A stretch of DNA of 64,000 bases, from positions 1 to 64,000 of the IMG/VR virus record IMGVR_UViG_3300020406_000408. One strand, given 5' to 3'. Source of the stretch: a virus. The notes under the pieces were generated by a model. The model was not told where the DNA came from. It saw only the letters and a program-made list of their open reading frames with translations, and ran no database searches. The position numbers and the translations under genes are program-made. Positions 1 to 64,000 of this stretch are shown one piece after another (within the stretch, counting starts at the first letter, position 1; every line of letters starts with the position of its first letter).

Positions 1-105
1 CAAGCTGATAGACTTTATAAAGAAGCAAAAAGTCTAAGAGAACAAGCTGAAGAGCTAGTTCCTACGAAAAAGAAAAGCAAAGCCAGTGTCAAAGCGGCTT
101 CCTGA
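1..105 (+). CDS. 3' end of an unidentified gene (partial)
   Basis: The first reading frame is open from base 1 to a TGA at 103-105 and encodes the last 34 residues of a protein cut by the window edge. The visible tail is charged and helix-prone, rich in Lys/Glu/Ala, and ends in a basic KKKSK-containing stretch. It overlaps the next gene by 20 bases, as is common in this genome. Nothing in so short a tail identifies a family; a capsid-core or scaffold-type protein would fit the composition but this is only a guess. Confidence 0.5.
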   Translation, partial: QADRLYKEAKSLREQAEELVPTKKKSKASVKAAS

Positions 106-403
106 TGATGTAATTAAGCATTGGCCAGACGTTTTTAAAGACATTGATATTCACACTATCCCCATAAACTATCTCAGTTCTATTAAGGTAGAGTTTAAAA
201 AAGGTAGAGTATGGGAGATAGATTGTAACGCAAAAAGAGAAACAGGTGCTGATCTAGATAAAAGCATCGCTGACCTATTTAAACAGTACGGAGACGATAT
301 ACTACACGTAGATTTTAGGCTTAATACGCCTAGACTAAAGAGAGACATAGAAAAACGTACTAGAGCATTCCTTAAAAACCCAAGAAAAAAGAGAACACGA
401 TAA
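86..403 (+). CDS. small basic protein of unknown function
   Basis: A 105-residue protein with a GTG start at 86; there is no earlier in-frame start because a stop lies about 30 bases upstream. It has an acidic/hydrophobic first half and a strongly basic C-terminus ending KNPRKKRTR, so nucleic-acid or polyanion contact is possible. No catalytic motif, signal peptide or membrane segment is visible. The layout, just before a late-type box and a tail-fibre gene, and its general look suggest a conserved T4-like marine phage protein, but I do not recognise a function. Confidence 0.7.
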   Translation: MSKRLPDDVIKHWPDVFKDIDIHTIPINYLSSIKVEFKKGRVWEIDCNAKRETGADLDKSIADLFKQYGDDILHVDFRLNTPRLKRDIEKRTRAFLKNPRKKRTR

Positions 404-414
404 TTGATTAATGT

Positions 415-422
415 GATAAATA
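415..422 (+). promoter_or_regulatory. late-promoter-like box GATAAATA
   Basis: GATAAATA lies 27 bases before the ATG of the tail-fibre gene at 450, with an AGGAG ribosome-binding site at 439-443 between. T4 late promoters use TATAAATA and T4-like cyanophages an NATAAATA-type box, so sequence and spacing fit. The region is AT-rich and an eight-base match can occur by chance. Confidence 0.45.
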
Positions 423-449
423 TATGTAACAATGAATTAGGAGTATTAG

Positions 450-1484
450 ATGGGTACTTTAAGACTTAAAAGAGGAACAAAAGAAGCACTACAAACCAAC
501 CCGGGATTTACACCTGCGGAGGGTGAACTTGTTTATACGACCGATAGCAAAGAGGTATTTGTAGGCGACGGAGCCACACAAGGTGGCATAGCAGTTTCAG
601 TATCCACACAGAACCTAGAAGATTTAGGTAACGTTCAAGCACTAGCGGCACAAAAAGATCAAATTTTAGTTTATACAGGCTCCAACTGGGCGGCAACAGA
701 TAATCCAGCAGTAGATGTGCGTGGTAACATATATGCTGATGATTCAACACTTTTAGTTGATGCAATCAACGGACAAATAGTAGGTCCAGTTAATACAAAT
801 TCAGTAACAGCTACAAACATTGTTGGAAACTTGTCAGGTGATACTACAGGTTCACATACAGGATCAGTAGTTGGTAATGTTGTTGGTAACCTAACTGGAG
901 CACTAACAGGAAGCGTAAATGGAGATGTAAACGGATCAATTTTTGCAGATGATTCAACATTATTAGTAGATGCTGTCAATAGTCTTGTAAGTGCTAAAAT
1001 TGATACTAACGAAGGCGTAATTGTAAGAGGTGGAGAGCATTTTAAAACATTTGGTATAGGTGGTATTGATACTTCTCCAAGAATAGAATTTATTTACAAT
1101 GAAGCACCATTAGATGGAACTGTAGTTTTAGCTACACACAGAGTTTTAGATCGTACACAACAAAAATTTGTAATACAAACACGTAGCGGTAACACTTATC
1201 TAAGTCATCATGATAGTGGTACAAATGGTATTACAATGTATGATACCTATACAGTAGCAGGTGGACTAAAATTAAAAATTGAACCAGCAAACTCAGACTT
1301 TACAGCGCCAACTGAAGCTTTAGAAGTTTTAGGTAATGCTAAAGCAACAGGATTTGTACAATTTGGTTCGTTAACAACTACACAACGTGATGCTCTTACA
1401 GCCGCAAATGGAATGGTTATTTACAATACATCAGATAATAAATTCCAAGGCTATGAAAACGGTGCTTGGGTAAACCTAGTATAA
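450..1484 (+). CDS. tail-fibre-like virion protein with Mtd-type N-terminus
   Basis: A 344-residue protein with a good AGGAG site before its ATG. Residues about 4-50 (LRLKRGTKEAL, then GELVYTTDSKEVFVGDG) match the N-terminal domain of phage major tropism determinants and related fibre proteins. The middle is a Gly/Asn/Ser/Val repeat zone in which the ADDSTLLVDA unit occurs twice. The C-terminus (TTTQRDALTAANGMVIYN, ending NGAWVNLV) is the usual end of marine phage fibre proteins. The protein is probably exported only as part of the virion, where it would act in host contact. It is the last structural-looking gene before the plus-strand accessory genes. Confidence 0.75.
   Translation: MGTLRLKRGTKEALQTNPGFTPAEGELVYTTDSKEVFVGDGATQGGIAVSVSTQNLEDLGNVQALAAQKDQILVYTGSNWAATDNPAVDVRGNIYADDSTLLVDAINGQIVGPVNTNSVTATNIVGNLSGDTTGSHTGSVVGNVVGNLTGALTGSVNGDVNGSIFADDSTLLVDAVNSLVSAKIDTNEGVIVRGGEHFKTFGIGGIDTSPRIEFIYNEAPLDGTVVLATHRVLDRTQQKFVIQTRSGNTYLSHHDSGTNGITMYDTYTVAGGLKLKIEPANSDFTAPTEALEVLGNAKATGFVQFGSLTTTQRDALTAANGMVIYNTSDNKFQGYENGAWVNLV
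735..980 (+). repeat. duplicated fibre unit with Gly-rich repeats between
   Basis: Bases 735-770 and 945-980 encode near-identical 12-residue units (ADDSTLLVDA plus I/V-N). Between them lie short repeats of the form VGN(L/V) and TGS(V/H), a repetitive beta-type shaft pattern. Codons differ between the copies, so the protein repeat is old rather than a fresh DNA duplication. Confidence 0.7.
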
Positions 1485-1517
1485 TAACCCCAAATAACAA
1501 CAGAGATAAGTAATAGT

Positions 1518-2099
1518 ATGCAAATACTATATCTTATTCTATTCTCTTATCTAGCCTATATGCTAATTGTTACTATTGGCATTACATATGGTTATCATAG
1601 ATATTTTTCACACAAAGAATTTTCTGCGACACCTTGGCAAGAAATTGTAATGCTTTACTGTGGTTTGTTATGTGGAAATAGAAGTCCATTAGGATGGGTA
1701 GGTGTACATCGTATGCATCATGCATTCGCAGATACACCAAAAGATCCGCATAGTGCAAAATATCAACCTTGGTATAGAATATTGTTTAGTTTATGGAGAG
1801 TAGATAGTATTCCACGTAAATTTTTAAAGGATATGATTACAAATCCTAGAGTAGTATTTTTTCACAAACATAGAAACTTGATTTATGTTACGAATGCAAT
1901 ATTTCTAAGTTTGATTTTTGGATATAAGGCACTTATAGTATTGGCAATAATTTATGCCTTGGCCTACTTTGGCTTTGGCGCATTGAACTTTTGGGGGCAT
2001 GACAGCAAAGGTCCGATTAATAATATTTGGGTAAATTTAATCGCACCGTTCGAAGGAAACCATAAAGATCATCATGAAATGGCGTTTAGAAGAGATTGA
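1518..2099 (+). CDS. membrane fatty-acid desaturase
   Basis: A 193-residue integral membrane di-iron desaturase of the delta-9 acyl-CoA/acyl-lipid type, which would insert a cis double bond into host or viral-lifecycle lipids. All metal-ligand boxes are present: H27-RYFS-H32, H64-RM-HH68, NFWGH with H161, and H182-KD-HH186. Hydrophobic segments at about 1-24, 42-55 and 122-157 fit the family's membrane topology. It is shorter than typical 250-300-residue members, with a stop soon after the last box, but looks complete. It is the first gene of the accessory stretch and its 3' end overlaps the next gene by 26 bases. Lipid desaturases are known in marine cyanophages, so this is an auxiliary metabolic gene rather than a structural one. 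Confidence 0.9.
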   Translation: MQILYLILFSYLAYMLIVTIGITYGYHRYFSHKEFSATPWQEIVMLYCGLLCGNRSPLGWVGVHRMHHAFADTPKDPHSAKYQPWYRILFSLWRVDSIPRKFLKDMITNPRVVFFHKHRNLIYVTNAIFLSLIFGYKALIVLAIIYALAYFGFGALNFWGHDSKGPINNIWVNLIAPFEGNHKDHHEMAFRRD

Positions 2100-2529
2100 A
2101 CCTCACATAGAGGATATTAAAGAACTGTTTGAAAAAACACAAGGACACAAACATGCGGATAATTATAGCAAGTGGCCTTTGTTTGAACATACAAAATTCG
2201 CCCGTATGGGTTGGGATCCTCATTTAATTTATTATAGTGCTGGTATTTCAAGACCAGAATATAAGGGCGGCATTAGAATTATGAGCCGTCATACTCGTGA
2301 TCGAAATTACAATTGGGGTACAATGACAGAAGATTTACAAAGAGGTAATGCTACGTTAGGTTTTAGTACAAAAATGGCACTTGATATGGGCTATAAAGAT
2401 ATATGGGTAAGTAGAGAAGAAAATCCTAAACTACTAGAATGGTTTCAAGAACATAGTTTTTATAATTGGAAAATTACACAGGAGGAAATTCCTTTAGGAG
2501 GACTGCAATGGGTCTTACGATTGGCATAA
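2074..2529 (+). CDS. unknown protein, possibly GNAT-like
   Basis: A 151-residue soluble protein whose ATG lies inside the end of the desaturase gene. The C-terminal half (GFSTKMALDMGYKDIWVSRE, then a WF..H.F.NW stretch and PLGGLQWVLRL) has the alternating helix/strand feel of a small acyltransferase of the GNAT type, but no clear acetyl-CoA-binding Q/RxxGxG/A loop is seen. Function is therefore left open. It is translationally coupled to its neighbours and probably shares their transcript. Confidence 0.65.
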   Translation: MKWRLEEIEPHIEDIKELFEKTQGHKHADNYSKWPLFEHTKFARMGWDPHLIYYSAGISRPEYKGGIRIMSRHTRDRNYNWGTMTEDLQRGNATLGFSTKMALDMGYKDIWVSREENPKLLEWFQEHSFYNWKITQEEIPLGGLQWVLRLA

Positions 2530-2975
2530 CTGGTCATACAAGCGGCTTTGGCAAACATATTGCCAACGAGTGCAAAGAACTAGGACATGTTGTTAAAGGT
2601 TACAGTAGAGCCACAGGATATGACTTACATTTTGATGTAGAAAAAGTATTTGAAGATAAGATGGATTGTATGGTAAATTGTGCGGATATCGGCAACGCCC
2701 AAGTTAATATCAGTATAAGAGCATATCGTAACAAAATAAAATGTATTAATATTGGTAGTAAAATTACAGAAGCAAAGGTTACAGATCATTGGGATATTTT
2801 AAAAAAGGATAATAAAATTACACTAGAACATATGAGTAAAAAATTTAAGCAACCTTATCTTACATGGGGATTTACTAAAGGAAATCCTATATTAGATAGA
2901 AATCCACAACTATTAGAAACAATCAGTATTGATGATGCTGTAAAGGAAGTAATTAATGAGCTGGCACTTACATAA
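2508..2975 (+). CDS. short SDR-like NAD(P)-binding protein
   Basis: A 155-residue protein. I place the start at the ATG at 2508 because an AGGAGG-type site (2495-2501) sits 6 bases before it; the longer frame from 2466 has no such site. The N-terminus, GITGHTSGFGKHIA, is the glycine-rich TGxxxGxG nucleotide-binding loop of short-chain dehydrogenases. The protein is much shorter than a full SDR (about 250 residues), and a clear catalytic YxxxK is not evident. It may bind a dinucleotide without classical activity, or be a reduced enzyme. It overlaps both neighbours in the plus-strand accessory operon. Confidence 0.7.
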   Translation: MGLTIGITGHTSGFGKHIANECKELGHVVKGYSRATGYDLHFDVEKVFEDKMDCMVNCADIGNAQVNISIRAYRNKIKCINIGSKITEAKVTDHWDILKKDNKITLEHMSKKFKQPYLTWGFTKGNPILDRNPQLLETISIDDAVKEVINELALT

Positions 2976-3579
2976 TATAATTTCCCAATATGGAGATTTC
3001 CTACACTTGAAGCAACCGAAAATAAATTGCGGTCAAGTCTTAGAAGATCTTAAAAATTATGAATGGATAAAATATAATCCTGATAAACCAAATATTCCTA
3101 GAGACTGTATAAATGTTACTAGCTTAGATGGTAGTTTACAAGGTTTTACAGGCACACTAATGGTACAAGGAGTTAATACAGATAGCGATTTTAAGACTCC
3201 AACCGAGGTATATGAAAGCAGTAAAACAATACAAAAGTTATTAGAACCTTGGAAGCCTTACTTAGGAAGAACACAATTTTTAAGATTGCCGCCAGGAGGA
3301 TATTTTCCACCTCATCATGATGGTGGTAAAACAGGTTCTCCAGATACTTTTAGATTAATTGTACCAATTGAAAATGCTAACCCTCCTGGATTTTGCTGGA
3401 TGTATGGTGATGAAAATAATTACAAACCATTACAATGGGAAACAGGTAAATTATATTATCTTAACACAAATAAAAAACATTGGTTGTTTAATGCTAGTGC
3501 AAATGATAGTATATGGCTTACCTTGAACATATTAGCATGTGACGAAACTGTACATATAATTAGGAGATTCGTTCAATGA
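2956..3579 (+). CDS. 2OG-Fe(II) oxygenase, Asp/Asn beta-hydroxylase-like
   Basis: A 207-residue double-stranded beta-helix oxygenase that would use 2-oxoglutarate and O2 to hydroxylate an unknown substrate. The iron ligands are visible as H120-H-D122 in YFPPHHDGG and H175 in TNKKHWLFN. R133 in DTFRLIVPI is positioned like a family-conserved arginine. The start has a strong AAGGAAG site. It is a clear paralog of the gene at 14334-15092 on the other strand: both have DF(K/N)TPT upstream of GG(Y/W)FPPH.D and DTFR after it. Substrate cannot be told from sequence; a protein or peptide side chain is plausible for this subfamily. Confidence 0.85.
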   Translation: MSWHLHNIISQYGDFLHLKQPKINCGQVLEDLKNYEWIKYNPDKPNIPRDCINVTSLDGSLQGFTGTLMVQGVNTDSDFKTPTEVYESSKTIQKLLEPWKPYLGRTQFLRLPPGGYFPPHHDGGKTGSPDTFRLIVPIENANPPGFCWMYGDENNYKPLQWETGKLYYLNTNKKHWLFNASANDSIWLTLNILACDETVHIIRRFVQ

Positions 3580-4037
3580 TACCATATTTTGTTCCTGTGG
3601 ATTTTATAAGCAAAGAAGATGTAGAGTTTTTAGAAAATCTAGTACAATCAGATGAGGCAGATTTTAAAGCATATGATACTGTAAGTGGAAAAAAAGATGG
3701 TAATCTATGCTGGGATATTAACTTAGATTATTTTAATAGATTTAATTTAAACAGCTATACATTCTTTGTTCATCAAGAACCTTTTTCAAAGGTTATTTCT
3801 CATACAGATAATCCTAAATGGAAAAGAAATACTGTACTAATAATTCCACTGCTATGGCATAGAAATTATGCGCCATGCTATTTTGAGGATGGTCCTGTTA
3901 TAGAATTCAGAACTCCTTATCTTTTTAACACACAATTATCACACTATGTAAATAATAACGAATACCCAAGATATAATTTTCAAATATGTTTTGAGGAACC
4001 AATAGAGGAAGTTGCAAAATGTTTAATCCCCAAATGA
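3576..4037 (+). CDS. small 2OG-Fe(II) oxygenase-like protein
   Basis: A 153-residue protein with an AGGAG site before the ATG. The order of elements fits a minimal jelly-roll oxygenase: H76-T-D78 (VISHTDNP), a strand rich in I/L/P (VLIIPLLW), and H123 in NTQLSHYVNN followed by a final strand (NFQICFEE). It is shorter than its neighbours, with a reduced N-terminus, and the expected 2OG-binding Arg near the last strand may be R132. Assignment rests on motif spacing and on sitting between similar genes, so confidence is moderate. Confidence 0.65.
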   Translation: MIPYFVPVDFISKEDVEFLENLVQSDEADFKAYDTVSGKKDGNLCWDINLDYFNRFNLNSYTFFVHQEPFSKVISHTDNPKWKRNTVLIIPLLWHRNYAPCYFEDGPVIEFRTPYLFNTQLSHYVNNNEYPRYNFQICFEEPIEEVAKCLIPK

Positions 4038-4771
4038 CCGAAGGTTTTGTTCACTGTGATCCTATAAGTGATACAAAAGAACTTACTACTTTGTTTTATG
4101 ACATGACCGAAGAAATTTGGCCTGATCTAAGTTTCGGCGACCAAACTTATCTAAATGTTTATATGCAACGTCCAAAAGATCTAATGAGTAAGAGAGACAT
4201 ATATAATGGCTTACGTGGCTTTGATATGAAAGAAGAATCTAATTGGTTGAATTATGTTACAGAAACAAAATATAAAACTGGTGTTCTTTATTATGTAAAA
4301 CTACGTAAAGAGAATGCAAGAATAGAAGACCATCAATGGTTAAACATATACTGTTTTGTACACAATAATTTTAGAGACCTAGGAAAGAAATATTGGAAAG
4401 AACTTGAACAAGCTATACCAGATCTAAGAAGTAATTATTGGTTTAGTTACATGGAACATGACTGCGAATTTCAATGGCACACAGATGGTGATACAGGATT
4501 TAGATATCATCATGTTTTGAATAACGACGGTGAAGGTATTACTAGTAGTATTGAAACTAGTGATGGTAGTGTATTCCGTAAACCGGGTGAAGCATTTATT
4601 CTTAATACTGCCAAGCCTCATTGTGTGGTACCAGCTAAAAGTGTAAGACTACATGCTGTCGCAAGTGTTAATGGTCCAAAAAGCACAAGAAAAGATCATA
4701 ATAATCAATGGCTAGAAGATACAAATAAAACTTGGAAGGATTGGGAACGTGAACACGGTTATAGTTCTTGA
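4019..4771 (+). CDS. 2OG-Fe(II) oxygenase-like protein
   Basis: A 250-residue protein with about 140 residues of N-terminal domain before the oxygenase core. Candidate ligands are H154-T-D156 (FQWHTDGDTG) and H201 (FILNTAKPHCVV), with R210 in VRLHAVASV as a likely 2-oxoglutarate contact. The C-terminal 30 residues are charged and rich in W/N/K. A GAGGAAG site lies inside the preceding gene. The extra N-terminal region (WLNYV, KYKTGVLYYVKL) is unlike the other oxygenases here and may hold a substrate-recognition part. Confidence 0.75.
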   Translation: MFNPQMTEGFVHCDPISDTKELTTLFYDMTEEIWPDLSFGDQTYLNVYMQRPKDLMSKRDIYNGLRGFDMKEESNWLNYVTETKYKTGVLYYVKLRKENARIEDHQWLNIYCFVHNNFRDLGKKYWKELEQAIPDLRSNYWFSYMEHDCEFQWHTDGDTGFRYHHVLNNDGEGITSSIETSDGSVFRKPGEAFILNTAKPHCVVPAKSVRLHAVASVNGPKSTRKDHNNQWLEDTNKTWKDWEREHGYSS

Positions 4772-5270
4772 TAGTATATTTGACAAAGATTATCTACAGA
4801 AGCTAGACGAACTTTGCAAAGGCGAACTACTACAATTAGATAGTGAAACAGGATCTCACGTAGGCGAATATACAGACTACGAATGGCAAATGATTAAAAA
4901 TGATATTAGGACTAGTCCACACAGACTAAAACTGTTAAGTGAAATAAGTGAACATATTGGTAAAAGTTTACCTACAAAAGATTTAGAACCTATGCAACTG
5001 TTTGCTAAAAAGTTTACTCCTAGTAGTCGTATAGGTAAGCACAAAGAAGATCCAGAAGTATATGGCGACTGGGTATGGATGCTGTATCTTACAGACGAAA
5101 CTGATGGAGAACTATGTACAGAAGATATGCGTATATTACCAAAACGCAACAGACTTGTAATAATGCGTACAGGATTTGACCATTGGGTAGAACCGTGTAC
5201 AGGCGAAAGACTTAATCTTAGTGGTTGGCCGTTTGTAACTAAACAAGTGAGACAAAGATGGAAAAATTAG
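4749..5270 (+). CDS. prolyl-4-hydroxylase-like 2OG oxygenase with HxE
   Basis: A 173-residue protein starting with GTG within the end of the preceding gene. The core pattern is that of small prolyl-hydroxylase-type enzymes: GKHKED (H98, E100, D101), then WVWMLYLTD, an ILPKRNRLVIMRTG strand, H145 in FDHWVEP, and R154 in ERLNLSGWPF. The first carboxylate in the canonical HxD position is Glu (H98-K-E100), which other 2OG oxygenases also tolerate. Proteins of this group hydroxylate Pro or other side chains; the substrate here is unknown. Confidence 0.8.
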   Translation: MNTVIVLDSIFDKDYLQKLDELCKGELLQLDSETGSHVGEYTDYEWQMIKNDIRTSPHRLKLLSEISEHIGKSLPTKDLEPMQLFAKKFTPSSRIGKHKEDPEVYGDWVWMLYLTDETDGELCTEDMRILPKRNRLVIMRTGFDHWVEPCTGERLNLSGWPFVTKQVRQRWKN

Positions 5271-5878
5271 ATAGTTTTTTACAAAATACAAAGAACTTTA
5301 ATAAATGCCAACGTAACTGGAACTATGATAAGATTATAGATCAAACTATAATTGAAAAACTTTTAGATATTGGATACTCCACTCCAACAAAACAAAGTTT
5401 ACAAAATTTTACACTAATAGCAATTACCAATAGAGATATAATAAAACATTTAGAAAAAGCTAGTGTAAGTTATGACGATTGGGGAGAGAATCATAAAAAA
5501 AGAGTAGAAGCAGGCCAAGTTCAAAATCCGCAAGTAAATGCCAATGTATTATTTGTTTATATAGGCAATGAAAAAGTTCGTGAAAATAAAAATAGTGTTG
5601 GTATTGAAGTAGGCATATCTGCGGGAGCTTTAGGATTAGCCGCAAATGAAATTGGCCTTAGAACAGGCTTATGTAGATGCATAGATAAAGAACTAATTGA
5701 TCCTAATCTTTTTGATAGTTATAACTTACATGTAAATAATATTATATTATTTTTAGGAGTAGGATTTCCACTGCATACAAAAGACTTCATAAAATTACCA
5801 AAACATGTTGTACACAATAATATAGATTTTTATAGTAGATCATATCCTAAACAGCCACACACGAGAATAATTATATAA
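5258..5878 (+). CDS. nitroreductase-family flavoprotein
   Basis: A 206-residue protein of the FMN-dependent nitroreductase fold. The N-terminal RNWNYDKIID and YSTPTKQSLQNF match the FMN-phosphate-binding segment (usually R.S.R / P.S.N.Q), and the C-terminal half has the GISAGALGLAANEIGLRTG helix followed by LCRCIDK and NIILFLGVGFP, which are typical. Such enzymes use NAD(P)H to reduce nitro compounds, quinones or flavins, or catalyse dehydrogenations in peptide-modification pathways. A second family member, not closely similar, lies at 15095-15739 among radical-SAM genes. Confidence 0.85.
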   Translation: MEKLDSFLQNTKNFNKCQRNWNYDKIIDQTIIEKLLDIGYSTPTKQSLQNFTLIAITNRDIIKHLEKASVSYDDWGENHKKRVEAGQVQNPQVNANVLFVYIGNEKVRENKNSVGIEVGISAGALGLAANEIGLRTGLCRCIDKELIDPNLFDSYNLHVNNIILFLGVGFPLHTKDFIKLPKHVVHNNIDFYSRSYPKQPHTRIII

Positions 5879-6354
5879 TGGAAAGAAAAAGATTTTATAA
5901 CAACAGTCTAACTAGACAAGGAAATACAGTTATCAAAGAAAGTCAGTGGCCTGTAGATAAAGAGGCTCTTGATATATTAATAGCAGAACAACCTAACTTT
6001 CTTCCAAAAATATTAGAGTACAATAGCAATTCAATTATTTACGAATACATTGAAGGTATGTCTGTTGGAAAATATTTAAAAGACCTAAAAGCTAACGCAC
6101 AAGATATGGTTGAAATTTATTTGCAAATAAATGATATTTGGAAGAACTTTTTAGAACTTTCTAAAAAATATTGTAATGGTAAAATGATTTATCATAATGA
6201 TCTCCACTTATATAATATGATATATTCACAAGGCAAAGTTATTCTAACAGATATAGATAGTATAAAAATTTCCAACCATGTAAGTTTCCAAACCACACAC
6301 AGTTATCTATTTCACCAAATGGAAGAAATATTATATGCTAGAATTCAAAAATAA
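5878..6354 (+). CDS. compact kinase/phosphotransferase-like protein
   Basis: A 158-residue protein with the catalytic loop of the aminoglycoside-phosphotransferase/choline-kinase superfamily: H106-N-D108 with N113 (YHNDLHLYNMI) and the metal-binding D125-I-D127 (LTDIDS). Only a shortened N-lobe is present, with K20 as a possible ATP-contact lysine, and little follows the DxD motif, so it is about half the size of usual members. It may phosphorylate a small molecule or sugar, or be a degenerate kinase. A paralog with the same layout lies at 23612-24139. Confidence 0.75.
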   Translation: MERKRFYNNSLTRQGNTVIKESQWPVDKEALDILIAEQPNFLPKILEYNSNSIIYEYIEGMSVGKYLKDLKANAQDMVEIYLQINDIWKNFLELSKKYCNGKMIYHNDLHLYNMIYSQGKVILTDIDSIKISNHVSFQTTHSYLFHQMEEILYARIQK

Positions 6355-6880
6355 AATATTATTACACATTCCTAAATGTGCAGGAACAAGTATTTTGACA
6401 GCTCTTAAACTTGATGTGTGGAATGGTGATGATCATTATAATGAAAATTATGATGTACGTATACACTACAATGATATTCAACAAACACATATACCTGCAA
6501 AAGATATAAAAATAAACAAGCCAAAAGTTGCTTTTGTGCGTAATCCTTGGGACAGAACAGTTTCAAGGTATTGGTATTGTAGAAAAAGATACAAAATAAA
6601 AGAAACTTTTGAAGAGTTTGTACAACAAAAAATAATGAAAGTAGATTACGACTGGGGTCCTCCTAGCTGGAGATGTCAAAGTGATTGGTTAGATGAAAAT
6701 ACAGTTTTCTACAAAATAGAAGACGGTATAGAAAAAGTTTTACATAATGAATTTGGTGTTGAAATAAAATTACCAATAATCAACGGAATGAAAATTAATA
6801 ATTATAAAATTGAAGATAAAAATATATATGATTTAATTGCTGAGTATTATGACAAAGATATAAAACTATTTAATTATTAA
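6335..6880 (+). CDS. sulfotransferase family protein
   Basis: A 181-residue sulfotransferase that would move sulfate from PAPS to a hydroxyl or amine acceptor. The 5'-phosphosulfate loop is HIPKCAGTS (residues 11-19), and the 3'-phosphate-binding segment is VRNPWDRTVSRYWY (about 68-81, with R69 and S77), both canonical for carbohydrate/tyrosine-type family-2 enzymes. No membrane anchor or signal is present, unlike eukaryotic Golgi members. It is the last plus-strand gene before the strand switch and its 3' end overlaps the convergent gene by 11 bases. The acceptor is unknown; a glycan or modified fibre would fit the company it keeps. Confidence 0.9.
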   Translation: MLEFKNKILLHIPKCAGTSILTALKLDVWNGDDHYNENYDVRIHYNDIQQTHIPAKDIKINKPKVAFVRNPWDRTVSRYWYCRKRYKIKETFEEFVQQKIMKVDYDWGPPSWRCQSDWLDENTVFYKIEDGIEKVLHNEFGVEIKLPIINGMKINNYKIEDKNIYDLIAEYYDKDIKLFNY

Positions 6881-6882
6881 AT
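6868..6882. repeat. AT-only palindrome at the convergent gene ends
   Basis: Seven-base arms ATTTAAT and ATTAAAT are separated by a single T. The stop codons of the two convergent genes (TAA on plus at 6878-6880; TAA on minus at 6872-6870) both lie inside it. It has no G/C and no adjoining U-run on either strand that would make a convincing intrinsic terminator. Confidence 0.5.
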
Positions 6883-7451
6883 ACGTTGTGTAAAGTTTCC
6901 CAATCATATTCTGTATTACATACAAAACTTATTAAAGCTCTTTCTTTTTGTGGTGGCTGAACTTTGTGCCATACCGCAGTATTTAATAATACTGGAAGTT
7001 CTTTTACAGTGATCTTATCTAAAAATTTCCATTTTATATTTTTTGCTTTTTGGGGATTCGTATAAAAGATTCTTGGATCTTTAATCTCACAATCAGGCTC
7101 TTCCCATATAGTATCACAATCACCTGTTCCGTAAATTGGAAAATTTAAAACTGCTGTAATTTGTTTTCCTTTTGGTATAAGACTGTATTGTCCTTGAACA
7201 TTTACATCAAGGTGATGATGTACATGTTCTCCTGGTTTAATAATTAATATTCTAAAATGTCCACTCAAATATTTTTTATAATTGTTCAGAGGTTCTAATA
7301 TTTTTAAGTGTTCATCTATTTTTAAAATAGGTACAGGTTTAGATTCTGTGATTTCACAATCTTTTTTATAAGTGTCTACAATCTCCTTTGCGTAATCTTG
7401 CCAAGCAGTTGTAACACCTATATTACATTCTAAAAAATATTCATTAAACAT
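6870..7451 (-). CDS. 2OG-Fe(II) oxygenase, Asp/Asn hydroxylase-like
   Basis: A 193-residue jelly-roll oxygenase. Candidate iron ligands are H80-L-D82 (GEHVHHHLDVN) and H162 (NTAVWHKVQPP), with R171 in ERALISFV as the likely 2-oxoglutarate contact. The segment between carries a large loop (GDCDTIWEEPDCE). It is the last gene of the long minus-strand run and ends inside the end of the plus-strand sulfotransferase gene. No strong ribosome-binding site is seen, but it overlaps the upstream gene by 8 bases, so coupled translation is likely. Confidence 0.8.
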   Translation of the reverse strand: MFNEYFLECNIGVTTAWQDYAKEIVDTYKKDCEITESKPVPILKIDEHLKILEPLNNYKKYLSGHFRILIIKPGEHVHHHLDVNVQGQYSLIPKGKQITAVLNFPIYGTGDCDTIWEEPDCEIKDPRIFYTNPQKAKNIKWKFLDKITVKELPVLLNTAVWHKVQPPQKERALISFVCNTEYDWETLHNVFNN

Positions 7452-8055
7452 TTTCTAAATCATCTGTACCATTAAGACTAAACATAAGAGCAATTCTAGG
7501 TTTACTACTCATATTAATAACAGCATGTGGATATCCAATGTTAAGGAAATAAGCATTACCGTTGTCTAGGTTATATGCTTCTATTTTGCCTTCACGTTTA
7601 AATAAATTTATTACTTGTTTGTCTCCGTAAATAGGCACAATACATCTGACAGCATAACTTACATCATAGTCAACATGAAACGGAATATTTTTTCCTGGAG
7701 CAAGTTTAGTAATTCTAATTCTACTTGCTGGTGCTTTTAATTGTGTAATTATTTTTTCAAAATAACTGCCTGTGTAATCTTCTGTGGGCACATTATATAA
7801 ATGTTCTTCTTTTCGTCTTAACCTTTCCTTGATACTTGTAGTATAAGGTAATATTTCGCTAGGTGTAGTTAAATTAATTTGTTCAAAGTTATCATAAACA
7901 TGAGCGACTAACTCCATATGATTATCACACAACATTGGGTTTGCTGTTTTTACATCAACAAACTTTTCTGCTAGTTTATCACAAGCATCTTGTAATTGTT
8001 TTAAGTCAATATCTAAATTGTAGTTATGTATACTAGGTAAGTGTTTCTTATTCAT
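7444..8055 (-). CDS. 2OG-Fe(II) oxygenase, Asp/Asn hydroxylase-like
   Basis: A 203-residue protein with a clear AAGGAC-type site before its ATG. The core is textbook for this family: H127-V-D129 in NIPFHVDYD, YAVRCIVPI after it, then NAYFLNIGYPHAVIN with H177, and R187 in KPRIALMFSL. The N-terminal 110 residues are mainly helical and would cap the barrel. The protein is predicted to be soluble and to hydroxylate an unknown, probably peptide-like or amino-acid-like, substrate. Confidence 0.85.
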   Translation of the reverse strand: MNKKHLPSIHNYNLDIDLKQLQDACDKLAEKFVDVKTANPMLCDNHMELVAHVYDNFEQINLTTPSEILPYTTSIKERLRRKEEHLYNVPTEDYTGSYFEKIITQLKAPASRIRITKLAPGKNIPFHVDYDVSYAVRCIVPIYGDKQVINLFKREGKIEAYNLDNGNAYFLNIGYPHAVINMSSKPRIALMFSLNGTDDLENV

Positions 8056-8680
8056 TAATTAGTCCTTTCAATTTACAATACCTTACATAATTTTCCCATG
8101 TATTGTAAGGCCAAAGCAAAAAACTTGCTATCTTCCTTGGTTGATTATGGCTTGATTCAATCCTGTGCCAATTGCCAATGTTAAGTAATACAGCATCTTT
8201 TTTTGTTTCAAATTTATCTATAATTTCGAATTCTTCTGTATCATTGCGTGGCAAGTTTCTTTTGTCCCAGCTTTTATACTTATTAAGTTTTTTGTCAAAT
8301 CCAAAAAATGTTACATCTCCTACAGGTTCACTGAGTAAAATATTTACAGCCGCAGGACAAGTCATATGTTGCGGAATCTCATTATGGATACTATGCTTAT
8401 TATTATCAATATGATATCCATATAATTCACCAGGCATCATCTGCATAATCTTAAAATGATCTAAAAATGCATCTTCAAAAAGACTAAACATATTTAAAAG
8501 TCCGTCAAGTTTTAAGTCTTTAACTACTTTTTTTGAAACATAATAAACATTTTCGTCAAATACTTTGCAGTCCATTTTGTCTTTGTATTCTTGGGACAAA
8601 TCATTCCATACGTCATCAATATAATTAAGATCCGTTCTTAAAGTGTCCGAATCAATTTTTAAATTATATGCACTTCTCAT
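8048..8680 (-). CDS. 2OG-Fe(II) oxygenase, tandem paralog A
   Basis: A 210-residue oxygenase with H90-I-D92 (YGYHIDNN), H172 (IGNWHRIES) and R182 (QPRKIASFLLW). It is a tandem paralog of the next gene upstream (8677-9342): both share the VNILLS(E/K)PVGD strand after the HxD site, a (L/I)(L/F)WPYN(T/S)W segment after the Arg, and a C-terminal KG(L/I)I stretch. Start codons and stops overlap by four bases, as expected for a duplicated pair retained in one operon. Divergence is high, so the two probably act on different substrates or positions. Confidence 0.85.
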   Translation of the reverse strand: MRSAYNLKIDSDTLRTDLNYIDDVWNDLSQEYKDKMDCKVFDENVYYVSKKVVKDLKLDGLLNMFSLFEDAFLDHFKIMQMMPGELYGYHIDNNKHSIHNEIPQHMTCPAAVNILLSEPVGDVTFFGFDKKLNKYKSWDKRNLPRNDTEEFEIIDKFETKKDAVLLNIGNWHRIESSHNQPRKIASFLLWPYNTWENYVRYCKLKGLINE

Positions 8681-9342
8681 CTTTCTAAAATTATTCCTTT
8701 TGCCTTTATTGCTTCTACAATGCCTTGCCAGCTATTGTAGGGCCAAAATATAAAACAAGCACTTGATCTTGGTTGTCCTATGTCTTCGCTTATAATTGTA
8801 TGATGTGCTGATGTATTAAACAATGTTGCCTTGTCTGTCAATTTAAATCTGTCTACTTCGTGAAGTGTGGTCATATCTTGTCCCATTGTATCCGCAGAAA
8901 TGTATTCGTTGACGTTATCAGGAAATAAATCTCCGTTGTTTGAAAATGCCCAAGGCCATAACTTTCTAAGTCCAGGATCAATATACCACACAGTAGTATC
9001 TCCAACTGGTTTGCTAAGAAGTATATTTACATTACCAGGATGTTGTATATCCATAGGAATATCTTTGTGAAAATTTTGTTCGTTACTATCAACATGTGGC
9101 AAATATTTTTGTCCAGGATGCATATTTAGGAAACGTATGCCATCAACGAAGCCGTTGTTAAATATTTCTTTAAAATTTAAAATAGCATCACACCCCTGTT
9201 GCTCAACTGTTTTATCAGAAACATAAAAGCACATATCGTCATAACCGGCATATTTGTATTTAGGATTGTTAAGATGTAGCAATTCTTCTCGTACTTGAGA
9301 GATATCTATGTTTAGCTCATACGCACACGAGAACATAGTCAT
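8677..9342 (-). CDS. 2OG-Fe(II) oxygenase, tandem paralog B
   Basis: A 221-residue paralog of the downstream gene, with H83-V-D85 (LPHVDSNEQNF), the histidine pair H180/H181 (TSAHHTIIS) and R192 (QPRSSACFIFW). Compared with paralog A it has a longer loop between the VNILLS strand and the distal His (about residues 122-165, rich in N, D, W). The start could be 9342 or the ATG at 9336; an AGGA stretch is better spaced for the latter. It overlaps the methyltransferase gene by 26 bases. Confidence 0.85.
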   Translation of the reverse strand: MTMFSCAYELNIDISQVREELLHLNNPKYKYAGYDDMCFYVSDKTVEQQGCDAILNFKEIFNNGFVDGIRFLNMHPGQKYLPHVDSNEQNFHKDIPMDIQHPGNVNILLSKPVGDTTVWYIDPGLRKLWPWAFSNNGDLFPDNVNEYISADTMGQDMTTLHEVDRFKLTDKATLFNTSAHHTIISEDIGQPRSSACFIFWPYNSWQGIVEAIKAKGIILER

Positions 9343-9931
9343 TTCCTATTTTTTCAGCTTTATATCTTTTGTCTACATAATCATAAAATTCCTGTTGATG
9401 ATTATATGCTCCCATAAGTATATTAGCATGATGATTACCGTACTTGCACCAATAATTAAATTGTTTAATATTTTCTTCTAATAAAGGCGAAACATCAAAT
9501 ATTGCTAAGTCAAAACCAATTTTCCAATCATACTTAAAAGGACTAGTGTCTAAAATTATGCTTACGTTGTTACAGTCTTCAAATGTTTTTGCTAGTAGAT
9601 TGAAATCAAAATAACCGTGATACTCTTCTGGAAAATGTCTTTTAACACTACGCTTCCAATCTTGTTCTTTGAGGTCCTTGTCTAGGCCTTCGCTTTTATC
9701 TTCTTTTGCTTGTCCAATACTATATTCACCTCTGTGGGTATCTGGCATGTGATTAAGTTTATGATCGTGGTAACTTTGTACAGCAAAGAAATGACTATCA
9801 GGAAGCATCTTACTTAATTTGTATGTGATGCCACCATAATATGTACCTATCTCTACACAAGTTTTAGGTTGTAGTCGTTCGGCTACTTGCTGGTGTACAC
9901 TTATATTTGCGCCATCATGCATCGAATACAT
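9317..9931 (-). CDS. class I SAM-dependent methyltransferase-like protein
   Basis: A 204-residue protein with a Rossmann-type AdoMet site: CVEIGTYYGGIT at about residues 25-36 is motif I (E/DxGxxxG), preceded by a helix ending in LQPKT, as in the Methyltransf_24 group. Later motifs fit strand 4 and 5 positions (SIILDTSPF, DLAIFDVSPL). There is no recognisable target-recognition domain. It lies between two 2OG oxygenase genes and overlaps both, suggesting joint expression. The acceptor (sugar, amino acid or fibre side chain) is unknown. Confidence 0.75.
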   Translation of the reverse strand: MYSMHDGANISVHQQVAERLQPKTCVEIGTYYGGITYKLSKMLPDSHFFAVQSYHDHKLNHMPDTHRGEYSIGQAKEDKSEGLDKDLKEQDWKRSVKRHFPEEYHGYFDFNLLAKTFEDCNNVSIILDTSPFKYDWKIGFDLAIFDVSPLLEENIKQFNYWCKYGNHHANILMGAYNHQQEFYDYVDKRYKAEKIGNDYVLVCV

Positions 9932-10580
9932 CTTGTTTCCTTATAACTTTATCGCTATACATACTTACGCTTTTTTCAATTAGATCCCAGTGCCTCTTGG
10001 TATTGACTTTTCCAAGTATAAAACCAATAAGTCTATCCTCAGTATCAGCTTCAACGCCATGTGCTTGGTCTTGATTACGTATCAAAAATGCATCTGTTTC
10101 TTCAGGTACAATACATCTATGTTTTTCTTGCCAAGTCATATCACGTATATAATCATATTCCTTACACATGTACATTTTGTCTTTACTGCCTGCCACAACA
10201 AAACGATAACCAATTGGTTCATGAGCCATGTTATATTCTAATGTTTCAGGCATAATCGCAAGATGGTGCTTGTGCGTTGGTTCCACAGCATTACCATCTA
10301 TATGTGGCGGTATCTCATGTTTTGCCCTTGCTATGCGAATATAGTAAAAGTCATCACAAGGTATATATGTTTCAATCCAATCTATCAGTTCGGGATAATT
10401 TTCTTTTGCGTTTTTTGTCCATTCCTGAGGATTTCCTAAAGGATTGTTGTTTTCTTTTTCTCCTAGTAGTGTTTCTTCGTCCCACCAAATATAAAAATCT
10501 GGTGCATTAAACCTGTCTAATATTTTTTGTTTATTTGGAATTGGTGGTATTGCTAACGGTGTAAAAATTATATCCTTCAT
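9915..10580 (-). CDS. 2OG-Fe(II) oxygenase, Asp/Asn hydroxylase-like
   Basis: A 221-residue protein with H93-I-D95 in EIPPHIDGN, H174 in RNQDQAHGVEA and R183 in EDRLIGFILG. The early residues (APDFYIWWDEE) and the loop GYRFVVAGSKDKMYM between the iron ligands distinguish it from its paralogs. It overlaps the B12-type radical-SAM gene upstream by four bases. The arrangement oxygenase plus B12-radical-SAM plus PLP enzyme plus TauD-like protein is compact enough to be a functional unit, though this is inference. Confidence 0.85.
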   Translation of the reverse strand: MKDIIFTPLAIPPIPNKQKILDRFNAPDFYIWWDEETLLGEKENNNPLGNPQEWTKNAKENYPELIDWIETYIPCDDFYYIRIARAKHEIPPHIDGNAVEPTHKHHLAIMPETLEYNMAHEPIGYRFVVAGSKDKMYMCKEYDYIRDMTWQEKHRCIVPEETDAFLIRNQDQAHGVEADTEDRLIGFILGKVNTKRHWDLIEKSVSMYSDKVIRKQDVFDA

Positions 10581-12097
10581 TTTATGTACGCAAAGGCGCT
10601 CCCTAGTTCTTTATCATCATTGTTTATTTGGAATTTTATTCCTAATTCTTCTTGTACAGTTTTACTATGTTTCTTCATATAAAGCAGTTCTTTTCCTCTG
10701 CCTAATTGTTTATGTAAAAAATTATAATCATATCCTTCTAAAAACATTTTATCTTCTGGTTTAAATATTCTGTGAAGTATGTTTGTTACTTCCTCAACAC
10801 AACAGCTCATAAATGGCATATCTTTTAAATTTGCAAAAAAATTATTCATACTATCTTTTGTAATAGTTTTATCTATACCAAAATTGTAAAAAGTATTAAA
10901 GTACCACCAGTTTAAATATATCTGAGTTATTTCTTTCAAATCATAACTGCTACACTCGTATATCATTTCAAATGTTTCTTTATTAGGCAAGTATATTTTT
11001 TTTGTTTTTATTTTATGCTTGGTTCTATAGTCTTGTGTAGCCATTGGAGTATTAGGCAATACGTATAACGGATATGCTCTGGCAAAGTCAATTCCTAATT
11101 CTGGATGTTTGAATAATGTATTAGCCCAACTATCAGCTGTTTCTCCTGGCAATCCTATTATAAGTTCTGAATTTACTTTTATATCTCTTAATTGATCCAT
11201 GATGCGAAGCAATTTATCAGTAGAAATATTTTTTCTCTGTATAGTATCTAATACATCTGGAGTAAGGGTCTGTAAACTTATCTTTACATTTCTTAACTTA
11301 TCGTTAAAATTATCCATTGTTAAATTCATTATGTCAGCAAGATATGGCGATCCATTTTTAGCAAATCCTGCAAATGTTAGTAACATGTCATCACGTTTTT
11401 TATTATCAACTATATGCTGTACAAAATCTACATCTCGCGGAAATATACCATAGTTAGCATCTAGTATTTCTAAACGTTTTACTTTATCAAAACTTAGAAC
11501 ATGTTCTATAGTTTCTTTAACTGCGGCATCTTTTAATTTTGTAATTTTACTTCTACTTACACCTCCCCAATCACAGAATGCACAATGATAGGGACATCCT
11601 CTATTTGTTTCAAATGCAACTGCTATATCATCTTCACGTTTTAATATGTCGTCAAATATTCCATCAGTGTAAGGTGTAGGTATAGCATATTCACTTTCGC
11701 TTGTAGGGTCTAATAGCTTTTCCCATTGTAATTCACCGGGTCCGGTCATGTAATGATCGACATAATTGCGTTTGAAATCTTGTAAATTTTCTTCTGGAAC
11801 GTTGGGTCCTCCATAGACAACATATCCTTTAGGATTGTATTTTTTAAATAACTGGGCTATTTCATCATTTGCGTTTTGATTCCAGACATAACAAGTAAGA
11901 CCTAATATATCTGTTTGTTTTAATTTTTCATGTAACTCCGGAGTGTCCCATTTATTTTTATATATAGGTTCTAAAAAGTTATATTCTTTTTTTATCTTAG
12001 GATTTTTTTGACAATGAGAGATAAGGCAACCAACAGGGTATGGAACCCAATCGTGATATACACTTGAGATAGTTCCTAGTAGCACGGTGCGAGGCAT
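10577..12097 (-). CDS. radical SAM protein with N-terminal B12-binding-like domain
   Basis: A 506-residue protein. The N-terminal 145 residues have the alternating strands of a cobalamin-binding domain (DILGLTCYVWN, GYVVYGGPNV, HYMTGPGE), but the cobalt-ligating DxHxxG is not seen, as in many members of this class. The radical-SAM core follows, with the 4Fe-4S cysteines C168, C172 and C175 in RGCPYHCAFCDWG and later ISLQTLTPDVLDTIQR and SELIIGLPGET. About 150 C-terminal residues form an extra domain. Such enzymes (B12-radical-SAM class, as in hopanoid and BchE-like proteins) do methylations or ring chemistry on unactivated carbons. It overlaps the PLP enzyme gene by 22 bases. Confidence 0.88.
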   Translation of the reverse strand: MPRTVLLGTISSVYHDWVPYPVGCLISHCQKNPKIKKEYNFLEPIYKNKWDTPELHEKLKQTDILGLTCYVWNQNANDEIAQLFKKYNPKGYVVYGGPNVPEENLQDFKRNYVDHYMTGPGELQWEKLLDPTSESEYAIPTPYTDGIFDDILKREDDIAVAFETNRGCPYHCAFCDWGGVSRSKITKLKDAAVKETIEHVLSFDKVKRLEILDANYGIFPRDVDFVQHIVDNKKRDDMLLTFAGFAKNGSPYLADIMNLTMDNFNDKLRNVKISLQTLTPDVLDTIQRKNISTDKLLRIMDQLRDIKVNSELIIGLPGETADSWANTLFKHPELGIDFARAYPLYVLPNTPMATQDYRTKHKIKTKKIYLPNKETFEMIYECSSYDLKEITQIYLNWWYFNTFYNFGIDKTITKDSMNNFFANLKDMPFMSCCVEEVTNILHRIFKPEDKMFLEGYDYNFLHKQLGRGKELLYMKKHSKTVQEELGIKFQINNDDKELGSAFAYIK

Positions 12098-12837
12098 AAC
12101 CTATTCACATCTCCTCTCTTAAATTTATCGTATGCAGGATTGTCCGTAGTAGCAAGCCATACACTATCGCTTGGTTTGAAATTATATTCATCGCAAACTT
12201 CTGTTTGTTTCTCTATCAATGTTTTCCAAATGTAATCAATGTCAAATTTATTGATAATTTTTTCAGCAATAGTGTTTGCATAATAGTTATAATACTTAGC
12301 ACTATTAGTTATAGCATCTAAACGCTGGTCTGGTTCTTTTGTAAAAATCCAACCTGTCCTAATATTACGAACGCCAAAAGGTTTGCTTAGACTATAAAAA
12401 ACATATTCTACATTTTTTGGCAGTTCTATCTTTTTAATTTGTGTACTTCCTACGTAAGCAAGGTCAACTGCTGTTGGAACATCAGTAGGTATATCTACAA
12501 AGTTTCCGTCTATAGCACTAGGCACACTTATGTAATGTATCCTTTTAGTGCCTGCTTTTGGATGTATCCATTGATAGTCTCCACGCTCCATTGTGACTGA
12601 TCTACGCTCTTTATCAAACCACCAATCCAATCCTTGTGTGATTCCATTCATAGGATATACGTGGAAATTGGATAGATCTACAACAGGTTTTAACCACTGT
12701 TTGATGCTTGTAGAGTACTTTAAAACACCGTCTAAATCGCATTTTAAGCCCTCTACAGCGTGGTTAACGTCCGGAAGTACGTTAGTTCGTACCGCTGTAC
12801 TAAGAGCTAAAATTTCACTGCAAATTTTCATGTCCAC
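12076..12837 (-). CDS. compact fold-type-I PLP enzyme-like protein
   Basis: A 253-residue protein resembling class I/II aminotransferases but about 150 residues shorter than usual. The segment YSLSKPFGVRNIRTGWIF carries the S-x-S-K pattern in which K152 would form the Schiff base with pyridoxal phosphate, and D125 in DLAYVGS is placed like the conserved Asp that contacts the pyridine nitrogen. The early GITQGLDWW fits the phosphate/ring-stacking loop. The C-terminal domain that normally follows is largely absent. The start is GTG at 12837 or ATG at 12831; a GGAGAG site serves either. It could be a transaminase, a lyase or a minimised amino-acid-binding relative. Confidence 0.75.
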   Translation of the reverse strand: MDMKICSEILALSTAVRTNVLPDVNHAVEGLKCDLDGVLKYSTSIKQWLKPVVDLSNFHVYPMNGITQGLDWWFDKERRSVTMERGDYQWIHPKAGTKRIHYISVPSAIDGNFVDIPTDVPTAVDLAYVGSTQIKKIELPKNVEYVFYSLSKPFGVRNIRTGWIFTKEPDQRLDAITNSAKYYNYYANTIAEKIINKFDIDYIWKTLIEKQTEVCDEYNFKPSDSVWLATTDNPAYDKFKRGDVNRLCLAPCY

Positions 12838-13639
12838 TTGCTACTCTCCAAAGTATACGTTGACTCATTTGCTCAAAATGCCAACGTTTGTGTATTGTAA
12901 CAACTTGCTCTGCAATGTTAAGATCGCCATTTTGCCAATCATGATGATACATATACTTTTCATTTAAAATATGGTTTTGTAAAAACTCTATTAGTTCCTG
13001 GCTTTCTTTTTCTGAATATCCTACTACTTCAAATATTTGGTAAAAAGGAAAAAAGATTCCTTTATGTTCGCCAAAGTTTTGTATAAGGCTTACAGGATTA
13101 TCTCTATCTAGGTGGTCTTTAAATAATGGTGTATCGCTATAACGGCCAGCCTTGTATCCACAGACAACTTTTAAATCTTCAACTTGTAATTTAACATCGG
13201 TAGGCAAATCATCATAAGCCCAACTGTTGTTTAGCCAACTTGTTCTACTACCTACTGTTCCTGTTAGTGCATATAACCAAATAAGTTGTTTTCTATTTGG
13301 ATTGCTAGGTTGGTTAGCATGCCAATCTAAATCATGTTTATGACTAAACAAACTAGGCTTGCCTGTAATCGCATCTCCTCCAACACGAAGTATGCCTTCA
13401 CCTGCCCATACATCACCGCTACCGCCGTGAGCCCTTTGGGCGTCTTTAGGATCTTGCTTCTGTACACTTCCTACTACTTCGCTGATACGTAATAATTCCG
13501 CTTCATCTAAGTCTTGATCGTGAAAATTTAAAACTAGATACTTGTAAATATCCTTAAAAACTTCTTGTAGTTCGTCTTTGGGCATGCCTTTTAGTTTTAT
13601 GTCATAATCAGCACACCATCCGTCGCATAATAATTTCAT
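12815..13639 (-). CDS. TauD/TfdA-like oxygenase with HxN in place of HxD
   Basis: A 274-residue protein of the TauD/clavaminate-synthase type. The expected first site is LDWHANQPS, but the metal-binding Asp is Asn: H107-A-N109, verified at the codon level (CAT GCT AAC). Downstream features of the family are present: GSRTSWLNN (a G-T/S loop), the long insertion to WQNGDLNIAEQVVTIHKRW with distal H250, and Arg residues R261/R265. Halogenases of this superfamily also lack the carboxylate (usually Ala or Gly), so altered chemistry is possible; loss of activity is the alternative. It overlaps both neighbours. Confidence 0.8.
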   Translation of the reverse strand: MKLLCDGWCADYDIKLKGMPKDELQEVFKDIYKYLVLNFHDQDLDEAELLRISEVVGSVQKQDPKDAQRAHGGSGDVWAGEGILRVGGDAITGKPSLFSHKHDLDWHANQPSNPNRKQLIWLYALTGTVGSRTSWLNNSWAYDDLPTDVKLQVEDLKVVCGYKAGRYSDTPLFKDHLDRDNPVSLIQNFGEHKGIFFPFYQIFEVVGYSEKESQELIEFLQNHILNEKYMYHHDWQNGDLNIAEQVVTIHKRWHFEQMSQRILWRVASGHENLQ

Positions 13640-14334
13640 GTTTCTCTCGCTGTAAATATACTCATTGCTAATTTCTTTTTTACGCCTAGTGCATTGAAGT
13701 CACTGCTACTATGCAATCTAGCACAATCAAAAATAATTGCACTATTAATTTTCCAAGGAAAATAACTATGTACAGATAATCCTTCTAACCAATCGGGCTT
13801 AAGATGTGTAAGGTAATTTTCTTTAATTTCATTTGGTATACCTTTATTATTAGTATAACTTACATCAGTGTAATCGAATAAAGGTCCGTGGCTATAAAAA
13901 TTTTTAAAATCTGTGCCGCCGCCCATAAATTTTTTGCCGTCATGATAATAATATTGATCATACATCATAAGTTTTATTTTGTCGTCTTTTACATCTCCCC
14001 AAAGTTTCAAGGGAATAGTAACTGCTTTATAAGGTGTTTTGTAATTCCTATCTACGTCATTGTGTATAACGTGTGCCCAAGGTGTTTCAAATATTATAGC
14101 ACTCATAACTTTTGCTTCACCTATTAATACTTTTAGTCTTGTGAATATATCATCAAACACAGAGTTATCAGTATTAATCTTACAAACTATAGGTCCTGTA
14201 TTTTTTTCTATTTTTTCTTGAGTGTTGAAATATTCTATCAAAGAATTATTTTCATCCATAGTTATAAAGTCAATAACTTGTTTAGGGTCAGAATTATTTT
14301 TTTCAAGACGATTTATTTCTTTGATATCTAACAT
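13636..14334 (-). CDS. 2OG-Fe(II) oxygenase-like protein
   Basis: A 232-residue protein. I place the start at the ATG at 14334, which overlaps the stop of the upstream gene as TAATG; an in-frame extension to 14379 would overlap that gene by 46 bases. Candidate ligands are H91-N-D93 (WAHVIHNDVDR) and H208 (IIFDCARLHSSS), with AVTIPLKLW after the first and KLAMSIFTA after the second. It carries a long Tyr-rich insert (about residues 125-165) between the two. The motif spacing fits the group, but the family match is looser than for its neighbours. Confidence 0.7.
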   Translation of the reverse strand: MLDIKEINRLEKNNSDPKQVIDFITMDENNSLIEYFNTQEKIEKNTGPIVCKINTDNSVFDDIFTRLKVLIGEAKVMSAIIFETPWAHVIHNDVDRNYKTPYKAVTIPLKLWGDVKDDKIKLMMYDQYYYHDGKKFMGGGTDFKNFYSHGPLFDYTDVSYTNNKGIPNEIKENYLTHLKPDWLEGLSVHSYFPWKINSAIIFDCARLHSSSDFNALGVKKKLAMSIFTARET

Positions 14335-15092
14335 TATGGATTCTCTAAAATGCTTGTAAGTTTTATAACATTTTCCCAAGTTTTAGGTACATTTAAAATT
14401 AGGTGGTAACTATTATTCATCCAACTGTGTGTTCTATGTACTTTTGTTGTATCAACATAATAAGTTGTGTTTGGTATAATTATTCTACGACTATCTCCCA
14501 ACCACCATTCGTAACTATTTGTATCAGAGTTTCCTAAAAAGCAAATTACTCTAAATGTATCACGTGTCAGTAAAGGACTATCTCTATGCGGTGGAAACCA
14601 TCCGCCTTTATTTGTTTTGACAATCATGGTGCGTCCTAATCCTGACCAATAATCTAGGATTGAATGTAAACTTTCAAAATGACTGTAAGCAGACGTCGGA
14701 GTATTAAAATCAGTTTCCTTTAAAACACGGCCTGCTCTTTTCATTGCTTCGGGCCTACTTAAACTATCTGTAGGTTTATCACCTTCTAATCCTACTAATA
14801 ATATTCCCTCTCTATCGTTACTTACACCTTCTCTACGCAAATAAGGAACAAATTCAGTAGTTTTGACTTCCTCTTTAAACTTTTTAACATCAGGACGCAA
14901 AGATAATGCTTCAAAATCTCCTAGTAAATTTAACTGTAATTCGCATTTCAGGTCATCGGCAGTTGGCTCATATTGTGTAGGATCGTTTTTATACCACTCA
15001 TAATAATTACTACCAGTAGCTTTATCATTCCTATCATATGCTTTTGTTAGATTTAAAAGATTACCATCTTTATCATATTTTTTCAAATCCAT
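14334..15092 (-). CDS. 2OG-Fe(II) oxygenase, Asp/Asn hydroxylase-like
   Basis: A 252-residue protein with H169-R-D171 in GGWFPPHRDSP, R181 in RDTFRVICFL, and H219 or H222 in DTTKVHRTHSW. It is a paralog of the plus-strand gene at 2956-3579, sharing DFNTPT upstream of the iron site and the PPH.D...DTFR arrangement, with an extra N-terminal extension of about 60 residues. Having relatives on both sides of the strand switch shows that the two halves of the island have a shared origin. Confidence 0.85.
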   Translation of the reverse strand: MDLKKYDKDGNLLNLTKAYDRNDKATGSNYYEWYKNDPTQYEPTADDLKCELQLNLLGDFEALSLRPDVKKFKEEVKTTEFVPYLRREGVSNDREGILLVGLEGDKPTDSLSRPEAMKRAGRVLKETDFNTPTSAYSHFESLHSILDYWSGLGRTMIVKTNKGGWFPPHRDSPLLTRDTFRVICFLGNSDTNSYEWWLGDSRRIIIPNTTYYVDTTKVHRTHSWMNNSYHLILNVPKTWENVIKLTSILENP

Positions 15093-15094
15093 TT

Positions 15095-15739
15095 TTATTC
15101 CTCCTCTACTTTATATACTTCTTCAAATCTAGGTCGATCGTAAATTTGATCTATGTTTTTTCTATCATAGGGCACACTTTTCATAGCATTAGTCCTAGGA
15201 TCTAGATATTCTAGTTCGTTACTTGCATATCCTACTCCTAATATTAGACGTATTGGATTATCAACTCCAAACAGTTCTGCACATCTTTCAGGATTATGAC
15301 TGCAATTTTGTGTTATGCCTGTGCTGAGTCCTCTATCTTGTAATGCTAACATTATAAATGCGGCCTGAATACCAAATTCTAAATGGTCATATCTGTCAAC
15401 AGCCTTTGATGTTCTGTTATAAAATTGGTATTGTACTTCTGCTTTGTGAACATCTCTTTGTGAAAATCCGATTAGATAAGGTGCTAGAACTTGCGGATTA
15501 CCATAATCAGTCTCAATAGGCATTTCATCATTGCGATGACAAATTGTCATTATTTCTTTTCTACGTTTAGGTTCATTGTTTTTTATACATTTAATCACAA
15601 AAGGATATTTTAAGTTTTTTGTAGGTGCCTGCATGTAAGCATCATACATGGCATCTTTTATTAGTTGTACATCTACTTCCTTAGTATAATCCCAAGTATA
15701 AGTGTTAGTCCTTGCCTTTATTACATCATTAAATTGCAT
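15095..15739 (-). CDS. nitroreductase-family flavoprotein
   Basis: A 214-residue protein. The start is placed at the ATG at 15739, which has an AAGGAAA site just upstream; the longer frame to 15835 runs far into the preceding gene. The fold signature is MQFNDVIKARTNTYTWD near the start (FMN-contact R), YMQAPTKNLKYPFVIKC, and the central helix GIQAAFIMLALQDRGLSTG. The C-terminal NPIRLILGVGYAS is typical. It sits directly after a radical-SAM gene and may act as an NAD(P)H-dependent reductase or as a dehydrogenase in the same pathway. It is a distant paralog of the gene at 5258. Confidence 0.8.
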   Translation of the reverse strand: MQFNDVIKARTNTYTWDYTKEVDVQLIKDAMYDAYMQAPTKNLKYPFVIKCIKNNEPKRRKEIMTICHRNDEMPIETDYGNPQVLAPYLIGFSQRDVHKAEVQYQFYNRTSKAVDRYDHLEFGIQAAFIMLALQDRGLSTGITQNCSHNPERCAELFGVDNPIRLILGVGYASNELEYLDPRTNAMKSVPYDRKNIDQIYDRPRFEEVYKVEEE

Positions 15740-16844
15740 TGACTTTCCTTTTTGGTATTTTTGAATCTGCACTTGAAACACAACTATCAGTAATACAAGG
15801 CATTGCTTTGTTAAATAATTTAAATCCTGTTTCAATATTTCCTAAAGGCACATCACCGCAACTATAACTGCGTTTTATACTACCGTCTGGTTCACGTATT
15901 ATTATACCTTGATATCCAGCATTACAATTCCAACCTTTAAACTTGTTAAAATTAAAAGCGTTGAATCTTTCTGCTTGATCCATATAGTACTTATCGCCTT
16001 TTGAATCTTCCATTTCTATCTGGAAATGCGGAGGTATAGTTTCTTCGGTATTGAACTCACTCCACTTTTTAAATTTAGCTTTTGGTCGGTCTGCCCATTT
16101 ACGTTTGCTTTCTGTATATGCACGTTGAGGCATACCGTTATGTAATTTTGCTAGTTGTTCTTCAGTATAACCATCAACAACAAAACTTGCCGTTGGATCA
16201 CTCATTGGCTTTAAGGTTACATTGATTCCTTGCTCATGAAAGAATAATGCGTTCTCCCAATCACGTTCAAACCAGGCAGGAACCATTACCATGTTTATTG
16301 TAACTTGTACATCATGCTCTTGACAAAATATAAGTTTGTCTGCAAACTCCTGCATTTTCACAGGTGTATTTACATGTTCAGTATGTAGGCTCGCAGTGAT
16401 ACTAGCTCTATGAAATGCTTTAGCATATTCAACATAAGTTTCAAACCAATTAATTTTACGTGAACAATTTGATGTCATATGTATACTTGTATAATTTGTG
16501 TTTTCTACGTCGTCGGCGAGATATTTGAGAATGTCCAAGTATCCTGGATGAAAGGTAGGCTCACCCCCTGACAAAGAAAAGTGAAATGAATTGAATCCGT
16601 TTTCTCTGGCTTGTCGTTTGATTTCGTCGATAGTACGAAGACATAACTCGGTTGGTCTGTGATCTTTTCTGTCACTTCTTGCGTATGGCCAACAGTAACT
16701 ACACCTATAATTACAAAAGCGACCAAGCAACCAACTAACCGTAAATACGTCACGATAGAGCAAAGTGCGTTGGCCCACACTGACAATATCCTCAAGTGGT
16801 ATTTTTGTAAAGTCATAATTACTCCATTTTAAATCTTGAGACAT
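15729..16844 (-). CDS. radical SAM protein with C-terminal Cys cluster
   Basis: A 371-residue protein with the 4Fe-4S motif C44-x3-C48-x2-C51 in GRFCNYRCSYC, the AdoMet-amino-binding LSGGEPTFHP, and a C-terminal Cys region (GWNCNAGYQG, RSYSCGDVP, AMPCITDSC) like the auxiliary-cluster part of SPASM proteins. It pairs with the gene at 18885 (SW.LGR.CNY.C.YC and F.GW.C in both). The annotated ATG at 16844 lies only 5 bases after the -10 of a strong promoter, so either the transcript is leaderless or translation begins at an in-frame GTG at 16778, which follows a GAGGA site and would give the same N-terminal length as the paralog. Confidence 0.88.
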   Translation of the reverse strand: MSQDLKWSNYDFTKIPLEDIVSVGQRTLLYRDVFTVSWLLGRFCNYRCSYCWPYARSDRKDHRPTELCLRTIDEIKRQARENGFNSFHFSLSGGEPTFHPGYLDILKYLADDVENTNYTSIHMTSNCSRKINWFETYVEYAKAFHRASITASLHTEHVNTPVKMQEFADKLIFCQEHDVQVTINMVMVPAWFERDWENALFFHEQGINVTLKPMSDPTASFVVDGYTEEQLAKLHNGMPQRAYTESKRKWADRPKAKFKKWSEFNTEETIPPHFQIEMEDSKGDKYYMDQAERFNAFNFNKFKGWNCNAGYQGIIIREPDGSIKRSYSCGDVPLGNIETGFKLFNKAMPCITDSCVSSADSKIPKRKVNAI

Positions 16845-16849
16845 TCTTT

Positions 16850-16878
16850 AGTATAGCACCTTTGGTTAATTTTGTCAA
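16850..16878 (-). promoter_or_regulatory. strong sigma70-type promoter
   Basis: On the minus strand a perfect -35 TTGACA (16878-16873) and a -10 TATACT (16855-16850) are 17 bases apart, in one of the few gaps of the minus-strand run. It points at the radical-SAM gene at 15729-16844 and everything downstream to 6870. Host RNA polymerase could read this early in infection, so this part of the island may be expressed apart from the late structural genes. Confidence 0.75.
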
Positions 16879-16883
16879 TCATT

Positions 16884-17825
16884 TTATAGCTTCTCTTTAA
16901 TAAATTGATCTCTTTTATTTTCTTTACATACTTGTTCGCAACGTGGTATTTTATTTTCTGCTGTCCAACTATTTTTTATATCAGTCCAAACTTTTCCGTT
17001 CATAGCCTCGGCAATACTTACATTAGATAAGTTTATATCTGTCATATAATCCTGTTGTTCAAGTATATCTTCAAATTTATCATGCTTATGTCCGCTGACA
17101 GGATACTCTAGCATTTTAGAATTTAAATGACAGCAAGGTATAACATTACCCATATGATTCACAAAGATACGTTTTTGATTAGCATATTTACAGCTAATAC
17201 AATTAGATTCTTCTACCTCAGTTTTTTTATGTTTTACGCCGCCTGTATCTTTTCTATGACTTATTATAGTCTGAAATTTTACAAACCCTTCCTGCTTGGC
17301 TATTTTTCTTGCTTCCTCTAATTGATGTTCATTATGTTCAAAACTAATAAATTGCCAGTTTGATTTTCCTCCTGCCGCGATAAATGCCCTATAATTTTGT
17401 TGTACTTTTTTAAAATTTGATCCTTCTCTATATACCTCTGATAATTCATCACTACCATCTATACCCCAGGTCACTCTGTGCGAAGAAGGTAATATGTTTG
17501 CTAATTTTTCCCACCATTTTGTTGTGCGTAAACTACCATTGGTAGCAATGTTAATATGTGCGTTCCAGTCTGCAAAATGTTCTATAATTTTGTGAAACTG
17601 AGGATGACTACAAGGCTCATCTACACTACCACAGAAATTAATAATCTTGATATTAGGAAACATTTTTTTTTGAAACTTTTCTTTAATAGTATTAAGATCT
17701 AAATACGTCTTGTTTAAGATTTTATCAGCATGATCAGAAATGACACGGAAACAGCCTTTGCAACGAATATTACAAAAACTTGTAAGTTCTATGTCAATCC
17801 ATTCTAGTGTATCAGTTGTCAACAT
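16884..17825 (-). CDS. radical SAM protein, HNEH subfamily
   Basis: A 313-residue protein with C18-x3-C22-x2-C25 in SFCNIRCKGC. In place of the usual GGEP it has CGSVDEPCSHPQF. Residues in the WQFISFEHNEHQLEEARKI segment define a subfamily shared with the genes at 21502 and 22545. The C-terminal third holds further Cys residues (CISCKYAN, NVIPCCHLNS, RCEQVCKEN), fitting an auxiliary-cluster domain. The start overlaps the stop of the upstream gene (TAATG). The target is unknown; radical-SAM/SPASM proteins often modify peptides, but many act on small molecules. Confidence 0.85.
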   Translation of the reverse strand: MLTTDTLEWIDIELTSFCNIRCKGCFRVISDHADKILNKTYLDLNTIKEKFQKKMFPNIKIINFCGSVDEPCSHPQFHKIIEHFADWNAHINIATNGSLRTTKWWEKLANILPSSHRVTWGIDGSDELSEVYREGSNFKKVQQNYRAFIAAGGKSNWQFISFEHNEHQLEEARKIAKQEGFVKFQTIISHRKDTGGVKHKKTEVEESNCISCKYANQKRIFVNHMGNVIPCCHLNSKMLEYPVSGHKHDKFEDILEQQDYMTDINLSNVSIAEAMNGKVWTDIKNSWTAENKIPRCEQVCKENKRDQFIKEKL

Positions 17826-18892
17826 TATTCAAAGCACCACGGTATAGTTTTTTTACTGTTTGTTCCTCTTTTAGCATCTAAATCTAAAAGATAGCTTTTC
17901 ATTGTTTCATTTCCAAGTTTATCAAACTTATAATCAGAATAAAATGTTTTTAACTCTTTTACTTTTGTCTCATTTAATACTTTTTCTACTACATTAGGTT
18001 TTAAACAATCTACAGATAAAAAATTAGGACTGTATAATTTATGAATATCATATTTGCCATTCCATTTTTTTTGTATTTTTGCTATAGTTTTGTCTACATT
18101 CGGCAAGTTCAGTGCTTGTACAGTTATATTAAAACTCAGATACATTGGATTTAAATCTACTAATTGTTGAGTGTCTTGACAAAATAAATCGTGTTGCGTA
18201 GGAAATCTTATTAATTCGTTGACTGACCCCCAGCCGTCTATACTGATTGAAAAAGTAAGCCTTTCAAATTTTTCTAATGTTTTTAAAAAACTATCTGTAT
18301 TACTTACACCATTAGTTTGTATTTGAATTTCTGTATGCTTACGATTCCATTCATGTTGTGAAAGTTGCTGACAAAATTTTTGAACAGCTTTCATATAAAA
18401 TGGCTCGCCTCCTGCGATATATATTTTTTCTGCTTTGTTTATACATCGATTGTAAATCCAATCCCAATCTAATGACTCTCTAACCTGCCTATGATCATTA
18501 ATATTACCATTACGATATTTGGAATAAACATCTATATCTTCATACCATTTACTACTATTACCAGGATTACACATGGCACATTTTAAGTTACAAGTGTTTC
18601 CAGGACGTAAATCCCAAACAATTATTCCTTTGTCACCTCTTTTCAAACTAGTCTGTCGTTTACTTCGTTTGCCCATTGACTCGTTCATAACACAATCATT
18701 ACATTCAGGCCTTTTCCAGTCTCCTTTGAATCCTTCTCTAATCTCATTTATATAATCGTTATCTAATAAATCATCTATATTTTTTACAGTATGTTTTCCT
18801 TTTCTTTTGAATAGACAACATGGTGTAGAGACATAACCTTTGTCTTTCTTTTCTACATATAAACTGTTAATTGACTCAAGACAATTATACAT
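17825..18892 (-). CDS. radical SAM protein with N-terminal Cys (twitch-type) region
   Basis: A 355-residue protein with a GGAG site before its ATG. The N-terminal 90 residues carry cysteines C25, C26, C64 and C67 (STPCCLF, PECNDC), placed ahead of the AdoMet core instead of after it. The core follows with C101-x3-C105-x2-C108 in GNTCNLKCAMCNP, IYIAGGEPFYM and FSISIDGWG. This order, an auxiliary-cluster region before the core, is the twitch-type layout found in marine phage radical-SAM proteins, shared with genes 20047 and 25503. It is shorter than those two. Confidence 0.85.
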   Translation of the reverse strand: MYNCLESINSLYVEKKDKGYVSTPCCLFKRKGKHTVKNIDDLLDNDYINEIREGFKGDWKRPECNDCVMNESMGKRSKRQTSLKRGDKGIIVWDLRPGNTCNLKCAMCNPGNSSKWYEDIDVYSKYRNGNINDHRQVRESLDWDWIYNRCINKAEKIYIAGGEPFYMKAVQKFCQQLSQHEWNRKHTEIQIQTNGVSNTDSFLKTLEKFERLTFSISIDGWGSVNELIRFPTQHDLFCQDTQQLVDLNPMYLSFNITVQALNLPNVDKTIAKIQKKWNGKYDIHKLYSPNFLSVDCLKPNVVEKVLNETKVKELKTFYSDYKFDKLGNETMKSYLLDLDAKRGTNSKKTIPWCFE

Positions 18893-20057
18893 TTAATACT
18901 CCGGTGTCAAAATGTGTTGCGACTGTATCTAAATATTTTTCTTTAAATTTGCTCTTAGGAGCACACAATCCACAACCGCATGTATGCTTAGGACAAATCA
19001 TTGTTGGCATAGTTTTTGATGCTAATTTTTGTTTTAATTGTGTAATTATTTTATGTCCTTCACTAATTTTTCCTATTGGTCCTCTAGTACCGTCGAAACG
19101 TGCTTGACAAGTTTGATGATGAAATACTTGATCAGTTTGTTGCTCTAGATGTAAGAAGAACCAGTTTACACTACAATGCCAACCTTTAAATTCTCTCATA
19201 TTTACAAACGTACTTTTTTTACTTGTGCCTCCAGAACTCAAACACATTTCTCTACCACCACAACACGGTCTTCCAACTACCATTCCTAGTTTTTTCTTTT
19301 CGGTCGTCTTTTCTCCCACAGCACTCAACTTATCATTGTTAAGTCCTTCTTCTTTGTACCGCCAATAGTTTTTAATATAATCTAATTGATCCTCTGTATA
19401 CTTGTGTGCAAAACTAGGTAGACTATCTGGCTCTTCACCTATTATTCTTGGTACGTACCAAACTCCTAGCTTATCTAACCATTTACATAATTCTTTACAC
19501 TCATCAAAATGCTGTGCGTGAAACATAACATTAACTTTGAATCCAAAATATTTTTGACCGTTTGAGTTCTTAGCATCTTCTGACGCTTGTTGGAACTGTT
19601 TTATTCTTTCTTTTATTTGTTTTTTTAATTTTTCATCTGCTTCAGCATGATAGCTAAGAGTAATAAAAGACATTTTATCTATAATTGCTTTAGCAATTTT
19701 TGGACCCATTGCTCCGTTGCTTGTTAGTGAAAATCCGGTATGCCATTTATCTCTATATCTTTTATTATATTCTTCCTTCAAATATTCAATAAAAGGAATA
19801 AAATTTGGATTGACTGTAGGCTCGCCTCCTGTAAAACTTATACTTGCTTCCTTGAAATCTCTGTACTGCATATAGGTGTCCATATACTCAAATAAAAAAT
19901 CTACATTTGATTTTAATTGCTCTAGTGTAGCATGTGGACTAAAATTATCATGTCGTGTGGTAGGACAGTAGGTACAATCATAGTTACATCGGCGACCTAA
20001 ATCCCATGAAACTTGAAATAAATTTCCTGTTAATAAATCTACAGTATCAAAGCTCAC
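18885..20057 (-). CDS. radical SAM protein with C-terminal Cys cluster
   Basis: A 390-residue protein starting with GTG at 20057, with AAGGAT 8 bases upstream. The core has C24-x3-C28-x2-C31 in LGRRCNYDCTYC and SFTGGEPTVNPNF. The C-terminal region is Cys-rich (RPCCGGREMC, GWHCSVNW, HHQTCQARF, CPKHTCGCGLC), enough for one or two more Fe-S clusters, as in SPASM proteins. It is the paralog of the gene at 15729. In family terms such an auxiliary-cluster enzyme could make C-C, C-S or epimerised products; the substrate cannot be inferred. Confidence 0.88.
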   Translation of the reverse strand: MSFDTVDLLTGNLFQVSWDLGRRCNYDCTYCPTTRHDNFSPHATLEQLKSNVDFLFEYMDTYMQYRDFKEASISFTGGEPTVNPNFIPFIEYLKEEYNKRYRDKWHTGFSLTSNGAMGPKIAKAIIDKMSFITLSYHAEADEKLKKQIKERIKQFQQASEDAKNSNGQKYFGFKVNVMFHAQHFDECKELCKWLDKLGVWYVPRIIGEEPDSLPSFAHKYTEDQLDYIKNYWRYKEEGLNNDKLSAVGEKTTEKKKLGMVVGRPCCGGREMCLSSGGTSKKSTFVNMREFKGWHCSVNWFFLHLEQQTDQVFHHQTCQARFDGTRGPIGKISEGHKIITQLKQKLASKTMPTMICPKHTCGCGLCAPKSKFKEKYLDTVATHFDTGVLNV

Positions 20058-21447
20058 TAAAAATATCCTTCATCTCAGGAAAAGTTTCTGCAAAAGTGTT
20101 GCCGCGTTGAGTATCGCACCTTTTTAAAAATTCTTGCATTTCTGGTAGACGTCTACTCCAATCTTCACTTTCCATAAAATTAAGCATACCTTTTAACCTT
20201 TTAATCCCATAGCCTGCTCCCATGAAGTCGTCTTTTGTAACTTTACCTTTGTGCCAACTAGGAATACCTAGTTCCCAATTTTCTTCCCACCAAGGATAAA
20301 ATTCTTCATATTTCTTACGGCATTCAGCCTTAAACCAATCAGGTAAAACTTTTACATTTAGGTGTGGTGGATGATATACAAAGTGATAGTTAACTCCTCC
20401 GGCACCAAATGGCCACATGTTAATTTTTTTAAATCCTTGTGTAAGTTTCCATTTTATAAAATCGGGTATATAGTAAATGTTAAGTGCTTGTACAGCACAA
20501 GCTACAGTAACTTCAGTATTATTAGGTGTATCATTATCTAGTATATGAAAAACTTCTTCTTGTCTTTTCCATTTGCTAGGATAACGAATGTATTCATTCA
20601 TTTCCTTTATGCTGTCAATACTGTAATGAAAACGAACTAACTTAAAATGCTTCCATAAATCAAACAAATCTTCGCGCCATTCAACTCCATTACTATTATA
20701 TCTTAGCTCTAAATTTTTAGCATATCCCTTTTCAATAGCATGTTCCAGTATTTCATAATGTTCTTCTATAATTAAACTTTCACCACCTGCAAAATAAATC
20801 TGTTGCATAGTAGGCATTTGTTCATAAAATTGCTTCCAAAAAATAGGGTTCTGTTTGTGCCAATTATAACTACTTCCGTTTGTACTACCTTTATCTTGCC
20901 ATTGCATTGTTTCTTTAAGTGATTCATTTTTTACTGCTGGAAACATTGCTTTCCAATCTTTTATCCAACCTGAACTATCATGCGGTGAACACATGACACA
21001 AGCCAGTTGACATTTAGTTCCAAAACGCAAGTCAATATACGCTAGATTTGGTGGTACACTTCCATCTTCGTTTGTGTTTTCTAAAAGAGTATCTACATTA
21101 ACACGCTCACTCCAATATGCTGTTTCCCATATACGTTTACTATTATGGCCTGCCGCTTCTTCTTTGAAACATTTTATACAACTAGGTGGTACTTCTCCAT
21201 TTAGCATTTGTTTGCGTACATTACGCATATATGTACTGTTCCACGCTGTTTCAAAATCACTTACATTAAGGTTATTAGGACGTCCTTGTTCATCTTTAAG
21301 AATCCCAACTTGTCCGCCATGCTCTTTGTCATTGGTAGGTCCCACTGAACTTGCGTTTGCAGTACAGCAAACTCGCATACTTCCATCTGGTCTTGTGCTT
21401 AGGTGTACCCATGGTAGGATACAAAATGTATCTGAAACTTTACTCAT
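20047..21447 (-). CDS. radical SAM protein, twitch-type layout
   Basis: A 466-residue protein. The N-terminus, CILPWVHLSTRPDGSMRVCC (C9, C27, C28), then C90 and C93 in CIKC, forms the leading Cys region of twitch-type proteins; the radical-SAM core comes next with C146-x3-C150-x2-C153 (TKCQLACVMC), IYFAGGESLI and RFHYSIDSI. A roughly 150-residue C-terminal part is rich in Trp and charge and ends ETFPEMKDIFSEL. Related to the genes at 17825 and 25503. A 54-base gap upstream (21448-21501) contains no clear promoter, and no strong ribosome-binding site was found. Confidence 0.85.
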   Translation of the reverse strand: MSKVSDTFCILPWVHLSTRPDGSMRVCCTANASSVGPTNDKEHGGQVGILKDEQGRPNNLNVSDFETAWNSTYMRNVRKQMLNGEVPPSCIKCFKEEAAGHNSKRIWETAYWSERVNVDTLLENTNEDGSVPPNLAYIDLRFGTKCQLACVMCSPHDSSGWIKDWKAMFPAVKNESLKETMQWQDKGSTNGSSYNWHKQNPIFWKQFYEQMPTMQQIYFAGGESLIIEEHYEILEHAIEKGYAKNLELRYNSNGVEWREDLFDLWKHFKLVRFHYSIDSIKEMNEYIRYPSKWKRQEEVFHILDNDTPNNTEVTVACAVQALNIYYIPDFIKWKLTQGFKKINMWPFGAGGVNYHFVYHPPHLNVKVLPDWFKAECRKKYEEFYPWWEENWELGIPSWHKGKVTKDDFMGAGYGIKRLKGMLNFMESEDWSRRLPEMQEFLKRCDTQRGNTFAETFPEMKDIFSEL

Positions 21448-21501
21448 ATATGTACTTATCTAAGTTATAGTGGTGTTTAATTCCTACAGATGCTTGCCAG
21501 C

Positions 21502-22548
21502 TCACTTTTGTTCAACCTGTACATTTTGATATGCTTTGTTGGATGCACACGTTCTAATACATCTTTTCATATGTTTATTATGTGTAGGGTTCCAGCTTTC
21601 TGCCAAAACTTTCTCATACCATGGATGTTGCATTATTTGTTCGATACTATTAGTTTTAAGACTATTCCAACCTTTTTGATATTCACCTAGTTTTTCTAGA
21701 ATATTTTCTTTATTTTTGAATGCACTATCCCATAAAAAACAGCATGGCCACATTTCTTGCTTTGAACTTACAAATATTTCTCCTTCATGTACATACTTAC
21801 AAACTATGGTGTCAATAACTTGTTTATCTATTTTATTACTTTGCATAAGTTCATCTAATTTATAAACTTCATCTCTACGAGCATGTTGTTTGTCACCTGT
21901 TGTTGTTACCACCTTTTTTTGTTTATTATTTTTCTTGCCTATTAGTGAGACCCAATCATTGTAACTATTACGCATACCTGTCCTAATATAAAATTTTAAT
22001 CCTAGTTTTTTTGCATGTGCTTTTGCCTCTTCTATCTCATGTTCGTTATGATCAAATACAATAAAAGTCCATTTATTTTTAGTAAAGTCTCCTTTAAAAC
22101 TATTTTTTGCAAAGGCTTCCAAGTTTCTTTGAATTACATTAAATTTAGTATGAACTCTGTAAATATGATTTGTTTCCTTATGTCCATCGATACATGCTTG
22201 TAAAATAAAATTCTTTCCATATTTTTTGCTTAATAATCCTAATTCATGATACATATCTTCTGTGCCTACACCAGTATTAGTGCTTATTGTAACCCAACCA
22301 CCATGAGATAACAAATATTCAGTAATCTCAACTGCCTGAGGATGTATCATAGGATCTCCTAACACACCACATAATCTTATATCTTTTTTATTGATATATC
22401 TTTCGTTAGGTAGAATACGTTTCACATCATCGAGTGAAAAATCTACTATCTCTAATTTATCTCTATATTGTGTTCTCGCACAACCAGGACATGCCGCATT
22501 ACAATCACTTGTGAGTTCTAATTCAATTTTTTTTATTCTATCTATCAT
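21502..22548 (-). CDS. radical SAM protein, HNEH subfamily
   Basis: A 348-residue protein with a GGAG site before the ATG. C16-x3-C20-x2-C23 (SDCNAACPGC) binds the cluster. The GGEP position reads GVLGDPMIHPQ, and the WTFIVFDHNEHEIEEAK segment marks it as a relative of the genes at 16884 and 22545. Later cysteines (IVCKYVHEG, WPCCFLW, RCIRTC) suggest an auxiliary-cluster part. A Lys-rich insert (about residues 205-230) separates the core from that part. It overlaps the next gene by four bases. Confidence 0.85.
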   Translation of the reverse strand: MIDRIKKIELELTSDCNAACPGCARTQYRDKLEIVDFSLDDVKRILPNERYINKKDIRLCGVLGDPMIHPQAVEITEYLLSHGGWVTISTNTGVGTEDMYHELGLLSKKYGKNFILQACIDGHKETNHIYRVHTKFNVIQRNLEAFAKNSFKGDFTKNKWTFIVFDHNEHEIEEAKAHAKKLGLKFYIRTGMRNSYNDWVSLIGKKNNKQKKVVTTTGDKQHARRDEVYKLDELMQSNKIDKQVIDTIVCKYVHEGEIFVSSKQEMWPCCFLWDSAFKNKENILEKLGEYQKGWNSLKTNSIEQIMQHPWYEKVLAESWNPTHNKHMKRCIRTCASNKAYQNVQVEQK

Positions 22549-23612
22549 TTAAATTGCTCCGCAAATGGATCAAACTCTGCTCCACACTTCATAGCACAAA
22601 CTTTTAATTTTCCTTCTCCGCAAGTTGGCTTTGACCAACTATCTTGTATTGTGTTAAATATGCCTGTATCAAAAACTTTATCTAATCCGGAACGTGCATC
22701 TAATGCATTTTTGTCAGGAATGAAGTCCCATATTTGTTCCACTTTAGGATCTTTATGCCACCACTTATACATGCGTCCTGCGGTCCAACAGCATGGCAAG
22801 GCTAAACCTTCTGCTGTAACATATAAACTATTTTCTTTTTTAACTTTACAAATAATAGGAGCCGCGTCATAATATGCGTCCATACTACCATATTTTTTGA
22901 TAATAATGTCTTGTTTTTGTAATGCTTTATTTTGATATTTTTTATCAGGTTTTCTTAATTGTGTTGTTTCTTTACCTTTTCTATCAACTGCTTGATGTGA
23001 TTCTTTCTTCTTACTATCTTGTGTGATAAAACGTCCAGTCTTTTTAGCAGTAAATTTTTCAAAGCCTTTTTGTTCACTTAATTCTCTTGCTTCTTCTACT
23101 TGATGTTGGTTATGTTCAAAAATTAAAAAGTCCCAACGGGCTCTTCCGCCCGCTTCGATAAAAGCATTCATACTACGCTCTACATTATTCCAATTAACGC
23201 CTTGGCGATATAAATGGTTAGTGTCCCGAAGACCGTCAACGCTAAAAATAACAGACCCCATCCTACCAAAAGTTGTTGCCAAGTCGCTCCACCATACTTC
23301 ATCTCTTGCTCCTGCATTTGTATTCATACTTAGCCAGATGTTTTTATTGTGTGCTCTAAAATATTTGAATATTTCTAACGTGTCTTTGGCAACAATGGGA
23401 TCGCCCAAGTTACCACACATATACATTGTGTCAAGTTGGTTTATAAATTTAGGAGAAAATATCTTCTTACAATCTTCTAATGACAATTCATCTAAATTTA
23501 TATGCGGGTTTACACCTTTACCGTTACAATTCCTATCACACATAGGACAAGCCGCCTGGCAATTCTGTGTTACCTCTAGATGTATAGTTTTTATATCTTC
23601 GTAAAAATACAC
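22545..23612 (-). CDS. radical SAM protein, HNEH subfamily
   Basis: A 355-residue protein. I choose the GTG at 23612 as start because it overlaps the upstream stop as TAGTG and aligns with the short N-termini of its paralogs; the longer frame to 23702 would lie inside the kinase-like gene. Core cysteines are C18, C22 and C25 (QNCQAACPMC). The GGEP site reads CGNLGDPIV, and WDFLIFEHNQHQVEEAR is the subfamily mark. It has a long basic insert (about residues 200-250) rich in K/Q and a Cys-containing C-terminus (LPCCWTAGR, CGEGKLKVCAMKC). Confidence 0.85.
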   Translation of the reverse strand: MYFYEDIKTIHLEVTQNCQAACPMCDRNCNGKGVNPHINLDELSLEDCKKIFSPKFINQLDTMYMCGNLGDPIVAKDTLEIFKYFRAHNKNIWLSMNTNAGARDEVWWSDLATTFGRMGSVIFSVDGLRDTNHLYRQGVNWNNVERSMNAFIEAGGRARWDFLIFEHNQHQVEEARELSEQKGFEKFTAKKTGRFITQDSKKKESHQAVDRKGKETTQLRKPDKKYQNKALQKQDIIIKKYGSMDAYYDAAPIICKVKKENSLYVTAEGLALPCCWTAGRMYKWWHKDPKVEQIWDFIPDKNALDARSGLDKVFDTGIFNTIQDSWSKPTCGEGKLKVCAMKCGAEFDPFAEQFK

Positions 23613-24139
23613 TATGTTAGCACCCTTTGCATTGATAAAACTATTTTTAATTGTGATGTATAAAATGCCTCTACTCCATGATAGCCATTGGCTATATACC
23701 ATGAGTCAGCATCTAAAAATTTAAAATTTAATCCGTTTTTGTTTTTTATTACTGCTATATTTTTTAAATGTGCATCTTGATGTACAAAGAATCTGTTATC
23801 TACCAATTCATTACTTAATTCCATTGCTGATATCCATGTATTATTAATACATTTGAACAATCTAATATAATCTGTTTTATTTAAGGTTTTAACCATATGT
23901 GGTTCTAATAATTTGTATAAATCTATGACAATGTTATCTACATACTCCATTGTATACGTATTCTCGTCTATCTTATCTATTATCTTTACAACGTGTGGAG
24001 TTTTATCTTGCAGTCTTTTATAGGCATCAAACCAAGCATCACTTATTCCCTTTCTTTTTAGAGTTTTGATTAGAATGTTATTTTTAGTATCATGTACTAT
24101 TCTAGATACCTCTGTGTCCCATATAATATTTTTTTTCAT
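23612..24139 (-). CDS. compact kinase/phosphotransferase-like protein
   Basis: A 175-residue paralog of the plus-strand gene at 5878. The catalytic loop is H120-Q-D122 with N127 (VHQDAHLKNIAV), the metal site D143-A-D145 (FLDADSW), and an N-lobe strand pair (RIVHDTKNNILIKTLKR) offers a candidate ATP-binding lysine. As in the paralog, the protein is far shorter than ordinary aminoglycoside-phosphotransferase-like kinases, with little beyond the DxD motif. It joins the methyltransferase gene by a one-base overlap. Confidence 0.75.
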   Translation of the reverse strand: MKKNIIWDTEVSRIVHDTKNNILIKTLKRKGISDAWFDAYKRLQDKTPHVVKIIDKIDENTYTMEYVDNIVIDLYKLLEPHMVKTLNKTDYIRLFKCINNTWISAMELSNELVDNRFFVHQDAHLKNIAVIKNKNGLNFKFLDADSWYIANGYHGVEAFYTSQLKIVLSMQRVLT

Positions 24140-24837
24140 TATTTTATACCAATTCTCATAAATCTATTGTACTTTGGCAACTCCAGTGCTCCTGAATATA
24201 AGCAATCCTGCATTGGAGATTGTTCTGCAAATTCTAAAGGATTTTTAACACAATTTACGTGATCCTTGACATCGAAAAAATTGTTAGTTTGTAAAACAAC
24301 CAATGTACCATTTGGTATTTTTTTATACCACTGATTAAATTCTTTGATGTGTTCACAACTTGTGTTTATAACAGTATTAGGGCAATCTGTTATATCTCTA
24401 CTCATTCTGTTGTTAGCTTTGCTCCAAGTTTGCCAAGTATGACTATTATAATCAATGTCCATGATGTCCTGTGTTATTGCTTTGAATTTCCAATCTTTTT
24501 TGACTTCATTTCGGTTTATTGTATCTGCTATTTCTAAACAACTATCGTCTATATCAAAACTTCTAATTTTGTCTATTGAGCAACGACTTTGAAACAACAT
24601 GGCCGCAAGTGTAGCATACCAACCAGCACACAAAAATACAGTTCCTAATGGCACCTCAATATCTTCCAAAGTGTTGACTAACCATCTTTTGCTTTTAAGT
24701 TGTCCCCAACTTAAAGCATCTGTCAAATCAGCATTATTGTTATCTACAGCATTACGTAAATTATTGAATATAGGATTGTTAGTAAGGACTAACATTCTTC
24801 CAAAAATATCGTTATCGTCTTTCCAATTAATGCTCAT
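24139..24837 (-). CDS. class I SAM-dependent methyltransferase-like protein
   Basis: A 232-residue protein with AAGGA before its ATG. Motif I reads VFLCAGWYATLAA (about residues 67-79), followed by the acidic ribose-contact strand RSFDIDDSCLEIAD (D95/D97) and the later DCPNTVINTSCEHI and TLVVLQTNNFFD strands. This gives the seven-strand order of class I enzymes. Glycine in motif I is partly replaced (CAGWY), a variation seen in marine phage methyltransferases as far as I recall. Substrate unknown. It overlaps a glycosyltransferase-like gene by 11 bases. Confidence 0.75.
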   Translation of the reverse strand: MSINWKDDNDIFGRMLVLTNNPIFNNLRNAVDNNNADLTDALSWGQLKSKRWLVNTLEDIEVPLGTVFLCAGWYATLAAMLFQSRCSIDKIRSFDIDDSCLEIADTINRNEVKKDWKFKAITQDIMDIDYNSHTWQTWSKANNRMSRDITDCPNTVINTSCEHIKEFNQWYKKIPNGTLVVLQTNNFFDVKDHVNCVKNPLEFAEQSPMQDCLYSGALELPKYNRFMRIGIK

Positions 24838-25510
24838 TAAACTTTTTCCTTAACCATTCAAAATCATTTATTAACCCAAGATCAGCCCCGCTAGAAAGGC
24901 CAAACTCCATACCAGCGGTAGCACCTGCCAAAGCAAATTTGCCATACTGTCTATCGTGTCCCACGGTTGTCCAAGTTTTAAGTCTTCCATTTGTTTCATT
25001 CTCCTTTTGTCTATCTATTGTTTTACTTGATAGTTTAGCACATTCTCTAAAAGCACTTTTCCAAGTGTTAAAAGGATCTGTGTTGAATGCTGTTATATTA
25101 CTTACTTCGTTCATGACTTTAAATTTATCACTTATACTAGTAGTCATGTCGTTAGTATTTGTATTCATATTTTTTGTTAATGTAGTCGGAAACAACTTTA
25201 CACCTCCATAACCATAAACAAGATCGTTAATTGGGTTCATACACCTGTATACATGAACTAAATCCTTTTCTTCTGTGGTGTATCCAAAATTAAATTCATC
25301 TACAATAACAGCATCTCCATCAACTACATAAAAGTAACTTGAGTTTGCGAGTTTGGCCGCTTCTACATGTGCGTTGTGAATGCCTTTAACATCATTTACA
25401 CGTTTTACTCTATCGCCAAATACTCCAACAGTATTGAATCTAGAATAAAGATCATTATAATTTTCTTCTGCATTTGGTTCGTGATAGCTAATAAAAACAA
25501 TATCATACAT
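24827..25510 (-). CDS. glycosyltransferase-like protein with DGD motif
   Basis: A 227-residue protein. The start is the ATG at 25510, which has a GGAG site; the longer frame from 25537 has none. It begins MYDIVFISYHEPNAEENY and has D64-G-D66 (YVVDGDAVIV), placed like the DxD metal/UDP-sugar motif of GT-A glycosyltransferases, followed by YGYGGVKLFP. The gene at 26870 is a longer paralog with the same opening and the same YG.GG.K..P segment. They flank a radical-SAM gene, so the two may be partly redundant or act in series. Confidence 0.75.
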   Translation of the reverse strand: MYDIVFISYHEPNAEENYNDLYSRFNTVGVFGDRVKRVNDVKGIHNAHVEAAKLANSSYFYVVDGDAVIVDEFNFGYTTEEKDLVHVYRCMNPINDLVYGYGGVKLFPTTLTKNMNTNTNDMTTSISDKFKVMNEVSNITAFNTDPFNTWKSAFRECAKLSSKTIDRQKENETNGRLKTWTTVGHDRQYGKFALAGATAGMEFGLSSGADLGLINDFEWLRKKFNEH

Positions 25511-26870
25511 TTTTACAAATCTCCAAAAATTGTTCATACTCAGGAAAAATCTTTACAAAATTTATATTTCTTCTTTTGTCATATTGTTTTGTAAACATAA
25601 AAAACATTTTTTGAGCTTCTTGCTGTTCTTTCCAGAAGTTATCTTTGTTTTTAAGTCTATGCTCTACATCTGATACAATACGTTCTAGCTTTACAGTTTC
25701 AATCTGTTTGAAGCCATGATGATCTGTGTTTTCTTGCATAAATTTTAGAGCAGGTTTTAAGTAATCATCTACTACTTGCTCATTTGCTATTTTAACATCT
25801 AAGAACGCAGGATTTCGTACATACGGAATGTCAATAAGTATCCTTTGATTTCCTTGATGCTTACCCCAATATGTTGACTTCAAATATAGTACCCAGATCA
25901 AAAACGATTTAAATGTTGGCAAACTATAAATGTTAAAAGCACTCATGAAACTGATTTTGCTAGTGGTATTCCTAGCAAAGTATTCAATATTATCAGTAAA
26001 TAAACGCCAGTCCATACCAAATCTACTGTACTCTGCTTGTGGGCCTGTGCTTTCTGCACTGGTGTATAGACAAAATTCTCTAATAGCATTAGAGTCTTCT
26101 AACTTTTTTATAGACTTTGTAAACTGTTTCCATAAATCTTTAGGTGGACATCCGTTACTATTAATTGCAAATTTTAGATCAGGTTGCGGATGTTCAATAA
26201 GATAGTCGATTACCCGTTGCGTATGTTTGCTTAATAATGGTTCTCCTCCTGTAATACGGAAAGTGTGCATGTGTTTTACAGCTTCGGGAAACCATTTCCA
26301 AAACGCTTCAATATAAGGATTTTCTTCACGCTCAGGTATAGGAGTTTCATTTGGATCAATCATGTTATATGACCAAGTGTTTAAGTCATATGGTCCTTTT
26401 TGCTTGACTTCTTCCATCCACTTACTACTAAAAGGAGGTCCACAGTATGCACATTTAAAATTACAAACATTTGAAAAACTTATTTCTACATATCTTGGAT
26501 AAAAGTCTTCATTACCTGTAAATTTACTAATTGTATCATAATCACTCCAACTAAAAGCATCCGCACTTTTATAAACTCTATCACTAAATTTATCAGTGTT
26601 ATCTTCAATACGCCAACAGTAATCACACTCGGCTGGACGTTCATTATTAAGCATTTGCTTTCTTACGTTTTTTTTAAATCCTGTGTTATGTAAAGCATTG
26701 GGATTATTTTTTAATTCTTGGAGATCAATTCTATGTGCCTTGACATGATGACAACTGTGATTTATACCAGTACCTAAATGAATTGTCACCTGTGTCCATT
26801 TTGCGAGACAAAATCCGCATCCGACATTATCTAACTTTTGCTTGACTTCATTCGGTTCACCTTTAAGCAT
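25503..26870 (-). CDS. radical SAM protein, twitch-type layout
   Basis: A 455-residue protein with AGGA before its ATG. The leading Cys region (C18, C21, C40, C82, C85; GCGFC, NHSCHH, CDYC) precedes the core, whose cluster motif is C136-x3-C140-x2-C143 in SNVCNFKCAYCGPP, with FRITGGEPLLSKHT after. About 200 C-terminal residues form a helical, charge-rich part ending in FPEYEQFLEICKNV, similar in feel to the end of the 20047 protein. It starts at the stop of the paralogous glycosyltransferase-like gene and ends inside the other. Confidence 0.85.
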   Translation of the reverse strand: MLKGEPNEVKQKLDNVGCGFCLAKWTQVTIHLGTGINHSCHHVKAHRIDLQELKNNPNALHNTGFKKNVRKQMLNNERPAECDYCWRIEDNTDKFSDRVYKSADAFSWSDYDTISKFTGNEDFYPRYVEISFSNVCNFKCAYCGPPFSSKWMEEVKQKGPYDLNTWSYNMIDPNETPIPEREENPYIEAFWKWFPEAVKHMHTFRITGGEPLLSKHTQRVIDYLIEHPQPDLKFAINSNGCPPKDLWKQFTKSIKKLEDSNAIREFCLYTSAESTGPQAEYSRFGMDWRLFTDNIEYFARNTTSKISFMSAFNIYSLPTFKSFLIWVLYLKSTYWGKHQGNQRILIDIPYVRNPAFLDVKIANEQVVDDYLKPALKFMQENTDHHGFKQIETVKLERIVSDVEHRLKNKDNFWKEQQEAQKMFFMFTKQYDKRRNINFVKIFPEYEQFLEICKNV

Positions 26871-27790
26871 TATTTTTCCTGATCAATGAACTGTTGATTT
26901 CCGCCTCTGCTTGGATTTTGATAAACATTTTTAAAGAATGAACTTTGTTCTTCGTTCAATGGTTGTATTGCTATTGGAATCTCTAGATTATTTACTAGGT
27001 CACTTCCATGATTAAAGATTTCTGTATGTAAAACATCGTCAGGCATTTGATCACGGCCTGCCCAGAGATCATTTAGATATTCAAAGTCTCGTACATTTAC
27101 ATAATCCCAATCAGATAGCATAGTCATACAAAGTCCTTCTCTAGCTCCCAATATTGCCCAGTTTCCGTTTGGGACATCTGCTCCTACCATTAACCAAATC
27201 CAAAGTCTATGTAGATTTTTCCAGTGTCCTTTTAAAAACTCTTCTTTGGTTGGCTTGACTCCTCTATCAAGTGCCATTTTTACACCTTCACGAAATCCTG
27301 CTCGCCAAGCCTGATGTGGTGTTTCGTTATTGTGTACATCTGAATAACAACTATTTTGTTGAATATACTGTAGGTCCCAACAAAAGTCAACCTGTGCCTG
27401 TTTATTATCAGGATCAGCATTTTCATGTGTTTTCATATCTAAAACATACTGCTTTGGCCAACATTTTAATCCGCCATTTCCATACAGTAATCCATTAATA
27501 GTATTTTTACCACACCAACTAATTACACTATGCTCTAAGTCTGTGTGTTCATCAAAATCTAACACTTGATTAATAAAGTCTTGACGTATAGTATTGTCGC
27601 CGTCTACTGTAATAAAACGATCTGTTTCGCTCAATTTAGCACACGCTTTATGTGCGGCATCTGAACCTTCTACACCGTGTACACGTTTTGCCCAAGGAAC
27701 TTTTGTTAATAGGTCTGCATAATTTTTATCAGCATTTGGTTCGTCATAACTTAAATAAATTATATCTACTTCTGCAATTTTTACTTTCAT
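26870..27790 (-). CDS. glycosyltransferase-like protein with DGD motif
   Basis: A 306-residue paralog of the 24827 gene: IIYLSYDEPNADKNYADL at the start, D63-G-D65 in TVDGDNTI, and LLYGNGGLKCWP correspond one to one. A strong AGGAG site precedes the ATG. It is longer by a Trp-rich segment (KNLHRLWIWLMVGAD) and a C-terminal tail. The DxD and order of elements suggest a GT-A fold sugar transfer to an unknown acceptor, but no specific CAZy family can be named from sequence alone. Confidence 0.78.
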   Translation of the reverse strand: MKVKIAEVDIIYLSYDEPNADKNYADLLTKVPWAKRVHGVEGSDAAHKACAKLSETDRFITVDGDNTIRQDFINQVLDFDEHTDLEHSVISWCGKNTINGLLYGNGGLKCWPKQYVLDMKTHENADPDNKQAQVDFCWDLQYIQQNSCYSDVHNNETPHQAWRAGFREGVKMALDRGVKPTKEEFLKGHWKNLHRLWIWLMVGADVPNGNWAILGAREGLCMTMLSDWDYVNVRDFEYLNDLWAGRDQMPDDVLHTEIFNHGSDLVNNLEIPIAIQPLNEEQSSFFKNVYQNPSRGGNQQFIDQEK

Positions 27791-28329
27791 TATAACTCCT
27801 TATACATACAAGTTGCCATATCACTACTTGCAAAGATACTATATTCATCTTTTATATTAATTATCTGTTCTTTAGGGTCAGCAATATTAAATGTAGCCAT
27901 ATCATACAATATATGCGGATCACCTTTCTTTGTAAAACTAAAAGTAATCTCTTTTTGAAGATCTACGTTTGTTGTTTTCATTGTATCTAATAATTCAATA
28001 CCGGATCTAATATAACATCTTTTAGACTTTTTGTCGACCGTTAAAAGTAAATCATACATAGCAGATTCATCTACAGGCATAATTTCTGTAAATTGTTCTG
28101 TGTGTTCGATATAAATGTTCTTTTTAAGAACAAATGCTTTATTAGTCCTGTTATACGCTACAACATAGTCAGTCATGTTTGCTTTAAAAGTTTTTATAGG
28201 TTCAATCTCTTCTTCGGTAACCTCAAAATACTGATATCCTTCTTCTATACTAGGTCCAATACTAAAGATCTCACCAGTCTTTTGATTAAAACAAACATAC
28301 TGCGGAGTATCTATTTTGACATGTTGCAT
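27790..28329 (-). CDS. unknown protein of the tail/island junction
   Basis: A 179-residue protein; the start is the ATG at 28329 with GGAGGT 7 bases upstream, preferred over 28344. It begins MQHVKIDTPQYVCFNQKTGE and is acidic, mostly strand-forming, with no cysteine pairs, membrane segment or catalytic motif. Similar small proteins accompany fibre genes in marine T4-like phages as far as I recall, so a structural or assembly role is possible. I do not assign a function. Confidence 0.65.
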   Translation of the reverse strand: MQHVKIDTPQYVCFNQKTGEIFSIGPSIEEGYQYFEVTEEEIEPIKTFKANMTDYVVAYNRTNKAFVLKKNIYIEHTEQFTEIMPVDESAMYDLLLTVDKKSKRCYIRSGIELLDTMKTTNVDLQKEITFSFTKKGDPHILYDMATFNIADPKEQIINIKDEYSIFASSDMATCMYKEL

Positions 28330-29108
28330 AACACCTCCTCGCAAAAACTATTTTCTGTGTAGTGAAAAATTCCATGCTGTTTATAATTGCCAACTTTTAA
28401 TTCGTCGCTAATATAATATGGCACAGTATCGGTCCATGTATCGGTTGGATTATCCCATCCTTGAACTTTGCTTTTCATATGTGTAAAAGATGCAAAATTA
28501 ATATTGTAGTCTTGTATATTGCAATCAAGCAATGAGACAGCATGATTTACATCCATACTACTTAAAGTAGGCTTTTGCTTAGGAACATATACTTCGTAAT
28601 ATTTTTCAAAGTTCTCACATACTCGATTCAATACTTTATAATAATTTAGTGCTCTGTCATCTTTTTTAAAATAATGAAAGGCACAATATATATTAGGTAG
28701 ATTATTAACTGTAAATGCTTTTCTGTAGAAATCATTTGTGATAGTATTACCTCGGTAATCTTTTACTTTGCTTACAAATCCTATACTTTTTTCTGCAAAG
28801 TATTTCCACCAATGCGAAATATCTGATAAAAACATCATATCAGTGTCTAGTACAACTGTTTCATCATATGGAGTTAAATGAAATACTTTCCATCTGTGTT
28901 CTGTTTTATAAAAACTTTGTGAGTGTTTGTCATGCCACGGTACTTCTATAATTTTATCAAACACACTTTTATATTCTTCCGGAACTGGGTCACTTGTTAC
29001 TATAGACACATTTTTAATTGATTGTGTTTTCTTTATACTGAACGCACACAAATATGCTTGACGCACATAGTCATCACCCATAGCTACCATAATATATCCC
29101 TTATCCAT
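28311..29108 (-). CDS. glycosyltransferase family 8-like protein
   Basis: A 265-residue protein with MDKGYIMVAMGDDYVRQAYL at its N-terminus and a clear D88-T-D90 (VVLDTDMMFLSD), the metal-binding DxD of GT-A enzymes, most like family 8 (glycogenin/LgtC). HRWKVFHLTPYDETVV just upstream is the usual lead-in. The C-terminal half contains NIYCAFHYFKK and HGIFHYTEN, where histidines may help bind the nucleotide. A GGAG site 10 bases upstream of the ATG lies in the neighbour. It is a paralog of the gene at 29101. Confidence 0.8.
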   Translation of the reverse strand: MDKGYIMVAMGDDYVRQAYLCAFSIKKTQSIKNVSIVTSDPVPEEYKSVFDKIIEVPWHDKHSQSFYKTEHRWKVFHLTPYDETVVLDTDMMFLSDISHWWKYFAEKSIGFVSKVKDYRGNTITNDFYRKAFTVNNLPNIYCAFHYFKKDDRALNYYKVLNRVCENFEKYYEVYVPKQKPTLSSMDVNHAVSLLDCNIQDYNINFASFTHMKSKVQGWDNPTDTWTDTVPYYISDELKVGNYKQHGIFHYTENSFCEEVLCNMSK

Positions 29109-29925
29109 TTATAAGTTCTCCCAAACTAAACTTATTCATGACATGTACATTACAGTCTTTTGTTGATGCTAAAATATATTCTCCTACATATTTTTCTTTC
29201 TGTATTAAGAACGTAATAAAATCATCTTCAATAGCTTTAACAATATCCCTATCTAATGTATAAAACATCTTACCCGGTAAAGTCTTTGCCCAATTTCCGT
29301 CTTTGAATCCGTTCATTATATGTATAGCAATACTAAACACATGATCGTTTCTAAAGTTTCTGCTTCCTAGATTATATACTTGTTTGTAATGTTTCCAATT
29401 ATTTACTAAATGTTTCAACAGGTCAAAGAATATTTTTGTTTCTTGTGTTTTTGTAAAACAAAAGCAAGTTGCCCAATAAAAAGGAATACCAGTATTATTA
29501 ATATAATCAAATTCTTTATGCTTACGCCAACTACACAAATCAATACCTTTTTTATATATTTGAAAACTGTGTAAGTTATTAAATGCTTTTTTAAATACAT
29601 CATTACAAATTATGTAATCTGTATCAAGGACAAGTGTAGTATCATAAGGAGATAATTCATAACTTTTTACTCTGTCGTTATTTTTAAATATTAATTTTTG
29701 GTGATGTAGAGAGCCGTTATAATAACGCTTTACGTTACTATTATCATCTGCTATTTCAATTACTTGATCAAATACTTTATTGCTGTTAAGACTTTGTGGC
29801 GTAGACGTGACTAAGGTAGTTGGAAGATTTAAATGTTGCTTTACACGCTTTGCAAGGAATTCTGCTTGCCTTAAATAATCTACTTTTCCGTTATTGTGTG
29901 CAAAACATAACACACCATTAGACAT
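29101..29925 (-). CDS. glycosyltransferase family 8-like protein
   Basis: A 274-residue protein with CFAHNNGKVDYLRQAEFLAK near the start and D101-T-D103 in TLVLDTDYIICND. The layout parallels the 28311 protein (SPYDTTLVLDTD against TPYDETVVLDTD), making them paralogs. The ATG overlaps the end of the 29918 gene by eight bases, tying this end of the island to the structural module. It probably adds a sugar to a fibre or other acceptor, but the acceptor is unknown. Confidence 0.78.
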   Translation of the reverse strand: MSNGVLCFAHNNGKVDYLRQAEFLAKRVKQHLNLPTTLVTSTPQSLNSNKVFDQVIEIADDNSNVKRYYNGSLHHQKLIFKNNDRVKSYELSPYDTTLVLDTDYIICNDVFKKAFNNLHSFQIYKKGIDLCSWRKHKEFDYINNTGIPFYWATCFCFTKTQETKIFFDLLKHLVNNWKHYKQVYNLGSRNFRNDHVFSIAIHIMNGFKDGNWAKTLPGKMFYTLDRDIVKAIEDDFITFLIQKEKYVGEYILASTKDCNVHVMNKFSLGELING

Positions 29926-30262
29926 CTACTAAACCTTCTACACTACGTTTGGTGCTTAAACTCTTGTAATCGCCCAAGTATTTGTTAGTCGCATCTGTGT
30001 ATTGTTGTGTGGCTTTTGTTATAAAAGCATTAATATCATTAATTTGTATTGGAGTGTTATTGTCATCAATAAGAACTGTTTTGCCACTATTGTTGCTTAT
30101 CATATAAACAAAGTTAAGAAGTTCTTTTGTAATAGTAAACTTACCATTATCAGAATACATCACAAGATCTCCCAGATACTTTTCATGAAGAATTCGTTTT
30201 TGGGTATTTAGAGTAGCAGTAAAATTGGAAAATTCCAATGCTTTTTTCAATGCTTCATCCAT
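29918..30262 (-). CDS. small conserved-looking phage protein
   Basis: A 114-residue acidic, largely helical protein starting MDEALKKALEFSNFTATLN. It has a helical N-terminus, a central strand pair (TVLIDDNNTPIQI) and a final helix ending in RSVEGLVDV. No enzyme motif. In marine T4-like phages similar proteins stand next to fibre genes as far as I recall. Its start region is covered by an inverted repeat that may control translation. A RiPP-precursor role was considered and not supported. Confidence 0.65.
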   Translation of the reverse strand: MDEALKKALEFSNFTATLNTQKRILHEKYLGDLVMYSDNGKFTITKELLNFVYMISNNSGKTVLIDDNNTPIQINDINAFITKATQQYTDATNKYLGDYKSLSTKRSVEGLVDV

Positions 30263-30292
30263 AGTTATACTCCTAGTTTACAGTATAACTAT
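30261..30292 (-). promoter_or_regulatory. 10-bp inverted repeat over a ribosome-binding site
   Basis: ATAGTTATAC (30261-30270) and GTATAACTAT (30283-30292) are perfect arms with a 12-base loop. In minus-strand RNA the AGGAG ribosome-binding site of the 29918 gene lies at the loop/3'-arm border, and its start codon at the stem end. This would hide the start when folded. There is no U-run after the stem, so a terminator is unlikely, although the stop of the upstream gene is only a few bases away. Confidence 0.5.
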
Positions 30293-30298
30293 TTAATC

Positions 30299-31213
30299 TT
30301 ATAGCCCGTTGGTAGTATTGAAAGTTGGCGCTGGTACATTTACAGCGTTGGTGTTATTTGGTCTAGTTTGTTGAGCTGTACTTGTTGTTGTAGCAGTAAC
30401 GGCTTCATCAAAATTTGGATTTGGTCCTTTATCTTCATTAAATGTTACTCTGAAAAACAAAGTAGCACCACTTTTATATGCTTCAATCAAATAATCGTTA
30501 GCACTATACGCACTAGCAGTCTTATTAAAAATAGTTACATACGATCCAGGTAAATTAACGTAACCGTAGCTGGTTCCTGTAGAACCATTACTTGTAGCAC
30601 TTCTTCCAAAAACTACAGTACCAACTGATGACATTAAGCTTCTCCAGTCATTGTTGATTGTGCTATTTCCAGATCCTATTGTTCCGCTTAAATTTATAGT
30701 TCCGCCCGCATTAAAAAATACACGCATATGATCAGAACCACTTATAGTAGTTGAACTACCATCTCCATTTGTAACTGAATATCCGCCAAAGGTTACTGTA
30801 AAGTAATGATCAATATCAGTTGACCAAGAAGCAGATCTTGAACTTGATGTGCCTGCTTGTAAACCTAAGTTTCCAGCGTTGGCAGTTAACCTTGATGCTT
30901 GAGCTGTAATACTTAAACTTTCGTATTGAGCATAGCCTTTTTTAGTAGAGTTATTATTATCTTCTATTGTATCTCCAGATGATGGTGGAGCTATTTCACC
31001 AGGTAAACTTCCTGTTTGATGAACTCTTATTTTAGTTAGGTCTGTGTCTAGGTTGACCATATCTGTAGCTGTAACTGTGTTACCTACTACAACAGTCTGA
31101 CTGGTTACTGCTTGTCCGTATCCTTCGTCTCCTGCTCCTAATCCTAATACTGCCGCTACTCTTGCTCTAATATTATTATATCGTGCCGCGGTAATTGTAT
31201 CGCCTACTGCCAT
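30299..31213 (-). CDS. virion/tail-fibre-like structural protein
   Basis: A 304-residue protein beginning MAVGDTITAARYNNIRARV, followed by long stretches rich in Gly, Ser, Thr and Asn (SGTIGSGNSTINND, SATSNGSTGTSYGYVN). This is typical of beta-structured fibre proteins, and VTFNEDK near the end is a final strand. The ATG has an AAGGAAG site. Together with the following fibre genes it forms the distal part of the structural operon. Precise position in the virion is not known. Confidence 0.7.
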   Translation of the reverse strand: MAVGDTITAARYNNIRARVAAVLGLGAGDEGYGQAVTSQTVVVGNTVTATDMVNLDTDLTKIRVHQTGSLPGEIAPPSSGDTIEDNNNSTKKGYAQYESLSITAQASRLTANAGNLGLQAGTSSSRSASWSTDIDHYFTVTFGGYSVTNGDGSSTTISGSDHMRVFFNAGGTINLSGTIGSGNSTINNDWRSLMSSVGTVVFGRSATSNGSTGTSYGYVNLPGSYVTIFNKTASAYSANDYLIEAYKSGATLFFRVTFNEDKGPNPNFDEAVTATTTSTAQQTRPNNTNAVNVPAPTFNTTNGL

Positions 31214-31229
31214 TTTACTTCCTTATATT

Positions 31230-32717
31230 TTATAACTTCAAAATACATTCTACTAAAGTTTCTTCGTGCCTGTCATTACTTTCTAAAGCAATACCTATCA
31301 TGTCACCGTTTCCGTCAACACTAGCTGTACCGTTATTAGCAATATATACAGACTCACCTTTATTTACCGGACCTGTTATTCTTACAGGTACTCTTCCGAC
31401 TAAGGCTACTGCTTGTCCTTCAGCTTCTGAATTCATTAAATATGCTGGTTTCATACTGATAACTCCAATACAAATTGCGTCATCACCTTCACATGCTGTA
31501 GCTTCTTTTTCTCCGCCAATTGTAATAAGCGTTCCTACAGGATAATTTTTATCAGTTTCGTATTTTTCTGCCAAGTCAGCATATCTAGCCTGGGTTGAAA
31601 TTCCGTTAAAAATATTTGCCGCTATATTACCACTTGAATCTCTTACAGCTACCGTATTATTTGTAGCATTAGTATCACCTGTTCTAAAATTACTTCCAAC
31701 TTGTAAATTGGTAGCATTTGTCGCTAATCCAATAAATGATGTAGCATATATTGATCTAAATTTGTAATTAGGATCACCTATGTCAAAAGTGGTAGTTGAT
31801 GTAGGAATCAATCCTGCCGCTGATACATGGAACGGCTCAGTACTTACTCCGCCACTTGACTTAACAATGAATCTTATTTTCTGTCCTACTGTGTTTTCAA
31901 TTACTGCTTCGTCGCCACTTCCTGATGTATCAATATAGATTTTACCATCGTTAGCGGCACCTACTGTTAAACCATTATCACTAAATCTTACTATATCATC
32001 AAATGAACTTTCTACTCCTGGTGTGTTCTGTACGAAGTTTGCCGCAATAACACCGCCTAGTGCTTCAGCGTTTGTTGCTGTACCGTGGAATCTGTGTGAT
32101 GAACTTGTGACCCCGTTTGTACCACTTGTTGTATTTCTTAATGTTACACCTTGACGTACAACATCAAATCCTGTAATTACGTTTGTTGGATCAGTAGAAT
32201 CTATAGTAAATTCTGAATTACTAATAATAAACACAACTCCGTCTTCTACAGTACCTTTAATAATTGTTCTGTTATTTTGACTAGAATCTCTTACTTGCTC
32301 AGTTACCATAGCAGAAACTGTAGCACCAATACTTTGTGGACCAATTAAAACAAAGCCCCCAGCGGCATTTTGTGCGTACAATTGATTATTACCGCTATCC
32401 CACCAAAAATCACCAGTGGTTAATCCAACAGGCTGTGTTGAACTTACTTCTGCTCCGCCTGTGGATCTAAATTTTGTACCATCGTAAAATTTTAATTTGC
32501 TTCCTGAACTATCAAACCAAATCTGTCCTGTTAAAGGTGATGCTGGTTGATTAGCACTTGAAAAGTTTTCAAGTAAATGTACAAAGTTTTCGTTTTGTAT
32601 TTCTCCGTAGCCAGCATAGTTCTTACCAACTAGCTTAAGAGATGTGCTTTGATCAATAGTACCATCTTCAACAGTTGCTAACTGCGATCCGTTTGTTAAG
32701 TTTATTACGTATGCCAT
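31230..32717 (-). CDS. tail-fibre-like protein, shared N-terminal module
   Basis: A 495-residue protein. Its first about 120 residues (GKNYAGYGEIQNENFVHLLE, GQIWFDSSGSKLKFYDG, GDFWWDSGNNQLY) match the N-termini of the next two genes. The middle is fibre-like. The C-terminal about 120 residues, starting ARYADLAEKYETDKNYPVG and including CIGVISMKP, resemble the C-terminal domain found on several phage fibre proteins, some of which are autoproteolytic chaperones (peptidase G2-like); I cannot confirm that function. An AGGGG site and a late-type box lie upstream. Confidence 0.75.
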   Translation of the reverse strand: MAYVINLTNGSQLATVEDGTIDQSTSLKLVGKNYAGYGEIQNENFVHLLENFSSANQPASPLTGQIWFDSSGSKLKFYDGTKFRSTGGAEVSSTQPVGLTTGDFWWDSGNNQLYAQNAAGGFVLIGPQSIGATVSAMVTEQVRDSSQNNRTIIKGTVEDGVVFIISNSEFTIDSTDPTNVITGFDVVRQGVTLRNTTSGTNGVTSSSHRFHGTATNAEALGGVIAANFVQNTPGVESSFDDIVRFSDNGLTVGAANDGKIYIDTSGSGDEAVIENTVGQKIRFIVKSSGGVSTEPFHVSAAGLIPTSTTTFDIGDPNYKFRSIYATSFIGLATNATNLQVGSNFRTGDTNATNNTVAVRDSSGNIAANIFNGISTQARYADLAEKYETDKNYPVGTLITIGGEKEATACEGDDAICIGVISMKPAYLMNSEAEGQAVALVGRVPVRITGPVNKGESVYIANNGTASVDGNGDMIGIALESNDRHEETLVECILKL

Positions 32718-32741
32718 CTATAACCCCTAATATGTTATATG

Positions 32742-32749
32742 TATTTATA
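32742..32749 (-). promoter_or_regulatory. late-promoter-like box TATAAATA
   Basis: A perfect T4 late-promoter box TATAAATA on the minus strand, 24 bases before the ATG of the fibre gene at 32717. The TAA stop codon of the upstream fibre gene (32745-34580) lies within it. Confidence 0.6.
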
Positions 32750-34580
32750 TTAAATTGCCCGGAGTTAGGTCTTGTACATAACCCCAGCTACCCCCACTTA
32801 TCCTAAATAATTTCAAAGATCTTTGTACTGTAGATGTAATAGCACCAGTAACATCGTTAAATGTTGCGTCTCCTATTACTGATACACTACCACTATCACT
32901 TCCACCACCGTCTAATTGTTGTACAACCACTAAACTTTTGTTGAAACTTGCGTTCAAGTTGGCCGCTTCTAGTGTTGCTGTAGCGCCAGTTGTTGCTGTA
33001 CAGTGAACTCTAGCTTCACAACCTTCTACTTTTCCTCCTGCTGGAGCAATATCTTGTATAATTGTTGCTATATTCGTATTTAAATTACTGCCTGTTCCTA
33101 GCCCTGTAATATCTAAAGCTAAAGCAATAACTTCTGTACCTACTGCTGTATCTACATAGTTTTTTGTTGTTACGTCTGTTGTTCCTGTAGGATCTGCTAC
33201 TCCACTAATTTTTCTCGGTGTAACAAAATTCATGTTACCTGCTAGTGTAAGATTAAGTCCATTTCCACTACCGTCAACAACTCCTGTGCTTACTCCTATA
33301 CCGCCGGTAAAGCTGATGTTTCCTATATTAGCAGTAGTTAAATTACCAATGGATGTAATACCTGGAGCATCTGTACCACTGATAATAGTAACACCATTAA
33401 ATTTTAATCCACCAGTTCCGGTAAAGTTAACACTATTTCCTGTTGTCCATGCGTTACTAGCCTGTCTCCATAAAAATTCTTTGTCGCCATCTGATGATTT
33501 AACTATAATACCAGCAGAATCTACCTGTGTATCGTTGAGTAACGTACTATCAGAACCTAATCCAAGTTCAATATTCTTATCTTCTACTCTTAAAACAGCA
33601 GAATCAATAGTTGTAGTTGAGCCTGAAACTGTTAAGTCACCTGAAATTTTCATATCGCCAGTGACATCTAAAGTTGCACTAGGACTTGAATTGTAAATAC
33701 CTACTCTATTGTTCGCTGAATTAATTGTAACAGCATCTCTTTTTCCTAAACTAGTTGTCATTCTAATAATGTAGTTTTCTCCACTAACATTATTTTCTGA
33801 TACAACACCTAGGTTTGTTACTTTCAATACATTGTTGTCTGTTAATCCAACTGTAAGTCCATTGTTGTTTCTAATTGATAAAGCACCACTTGTAGAATCG
33901 TCTGAATCACTAGCTAAAAACTGTGCGGCTGTTCTAACAACACCTTGTGAATCAACAAGTGATGATGTTCTTGAAGCTGTACCTGCATATACAAAGTCTG
34001 CGTCGACAACATTAAATCCTTTTACAACATTTCCTGTAAAGCTAGGAATAGTATCAACGTTTTGCGGGGTGAAAGCAATTTTACTCCATAAACCAACAAG
34101 TGTACCACCTACCCAATATTTTACAATGGTTCTACTAGTTCCTGTATTATCAAGAACAGTTACTACTTGCGGACCTGAACGTCCTTGGAAAGCATTATAT
34201 ATTGGACCTGCTAATTCTAAATCTGTACCATCATAAAAATATAGTTGGTTTTGTTCGTTATTAATCCACAAGTCACCAGCAACCATTGATGGTCGGCTTG
34301 ATTGTACAATAGGTCCACCGCCTGTTGTCCAAGCTGTGCCTGTGTAAACTTTTAATCTAGATGTTGCTGTGTCCCACCAAATTTGTCCTGCTAAAGGTGT
34401 ACTTGGTGCTGAGGAATTAGCAAAATTTTCAAGCATGTGAAGAAAGTTTTCATTAATAGCTTCACCAAATCCTGAATAGTTTTTACCAATTAATGATATG
34501 TCAGTAGTTGTAGTATCTATTTGTCCGTCTGCTAGGTTAACAAGTAGTGTTCCACTAGTTTTGTTTATTTGATATGCCAT
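32745..34580 (-). CDS. tail-fibre-like protein, shared N-terminal module
   Basis: A 611-residue paralog with the same N-terminal module (GKNYSGFGEAINENFLHMLE, GQIWWDTATSRLKVYTG, GDLWINNEQNQLYFYDG). A repeat-rich shaft follows, with DVTGDMKISGDLTVSGS and GLKFNGVTIISGTDAPGI, typical of phage fibre/head-of-fibre intramolecular repeats. The C-terminus is a small beta domain (ATGATATLEAANLNASFNKS). It overlaps the neighbouring collar-domain gene by one base and is probably co-expressed with it. Confidence 0.78.
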   Translation of the reverse strand: MAYQINKTSGTLLVNLADGQIDTTTTDISLIGKNYSGFGEAINENFLHMLENFANSSAPSTPLAGQIWWDTATSRLKVYTGTAWTTGGGPIVQSSRPSMVAGDLWINNEQNQLYFYDGTDLELAGPIYNAFQGRSGPQVVTVLDNTGTSRTIVKYWVGGTLVGLWSKIAFTPQNVDTIPSFTGNVVKGFNVVDADFVYAGTASRTSSLVDSQGVVRTAAQFLASDSDDSTSGALSIRNNNGLTVGLTDNNVLKVTNLGVVSENNVSGENYIIRMTTSLGKRDAVTINSANNRVGIYNSSPSATLDVTGDMKISGDLTVSGSTTTIDSAVLRVEDKNIELGLGSDSTLLNDTQVDSAGIIVKSSDGDKEFLWRQASNAWTTGNSVNFTGTGGLKFNGVTIISGTDAPGITSIGNLTTANIGNISFTGGIGVSTGVVDGSGNGLNLTLAGNMNFVTPRKISGVADPTGTTDVTTKNYVDTAVGTEVIALALDITGLGTGSNLNTNIATIIQDIAPAGGKVEGCEARVHCTATTGATATLEAANLNASFNKSLVVVQQLDGGGSDSGSVSVIGDATFNDVTGAITSTVQRSLKLFRISGGSWGYVQDLTPGNLI

Positions 34581-36670
34581 TAGCCGCCAACTCCTGAATA
34601 AATTATGTATTTGACTGTTAAGAAAGGATTCATAACATTGTATGGTGTTCCTAATTCTGAAATATCAAAAGTTTCAAATTGTTCTAATCCTGTATTTTGA
34701 TTGTAAGTAATGTTCCTTCTATTTAACAATCCTCCTGAAGAAGTTCTAGCCTGTCCTGCTTGGTTTCCTGTAGGAGCATCATACACTATTGTATCAGCAT
34801 CTTGTGGCGTACCACTGTCATCTAATATTACATAAAATTGAGCACCTTTTGGAGAACGCAAATCATGTTCGTGTTCTGGTAGGTTCTTAACATCAATTGC
34901 TCTACTTTCAACTCCAGATGCTAATCCAACTGTATCAGCATTTACGTCTGTCACTCTGTTAGCACTTGTGCCTCCCATGTTGTCAGCACCTAACGGAAAT
35001 CTACCTCTGAAATCAGGTAATCCAAAAAATCCTGAAGCAACTTGGCTTTGATCTTTGAATTGAAACTGTATAGCATTGTACAAAGAAAGATAATCTGCTA
35101 TTCTCTGTTCACTTCCGTCACATAGTAACCAACCTGCTGGAAGATTTACACCACCGAATGGAACTATTGTTCCTATTGGAATAACCGGAACGCTACTTAC
35201 AAGTGCACTTTGTGAAATCTTAAATACGCCCGTTGAATCTCCAGATACTCGGTTTATTATTACTTCGTCATCTTGTCTTGGAGCAGTTGCTAAAGTTTTG
35301 TTAGCTATAAATGTATTACTAATGGCCGTTGTAAATACTTTTGTTGTACCACCTGTACTACCATCAAACGTTATTTGATTTGAGCTTACATCACCTGATA
35401 GTTGAAAAGTTGATGCTGTTGTAAGTTTGTTAGCATTAGCCGAACCACCTGTGACTGTACCTGTTACGTTACCAACAATGTCGCCTCTAAACTGTACCGC
35501 ATGTACTGTTTGCCATCTTTTGTCTGATGATCCTAAATTGTAAGTCTGTGTGGCACTAGGTTCTATGGAAGCAGATGTTGTAGTTCCTGCTATATTAACA
35601 GCATTGCCTACCCATAACTTTTTAGCAATACCAACACCACCTGAAATTTTTACAGATCCTGTTCCTATGCTTGTACTATCAGTTGTTCCTTGAATAATTA
35701 AATTATTACTTGCTTGTATTGATCCACTAACATCCAGTGCTTCAGCAGGTGTAATTGTGTTTATTCCTACCTTTTCGTTAGAATCTATTCTTAAAACATT
35801 TTTTTGAATTCCGTCATCATTTTTGATCTTAAAATCTAATGGAGCACCTTGTGTTTGGTTTACCATCTGTCCTGTACCATTGCTTACGGCTATATCAATA
35901 GTATTGGTTACCCCTATCCTTAATCCTTTATCATTGCTAATTATTAACTGTTCATTGGTTGTACTTGAAACATCACTTCTTAAAAATTTACTTGCCGCGA
36001 CAGGCAATTCGTTAGCAGACACAACTAAATTTTCTGCTTTTTCACTTGTGCCGTAAAACTTTCCTATTCCTGCTCCTGATATATTAGCAGTTGATAAATT
36101 TAATCCTGGTTGAATGGTTGAAAATCCAACAATAGTACTTTTTGGTGAAAATGATCTAGTTGAATAAATTGCTATTGGATTACCTTGAACTTCTATTTGG
36201 AGTACGGTATAATTTACTTCATCTTTACCTGTAACAGTTATTGGTTTAGCTCCTGTAAGTAAACCATCACTATATTCAGGTCCTACTAATGTCCAAGCAC
36301 TTCCTGTAAAAATATATAATTGATTGTTATCTGTATCAGCCCATAAATCGCCAGTCAGCGAGGATGACACAGCTGGGGAGTTATTTCCTTTTTTCAGTCC
36401 GCCGGCATTTACCCATGATGTACCATCATAAAGTTTTAGACTGTTTACTCCTGTGGATGTATCATACCATAGTTGTCCTTGTATAGGATTTCTAGGAGCA
36501 GATGAGTTTGAAAAATTTTCTAGTAATTTTAAAAAACTTTCTGCTATAACGGAACCGTAACTCGTTGTATTTCTACCAGGAATATCCAAACTGGTTGTTT
36601 GGTTAATTGTACTATCTTCTATAGAAATAGTTCCTTTGTTTGAGTCGGAATAATTAATTGAGTAAGCCAT
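34580..36670 (-). CDS. tail-fibre-like protein with phage tail-collar domain
   Basis: A 696-residue member of the same family (shared SFLKLLENFSNSSAPRNP and GQLWYDTSTG in the N-terminal 120 residues). Fibre repeats fill the middle (DVSGSIQASNNLIIQGT). Residues about 495-560 are a phage tail-collar/microcystin-dependent-protein domain: PIGTIVPFGGVNLPAGWLLC, then FFGLPDFRGRFPLGADN. The end, NPFLTVKYIIYSG, is the usual finish of that domain. In T4 relatives such domains belong to short-tail-fibre-type proteins. Confidence 0.82.
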   Translation of the reverse strand: MAYSINYSDSNKGTISIEDSTINQTTSLDIPGRNTTSYGSVIAESFLKLLENFSNSSAPRNPIQGQLWYDTSTGVNSLKLYDGTSWVNAGGLKKGNNSPAVSSSLTGDLWADTDNNQLYIFTGSAWTLVGPEYSDGLLTGAKPITVTGKDEVNYTVLQIEVQGNPIAIYSTRSFSPKSTIVGFSTIQPGLNLSTANISGAGIGKFYGTSEKAENLVVSANELPVAASKFLRSDVSSTTNEQLIISNDKGLRIGVTNTIDIAVSNGTGQMVNQTQGAPLDFKIKNDDGIQKNVLRIDSNEKVGINTITPAEALDVSGSIQASNNLIIQGTTDSTSIGTGSVKISGGVGIAKKLWVGNAVNIAGTTTSASIEPSATQTYNLGSSDKRWQTVHAVQFRGDIVGNVTGTVTGGSANANKLTTASTFQLSGDVSSNQITFDGSTGGTTKVFTTAISNTFIANKTLATAPRQDDEVIINRVSGDSTGVFKISQSALVSSVPVIPIGTIVPFGGVNLPAGWLLCDGSEQRIADYLSLYNAIQFQFKDQSQVASGFFGLPDFRGRFPLGADNMGGTSANRVTDVNADTVGLASGVESRAIDVKNLPEHEHDLRSPKGAQFYVILDDSGTPQDADTIVYDAPTGNQAGQARTSSGGLLNRRNITYNQNTGLEQFETFDISELGTPYNVMNPFLTVKYIIYSGVGG

Positions 36671-37281
36671 TATTCATTAAATCCTGTTAAGCTCTGTACT
36701 CTAACTGTATAGTCAATTTGTACTAATCTATTTAAACTTTTTTGTACAGGATGAAATACCACGTGTGTAAGTAACCTTCCTGTGCCTGCGGCATTGTAAC
36801 TTACTAGTCCTAACTCATCAAATACATATAAGCTATTGCTGTTAGTGGCATTATCAACAGCATCTTGCCCAGTGGGTTCACCATAGTCTAGCAAACATGA
36901 AACTAGTATGTCTGTATAATTTGTACCACTTACATGTCTTGATTCTATTTTGTTTCTAGCAGGATCCGTGTTATTAACACTTCTATCATCTACTACTTTT
37001 ACAAAAGTTTGATTATAAAGACTTGCGTTTGTGCCTGTGGAATTTGGTGTAAGGTACGTAATTATACCTGTTGGATCAATGCTTGTACCACCATTTCCAA
37101 ATGCCATCTGATATATGAATCCTTCTCCTGCGTTTCCTAGACTTTCTGCTAGTGAAATACTCATATTTTCATAATGGATAGCATTACGCTTATCAACGAT
37201 AATTTCACCATTTGTTGGATCAAAAATCTTGATATGCCCTTGTAAAAGCACCCCGTTATTTTCTTTGAAATTGTCTATCAT
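36670..37281 (-). CDS. virion structural protein of unknown position
   Basis: A 203-residue protein with AGGAAA before the ATG. Strand-rich, with MIDNFKENNGVLLQGHIKIF at the start, a YQMAFGNGGTSIDPTG segment and a long Asn/Thr-rich part, ending in QIDYTVRVQSLTG. It has the composition of baseplate-peripheral or fibre-connector proteins and sits between the collar-domain fibre gene and the giant protein. No enzymatic motif. A connector role is inferred from position only. Confidence 0.65.
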   Translation of the reverse strand: MIDNFKENNGVLLQGHIKIFDPTNGEIIVDKRNAIHYENMSISLAESLGNAGEGFIYQMAFGNGGTSIDPTGIITYLTPNSTGTNASLYNQTFVKVVDDRSVNNTDPARNKIESRHVSGTNYTDILVSCLLDYGEPTGQDAVDNATNSNSLYVFDELGLVSYNAAGTGRLLTHVVFHPVQKSLNRLVQIDYTVRVQSLTGFNE

Positions 37282-37299
37282 ATCACTTTCCTACAACTG

Positions 37300-37307
37300 T
37301 ATTTATT
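37300..37307 (-). promoter_or_regulatory. late-promoter-like box AATAAATA
   Basis: AATAAATA on the minus strand, 18 bases before the ATG at 37281. As at 32742, the TAA stop of the upstream gene (the giant gene) is inside the box. Confidence 0.4.
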
Positions 37308-40300
37308 TTGGTAGCTCCACCTTTTCCGCCTTAAAGAAACGTGCTACCAAACTTTCCGCATCATTTAAGGATTGTCCGCTGTCTGTCCATAGTGTTCCTG
37401 TGCGTCTAATGACTTGTATTTTAGCTAAATTTGCCGGTGTATTGGTCAAAGTAAGCTGATTTGTTGTGCCATCAACACTAAATTGGGCAGGTGATGTTAT
37501 ATCTGCTTCAGGAGAGTCCTGATTCCTTGTAACATCGAACATCTGTATACTATTCTTTCTTAATCTCTTACCAGCAACAAAAACTTCAAATTCATTTACC
37601 GTGCTTGGAATGAACGACAACTCGAATATACTTGTTGAACCGTCTCCTACAAAATCTTCCGTAATTGTTGTGTCAGCGTATGGTGCTGTTTGCTGTAATC
37701 CTTGATTGTATACATCACTACCTGCTGAATGTACCGCAGGTGCTCCTGTTCCTAGTGTTCCTCTTTGTAATTGTTTTAAGACATTACCAATTTTGACCAA
37801 ATAAGTGATTCTTTCTCCATTTATAAACAAGATACCTGGTATTCCACTATTTTTATCTGGAGCACTTATATTACTAGCATCTACTAAACTAATTTGTTTA
37901 TCTGTCACTTTAAGATCTTCAGCAAGTTTTAATGGTGCTACATCACCTAATCTTTTGTAAATATTTCTATTTAAGATATCTTTAAATTGACTAAATCCAA
38001 ATTTAGGTGAAATAGGTCCGTCGGCGCTGTATTGAATCACATCGATTACATCGTTATCTACTATAACATTGTTATATTTTACATATTTTTTGTCATCTGT
38101 TAGATAGTAATCTACACTTGGATTTTTTAGTTCACCGTTTACAATAAACCAAACATACTGAGCATCTATAGCCGGCTTACGAAGTTCAATCAATCCTGCT
38201 TTTAAATGATTGTATTGAACGTGATCCTCACTTCCAACAACTAAAGTTGATCTTGCTATGACATCAAAAGTTTGTCTTTCAAAATCTTGTATATCATGTT
38301 TACTGTATGTAGTGATTTTTATTATTTGTCCTTCAGTAGGTGCTACATCTAGTTTTAAAACACCAGGTGTTTCTACCCAGGTGTTTTGATTATTGATTAC
38401 TTCTACTGCTCCAAAGGCATATTCTCCATCATCTCTTATGTACACTTCTAATATATCTCCAGGTTGTCCTATACCTGGTTCTAGTATTATACTGCTATTA
38501 GCAGGACGGATATTAAATTCAGTAGCAATTTTAAGTTCTGTTCCGTTAAGTAAAGCTAAAACATTAGAGTTGTCAAAACTTCCAATAGGAGTTTGCCAAA
38601 TTTCTAAGAAGTATTCTGACACTCCTGTTTGAACTGTAAACTGTTGATTGTATCCAGCATTAAGTATTTTGTTTCCTACTTGGACCACAACGTTATGAGT
38701 ATGAGGAATAGATGAGTATGGGGTTTTTTCTAAAGTAAAGTTAAGCGTACTTCCATCGCCAGTAAATTCCTGTGTTTCTATTTTACTGTAACTTTGAACT
38801 TTGTCATATACAGCAAAATTAATAACGCTTCCGTCTCTCGGAGGACTACCAAACACAATAACTGCTTTAGGATCTTCAATCGCACTATCTTCACTAGATA
38901 CTAATACTGATTGTGCTTCTTTTCCGTCTACTGTAGCAATATAATCTAGTTTCGTTGTCCAGTGGGCTTTTGTTTTAAATTGTGTTGTACAACCGTCACC
39001 AGTAAATTCATCAAATTCTACAACATTTTCTCCATTACCACTTACGCTTATAATGTTTACGGAAGCACCATTTGAAGGTGTAGTATTAAATCTTACAGTT
39101 TTATTTTTGTAATCTACAGTATATGTATTAGGAGATTGTGTAATTCTATTCAATCTTACAAATAGCCCGTTTTCACTTTGTGGTTGAATTCCAAATCCAA
39201 AGTCAACTGTGGTGCCATTAGCGTTATAACAATTACTACTTATTAGACTACCTCCCTCTCCAGGTCTATGAAATACTTTAATATCAACTGTATCTAATAC
39301 TTGTCCAGGAATTTGTTCCTCAGGTCCTTTGCTAGTAGTCGGAGTTACAAAGCCATCACCATCTATAATTATTTCTTCTGGATTTATGCCTTTTGCTGTA
39401 CTAAACTGTAAGTCACCGCCACTTAATATTGTATCATAGGATCTTGGATCAGGCAAGAAAGATCCATCTGAAGTTGTTTTCCTAAATACAACAACATCAT
39501 TTGCTACAAATTTTTGTATATCATTTGTGATAGTGATAGTGGTTTGTGTTCCATCACCTGTAATACTGCTCATTACAGCATTTATATTAGTTTGTGATGC
39601 TGTGCCAAAATTAGGATCATCAATTCTTTTGCCATTTAGGTAAACATTATAAACAGCATTATTTTCTAAAGGTTTGCTCAGTGTGAATACTTCTGTACTT
39701 CCATCCATTTGGAATATTTCGTCATCAAATGTAGTATCAAATGTATCATAAGTTGTAGTAAACCAAGCATCTGAATCCCAACCGGTACCTGTACCAAAAT
39801 TATAACTGCTTACTTCTACGCCACCGTAGTCTACACCGTCTAATAATTGTCCTAAGTCATTTCCAAACATACCTGTGGTTGGATTATAGTAAAAATTAAT
39901 TCTATCCTGTGCTTGTAAAAGCTCTGCGGATTTATTATATGTAATTACAACACTTTTACTTGCTGTCTGCGGTTCTGTAAAGAATATTCTTCCGTACTTT
40001 CTCAAATAACCTTTTGTAGTATCGGATTTATTTTCAAAAGTATATTCACTTCTTAATGCTTCTAAGCCGTCAACTGTGACTGTAATTTGTGTATTCTTTA
40101 ATTGCATTGGCCATTTTAAATCAAATATTTGTTGATTCGAATTAGTTGTAAATGTTTCAGTTGTAGATAATTGACTAAACAAATACGTGCCTGTGACTCT
40201 GTCAAATTTACATCTTAAATGAGTTGATCTAGCTTTACCTCCACCTAGTACTGGACTTAATCTAGCGGCTGTACCTCCATCTTGTAAGCTACCTTCCAAT

Positions 40301-43300
40301 GTAATAGTTGGTTGTGATAGATATCCCGAACCTGTGTTATTCACCTTTACAGCAGTCACCTTTCCATCTGTACCTATGAATGCTGTGGCTTTTGCTCCAG
40401 ATCCTCCACCGCCTGTAATTTTAATAATAGGGGCATCTAAATAACCTGATCCAGTATCAGCTATGTTTAGACTTTGTAATTCAAAACCTATATTTTCTGC
40501 CCAATGTTTACTAGGATATTTTGTAATTTCGGAAAATCCACTTACAATTTTATTATCAATTACCTGTACAGATTGCGGTGTAATTCTTCCTTCTGCATCA
40601 TTGTATAGTGTAGGCAAATCAAAGTCAGTAACCACAGTTGAACTAGGATCTGTTTTTTCATAAGAGCTTAAATATTCTCTAACTTTTGTCCTATATGGTT
40701 TTACTTCATTAATATAAGATTCATAACTTGGTAAACTATCATTTTTAAATGTAACACGCTGTTCTAATTCTCCAACATTGTGTTTTGCTTTAATAAAACT
40801 TGTTTTAAATGCCCAATCAACATTAGGTTGCTCAGTAAATACATATCTTAAACCAGCAAAGAAGCATTCATTCCAATTTTTTAACAAATCATCTACAAAT
40901 ATTTTGTTTTCTAGAATACCTATAATCAAACGCATTTCAGCTACAGGCTCTGTGTCGTAAAATATTTTATCAAACCCACTGCCATCATACGCTATGTTTT
41001 CATTACTAACATCATATAATGAAGTTTTAAATTCTATTGTACCGTTTTGTCTTCCTACTGTTTTGTAGTTCACAGTATAATCTTCTGTGTCTTGGTCATC
41101 TTCTTTTTCTAATAATAACCAACCACCTGTTCCGACATTGTTAATCTTAACTATATCCCCTATCTTATCTCCTAAACCATACAATTCATAACTGCTGGAA
41201 ATAGTGTAATTGATAGGTGTAAAATTATTATATCCTGTTGCATACCAATCAATATATTGCCAATAAGCATTGACATCATATGCTTGAGTTAATGTTCTTA
41301 GCCACTCAGTACCATCCCAGGAAAATACTGCCCATTTTCCGCCTACCGTTTCATCGGTTTTCACCAACACACTAAATTTTCTAACTTCTATAGATGGTGA
41401 TACGTAATTTATTCCTCCATTTATAATATCAACAGAAGCAATACTTCCATCAGTTGCTAAAACAAAATTTAACACCGCCCCTGTGCCTGTGCTGTCTTTT
41501 ATTTTATAGGTTGGAGGATTAAGATATCCTTTACCTGGATCAGTCAAAAGCACATTAATTATTGTTCCGTTTTCTATCTCCAATGTCAATTTAGCTTGTT
41601 TTACGTTTGCTACACTTATAAAGTTTAATTCAGCAAATGTATCAGATGTTGTATCATATACTCCGGATACGCTTGTAGGAGTTGGATCAATTTCAGTCAA
41701 TCCAGACAGGTCTTTGTTATCAACTATTAATTCTGTTTTCAGAATTTTGTTTACACGCTCTACAAACTGTTTTCTTGCTTCAGTCTTGTTAATAAACCAA
41801 CCTTGTCTTGGTTCATTAAGATTGCCATATCGCTGTCTAACTGGCAACTCAACGTCTGGCACAGGTCTATCGTTTACATCAAATCCAACTAAACTATCAA
41901 CCCATTTTTGTTTAACTGTGTCATTTGGAATACTAGTTTCTAATCCGTCGGAAATAATTTGATACTCATTGTGAACATTTTGTTCTTGATTTTCTATAGT
42001 CCACCAATTGAATGTTATTCCAACGTCTTTATCTTTTATTAAGCTTCTACAATTATACAAAGCAAATCTGTTGTTTCCTAATGGCGATATAAATTTAACG
42101 CCTTGTTGAGTAGGTGTAGTAATTAATTTGCTTATATCAGATGCTGTAGTTTTTCTATTCACATCAGTTGGTAGTGTAGCTTTGTTTTTTACCCAATAAT
42201 AATAATTATTTGTAAAAGTTTGCGAAGCAGAATCATATATTCTTCTTGTGCTATAAGCAGAATCTCCGTACTTTGTCGTACCACTTATACCATTTGTAAG
42301 TCCAGCTTCTGTTCCTGATTGTGTATCCCATTCACTAGGAAGTAAATTTGTTTCTACCCATTCATAAACGTCAGCAGTAGTGCCTGGAAATAAAGTGTTA
42401 AAGTTAGCTGTTGATTCTAAGATATCACCTTGATGATGATTTATAAATCTAGCACTCCCTATATCCCACCAAATTTTTCCTACCCATTGATCGGCAGTAT
42501 AATCTAGTGTGTCTAAAGTTACTCCTGTAGCAGTGGCTACACTATATTTTGCTGGATCATAAGATACTTTAAATGTAATTTCTTGTTCGGCGGCACCAGC
42601 AATTTTACCTTGTAAAGGATCAATGTAATCTAAGTATGTTACTAATCCGTTTGTATTTTTATCAAAAAGATTTACACCTTTCAATTTTGTTACATCCATT
42701 GGAACTATAGGTTGTCTTCCTATTGTCCAAGATGTTGTATTCACAGGTTTTCTATACTCAGCAACTAATCCCCTATCAATTGTGTTATTAGAAAGTATTT
42801 GTTGTTTAGGTAAACCTAAGTATACATGATTGTTTTTTACCAACATGATACTACCAAAATCTTGTGTGTCTTTATCATAGGAAAAGTCTTGTCCATATAG
42901 CAAAGTATCATTAACAGTTTCATATATACTTACGAGTCCACTATCATTGTCTATAACTTTGAAAGGAGTATTTCCATTATCAAAAATTGTTGTGTCTTGA
43001 TCTAATGTGGTTACTCTTTCAAGATCCCCTCCTCTTGATGCTATAGCTAATGTGTTTCCGTCAAAATCTATTTTACTTCCAAACCTAGTATTTGAAGTCC
43101 TATCAATTGGCCTTAAAGTTTGATTTAAAGCAAATCTACCATCTGTACCTTGAATATAAATGTAAACAGCACCACCTCTTATATCTCTTGTACTGTTATC
43201 AGGAGCACCTACAGCTATTTTTTTCCCGTCATTGCTAATTGCTATAGTTTGTCCCCAATTTTCTGTGATATCCTGTGTTTCTAATAATTGTGAGTACTGG

Positions 43301-46300
43301 TAATGATTTCCGGTTTTTCTGTATACAACTATCCTTCTATTAGGTACACTACTATCATCAGCGTTGAGATATCTTGCTGTTGATATCAAAACGTTTCCAT
43401 CGGTGCTTACGTCGTAATCTGCTCCAAATTCTTCTAAGAATTTTTGTTCTAAAGTGCTTTCAGTAATGCTGTAGTTTGTATCATTTGGCACATATCCAAG
43501 TAAATCCACACCACTGTCTATTGTTTGCCATAAGTTTACATTAAACGCACCGGGTACAGTATTTGTTTTTGCTTTATAAATTGTTTCACCAAATCTTATT
43601 AGATCGTTTGTAAAATAGCTAGATGCTGTATTGTATGTTCCTCTATAATTGTTATCATTAGATAAAACAAAATCATCGGTAGAGCTTTTATCAAACATGT
43701 AAATTCTACCTTCATTCAGTTCAGTTTTATCCCCTGCCGCCGATACAAATAATTTGTATGTATTAGCATCTAGTTGGGCAAATTTAAGTTTAGTTCCAAG
43801 TCTTCTTCCAGGTGCTGAGTTAGGTACAGTATAGTAGCCTTTTAGATCAAAAGTTAATTCTTTTCTTTCATATATGGCAAATGTTCCTTCATTATCAAAA
43901 GTACTACCGTAACCACCTGTGGTCAATGGAATATTGTAAGTCCTATTCCAATCTAAGTTTAATGGTCCTGGCGGATTAGCTGAATCTTCTACACCTAATA
44001 TAGTTCTCGTATTATAAATCCAGTACTCTCTATCTTGTAAAAATATAGAAGTACCAACCTGTATGTTTTGTGCTTTGTCAACAATTAACATCACACCTGC
44101 TGTTGTATTTTCTAAATGTGCACTGCTAATCGGTCCTATGGTTCTGACAGTACTGTCATTTTCAACAAATGTCATACTAGATGTCTCGCCAAAGTCTACA
44201 CCTTTACTAAATGTACCATTTCTATTTTTTAAATATATTCGTATAGTTGCAAATTCTCTTTGAATATAAGCTACTTCTGCTGTACTTCCAGTAGTTGAAC
44301 AGGTAACAGTATCTCCTATTTGTGGAAGGAATGGGTCGCCATTTAGGTCAAAGTTTGTCAATCTTACAATACAAAAGCCGTTCCAAATATCGTTGATTGT
44401 ATGTTCTGTATTGTTAAGATAGTCAAAACTTAAATTTAACACAGGTTCTGGGTCTTGTCTGACACCGTTATCATATAAAGTGTTTGCCCACATTCTAAAT
44501 TTATCACCAACTTGGTATGTAGATCCGTGTTGTAATTCTGTTCTTACAAACCATCTTGTATCAATTACATTGGAAGAAGTTGCTCCGTTATAGTAACTTA
44601 ATATACCATAGAAAGAATTTCTAGCTGGTTCGGTAGTTTGTTGTTGCACTACTGTGTCTAAAATATTTGTAAAAGGACTAGGTGTACTAGGCGCACCTAC
44701 TTCAGATAGTGTGAGATCTCTAACAACTAGATTAGGATTAGTTTCTATTAAGTTGGATGAACTAAATGTGCTACCTACAGCTATTTGCCACCAACCTGTA
44801 TGATAATCATCACCTACATGATTAACAGTTGTGAAGGCTCCAACAGTAACATTATTACGTTGTACCGTACCTGAAGTCTGTAGTTCTCCATTTACATTGT
44901 TTAGATACAGTATCATTTTATTATCAGAATCTATAAATCTATATGCTACGTTTGCCCTAGCTGTGTCTGTTGTAATTTCATCTCCTACGTCTGGTACATC
45001 AAGAGCACTTATAATTTCTATCACCATTTTTACTTTGTTAACAATAACATGATTGCCATTCAAGAATGATTCGTTTATTACTGGATCATTATTGAAGGGT
45101 GAAACACCTGATAAAGCCCCAGTTTTATACTGATTCCATTTTAAAGTTAATATATCACCCGCTTTAGATGCTTCCCATTGTTGCGTTTCTGCCCTTATTA
45201 AAATATGATCTGTACTAGCGGTTGGCATACTATGATTGCCACGCATCATATAAACTATTGTAGGATAACTTTGTGAAGTAGAATCGTAATCATTTTCAGC
45301 CGCTTGAGCATTTGAAGCATGATTAATACAACTTTGTACAGCCTGGGCTTCTATTGCTCTGTCTGCTTGCCAAAGTTGTTCTTTGTATAAGATAATATCA
45401 CCTTTGACATAAGCTGTTTGATTATTGTAATCTCCCTTGTAAAAACTTTTAGTATTAGAAGCTTGTGGAGAACCTACTGCTAACCATTTACCATCAGGAC
45501 TTAAAGAAGCACTGGTCCCGAAGCCTCCGTTTTGATCAAAGTAAAAAGCATCTTCATCAATCTGTTGTAATAAATTATAATCAGTAGCTTCACTTGGTCT
45601 ATTATAGATGTATACGCTTCCATTTAAATCTTTTGGAGCTGTGATAGCCATTAAATTATTTTGATCATTGACCGTAATACTTGAGCCAAAATCTTTTTGT
45701 GTGCTATCTAATAAACCTGCTGTGGTATTTACAATATTAGGTTTAAGCTCATATACCTGTTTGTAATTTAAAACAAGCCATCTACCTGTGTCATCATCGT
45801 CCACCCATATTCTATCACTGCTTAAATTTGTACTTCCGATTGAAAAGGATCTTGAACCTTCACCTTCAATATTATCATTTGCTTCGCTTAATTTTTTTAA
45901 TCGTACATTTTTAAATCTTGTTACAAAACCGTTGGCCGAAGCTGTAGCTGTAATATTTGTTGTTGACTCGTGTTCTAAGGTTATTACATTAAGACTTATT
46001 GTTTTAATTTTATAATACCCGTCTGTATCTGTATCTATGTCATTGACAGCAACAATGTCACCTACTTCAAAATTTGTTGCTTTGTCGAGAGTGATTGTAA
46101 AACTATTATCTACTGTGTCTGTAGTGCTTTTTATTTTATATTCTGTAGGAATATATTTGTATACTCCCCAAGTCTTTTGACTTTTATCGATAGCAGTCCA
46201 AACATAATCTCCACCTTTTAAATTTCCTAAAGTTTGTGTGCTTAGATCAGTATAATTAAGTAATTGTAAATTTACGTCTAACGGATTTACATATCCCGCT

Positions 46301-49300
46301 GACTTAACAAACATATTGTCATCGTTATAGTATTTTGTTAGAAAAGGTTTATGATCGTAATTTTTTGATTTAGCATAAACACCATTTCTGTTTAATCTAT
46401 AAACTAAACTAGTATCTTTAGGATTTATTTCGTCTACTAATTCAACAGGTTGTGGTTCCAATCTATATTTTTCTTCATCAAATAATATCTCAAATTGGTC
46501 ATTTCCTTCTGTTGCTCCGTAACGTCCAGTTCTAATTGCCCACTCTTCAAAATATTCAATACTGTCTTTATTAGCACTTCCTAATTTATCGAACAATTTA
46601 TTTAAAACGTTTTTAGTTCCTTTGTCTTGAATCATTCCTTGGAAAAATTTATATTGACTTACATCGTCAGGAATAATATTTTCAAGATATTTCCTTTTTT
46701 GATATCCTATCATGTGTTGTGCTAATTTTTGTTGTTCAGAATCAAAATTATCACTATCTAAATCATAAAAATCACTAAATTGTCTAGCCTTATAATCTAA
46801 GTTTGGAAGTAATTTTTGTGTTGGTTTTCCATCTAACTTTACAAAATTTTTAGCTATAAAAGTTTGCGTTCCAGACACATTACTTTTTGCCACGTAATAA
46901 AATTCTTTATGCTGTATAAGATCACCTATCTTATAATCTTGATAAGCTGTCCATTCATTTATAAACGCATCATCAAACACAAATCCAGGAACATTTAATG
47001 AGCCATTCCATTCGTCTGATCTATAACCTTTAACTTTTATTCTTTCCTGCCTATATCCTTGCGGACGATTATATATTACATCATTGAATACGGTTGTGTT
47101 ATCTATAACAACAGCATGTTCAAGTTGTATTACAGGTATTTTAAGATGATAGATTCCTTGATCTGTATTTTTTACATATATTCCAAATTGATTTGTGTTA
47201 TCTCTCTCGGTTGTAGCAAAGTCTGCTAACAATCGTTTTCCATCAGCTTGTAATAAACTGTAGTCATAAAAATTATTATAAATGTCATCAACTACTGTAA
47301 AGGGTTTTTCAAAATAAATTTGTCTTGCTGACGGACTTATTGTTAATACTGCTCCGTTATCCCAATTTTGTGTTGACCAAAACATAAACTCTTTGGCACT
47401 TAAAGCCCAGTTTTCAATTTCTTCTAGTTCTTTGTTAAATGTGTCAAACGAGAATCCTACCGTTAATAAATATTTTTCATAACCTAAAATTAAATCAACT
47501 ACTGCTTGTATATCTGGAAACACGGTACCATAGTCTATTTTTTCTAGCGTAGTACTAAAGTTTTTGGAAAAGAATGCGTTTGCTCCGCCTTCTGCTGGAA
47601 GTTCTGCGAGTCTAGTAAAAAAGTTTAAATCAATTGATCCTCCTGATGTATGGCCTGTCGTCGTTCTATAGAACACTCCATTATTTTCTACAATTTGTCC
47701 TATGGAATAAAATTTTCCGCTATCAAATGTTACAAACTCTTCACTTATACCTCCAACATTAATTAAAATATCACTTTGTTTTCTTTCAATGGGATAAATG
47801 TTGAAATATGGTCTATCTTTATCATAACCTTTTACAATAAATCCACTAGGTATTTTTTCAATAATCATACCACTATAAGAATATACATCTAATGGAATAC
47901 TTTTCGTTAAAACAAGATTATAATTCTCTTCAGGTACAAAAATATTTCCTTCATTTTGCGGATTTCTACTATCTAGTATAAGCCTAAATTTATCTTTTTG
48001 TGTAAAGCCACCAATTTTATGTCCTAGTTTATTTTCTAAACTAGCTAGTTTGCTTTTATATGTTTTGAAAGTAACATCTTCATTCCCAATTAAGTAACTT
48101 TGCATATAGTTTACCAAACCAGAAGTAAATATTCTAGTTGTATCGCTCGGTATGTTAGGAAATTTTAAATCTTTAAGATTAATTCTTTTTGATGTATCTG
48201 TGTAAACAAGTTGTCCGGCTAAATTTCTTGCTATTCTACTTCTATCAAATGCCAACCCAAAAAACTGTGATGGTTGCCTTAGCATCCATGCTCTTACAAA
48301 AGCAAACGGATAATGTGAACTTCTTCTCCACGCAGTTTCTACAGGACTTTCATGTCCAAATGTAAAATTGTCATCATAGTTACTTGCTATTCCTCCACGA
48401 AGGTAACCTGTAGATACAGGATCTAGAATATCACCTTGAGAATCAACAGGAATATATTTTGTTAAATCCTTAATTTTAAATTTTCTTCTATAATTAATTT
48501 TTTTATTTGGTTCTCTTACTATAGCTTTTTCTAAATCTTGCCAAAGTAGTAAATTATTGCTGGTATATGGAGCAGGGCCATAAGTTGTATCAAACCAACT
48601 CGGTTTAATTTTATAACCTAGACATTCCCACGGATGAGTGTGGGGCCTATCAGTATTGTAATAATCTTTGTAGATTGCTCTCCAACCCCCTGGTACCGAA
48701 TTGTTATCGGGATCTGAATGTTTATAAAAATTAATACTAAAATTATTTCCGTTCTTATAAAAACTGTTTGAAGTATAATCTGGATTGCCAACAGTTTCTA
48801 GCCAGGCATTGAAATCAGATATCATTATATCCGCTGTCTTATATCTATCAAAAGCTGTGGGTAAAGATTTTGTGTTTAAAAAATCTTGAATGTCGATTAT
48901 TGATTCATCGTAATCAATTTTTATATTATTATAAATCCTTTTTTCTAAATCTAGTAGTAAATTATCTCTATAATCACCAAAACATCTCCACAATGAACCA
49001 TCATGTCCTTGTATCATAGGCTGAGCCGCAGGCCATTCCTCAAACAAATTAGTATCATAACTAGCATGATTCATGGATCCGCTAGGCATAAACCAAAGTC
49101 TGTTGTCGCCAGCAAATGTGTGGGTATGTGCTAATCCTGTACCGCCGTTTGTTTTATCGTATGCTTGTGCCGAAACTTCATCTGTGAATAATGGATAAAA
49201 CCATCCGACTTTATTTTTGTATGATTGAGTAGTTGTGTTGTCTCTTCCATATACCTTATACGGACCTGTTGAATCAGGAATGGATGAAATGTATGTTGTA

Positions 49301-52263
49301 TCTAAAATTATTTCAGGCACATATTTAGGATATAATCCTAATTTAGTTGGCGTAGGAGCTACCCAACAACCATCCGTAGACTCGTATTCATAAACTTTTA
49401 AGACTTGGTTTGCTTTCACTGGAACTTTAAGTTCTATAAAAGCATCAGTATCTATAGTGTAATCAATATCTTTTACAAGTTGTTTTTCATCTAAATATGC
49501 TAAAATAGCATTTTCATTTAGTTTATCAAAACTTACTGTCCTTGTAATAGGAAAAATAGTTTGTGAAGTATCTTCTATAGTAAATTCTGCTAAAGTGTCT
49601 CCACCAAAAGGAACCATGTCACTGAAATAAAATGGATCCTGTTTTGTGTTAGTCTCAAACATTTTATCTAAAATTTTATCTACATGTATTTTTGTTTCAC
49701 CTTCAAAACCTAGCTCGTCAGCAACTTTTAAAAATTCTCTTTTAAATGTAATATATTTTAATCCTGATTCCTTGACAGCATTGTTCATATCAAAATCTTT
49801 GCTTGTCAAATTAAACGTTGCTAAATTAATTGGGCCTGAGTGTTGGACAAATTTTAATCCATAGTCTGATGTTGGACCTAAATCTCTAAGGTTTCCCGCT
49901 CCAGGATAAACACCTGTGAAGTCACTTACGTTACTTACAATACTATCAACATGATCTATGACTTCTCCGAGTGTAAACGTTACCACGTTTTCATTCATAG
50001 GATTTTTTTCTAAGTTAATAGGAAATTTGTAATGTCCTCTTTGATTTTTTGGTGTGCTAGATTTTGTTTCTATCACAACTTTTCTATTCTCAGCTAAATT
50101 TGTGTAAAATCTTACATAAGCATATCTATTAATTCTATCTATTGTATAATCTATATTTTCTTTTTGTAAAATATTATCAAGGTAAACCATTACTTTTAGA
50201 TCATTTAAATCTCCACTGTTATCATATACGTCAACAATAAAATTATTAAGTCGAGGACCTGTAGTGTATTGTTTAACCACAGGCTGTGAAGAAAGGCTTT
50301 TAGCCTTAATCCATCCTGTTACACTTGAGTATGTGTCTATATCAGTATATTTCCTTAAGATACCAGTGTCGGTGCTGGCTGTAATTACATCAGCAACTTG
50401 ATCATATTGGTAAGTATCACTTAATAAATTAAAGTCAAAGGTTATGTCCCCACTGTTTTCGATAGTTCTATATGACAAAGGAAAACCTAGTTCTGTGTCA
50501 TTAGTACCTGTACCTTGTTTATAAGAAAATAATTTATTACCTTTAAATGTACTTCCTTCTAAAGTATTAAGTGCTGTCCCACTGTCATTATACAAATCAA
50601 ACATTGGAGACTGATTAATTGCTGTTTTGTTTTGTCCTAATTTCCAAGCAGTACCAGTATAATAATAAATTTTACCTTTATTTTTATCTCCAGATTTTAC
50701 TAACACAGTTTGATTTGTAACTGGAACTGTGTCAGTTGTTTCTATCAGTGTAATTTGATTATTACTATTTTGGCTTATAAATTTTACCTCATAAATTTTT
50801 CCATTTACAAAACTATCAGGATCAGCTGTAAACAATACACGCATTCCTTGTACTAATTCTGTCCCGTCAACAAAGTATCCTGGACTGCCTTCTATATTAG
50901 AAAACACATCTGTGGTTACTGTATCAATAACATCTACAGACTTTTTAGCAAAAGTTCCAAAATCATAAAGTTTCAAACCAGCATCAAACTCAATAATAGG
51001 TCTAATAGCTCTAAAATTTTGATCCAATGTTGTTGCTACTTCATTAATTTTGGCTGTAACGTCTATAACATCTTTGTGTGTCCATTTGTTATATCTAGAC
51101 CATTGGTTTCTATCTTTGGAAGCTCTGTTAATAACAATATAATCTTTTTTGTCCGCATATGACACAGCATCATCAAAAGGTAAATCATCAAACCCTCCTT
51201 CGTCAAATTCAATGTCTTGATCCTGTAGGTATCCGGCAGTTATTTCTATTTCGGATTCTGATATAAGCTGTATAGAATCTCCCACACCTTCAACATACCA
51301 GTATCCTTCTGTGTATTTTGTTGGATTCAAGTTTCCATAAAACTTTAATTTCATTCCGTTACTCAAAGAATATCCATTAGACATTGTGTAGGTTTTCTTG
51401 CCTACAATATCTTTATCAACATCCAAGAACGTATTGTCAATAATATCTTTTATAATAATAAGTCCTGAAGCTTCAATATTATTAGAATCAACGTAATATA
51501 AATTTGGAGGAGCTTCTAAATCTACTGTAAACTCTAAAACTCCATTTTCTGTTTTTTGTCCTGTTATACCTTTTGTATACAAGTTCGTATCATCTGTAAT
51601 GTCAACCGAAGTTCTAATTGAAAAAGGCATGTCTACAGTATCTACTTCAAATCTATATGTTTGTCCTTTGTATAAAGTTAAAGTAGGATTTCCTGTAGGA
51701 TTATCTTGATTGAATACGTATGCATCATTATCTAAATTAATTTGCTTGGTTACATTGTAAGTGCTTTTGACATTCCTAAACGATCCATACACAGGTATAG
51801 CATCTGGTCCTCCCGGTAACCAATAGTATTCTCTAAAGTTTGTAAACTTATCCCAGTTTACATGTGGATTCCAAGCATAATATTCTTGGGAAAACATAGT
51901 ATCATGATTAGCAGTATCAACACCACGTATCTTTATGCTGTTATATAAATCTCTATAATCTCTGTAAAAAATATTATTGCCAGCTGAGTCATTAATTACT
52001 GACACCGGCTCTAATTGATATTGATCTCTGTCTAAACTTATTTCAGATACATAATTATCACTTGCTGTAAAAGCCTTTGCGTCTTTTCTACCTATGAATC
52101 CGTCAACCTTTTCAACACTACCAGGTTGAACAAGTTGATCTAATGTACTTGATAAGAATTTTTTATTGGCTACTGTGCGATAGTAACGAGGTAATAAATC
52201 AGCAGACTTTCTTTTGTTTTTGTCTGCGTCATTTACTGGAATAGCATTTTCATCTTGTGCCAT
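37303..52263 (-). CDS. giant virion structural protein (4986 residues)
   Basis: One uninterrupted frame of almost 15 kb. The N-terminus (LLPRYYRTVANKKFLSSTLD, FIGRKDAKAF) is of a kind I associate with large cyanophage virion proteins. Visible parts in order: a cupredoxin-like strand motif near residue 190 (GQTYRFEVD); a large mixed region; FG-GAP/beta-propeller-type repeats in two blocks, at about 2190-2260 (GTSASLSPDGKWLAVGSPQ) and about 2950-3170 (GQTIAISNDGKKIAVGAPD); Gly-rich GxGY-type repeats at about 3570-3620 and 3935-4000; and four or more GDGST/F repeats with a following VxGKxL turn between about 4185 and 4870. No membrane or secretion signal. It lies directly after gp6, so a fibre, whisker or baseplate-periphery role in adsorption is likely. 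The start overlaps the gp6 stop by one base. Confidence 0.8.
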   Translation of the reverse strand: MAQDENAIPVNDADKNKRKSADLLPRYYRTVANKKFLSSTLDQLVQPGSVEKVDGFIGRKDAKAFTASDNYVSEISLDRDQYQLEPVSVINDSAGNNIFYRDYRDLYNSIKIRGVDTANHDTMFSQEYYAWNPHVNWDKFTNFREYYWLPGGPDAIPVYGSFRNVKSTYNVTKQINLDNDAYVFNQDNPTGNPTLTLYKGQTYRFEVDTVDMPFSIRTSVDITDDTNLYTKGITGQKTENGVLEFTVDLEAPPNLYYVDSNNIEASGLIIIKDIIDNTFLDVDKDIVGKKTYTMSNGYSLSNGMKLKFYGNLNPTKYTEGYWYVEGVGDSIQLISESEIEITAGYLQDQDIEFDEGGFDDLPFDDAVSYADKKDYIVINRASKDRNQWSRYNKWTHKDVIDVTAKINEVATTLDQNFRAIRPIIEFDAGLKLYDFGTFAKKSVDVIDTVTTDVFSNIEGSPGYFVDGTELVQGMRVLFTADPDSFVNGKIYEVKFISQNSNNQITLIETTDTVPVTNQTVLVKSGDKNKGKIYYYTGTAWKLGQNKTAINQSPMFDLYNDSGTALNTLEGSTFKGNKLFSYKQGTGTNDTELGFPLSYRTIENSGDITFDFNLLSDTYQYDQVADVITASTDTGILRKYTDIDTYSSVTGWIKAKSLSSQPVVKQYTTGPRLNNFIVDVYDNSGDLNDLKVMVYLDNILQKENIDYTIDRINRYAYVRFYTNLAENRKVVIETKSSTPKNQRGHYKFPINLEKNPMNENVVTFTLGEVIDHVDSIVSNVSDFTGVYPGAGNLRDLGPTSDYGLKFVQHSGPINLATFNLTSKDFDMNNAVKESGLKYITFKREFLKVADELGFEGETKIHVDKILDKMFETNTKQDPFYFSDMVPFGGDTLAEFTIEDTSQTIFPITRTVSFDKLNENAILAYLDEKQLVKDIDYTIDTDAFIELKVPVKANQVLKVYEYESTDGCWVAPTPTKLGLYPKYVPEIILDTTYISSIPDSTGPYKVYGRDNTTTQSYKNKVGWFYPLFTDEVSAQAYDKTNGGTGLAHTHTFAGDNRLWFMPSGSMNHASYDTNLFEEWPAAQPMIQGHDGSLWRCFGDYRDNLLLDLEKRIYNNIKIDYDESIIDIQDFLNTKSLPTAFDRYKTADIMISDFNAWLETVGNPDYTSNSFYKNGNNFSINFYKHSDPDNNSVPGGWRAIYKDYYNTDRPHTHPWECLGYKIKPSWFDTTYGPAPYTSNNLLLWQDLEKAIVREPNKKINYRRKFKIKDLTKYIPVDSQGDILDPVSTGYLRGGIASNYDDNFTFGHESPVETAWRRSSHYPFAFVRAWMLRQPSQFFGLAFDRSRIARNLAGQLVYTDTSKRINLKDLKFPNIPSDTTRIFTSGLVNYMQSYLIGNEDVTFKTYKSKLASLENKLGHKIGGFTQKDKFRLILDSRNPQNEGNIFVPEENYNLVLTKSIPLDVYSYSGMIIEKIPSGFIVKGYDKDRPYFNIYPIERKQSDILINVGGISEEFVTFDSGKFYSIGQIVENNGVFYRTTTGHTSGGSIDLNFFTRLAELPAEGGANAFFSKNFSTTLEKIDYGTVFPDIQAVVDLILGYEKYLLTVGFSFDTFNKELEEIENWALSAKEFMFWSTQNWDNGAVLTISPSARQIYFEKPFTVVDDIYNNFYDYSLLQADGKRLLADFATTERDNTNQFGIYVKNTDQGIYHLKIPVIQLEHAVVIDNTTVFNDVIYNRPQGYRQERIKVKGYRSDEWNGSLNVPGFVFDDAFINEWTAYQDYKIGDLIQHKEFYYVAKSNVSGTQTFIAKNFVKLDGKPTQKLLPNLDYKARQFSDFYDLDSDNFDSEQQKLAQHMIGYQKRKYLENIIPDDVSQYKFFQGMIQDKGTKNVLNKLFDKLGSANKDSIEYFEEWAIRTGRYGATEGNDQFEILFDEEKYRLEPQPVELVDEINPKDTSLVYRLNRNGVYAKSKNYDHKPFLTKYYNDDNMFVKSAGYVNPLDVNLQLLNYTDLSTQTLGNLKGGDYVWTAIDKSQKTWGVYKYIPTEYKIKSTTDTVDNSFTITLDKATNFEVGDIVAVNDIDTDTDGYYKIKTISLNVITLEHESTTNITATASANGFVTRFKNVRLKKLSEANDNIEGEGSRSFSIGSTNLSSDRIWVDDDDTGRWLVLNYKQVYELKPNIVNTTAGLLDSTQKDFGSSITVNDQNNLMAITAPKDLNGSVYIYNRPSEATDYNLLQQIDEDAFYFDQNGGFGTSASLSPDGKWLAVGSPQASNTKSFYKGDYNNQTAYVKGDIILYKEQLWQADRAIEAQAVQSCINHASNAQAAENDYDSTSQSYPTIVYMMRGNHSMPTASTDHILIRAETQQWEASKAGDILTLKWNQYKTGALSGVSPFNNDPVINESFLNGNHVIVNKVKMVIEIISALDVPDVGDEITTDTARANVAYRFIDSDNKMILYLNNVNGELQTSGTVQRNNVTVGAFTTVNHVGDDYHTGWWQIAVGSTFSSSNLIETNPNLVVRDLTLSEVGAPSTPSPFTNILDTVVQQQTTEPARNSFYGILSYYNGATSSNVIDTRWFVRTELQHGSTYQVGDKFRMWANTLYDNGVRQDPEPVLNLSFDYLNNTEHTINDIWNGFCIVRLTNFDLNGDPFLPQIGDTVTCSTTGSTAEVAYIQREFATIRIYLKNRNGTFSKGVDFGETSSMTFVENDSTVRTIGPISSAHLENTTAGVMLIVDKAQNIQVGTSIFLQDREYWIYNTRTILGVEDSANPPGPLNLDWNRTYNIPLTTGGYGSTFDNEGTFAIYERKELTFDLKGYYTVPNSAPGRRLGTKLKFAQLDANTYKLFVSAAGDKTELNEGRIYMFDKSSTDDFVLSNDNNYRGTYNTASSYFTNDLIRFGETIYKAKTNTVPGAFNVNLWQTIDSGVDLLGYVPNDTNYSITESTLEQKFLEEFGADYDVSTDGNVLISTARYLNADDSSVPNRRIVVYRKTGNHYQYSQLLETQDITENWGQTIAISNDGKKIAVGAPDNSTRDIRGGAVYIYIQGTDGRFALNQTLRPIDRTSNTRFGSKIDFDGNTLAIASRGGDLERVTTLDQDTTIFDNGNTPFKVIDNDSGLVSIYETVNDTLLYGQDFSYDKDTQDFGSIMLVKNNHVYLGLPKQQILSNNTIDRGLVAEYRKPVNTTSWTIGRQPIVPMDVTKLKGVNLFDKNTNGLVTYLDYIDPLQGKIAGAAEQEITFKVSYDPAKYSVATATGVTLDTLDYTADQWVGKIWWDIGSARFINHHQGDILESTANFNTLFPGTTADVYEWVETNLLPSEWDTQSGTEAGLTNGISGTTKYGDSAYSTRRIYDSASQTFTNNYYYWVKNKATLPTDVNRKTTASDISKLITTPTQQGVKFISPLGNNRFALYNCRSLIKDKDVGITFNWWTIENQEQNVHNEYQIISDGLETSIPNDTVKQKWVDSLVGFDVNDRPVPDVELPVRQRYGNLNEPRQGWFINKTEARKQFVERVNKILKTELIVDNKDLSGLTEIDPTPTSVSGVYDTTSDTFAELNFISVANVKQAKLTLEIENGTIINVLLTDPGKGYLNPPTYKIKDSTGTGAVLNFVLATDGSIASVDIINGGINYVSPSIEVRKFSVLVKTDETVGGKWAVFSWDGTEWLRTLTQAYDVNAYWQYIDWYATGYNNFTPINYTISSSYELYGLGDKIGDIVKINNVGTGGWLLLEKEDDQDTEDYTVNYKTVGRQNGTIEFKTSLYDVSNENIAYDGSGFDKIFYDTEPVAEMRLIIGILENKIFVDDLLKNWNECFFAGLRYVFTEQPNVDWAFKTSFIKAKHNVGELEQRVTFKNDSLPSYESYINEVKPYRTKVREYLSSYEKTDPSSTVVTDFDLPTLYNDAEGRITPQSVQVIDNKIVSGFSEITKYPSKHWAENIGFELQSLNIADTGSGYLDAPIIKITGGGGSGAKATAFIGTDGKVTAVKVNNTGSGYLSQPTITLEGSLQDGGTAARLSPVLGGGKARSTHLRCKFDRVTGTYLFSQLSTTETFTTNSNQQIFDLKWPMQLKNTQITVTVDGLEALRSEYTFENKSDTTKGYLRKYGRIFFTEPQTASKSVVITYNKSAELLQAQDRINFYYNPTTGMFGNDLGQLLDGVDYGGVEVSSYNFGTGTGWDSDAWFTTTYDTFDTTFDDEIFQMDGSTEVFTLSKPLENNAVYNVYLNGKRIDDPNFGTASQTNINAVMSSITGDGTQTTITITNDIQKFVANDVVVFRKTTSDGSFLPDPRSYDTILSGGDLQFSTAKGINPEEIIIDGDGFVTPTTSKGPEEQIPGQVLDTVDIKVFHRPGEGGSLISSNCYNANGTTVDFGFGIQPQSENGLFVRLNRITQSPNTYTVDYKNKTVRFNTTPSNGASVNIISVSGNGENVVEFDEFTGDGCTTQFKTKAHWTTKLDYIATVDGKEAQSVLVSSEDSAIEDPKAVIVFGSPPRDGSVINFAVYDKVQSYSKIETQEFTGDGSTLNFTLEKTPYSSIPHTHNVVVQVGNKILNAGYNQQFTVQTGVSEYFLEIWQTPIGSFDNSNVLALLNGTELKIATEFNIRPANSSIILEPGIGQPGDILEVYIRDDGEYAFGAVEVINNQNTWVETPGVLKLDVAPTEGQIIKITTYSKHDIQDFERQTFDVIARSTLVVGSEDHVQYNHLKAGLIELRKPAIDAQYVWFIVNGELKNPSVDYYLTDDKKYVKYNNVIVDNDVIDVIQYSADGPISPKFGFSQFKDILNRNIYKRLGDVAPLKLAEDLKVTDKQISLVDASNISAPDKNSGIPGILFINGERITYLVKIGNVLKQLQRGTLGTGAPAVHSAGSDVYNQGLQQTAPYADTTITEDFVGDGSTSIFELSFIPSTVNEFEVFVAGKRLRKNSIQMFDVTRNQDSPEADITSPAQFSVDGTTNQLTLTNTPANLAKIQVIRRTGTLWTDSGQSLNDAESLVARFFKAEKVELPK

Positions 52264-55200
52264 TAGTATCCATAGCCTCCGCCACTTGATCCGGATCCAC
52301 TTGATCCAGAGCTACCTGAACTGCTTGAACTGCTTGAACTTGAACTACTAGACGATGTAGAACTAGAAGTTGTTGTAGTTGAGGTTGCTGTACTTGTGGT
52401 GGTGCTAGACAAAGCTGTACTTTGTATACCAGTATTTGTTGTGCTGGTACTTGTAATTACTTTGCCGGACGCTTGAATTCTAGAAGCCGTTATAGAATCT
52501 ATTATTTCTACATCTTGAACTGTAGCATCACTCACAAAAATTTCGTCATTTTCGCTTTTTATTTCCATTAAGCTACCAAAAGCAAGTGTTCCTAACTTTG
52601 GTACAATTATAAGATTTACTATATCAGGGGCCAATGAGTTCGTAACATAGGTAGCTAATTCTGTGAAGTGAAATGTTTCGCCAAAATCCCAATTTTGTAA
52701 CGAAAAGTATCTATTGATTGCGGAAATTATTCTAACTTTTATGTCATTGTCATTTATTACTGCTTCTGGATTTTTGACTATCTTAAATACTGCTTGAAGA
52801 TTTTCGACTGCCTTTGATCCAAATAATACTTTATATTTTACTGGATGGTATATTATTTCATCACTTATTGCTTTTACTTTGTTTATTTCTGTGCCATATT
52901 GTTGGAATAGTTCATCACTGCTAGGTGGTAATGGCATTGTTGTAATATTACCAGCTAGGAAAGATCTAAAATCTAAATCATATGATCTAGTAAGTAGATA
53001 TACATCTATAATATTAGAAGCACTAGGATCTATCCTGTTACTTTGGTTAGCACTATGAATGTAGTGAAATTTCAAATCACTTCTACCCACATACGCTCTA
53101 TAATCACTTGATAAAGTTAAAGCATTATTATTTAAAACTTTAAAGTTTTTTTGATCAATTATGTAAAATATTTTACCATCACTATACTGTGAATACGCAC
53201 CTATTGCTGTTTCGGTAGCAACAATAGATATTGAACTTCCGTCAGCAAAATAATTAAATTTATTAAAACCTTGATTGCTATTTTCTTTCTTTAAGAATAT
53301 GTATTTTGTTGTTGGATTGACTAATGGATCAACAATTACATCAAAAATATCAGGATCATCTATAGAGCCATCATCATTTAAATCAAAAAAGCCTACTTGT
53401 ACTTTTTTACTGTTTATGTAACCGTCTTGATTCCTATATGCTCCTACTATTTCCCAATTGATATCATTATTAAATTGTGTCAAAGCATCTGGTTTAGTAT
53501 TAAAATTCATTACAGAAATTTTATCTTTTACTAGTTGTCCTGTTGCTGAATCATATATTTTATTTTGTCCATCGTAGTAGAAACTTAATTCTGTATCACT
53601 TTCAAAAATATATCTTAAACCTCTATTTGTTACTGTATATTTTTGTCCGTCTGTTTCAAATAAGATAAACCAACTGGAGTCTAATTGGTTGCCTGTAACG
53701 TCGCCGGTTTTACCATTACTAAATCCGTCAGTTACATTTAGGTTTTCACTTATAATTACACGCCAAATTCTATTAACTTGATCATATCGTAATCCAAATG
53801 TTTTATAAGCAAATACTTGATCAATAATCTGTGATCTTACATCTGTTGTAATATCTTTTACTAATTTAGGTTTAACTTCTTGTATAATACTATTAGCAGG
53901 AAGCACAGCATTTACTGTAATAGGACCATCTCCGGTTGTAGTATCAACAACAGTACCAGATCCTGTAACACTTATTACTTTTACCCACTTATATGATGAT
54001 GCTCCTTTTTTATTAGCATCACTAGTAAGTTCTCCATTTCCAATGAAATAAAATCCAGTAGGAGGAATAAATTTTAATAATGCGCCAGGTTCAACATATC
54101 TTAAAAATCCTGTAGTAAATGTGCCTACTTGAAATGGTACTAAATTAATATTTTCTAATAATCCTGTTGAACTGTTACTTGCTTTTGTAGATTGTTTCCA
54201 TGTTGCGTTTAGATCGCTAACAATAATCTTGGCAAAGTTTCCTAAATAAAAATTTGTTGTACTTCTTTTTTGTATTGTAGGAATAATTAAATTTTCTATG
54301 TTTCCTTCTATATCAGTTTGGTTTGAAAATGTAAATGATTTTTTTTCATCAAACTCTTCTTTAAATATAACTCCATCACTACCGTAAAGATTCGTACTTG
54401 AATATTTTCCTGTTACATCTTTTAGATCAAAGTATCTACTGATTCCACTTGATACTCTGTTAGTTGATTTAACTTTTACTATTTCTTGATTTGTTGAGGA
54501 AGGATACACATTGTAGTCCTCACCTGTAATCATTCTGTTTTGTGTATAATAAGTCTGAGGAGCATTTACTCTAATACTTGTGCTTGTTTCACTAGATGTT
54601 GCATTTGTAACAGGAGATTTTAATTCTAAACCTAAGGTAAGTGTTTCCGTTGTTCCTGATCTACTTGTATAATCCAAAGCTACCTGGACGTCTGTAATTT
54701 CTTCTGGACGTATTCTTAAACTTCTGTTAGAACTTGTTCTGTAAAAAACCTGAAACTGTCCGCTTGGAGCATTTCCAAAAGTACCATCGGCAAATACTAA
54801 ACTAACTTGATCATTATCTCTGGTTTGTACCACATAAAAATCTCTAATAGCCTTATTCACACTATTATAGATAGCATTGTTTCCTTCTGTGGAATCTACC
54901 TTTGTCCAAATTTTTTCTACGTTTCCTCCTGCTGATAATTTAGTCAACCATACGTCAGTGTCATTTATGTTATCAGCTTCTATAGTAATTCTTTGATTAG
55001 CAACAACATTGCCTATATCAAACACACTATTATTTAAAGTGCCTTGTCTGAAATGACAAAAATATCCTGTGTTTGAACTTGCGTTTCCTCTGCCATCTTC
55101 TCTATACATAAACTGTAAAGCATTTCCAGCTAACGGAGCTTCTTCAACTAAATTTAAACTTGCTTCATCTATATCAGTTGATACTATTTCAAACTGTGAA

Positions 55201-55826
55201 GGCAAACCGTTTACAGTTTTTGTAAATCCAAACACGGGTACATTGACAGTATTTTGATTTAATCTGTAAGCCTGTGTAAGTATTCCGTTTATGGTTTGAG
55301 TTTTTCTAGGCTTTCCAATTGTGTTGTTGTTAGGTAATGCTGAGTTTAGGACTCTTCTAAATTGTTCTGCCCAATTTGTATTACTAGGATCATTCCAAAT
55401 AATAGTCTGGTTCTGTAAATTTCCACCGTTACTATCTACAATAGACTCTGTGGTAGATATAGTTTCAAATTTAAGTAAACCATTTGCGGCTCTGTTTCTT
55501 CTTGGATTATATGATAATAATCTAGCTAATCTTAAAACAGATTCTCTTCTTTCAGCAAGTTCTAAAAAGTTTTCTCTTGAATTTAAGTCTACCCTGTATG
55601 AAATATTTTGTCCTAAAAAAGCAATAATATCTATCAGTGCTAAAAATTCAGAAGTTTCTATGTAATCGTTGAAATCCTCAGGATAATTATTCCTAAGATA
55701 TGTGATCATTACTCTTCTTAATGAGTCAAAATCGTAACTTTTAAATTCTGCGTTGCGAAAACTTTGGTAGACCTTGGTCCAGTCTTCAGCAAGTAGCAGT
55801 CTATTTTGTCTATCTGTGGACGACAT
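52263..55826 (-). CDS. gp6: baseplate wedge subunit, gp6-like
   Basis: A 1187-residue protein. The N-terminal RNAEFKSYDFDSLRRVMI and TSEFLALIDIIAFLGQNISY, RENFLELAERRESVLRLAR are characteristic of T4 gp6-type wedge proteins, which form the inner ring of the baseplate and trigger sheath contraction. The C-terminal region near residue 1070 (LQNWDFGETFHFTELATYV) also fits. T4 gp6 is about 660 residues, so this is nearly twice as long, in keeping with marine relatives. The last 60 or so residues are an unusual Ser/Thr run ending in Gly/Ser and a YGY terminus. An AAGGAAA site precedes the ATG. Confidence 0.88.
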   Translation of the reverse strand: MSSTDRQNRLLLAEDWTKVYQSFRNAEFKSYDFDSLRRVMITYLRNNYPEDFNDYIETSEFLALIDIIAFLGQNISYRVDLNSRENFLELAERRESVLRLARLLSYNPRRNRAANGLLKFETISTTESIVDSNGGNLQNQTIIWNDPSNTNWAEQFRRVLNSALPNNNTIGKPRKTQTINGILTQAYRLNQNTVNVPVFGFTKTVNGLPSQFEIVSTDIDEASLNLVEEAPLAGNALQFMYREDGRGNASSNTGYFCHFRQGTLNNSVFDIGNVVANQRITIEADNINDTDVWLTKLSAGGNVEKIWTKVDSTEGNNAIYNSVNKAIRDFYVVQTRDNDQVSLVFADGTFGNAPSGQFQVFYRTSSNRSLRIRPEEITDVQVALDYTSRSGTTETLTLGLELKSPVTNATSSETSTSIRVNAPQTYYTQNRMITGEDYNVYPSSTNQEIVKVKSTNRVSSGISRYFDLKDVTGKYSSTNLYGSDGVIFKEEFDEKKSFTFSNQTDIEGNIENLIIPTIQKRSTTNFYLGNFAKIIVSDLNATWKQSTKASNSSTGLLENINLVPFQVGTFTTGFLRYVEPGALLKFIPPTGFYFIGNGELTSDANKKGASSYKWVKVISVTGSGTVVDTTTGDGPITVNAVLPANSIIQEVKPKLVKDITTDVRSQIIDQVFAYKTFGLRYDQVNRIWRVIISENLNVTDGFSNGKTGDVTGNQLDSSWFILFETDGQKYTVTNRGLRYIFESDTELSFYYDGQNKIYDSATGQLVKDKISVMNFNTKPDALTQFNNDINWEIVGAYRNQDGYINSKKVQVGFFDLNDDGSIDDPDIFDVIVDPLVNPTTKYIFLKKENSNQGFNKFNYFADGSSISIVATETAIGAYSQYSDGKIFYIIDQKNFKVLNNNALTLSSDYRAYVGRSDLKFHYIHSANQSNRIDPSASNIIDVYLLTRSYDLDFRSFLAGNITTMPLPPSSDELFQQYGTEINKVKAISDEIIYHPVKYKVLFGSKAVENLQAVFKIVKNPEAVINDNDIKVRIISAINRYFSLQNWDFGETFHFTELATYVTNSLAPDIVNLIIVPKLGTLAFGSLMEIKSENDEIFVSDATVQDVEIIDSITASRIQASGKVITSTSTTNTGIQSTALSSTTTSTATSTTTTSSSTSSSSSSSSSSSSSGSSGSSGSGSSGGGYGY

Positions 55827-55853
55827 TTGGTTTCCTTAAATCCTTTATAAATG

Positions 55854-55861
55854 TATTTATT
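55854..55861 (-). promoter_or_regulatory. late-promoter-like box AATAAATA
   Basis: AATAAATA on the minus strand, 27 bases before the gp6-like ATG and within the 63-base gap after gp25, one of the longest in the module. Fits the NATAAATA late type, but the context is AT-rich. Confidence 0.4.
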
Positions 55862-55889
55862 ATATAGAATTAACTGACCACTTAATTCT

Positions 55890-56324
55890 CTAACTTGTTA
55901 GGCCGTTTGCTTTGTCAAAACGGAGTCTTAGCTGTTCACTTATGTTATAAGTTAGATAAGTCAAAGTACACTCTATCTGTAGTCCACTTTCAAATTCTGT
56001 TACCGCTACACCGTTTGCTTTTACTCTTGGATCGTAGTTAACTATATTAGTTACATTTCTTGTTATTGCGTCTTTTAGCTCAATTGTAAGAGGCTCATAT
56101 AATGCATCCCATATTATACAACCAAATGTTGGATCTGATATTTTTTCGCCCTGTCTTATATTGAAATGATTAAGTAAGTCTTGTTTGATTAGGCTGAGAT
56201 CATACTGTTGAAAGCTAGAATTTTCTGGATTGACCGTGCTAAATCCCCTATAGGCCTTTTGTCTAACAGGCAATTTAGGTGCTTTTGCTGTTTTTATCTT
56301 TATTTCTTTATATAAGTCTGCCAT
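55890..56324 (-). CDS. gp25: baseplate wedge subunit, gp25-like
   Basis: A 144-residue protein of the gp25/GPW family, the wedge component that nucleates the contractile sheath. It has DLSLIKQDLLNHFNIRQGEK followed by DPTFGCIIWDALYEP, the conserved core of the family (NR.GER...P.FG), and INYDPRV-like VNYDPRVKANGV with a final strand pair. Size matches T4 gp25 (132 residues). It lies between PAAR and gp6, the usual order in marine T4-like phages. No ribosome-binding site is obvious in the eight-base gap. Confidence 0.92.
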   Translation of the reverse strand: MADLYKEIKIKTAKAPKLPVRQKAYRGFSTVNPENSSFQQYDLSLIKQDLLNHFNIRQGEKISDPTFGCIIWDALYEPLTIELKDAITRNVTNIVNYDPRVKANGVAVTEFESGLQIECTLTYLTYNISEQLRLRFDKANGLTS

Positions 56325-56332
56325 AATAATAT

Positions 56333-56644
56333 TTATTCGTTTGCGTATACCGTGGTTTGTGTTGTGCTTTTAATCTGAGCATCACAATCATATGTGTCAC
56401 CTATTCTGCCAACTTCTAAATCTTCGGCAAAAACATTTGGACTGTGAGTCACTAAAGCTGTTCCGTATACAGGTGGACAATGCGTATGTGGTTCATTGAG
56501 ATCTGTTTTTCTATGTATGCCATGACCAGCAACAAATACAGTTGAACTACCCGTGTCAGTAAGTATGTCACCAGGGGCTACACAGATTGGGTGTACTGTG
56601 TCCACTATATCTCCTGATCCTACTTTTCTAGCTATCAATGGCAT
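56333..56644 (-). CDS. PAAR-domain spike tip protein
   Basis: A 103-residue protein in the PAAR family. Gly/Thr/Val-rich turns (TDTGSSTVFVAGHGIHRKTD) and the His/Cys set H88-type HTHCPPV with CDAQ fit the three-fold cone that binds a metal and caps the central spike (T4 gp5.4). It starts at the stop of the gp5-like gene, its structural partner, and would form the membrane-piercing tip. Confidence 0.85.
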   Translation of the reverse strand: MPLIARKVGSGDIVDTVHPICVAPGDILTDTGSSTVFVAGHGIHRKTDLNEPHTHCPPVYGTALVTHSPNVFAEDLEVGRIGDTYDCDAQIKSTTQTTVYANE

Positions 56645-59397
56645 TATTGTACCTGCATCACTCCTCCGCCGTGTGCTATCGGTGCTGGCGGTGTTACAGA
56701 AGCTAACGGAGTCAACTCCCCTTTCTTAATACTTAACCAATAGCTTTGTCCTTTTTCAATTCTCACTTGAGTTTTAGTCTTTCCATAATCTCGACTACCT
56801 TTGTCTTTTATTGTTGAATTAACATATCCAATAGCATTTAAAAATTGATTACCTAACGAAGTAAAATTAGTAGTCGTCCAAGTAATAAATCCTGCCTTTT
56901 CTCCTTTTGTCAAATACGCTACTGCTAACTTACAAGCAACAGCCGGATCATTTGCCAATTCAGGATTGTTGTAAATGTCCACTCCTATCATTCCACCATA
57001 TGCTTTATAGTTGTCTGTGCCTGTTAATTGTATCAACCCTCTTCCCCTATATGTCCAACCATCGCCCGTTTCCGGACCACCATTACCCATTCTATTTCCA
57101 TATACCACACTTGCTATTTTAACAGGTTTTCTAGATAACTGTTGTGCTAACGCAGTTCCTCCTGGCTTTTTAAACATTTTAAATGTGTCTATTAATCCTT
57201 GAGCATTGTAGTTCATGTTTTCACTTTTAGGTATAAATGAGCTTTCAGCAAATATATTAGCACAGGCCATTGCTATCGCTTCGCCGGCGCCTCCTGGAGT
57301 GGCTCCACTATTAAGTGCTTTAGCTGGATCAAGTCCTAGGCCTTTAATAAGTTCACTTATAAAAAATCTTGTACTCTCTTCGTAGTTGACAGGATCGTTT
57401 GGTTGTGATCCTTTTGTACCATCATTATTGTTTCCAAATATTTTTGAGGTATCTATACTTTCTGGCTCGGCATCTCCAGCTCTGAACACTCCTGATGTAC
57501 TGTTACGTTCTGGCATATCAGATTCTTTTGTTAATGGAGAATTTTGTGTTCGTACCTCAGGTGCTGGTGAATTTATACTGTCTGTCTCTCCTGGTGTATG
57601 AGCAGAAGGATTAAAACTTTCATGTGAATTCCAAGGCTCGTGTTGCGGAGTTCTTCTTGGTAGTAAGGCTATAGCGGCATCTGTTGCTCTTGAAGCATCT
57701 GCTGTAACTCTTAAAGGGCTTCCAGAAGCGTCATTTATAATAACTCCGTCTTTATCTAAGACTTGATCCGAATCATCAACTGCTTCATTTGTAGCAGGTT
57801 TTGTAAATGTATCACCTATAGAATCTGATGTATCTGAAGGATCTGGAACTTGTGCGGGACTGTTCATGTGTATTTGCGAAGCCTGCTCTCTGTGTACATC
57901 AACTGATAAAATTTGCGTTTTACCTCCAGCATCTAATTTATTATCAGTGGCACTCTTAATTTGTGTATTAGCACCACTTGTAAATTTATTATCGCCTACA
58001 GTATTTAAATTAAACGCTCCATTCACTGTCTGTCTGTAATCGCCAACAACCTTTGAATGGAAGTTTTGATTAATTGCTACATGTCCATCTAATGTGACCT
58101 GTAGATTATAGTCGCCTGTAATTGTAGTCCTATGTGTTCCTTCTATTTGGACATCTTCATCAATACCAATTGCTTTTGCTCTGTTACCGCCAATTTTTAA
58201 ATCTTGATCTATAGCAACATATTTTGTATCATTATTTAAAATTCTCACATCATTGTTCTGTGCTACCTTAACTTTTTTATCCCGCAAAGCTGTAAGGTTA
58301 AAATCTCTTCCTGCTAATATGTTAATATCTCTGTCAGCAGTGATGTTTAAGTCTGTTTCTGTTCTTATGTTTATACTATCACTACCATAGATATCAATTT
58401 TTCCATTAGAAGTCATTTCCAACCAAGCACTACCTTGTGCGTTTGCTATGTAAATTATATCTTCTGAATTGTGTAATAGTATCTGATGGCCGGTTCTTGT
58501 TCTTAAACGGATGTGTTCATTGAAAGGGATATCAACCTTTGCTTTATCAATATTAGCAGGAATAGCTTCTACATCATAATATTTTGCTCCTGTAGTTCCT
58601 GCTTGGCCTGCTCTTAAAATAGCAGGATCTCCATCATCCATTACAAAACTAGATCCTCCTAATCTACTTCTGAAATATTCTATTGCCTGACCTTTTTCAC
58701 CATATCTTCCTTTTGGTGCTCCGTCTGCTTTGTCTACAGGTCCAGGAGTATTCCAACCATAAACATTATTTGGTATATCTCTTCTGGCACTTGATGTTGT
58801 TTGTCCTCTAATAGGATCTTTTAATAATCCTTGTGTAGATAAAGCACCTGCGAATAAAGGATTGTGTGGTCTTTGAAAACGATCTGTATCATATCCTTTA
58901 TGATCAAGTTTTTTATTGTATTCACCTGTTGGCAATCTTCTACCTTTTAAATCATCAGATAAACCATCTTGATAAATCAAATCAGCTGATGATGTAGGAT
59001 TGCTTCCAGGGACCATGCTGTTCATATACTCGTCTTGAATACATCCTATCCAATAACATTGGTTGGTTTGATTTTCTACAAAAATTACTAAAACTTTTGT
59101 TCCTGGATCAGGTGGCACAGCCCAAAATCCATAACTTTGCTGTGTTGCGGCATATTGTTTGTTTCTTGAATTTGATTGAGCATCATTTACTCCATAGAAA
59201 GGAGAACAGTAATAAGCTGTAAATAATTGACCTCGTGGAAATAATTCTTGTCCTCCAGGATTAGTATGCGACAATAACTCTACCCGTAAAGCACCCATTC
59301 TCTTAGGATCTAAATGATTGACTACTTTCGCAATAAAAGGACCATTGGTATAATTAGGTTCTGCGTTTGCGCCTTTGGTTCTTTTTTGTTCAGCCAT
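56644..59397 (-). CDS. gp5: baseplate hub/spike protein, gp5-like, with GH19-type lytic domain
   Basis: A 917-residue cell-puncturing spike. Residues about 18-125 are the gp5 OB-fold (FIAKVVNHLDPKRMGALRVE, YGFWAVPPDPGTKVLVIFVE). Residues about 290-495 hold the repeated beta-helix strands (DLNITADRDINILAGRDFNL, GDYNLQVTLDGHVAINQN). Residues about 700-880 are a chitinase-like/GH19 muramidase-type domain: NIFAESSFIPK, YGNRMGNGGPETGDGW, YRGRGLIQLTGTDNY. In T4 the lysozyme is a different fold placed between OB and helix; here the lytic domain is at the C-terminus. A Ser/Pro/Asp-rich linker (about 510-690) connects. It locally cuts peptidoglycan during infection. Confidence 0.88.
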   Translation of the reverse strand: MAEQKRTKGANAEPNYTNGPFIAKVVNHLDPKRMGALRVELLSHTNPGGQELFPRGQLFTAYYCSPFYGVNDAQSNSRNKQYAATQQSYGFWAVPPDPGTKVLVIFVENQTNQCYWIGCIQDEYMNSMVPGSNPTSSADLIYQDGLSDDLKGRRLPTGEYNKKLDHKGYDTDRFQRPHNPLFAGALSTQGLLKDPIRGQTTSSARRDIPNNVYGWNTPGPVDKADGAPKGRYGEKGQAIEYFRSRLGGSSFVMDDGDPAILRAGQAGTTGAKYYDVEAIPANIDKAKVDIPFNEHIRLRTRTGHQILLHNSEDIIYIANAQGSAWLEMTSNGKIDIYGSDSINIRTETDLNITADRDINILAGRDFNLTALRDKKVKVAQNNDVRILNNDTKYVAIDQDLKIGGNRAKAIGIDEDVQIEGTHRTTITGDYNLQVTLDGHVAINQNFHSKVVGDYRQTVNGAFNLNTVGDNKFTSGANTQIKSATDNKLDAGGKTQILSVDVHREQASQIHMNSPAQVPDPSDTSDSIGDTFTKPATNEAVDDSDQVLDKDGVIINDASGSPLRVTADASRATDAAIALLPRRTPQHEPWNSHESFNPSAHTPGETDSINSPAPEVRTQNSPLTKESDMPERNSTSGVFRAGDAEPESIDTSKIFGNNNDGTKGSQPNDPVNYEESTRFFISELIKGLGLDPAKALNSGATPGGAGEAIAMACANIFAESSFIPKSENMNYNAQGLIDTFKMFKKPGGTALAQQLSRKPVKIASVVYGNRMGNGGPETGDGWTYRGRGLIQLTGTDNYKAYGGMIGVDIYNNPELANDPAVACKLAVAYLTKGEKAGFITWTTTNFTSLGNQFLNAIGYVNSTIKDKGSRDYGKTKTQVRIEKGQSYWLSIKKGELTPLASVTPPAPIAHGGGVMQVQ

Positions 59398-62177
59398 TAT
59401 TTAGGTCTTCCAGTACCTGATGCTTTTTCATATTCATAGTCATTTTGTCTCTGAATAAAATTAGCAGTATCAGCTTTGGTAAATTTAAGATATTCGTCTC
59501 TATTTTGTCTTTCATTTTCTTCTATTTTTCCGTTAGCGTTTACATCAGCTAAAGCGTTTGCTATTTTAAGAGGATCGTTTGTAGCCATTGCCGCATCAAT
59601 CAATTTTTGTTGTTGTTTCTTTATGGCAAATATTTTTTCTTTTATTACTTTTTTATTATCAATAGGACCTTGATTTTTACGTCTTACCAGTGATAATTCG
59701 TTTGTATATACATTTCCTCGAAAACTATTTGTTACTGTAATCACTTGATATAATCCGCTAAATTCCTCAACATCTGTTAGACCTTGTGCTGTAGGACTTC
59801 CTGTGCTGATGTCTATAGGAGTTTTAAAATTAATTATTATATCTACATCTCCATTATGATGATTCATGGTTCCGTCAGCATTAATGTTTATAAAACTTGT
59901 TGGATTGGCAAAATAATTTCCTACACCACTATCTGCCATAAAATATAAATCTCCCAAAATATTCATATTAGCAGAAAGTAAATCAACATCACCATTAATC
60001 ATTGCGTCATGAAAGGCACGAGATACTCTTACAGCGGCAGATTCCTGAATTGCTCCATTAGTAAGCTGTCCTGCTTGAGTGTTATTGACTGTTCCAACCA
60101 TTTCAACTGTTTCACCAGGTGTACCTTCGTGACCACTTGCGTCTGCCATAGAAACTTCTGCTTGGTTGTCAGATTTTCCACGAGTAGATAGATCATTATT
60201 TGCTGACCTGTTCATAAAGTCTTTTCCAATAGCTTGGAAAAAAGCAAACTTAAAGTCTAGATCAAAGTTCAAAATATCTGTGTTTTTCCCAGTGTAAATG
60301 TAATCATATTCTTTTGCCGCTTGTTGTTTTAAAAAATTAAATCCCGGAGGTGGATCGTTTGGTAACATAAACACTGATTGATGTATTAATGTTGGCACAA
60401 CATTGTATACAAATATCTTTGGATACTTATTCAACTTACCTTCTGTTGAGGGAGCATCTAACACATAGGTTTGGACTTCTATCCTAAACCATTTTATCAT
60501 ACCATTTGCGTCCGCTGATAATTGTCCTTTATTTAAAAGTTGTTGTCCGTATTCACTTATTAACACAAGTTCTTCGATAATTCTTTGTATCTTTGTGCCT
60601 TGTTTAAATTGTATGGTCTTATTGTTAGGACTTATTCCTACTCCATTCCTGTGTAATATTTTAGCTTTTTCATCATAAGCAAATTTAGACACACCAAAAG
60701 GCATCTGCCCCGCAGTTAAAGTTCCTTGCGGAAACATCTTTGTAGATCCTATTTCATTTGTAAAACTTGATGTTGTAAACTCTTTCTTTATTTTTTCACT
60801 TAAATTATTACGCTTGATACTGTAACCTAATCTGTCGTATACGTGTTCACGCTTTAAAATTTCTTCAGCATCGTTTCCCCTAGCCTTTAGTGATCCTGGA
60901 GATGCATTTTCTAAAAAGTCAACTCCAATAGCTGTTGATAGTGCTTGGTCTACATCGTACTCTCTTCTATTCTTAGAATAGTCTCCAAACAAAGCTGAAT
61001 TATCTACATCAGCTAGTGTGTCTCTCATAACGTTTTGTGACATCTCTGTTGGAAACAAGATTATAATTTCGTCTGGCTCATATTTGTTGTCTGATTTTAA
61101 AGAAGTTTCTAGTAAATCGGTGTTATGTGCGACTGCCAAACTATCAAAACCCGTTTGTAACATTTCTTGTATTGTGCGTCCGGTAATGCTAATATTGCTT
61201 TTTATGGCTTGATTTGTATCTATCAATGCAGTTTCATTAAATGGTACTGCTTTTATAGTATATTTAGATCCACCAGCTGTAACATCAAATTGTGCGTTAA
61301 TTATTTTTACAGCCATTTGTCTACTACCTTCTTTCATATGTGGGCCCATTACATCAACATACCCTACAACATCAAGTTGTAATAGATAAGGACAATCTAA
61401 GTAATTTCTATATCCTGCTTTCATAGCACAAAGTTGTAGATGTTGTAAAAATTGTCCCATACTGTAAGGTTCCATAACCTCAAACTCTATGGCAAAAGCA
61501 GTTGTAACTCTAGTGCTTTTGTTTGGAGCTACAACGCTTTGAATATCTACATTGTCTATATAATATTCTAAATTTGCTTTGTTGTTTTTTAATTCTAATT
61601 CCGTAAATGGTCTTTGTCCTCCTGGCATAGGTCCTTGATAACTAGGTTGTGGAAATCCGCCCATTTTTATTACTGTTTGATCAGCTCTAGGTCCGTTTCT
61701 TTTATAATATTTGTGCGGAAAATTATATTCGTCATTGCTCAATGCGGCCAATGTCCACAAATAATTTTTTGAAACGTATTTGTCTAATCCATTAGGTCTT
61801 CTAGCATTAAATACCTGTCCAAAGTGTTCTAATCTTTCTCCGTCGTTTTCATCTTGACTTTTGGCATTGGCAATAGCATTAGCTTGGGCTTCTGTCAACT
61901 TCATATTATCTATCGTTTGATCGTCCGACTTAAAAAGATTGGTAGAATAACCGTTTGCTTGAAACTTAGGTGCATTAGGGTCAGCATCTCCAACAGTTGC
62001 TGATTCAGACTTTTTTCCGTTTGTGTCTTTTTTTATGTTATTGCTATCGCTATTGACTTTAGGTTTTTCTGGCCTTCCGTCATTCTGGCTACCATCGCCA
62101 AACTTTGTGCCATCTGCCTTGGGAAATTTTTTTGTACCTACTACAATGTCAGCATAGGTGTATGGATTTTCAGCCAT
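59397..62177 (-). CDS. baseplate hub protein (candidate)
   Basis: A 926-residue structural protein between gp53-like and gp5-like genes, with a GGAG site upstream. It has a low-complexity, charged N-terminus (about residues 15-80), a central domain (FAIEFEVMEPYSMGQFLQHL, DCPYLLQLDVVGY, GGSKYTIKAVPFNETALI) and a C-terminal domain ending in FSGLYQVITVTNSFRGNVY and NELSLVRRK, the last resembling hub-type (gp27/gpD) domains that follow the tail tube. In cyanophages a protein at this place has been labelled VrlC or hub. Charged C-terminal residues suggest a flexible tail. Hub assignment is by position and this motif only. Confidence 0.7.
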   Translation of the reverse strand: MAENPYTYADIVVGTKKFPKADGTKFGDGSQNDGRPEKPKVNSDSNNIKKDTNGKKSESATVGDADPNAPKFQANGYSTNLFKSDDQTIDNMKLTEAQANAIANAKSQDENDGERLEHFGQVFNARRPNGLDKYVSKNYLWTLAALSNDEYNFPHKYYKRNGPRADQTVIKMGGFPQPSYQGPMPGGQRPFTELELKNNKANLEYYIDNVDIQSVVAPNKSTRVTTAFAIEFEVMEPYSMGQFLQHLQLCAMKAGYRNYLDCPYLLQLDVVGYVDVMGPHMKEGSRQMAVKIINAQFDVTAGGSKYTIKAVPFNETALIDTNQAIKSNISITGRTIQEMLQTGFDSLAVAHNTDLLETSLKSDNKYEPDEIIILFPTEMSQNVMRDTLADVDNSALFGDYSKNRREYDVDQALSTAIGVDFLENASPGSLKARGNDAEEILKREHVYDRLGYSIKRNNLSEKIKKEFTTSSFTNEIGSTKMFPQGTLTAGQMPFGVSKFAYDEKAKILHRNGVGISPNNKTIQFKQGTKIQRIIEELVLISEYGQQLLNKGQLSADANGMIKWFRIEVQTYVLDAPSTEGKLNKYPKIFVYNVVPTLIHQSVFMLPNDPPPGFNFLKQQAAKEYDYIYTGKNTDILNFDLDFKFAFFQAIGKDFMNRSANNDLSTRGKSDNQAEVSMADASGHEGTPGETVEMVGTVNNTQAGQLTNGAIQESAAVRVSRAFHDAMINGDVDLLSANMNILGDLYFMADSGVGNYFANPTSFININADGTMNHHNGDVDIIINFKTPIDISTGSPTAQGLTDVEEFSGLYQVITVTNSFRGNVYTNELSLVRRKNQGPIDNKKVIKEKIFAIKKQQQKLIDAAMATNDPLKIANALADVNANGKIEENERQNRDEYLKFTKADTANFIQRQNDYEYEKASGTGRPK

Positions 62178-62180
62178 GTC

Positions 62181-62465
62181 TTACTCCAGTGCGTCACGTA
62201 CTCTAGCAGGGTTAGGCAGATAAATTGAAGTTCCTGTAGATATATCATATATAAAATCTTCAATAGTATCTAAGTTTCTTTGACCAAACACCCACCACAA
62301 ATCTTTGTTACCATAATAATCATAAGCAAGTAAATCCGGTCTGTGATTATACTGTGGTTCAATAGTATACAACTTGTCATCCGAAAAAGAAGGAATAGGC
62401 CTAATAGTAAGTAAATCTAAAGTGCCATCTACTTTGTAATCTGTATCTTTATATGGATTAGACAT
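62181..62465 (-). CDS. gp53: baseplate wedge subunit, gp53-like
   Basis: A 94-residue protein with the LysM-like tail-protein pattern YNHRPDLLAYDYYGNKDLWW and then GQRNLDTIEDFIYDI, seen in T4 gp53-type and related small baseplate proteins of marine phages. It is much shorter than T4 gp53 (196 residues), corresponding to its core. It lies between the tube initiator and the hub, in the order expected. Confidence 0.8.
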   Translation of the reverse strand: MSNPYKDTDYKVDGTLDLLTIRPIPSFSDDKLYTIEPQYNHRPDLLAYDYYGNKDLWWVFGQRNLDTIEDFIYDISTGTSIYLPNPARVRDALE

Positions 62466-63403
62466 TATACGTATCCCTGGTTAAGATTTTTGCCGTTTAC
62501 GAAATCATTATAACTAAATGATGAAACTTTTTGTCTGCTGTATATTGGCTGTACCGTCACTGTAAATTGTGATTCAGAAGGTGCCCAACCAACTGTCATT
62601 GCTCTTTTTTGATCTTGAAGAGAAACACCAAAGTTTGAAAGATCATCAACTGGGTCGAAACCTGTTGCTATGTAGTCAACTTCGTTTGGCATATCAACTG
62701 TAAAGTTAACAATCACACATGGGACATTATTAAACACATAATCTCCATAACCACTTAAAAATACAACCGGTGGCGGATTTCCTCTTTGATCTGAATCCTT
62801 ACCATGCCGCATTTTAGTAACTGTTCTCAAGTAATGTAAACAAGCTACCCAATACTGTGCCTCTAAGCCGTTTTGACTGTAAAATTGTCCTGTGATTACC
62901 AATTGATCCACTTGTGAATTCTGATAAGCAAAAAAAGGATAATTATTATGTATAGGAGCCACTTGGTTATAATTTGCCGAGTGACTTAAAATAATCGTAG
63001 GAGTATAAGGAAACATCATTCCTCCTGTGTTGATTAAAGGCGAAATAATCTTTGAATTTTCAAAATCTCTAGGCAAGCTCAGTTTGACACGCCAGTCTCT
63101 GTCTTCAACTGTGGACTGTCCCCAGGATGCTTGTGATGCCGTAGTACCTAGCTCAGAGTCACCACCTTTTAAACCTTTTGCTCGAATGTTACTGACTAAA
63201 TTTTCAGCACCACCTGACACACCATCATATATATTCTGTGCTGTCTCTTTCATTCCTTGGTACATTGGTGATTCTGTTAACCAACTTGGAGCATTACCGC
63301 TATTTGTATTTTGTCCAGCACTTTTAAATGCTTCGGTTGGTTCTTTTTGCCCTTGGTTTACACCATTTTTGCTTATTACGCCGTTTTTGAAATATGTTGC
63401 CAT
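62465..63403 (-). CDS. baseplate tail-tube initiator, gp48/gp54-like
   Basis: A 312-residue protein with an AAGGAG site. The C-terminal half (PYTPTIILSHSANYNQVAPI, NNYPFFAYQNSQVDQLVITG, DYVFNNVPCVIVNFTVDMPN) is the tube-like fold of T4 gp48/gp54, the proteins that start tail-tube polymerisation on the baseplate. The first 100 residues are flexible (Gly/Ser/Asn/Lys). Whether it equals gp48 or gp54 cannot be decided here. It is the first gene of the minus-strand structural run. Confidence 0.75.
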   Translation of the reverse strand: MATYFKNGVISKNGVNQGQKEPTEAFKSAGQNTNSGNAPSWLTESPMYQGMKETAQNIYDGVSGGAENLVSNIRAKGLKGGDSELGTTASQASWGQSTVEDRDWRVKLSLPRDFENSKIISPLINTGGMMFPYTPTIILSHSANYNQVAPIHNNYPFFAYQNSQVDQLVITGQFYSQNGLEAQYWVACLHYLRTVTKMRHGKDSDQRGNPPPVVFLSGYGDYVFNNVPCVIVNFTVDMPNEVDYIATGFDPVDDLSNFGVSLQDQKRAMTVGWAPSESQFTVTVQPIYSRQKVSSFSYNDFVNGKNLNQGYV

Positions 63404-63429
63404 TTGGTTAACTCCTTACTATTATTTAG

Positions 63430-63458
63430 TTGACAAAATTAACAGAGTATATTATAAT
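63430..63458 (+). promoter_or_regulatory. consensus sigma70-type promoter
   Basis: A perfect TTGACA (63430-63435) and TATAAT (63453-63458) separated by 17 bases, in the 78-base divergent gap. It faces the plus-strand gene starting at 63482, which has a GGAG site at 63473-63476. Such a promoter would be read by unmodified host polymerase early in infection. Confidence 0.85.
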
Positions 63459-63481
63459 GTGGTATGAACCTTGGAGAAACA

Positions 63482-64000
63482 ATGAAAAGAATTAATTATT
63501 TAAACAACAAAGACATATTAGCAGAGATTCACAAGTCTAAATCATCGTTTTGTAGCTTTACGGACAACGATTTTGCTGACTTTGATATAATATTACCTAG
63601 TGTGTCTAAAATAAATGTCCGTACAATAGCAGAAGCAAAAAGGAACAAGGCAAAAAAATTACAGCAAAAAGCATTTGAAAAGGCAAAAGAAAGTGGTAAA
63701 AGAGTAAAATTAGCAGAATTTGCTATTGATTATCGAAAAATAGAAAAAACGGACGTGATATTTAGGATTATGATGTATGATCATATTCCTGAAGAACCAG
63801 GACGTAAGAAAAATCCTAAAACAATAGCAGACACAAAAACAAAGGTAAATTTTCCTCCGTTCCAGCATTATAAATTTAATGACAATGGTGAACTTATTTG
63901 CGTAGGTAAAAGTCACTGGGAAGGCGGTATGGAAAATGGTAATTTTACTAAAGAAGGTGGTAAGGTAACAAATAAACTTGCTTTGATGTGGATGAAACTG
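63482..64000 (+). CDS. unidentified basic protein (partial, runs off the window)
   Basis: The frame is open from ATG at 63482 to the end of the window, at least 173 residues, with no stop. It begins MKRINYLNNKDILAEIHKSK and has a Lys/Ala-rich helix at about residues 51-75 (TIAEAKRNKAKKLQQKAFEK), then VIFRIMMYDHIPEEPGRKKN. It resembles, as far as I recall, a conserved protein of T4-like marine phages, but I cannot give its role. It lies behind the sigma70-type promoter and may be an early or middle gene acting on nucleic acid or host proteins. Confidence 0.7.
   Translation, partial: MKRINYLNNKDILAEIHKSKSSFCSFTDNDFADFDIILPSVSKINVRTIAEAKRNKAKKLQQKAFEKAKESGKRVKLAEFAIDYRKIEKTDVIFRIMMYDHIPEEPGRKKNPKTIADTKTKVNFPPFQHYKFNDNGELICVGKSHWEGGMENGNFTKEGGKVTNKLALMWMKL

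Follow-up and report, generated by a model that had tools for sequence, protein, structure and literature searches.

A hypervariable island of radical-SAM and oxygenase genes between the fibre genes of a T4-type phage lineage, with a possible role in remodelling host envelope glycans

In a large uncultured tailed phage, a block of approximately 27 kb encoding enzymes of oxygen and radical chemistry lies between fibre genes, and at this island a T4-type lineage of large phages carries hypervariable cargo. The window analysed here is a stretch of 64,000 nucleotides of this phage; among its relatives the flanks of the island are fixed while its content is swapped wholesale and is highly variable between close relatives. 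Reports of radical-SAM genes in phages usually describe scattered oddities, whereas in this environmental lineage they are constitutive, confined to one site and exchangeable. As to what the island enzymes do, we tentatively prefer late remodelling of the glycans of the host envelope, an account that falls a little short of an even chance. If true, lytic phages would have a new way to control adsorption and superinfection, and the island would offer sugar or peptide chemistry that has yet to be studied.

The open reading frames and coordinates of the original prediction were as described when rechecked. The phage carries genes of T4-type contractile-tail phages, i.e., a baseplate wedge (3.5e-289), a hub/lysozyme and fibres. 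The block proposed at 1518-29925 is real, and the unit is slightly larger, also taking in fibre-like FIB0 at its left boundary (450..1484, plus strand; tail fibre PHROG, 8e-8) and g39 to its right (29918..30262, minus strand; function unassigned), the latter found in 22 of the 24 compared records. These flanks are constant, with FIB0 to the left and g39, FIB40 and a giant structural gene to the right, where a 4986-aa structural protein is the neighbour of the island; FIB40-43 and their neighbour g44 occupy 30299..37281 (minus strand). Gaps between the island genes add up to no more than 128 bp, the largest being 54 bp, and both the operon coupling of its genes and its position between fibre genes, FIB0 on one side and the FIB40 side on the other, were supported.

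Across 18 related records, 174 proteins with a radical-SAM motif lie inside this same island and none in the 1.1 Mb outside, which excludes chance clustering and bears out the predicted concentration of enzymes between fibre genes; every island has some, ranging between 4 and 15. All nine radical-SAM enzymes proposed for the window were found by PF04055, and all are on the minus strand: g18, of KedN5-like B12-dependent type (10577..12097), g24 (15729..16844), the radical SAM/SPASM g25 (16884..17825), g26 (17825..18892), g27 (18885..20057), g28 (20047..21447), g29 (21502..22548), g30 (22545..23702), the real start of which is probably about 28 codons inside the annotated ORF, and g34 (25503..26870). 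The twitch enzymes g28 (420 bits), g34 of the core (300 bits) and g26 (194 bits) are over the curated NF033640 (N_Twi_rSAM) cut-off of 170 bits, and g24, g25, g27, g29 and g30 are under it at 29-51 bits.

The first, second and third members g24, g28 and g30 form a previously unreported, order-conserved trio. They occur together in all 13 relatives bearing them, are absent together in 5, and keep their order and strand in 14 of 14 cases. The trio is also complete in 38 of 39 further contigs, the sole exception being a contig that stops at g28. It was scored on whole records, since with roughly 9 kb between g24 and g30 flanks of 10 kb are uninformative, and the twitch enzymes taken together are too divergent for a contig scan with one profile. 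At least 220 viral-contig stretches encode g24, and at least 594 the hallmark gene g44. Among 50,697 phage records there was no match at 1e-5 to g24, g34, g35 or g38, and a search of 399 Pseudomonadota genomes, run without a positive control, returned no match to g24.

Most of the 12 predicted oxygenases hold by profile or fold, eight being well supported (g5, g8, g12, g13, g14, g15, g20 and g22), g6 probable, and g7, g17 and g21 plausible. On the plus strand, g5 (2956..3579) is of Asp/Asn-hydroxylase type and g8 (4749..5270) of 2OG-FeII_Oxy_3 type, each just under the Pfam cut-off (4e-4 and 1.2e-5, respectively), while g6 (3576..4037), a probable 2OG oxygenase, and g7 (4019..4771), a possible one, give profile matches to g5/g22 at 65-80% and 21-45%. 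On the minus strand, g13 (7444..8055) is of Asp/Asn-hydroxylase type and over the PF05118 cut-off, g20 (12815..13639) is a TauD-family dioxygenase (Pfam 8e-27), g22 (14334..15092) clusters with g5 as a member of its family, and g12 (6870..7451) belongs to the g14/15 family (profile match 97%). Within that family g14 (8048..8680) is a paralogue of g15 (8677..9342), whose predicted fold is a 2OG-Fe(II) double-stranded beta helix (pLDDT 86) with SnoN, prolyl-4-hydroxylase, GriE and AspH as best PDB matches. The possible oxygenases g17 (9915..10580) and g21 (13636..14379), also on the minus strand, carry invariant HxD...H...R and HxD...H, respectively. Profile searches of the PDB with g14/15, g17, g21 and g33/35 gave no match.

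The four glycosyltransferase calls stood, all for core genes on the minus strand: GT8-like g37 (28311..29108) and g38 (29101..29925) by matches to glycogenin (GT8, ~1e-6), and the paralogues g33 (24827..25537) and g35 (26870..27790) by an invariant DxD and a predicted GT-A-like fold. Between them lies g36 (27790..28344, minus strand), a conserved protein with function unassigned. Over their Pfam cut-offs are the membrane desaturase-like g2 (1518..2099, plus strand; PF00487), the sulfotransferase g11 (6335..6880, plus strand; PF03567) and one of the two kinase-like proteins, RIO/Bud32-like g10 (5878..6354, plus strand); the other, g31 (23612..24139, minus strand), has the motif and no profile match. 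Profile matches are weak for nitroreductase-like g9 (5258..5878, plus strand; 3.6e-4) and g23 (15095..15835, minus strand; 8.4e-4), SDR-like g4 (2508..2975, plus strand; PF01370, 0.018) and g19, resembling PLP fold-type-I enzymes (12076..12837, minus strand; 0.024). Neither methyltransferase call, g16 (SAM methyltransferase-like, 9317..9931, minus strand) or g32 of the conserved right-hand core (24139..24837, minus strand), found profile support beyond its motif. GNAT-like by eye and with no family match, g3 (2074..2529, plus strand) is present in 9 of 9 module-A records.

Linked inheritance of these genes, the lack of which the original prediction had named as counting against it, was examined in the relatives and supported: the trio is co-inherited and blocks are swapped whole. 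Compared with one relative, the window has island dS of 0.15-0.8 and flanks near saturation; compared with another, the flanks are near-identical and the island is different. Breakpoints in dS fall near 450 and 27,800, g35 being the final gene within the block exchanged between G000 and G001, and dN/dS of 0.03-0.35 shows that the island genes are under purifying selection. A bacterial origin of module A was rejected, as the sole full-length match among genome contigs shares its contig with a gp46-type phage gene and the contig is therefore probably misbinned.

By sequence match, fibre genes on either side of the island are preceded by the T4-late-type motif ATAAATA. On the left, GATAAATA (415..422, plus strand) lies 35 nt upstream of FIB0; on the right, TATAAATA (32742..32749, minus strand) lies 32 nt upstream of FIB41, and no late motif upstream of the island's minus-strand genes is closer to them. 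As the window's island itself contains no such motif, each of its halves seems to extend a late fibre operon. A gene start follows 63% of the 406 ATAAATA sites at a distance of 5-60 nt, whereas the median for permuted 7-mers is 6%, and in relatives the motif stands ahead of FIB0 (18/19), g44 (18/20) and gp6 (18/18). Judging from these motifs, relatives appear to switch the island on late.

For late remodelling of host glycans, transcription from the fibre genes' late promoters on either side would run through the island, and its enzymes would thereby be made together with the virion. The soluble GT8/GT-A transferases, radical-SAM and 2OG enzymes may have cytosolic precursors of glycans or lipid-linked sugars as substrates, and the island enzymes may build or tailor a host envelope glycan of LPS/O-chain type. 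With its receptor altered or masked, a dying cell would no longer be bound by sister phages and progeny, and different islands would confer different glycotypes, which would explain island swapping. It is possible, if doubtful, that the island is a viral glycan assembly line in which the trio and rotating 2OG/radical-SAM tailoring enzymes, virion-timed and cassette-exchanged, put unusual C-H modifications on host envelope sugars and give each phage its own 'glycotype'.

A surface polymer, one of two substrates in the original prediction, gains indirect support from bacterial loci and a cultured phage. Full-length N_Twi homologues are rare (3 of ~780 sampled Pseudomonadota genomes; none in 195 genomes of the phylum of G035, searched without a positive control), and all three bacterial loci found with a full-length twitch enzyme are in surface-glycan clusters, their neighbours named mostly by eye. 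In L241 these neighbours are a GT8, a GT2, a methyltransferase, a B12-dependent radical-SAM enzyme and an epimerase; one further locus has a Wzm/Wzt-like exporter and RmlC/D, and another a UXS-like epimerase and a GT2. These O-antigen/exopolysaccharide clusters (L241, L250 and L251) resemble the window's island in combining a full-length twitch enzyme (in tandem in L250) with a methyltransferase and glycosyltransferases, L241 also in its GT8 and B12-dependent enzyme, but are chromosomal and include genes for sugar nucleotides or export, which are missing from the window's island. In the cultured Vibrio phage K566, five twitch radical-SAM genes and two GT8 genes, in the block VPK566_0303-0309, adjoin LpxC and PagP, and its authors tied acquisition of the island to a receptor-switched subclade (PMC12028318). 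O-chain modification has been proposed for the GT8s of pelagimyophages (PMC7029224). The GT8-like identity of g37 and g38 and the Fe-S assembly genes of two island-bearing phages also speak for the glycan reading. Counting against the glycan reading, the window's island has no nucleotide-sugar biosynthesis genes and would therefore depend on host sugars, and the solved structures nearest to the twitch enzymes include the peptide maturases SkfB, CteB and SuiB.

The fibres themselves, the other proposed substrate, found no support. Late-made enzymes could hydroxylate, crosslink, glycosylate or sulfate the adjacent fibres and alter receptor binding or stability, which would suit an island adjoining fibres with late-type motifs, the exchange of FIB0 along with the island between G000 and G001 (FIB0 dS 0.66 against 2.1 for the upstream gene), the unrelated phage G008, whose island sits between tail-tube and tail-sheath genes, and the fact that proteins are often substrates of AspH/P4H-type folds and SPASM/twitch enzymes. 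However, with baseplate divergence controlled, enzyme repertoire is uncorrelated with the identity of FIB0, FIB40 or FIB41 (partial rho -0.14 to 0.10, permutation p at least 0.28), on which fibre-enzyme coevolution was rejected, and recombination has separated the glycosyltransferase core from the fibres in G013 (56-73% against 87-96%). Furthermore, collagen hydroxylation was rejected as the fibres have no collagen-like Gly-X-Y repeats, and bacterial twitch enzymes sit in glycan clusters. We consider fibre decoration unlikely and favour remodelling of host envelope glycans, which may be what the island does.

The island could instead be a hot spot at a recombination-prone late locus, where unrelated auxiliary genes act separately on host metabolism without a common pathway. 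Its highly variable content would agree with this, as would the TctA, DctP, ABC permease, IMPDH and AMP-binding genes in the islands of some relatives; since uptake transporters and IMPDH are among them, the cargo is not all glycan-related. Nevertheless, the strict confinement and constant presence of radical-SAM genes, the co-inheritance and order of the trio, and a gene set (g3, g8, g14/15, g16, g17, g18 and g19) common to two distinct myovirus lineages make unconnected cargo a rather poor account. Least probable is a pathway for a specialised metabolite, RiPP-like peptide or modified nucleotide directed at the host or rival phages, for although the mix of B12-dependent radical-SAM, 2OG, nitroreductase, PLP and kinase genes resembles natural-product tailoring, g24 and g27 weakly match a viperin profile (~1e-10, far under cut-off) and the twitch enzymes match RiPP maturases, a largest gap of 54 bp leaves no room for a separate precursor ORF, so that a RiPP precursor within the island was rejected, the window's island has no exporter gene, and the bacterial contexts are glycan clusters.

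The closest known systems are the host recognition cluster of pelagimyophages and the radical-SAM modules of Campylobacter phages. The former (PMC7029224), which cyanomyophages have too, is a large island that lacks synteny and sits among the structural genes of marine T4-type phages, between VrlC and the neck gene gp14; in the window, the right-hand neighbour of the island is the 4986-aa structural protein. The cluster shares with the window's island its tail fibres, GT8-type glycosyltransferases, radical-SAM cassettes, T4-type phage background and hypervariability between close relatives. In the lineage of the window, however, radical-SAM (4-15 per island) and 2OG enzymes dominate, radical-SAM confinement is absolute, the order-conserved trio forms a backbone and the flanking fibres have late-type motifs. 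The Campylobacter phages CP220 and CPt10 have five radical-SAM genes and a modifying enzyme that are exchanged all together while function is conserved (PMC2853527), a block exchange like that of the window's island, and in CPt10 the module directly follows baseplate-lysozyme and PAAR genes; an amidinotransferase takes the place of the 2OG-rich content, and g34, g18, g24 and g28 had no match at 1e-5 in these two phages. The island of Vibrio phages K566/K567 is likewise replaced whole and interleaves its five twitch enzymes with GT8s and GT-B-like proteins, but is linked to LpxC and PagP, and its radical-SAM proteins are distant (23% to g28, tblastn); the text on this island mentions glycosyltransferase and lipid A genes, not radical SAM (PMC12028318). 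For further work the trio is a sharp entry point and K566 a tractable relative. An amidinotransferase-like gene was identified by eye in the island of G011.

The IMG/VR virus record holding the window is 68,463 bp long, and its phage, of the T4-type contractile kind, resembles cultured phages only in patches. To the right of an enzyme island, which is bounded by the fibre genes FIB0 (450-1484) and FIB40 (30299-31213), lie genes for a baseplate, a hub, fibres and a structural protein of 4,986 aa. The 38 genes between FIB0 and FIB40 (g2 to g39) are nearly gap-free (gaps total 128 bp) and form two convergent blocks meeting at 6870-6880. The giant structural protein (phrog_10938; 37303-52263, minus strand) lies next to the fibres and the baseplate wedge, and 17 of 24 compared records retain it.

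Nine radical SAM (rSAM) proteins and four glycosyltransferases (GTs) had been predicted from the sequence, and both sets were borne out: g26, g28 and g34 score above the curated threshold for NF033640, the twitch-domain family, g18 is a KedN5-like rSAM, g37 and g38 are GT8-like, and g33 and g35 are GT-A-like. The original prediction of 12 oxygenases held for the most part, with profile or cluster support for g5, g8, g13, g20 and g22, a predicted 2OG double-stranded beta-helix fold for g15 (AlphaFold and Foldseek), to which g12 and g14 are related, and a probable match of g6 to g5, while g7, g17 and g21 are plausible only. The PLP, SDR, methyltransferase and second kinase calls are still weak or lack support. 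Several island proteins (g24, g34, g35, g38) had no match at 1e-5 among 50,697 phage records. As called, g30 (22545-23702, minus strand) carries about 28 surplus N-terminal residues, homologue alignments beginning at residue 28-31.

Hypervariable GT-bearing islands with fibres and rSAM cassettes are already known as HRC (PMC7029224), which this island resembles in all these features, and its swapping of rSAM genes resembles the modules exchanged in Campylobacter phages (PMC2853527). New here are the findings that rSAM genes are wholly confined to the site and that a gene trio persists even in highly diverged phages, together with the arrangement of late motifs, a quantified exchange of blocks, the island's presence in a second lineage of myoviruses and Fe-S assembly genes borne by phages.

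When gene order was compared with 23 related or look-alike records, the island of related records always lay between FIB0 and g39-FIB40...g44-giant-gp6, g44 being the hallmark gene. A right-hand core (methyltransferase-like g32, GT g33, twitch rSAM g34, GT g35, g36, GTs g37 and g38, and g39) is largely kept and everything outside it is replaced from record to record, but the islands remain alike in the sort of genes they carry: 18 islands hold 174 rSAM-motif proteins (4-15 each), against none outside them in 1.1 Mb of these 18 related records. Among 150 island families without a counterpart in the window, Pfam identified 24 further rSAM families, DegT aminotransferases, TauD and GNAT, as well as transporters and IMPDH. 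Several relatives carry genes for uptake transporters (TctA, DctP, ABC permease), IMPDH, AMP-binding and carbamoyltransferase proteins at this site.

The island is exchanged as a block. Record G013 is mostly 87-99% identical to the window in the flanks (giant protein 88%, one gene 60%) with g2-g31 missing or replaced, whereas G001 is mostly 81-99% identical in the island (g31 77%) and 63-72% in baseplate and giant proteins. At synonymous sites, the genes from FIB0 to g35 diverge from G001 by 0.15-0.8, and those on both sides by about 1-2.4 or to saturation; therefore one block of about 27 kb (~450-27,800), FIB0 included, moved together. Island genes have dN/dS values of 0.03-0.35 in this comparison, which shows that they are kept functional.

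The rSAM genes g24, g28 and g30 are jointly present in 13 relatives and jointly absent in five (Fisher p = 1e-4), with order and strand unchanged in each of the 14 records that carry them (window counted) and 0-14 variable genes in between. In 39 further contigs selected by g24 alone, g28 was always present (60-88% identity) and g30 was present in 38 (63-82%), the exception beginning at g28 on the contig edge; as some of these contigs nearly duplicate one another, the number of independent cases is lower, perhaps about 30. Trio identity is about 80% even where the giant protein falls to 40-45%. We found no prior report of this trio in the literature.

The heptamer ATAAATA, the core of the T4 late promoter (given as TATAAAT in PMC3037559), is rare, with 406 sites across 24 records against 1,403 for the median permuted 7-mer. 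Of its sites, 63% fall 5-60 nt before a gene start (permuted median 6%). It stands before gp6 in 18/18 records, g44 in 18/20 and FIB0 in 18/19. In the window it is found ahead of FIB0 and of FIB41, and the island has none; other islands have some sites at internal strand switches. On the simplest reading of this arrangement, late fibre promoters would read through into both island halves. The late-promoter octamer TATAAATA occurs once in the whole window against about 14 expected from shuffling, and is strongly avoided outside promoter positions there.

We infer substrate and product of the island enzymes from sequence, and tentatively favour action on a host envelope glycan. Twitch-family proteins (E<=1e-25) occurred in one of 385 genomes (one alphaproteobacterial class sample) and two of 399 Pseudomonadota genomes, and each of the three loci belongs to a surface-glycan cluster, its neighbours being named mostly by eye: the first has GT8, GT2, a TPR-type GT, B12-rSAM, methyltransferase and epimerase; the second has tandem twitch rSAMs adjoining a Wzm/Wzt-like exporter, RmlC/RmlD and a TylF-like methyltransferase; the third has a UXS-like epimerase and GT2. 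The closest cultured-phage match, the jumbo Vibrio phage K566, has in one stretch (L332, 149937-180746) five twitch rSAMs and two GT8s that alternate with them, next to LpxC (7.6e-28) and PagP, as well as GT-B-like proteins. Its authors describe acquisition of that island as the founding event of a subclade using LamB, not OmpK (PMC12028318), in a paper whose text does not mention radical SAM. For pelagimyophage GT8s, modification of the host O-chain has been suggested (PMC7029224). Decoration of the fibres, whose genes bound the island, is less likely; with a partial rho near zero and a permutation p of at least 0.28, enzyme repertoire does not track which fibres are present, so fibres are not favoured as the specific substrate. 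Transporters and IMPDH in relatives' islands show that the cargo includes more than tailoring enzymes, and a cargo without any common pathway ranks level with fibre decoration. The bacterial loci, K566, the pelagimyophage GT8s and the fibre result place a host glycan ahead of both, and leave a small molecule or peptide as the least probable substrate.

The island is not limited to one lineage. Records G007 and G008 share with the window g3, g8, g13, g14/15, g16, g17, g18, g19, the sulfotransferase, g24, g27 and g28. Of these, G008 (L210-L213) represents a distinct myovirus, which has a terminase, portal, capsid, tube and sheath of its own and carries the island between tail-tube and tail-sheath genes. 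A GroEL-like protein is encoded at its contig edge. Co-occurrence in the nine records defining a B12-rSAM module is partly due to ascertainment, since they were retrieved by that gene itself.

Contig L225 (PBYS01000106.1), binned in a Puniceicoccaceae MAG, carries both an island of the same kind and a phage gene of gp46 type, and is probably a misbinned phage contig. Fe-S cluster supply is phage-assisted in two island-bearing phages: the 289-kb phage G011 encodes SufB (4e-204 to E. coli SufB; L184:15917-17353, G011:C1:175917-177353), followed by a NifU-like domain (by eye), near its tail-sheath gene, and L225 encodes SufC and a SufB/D-like protein (12447-13701).
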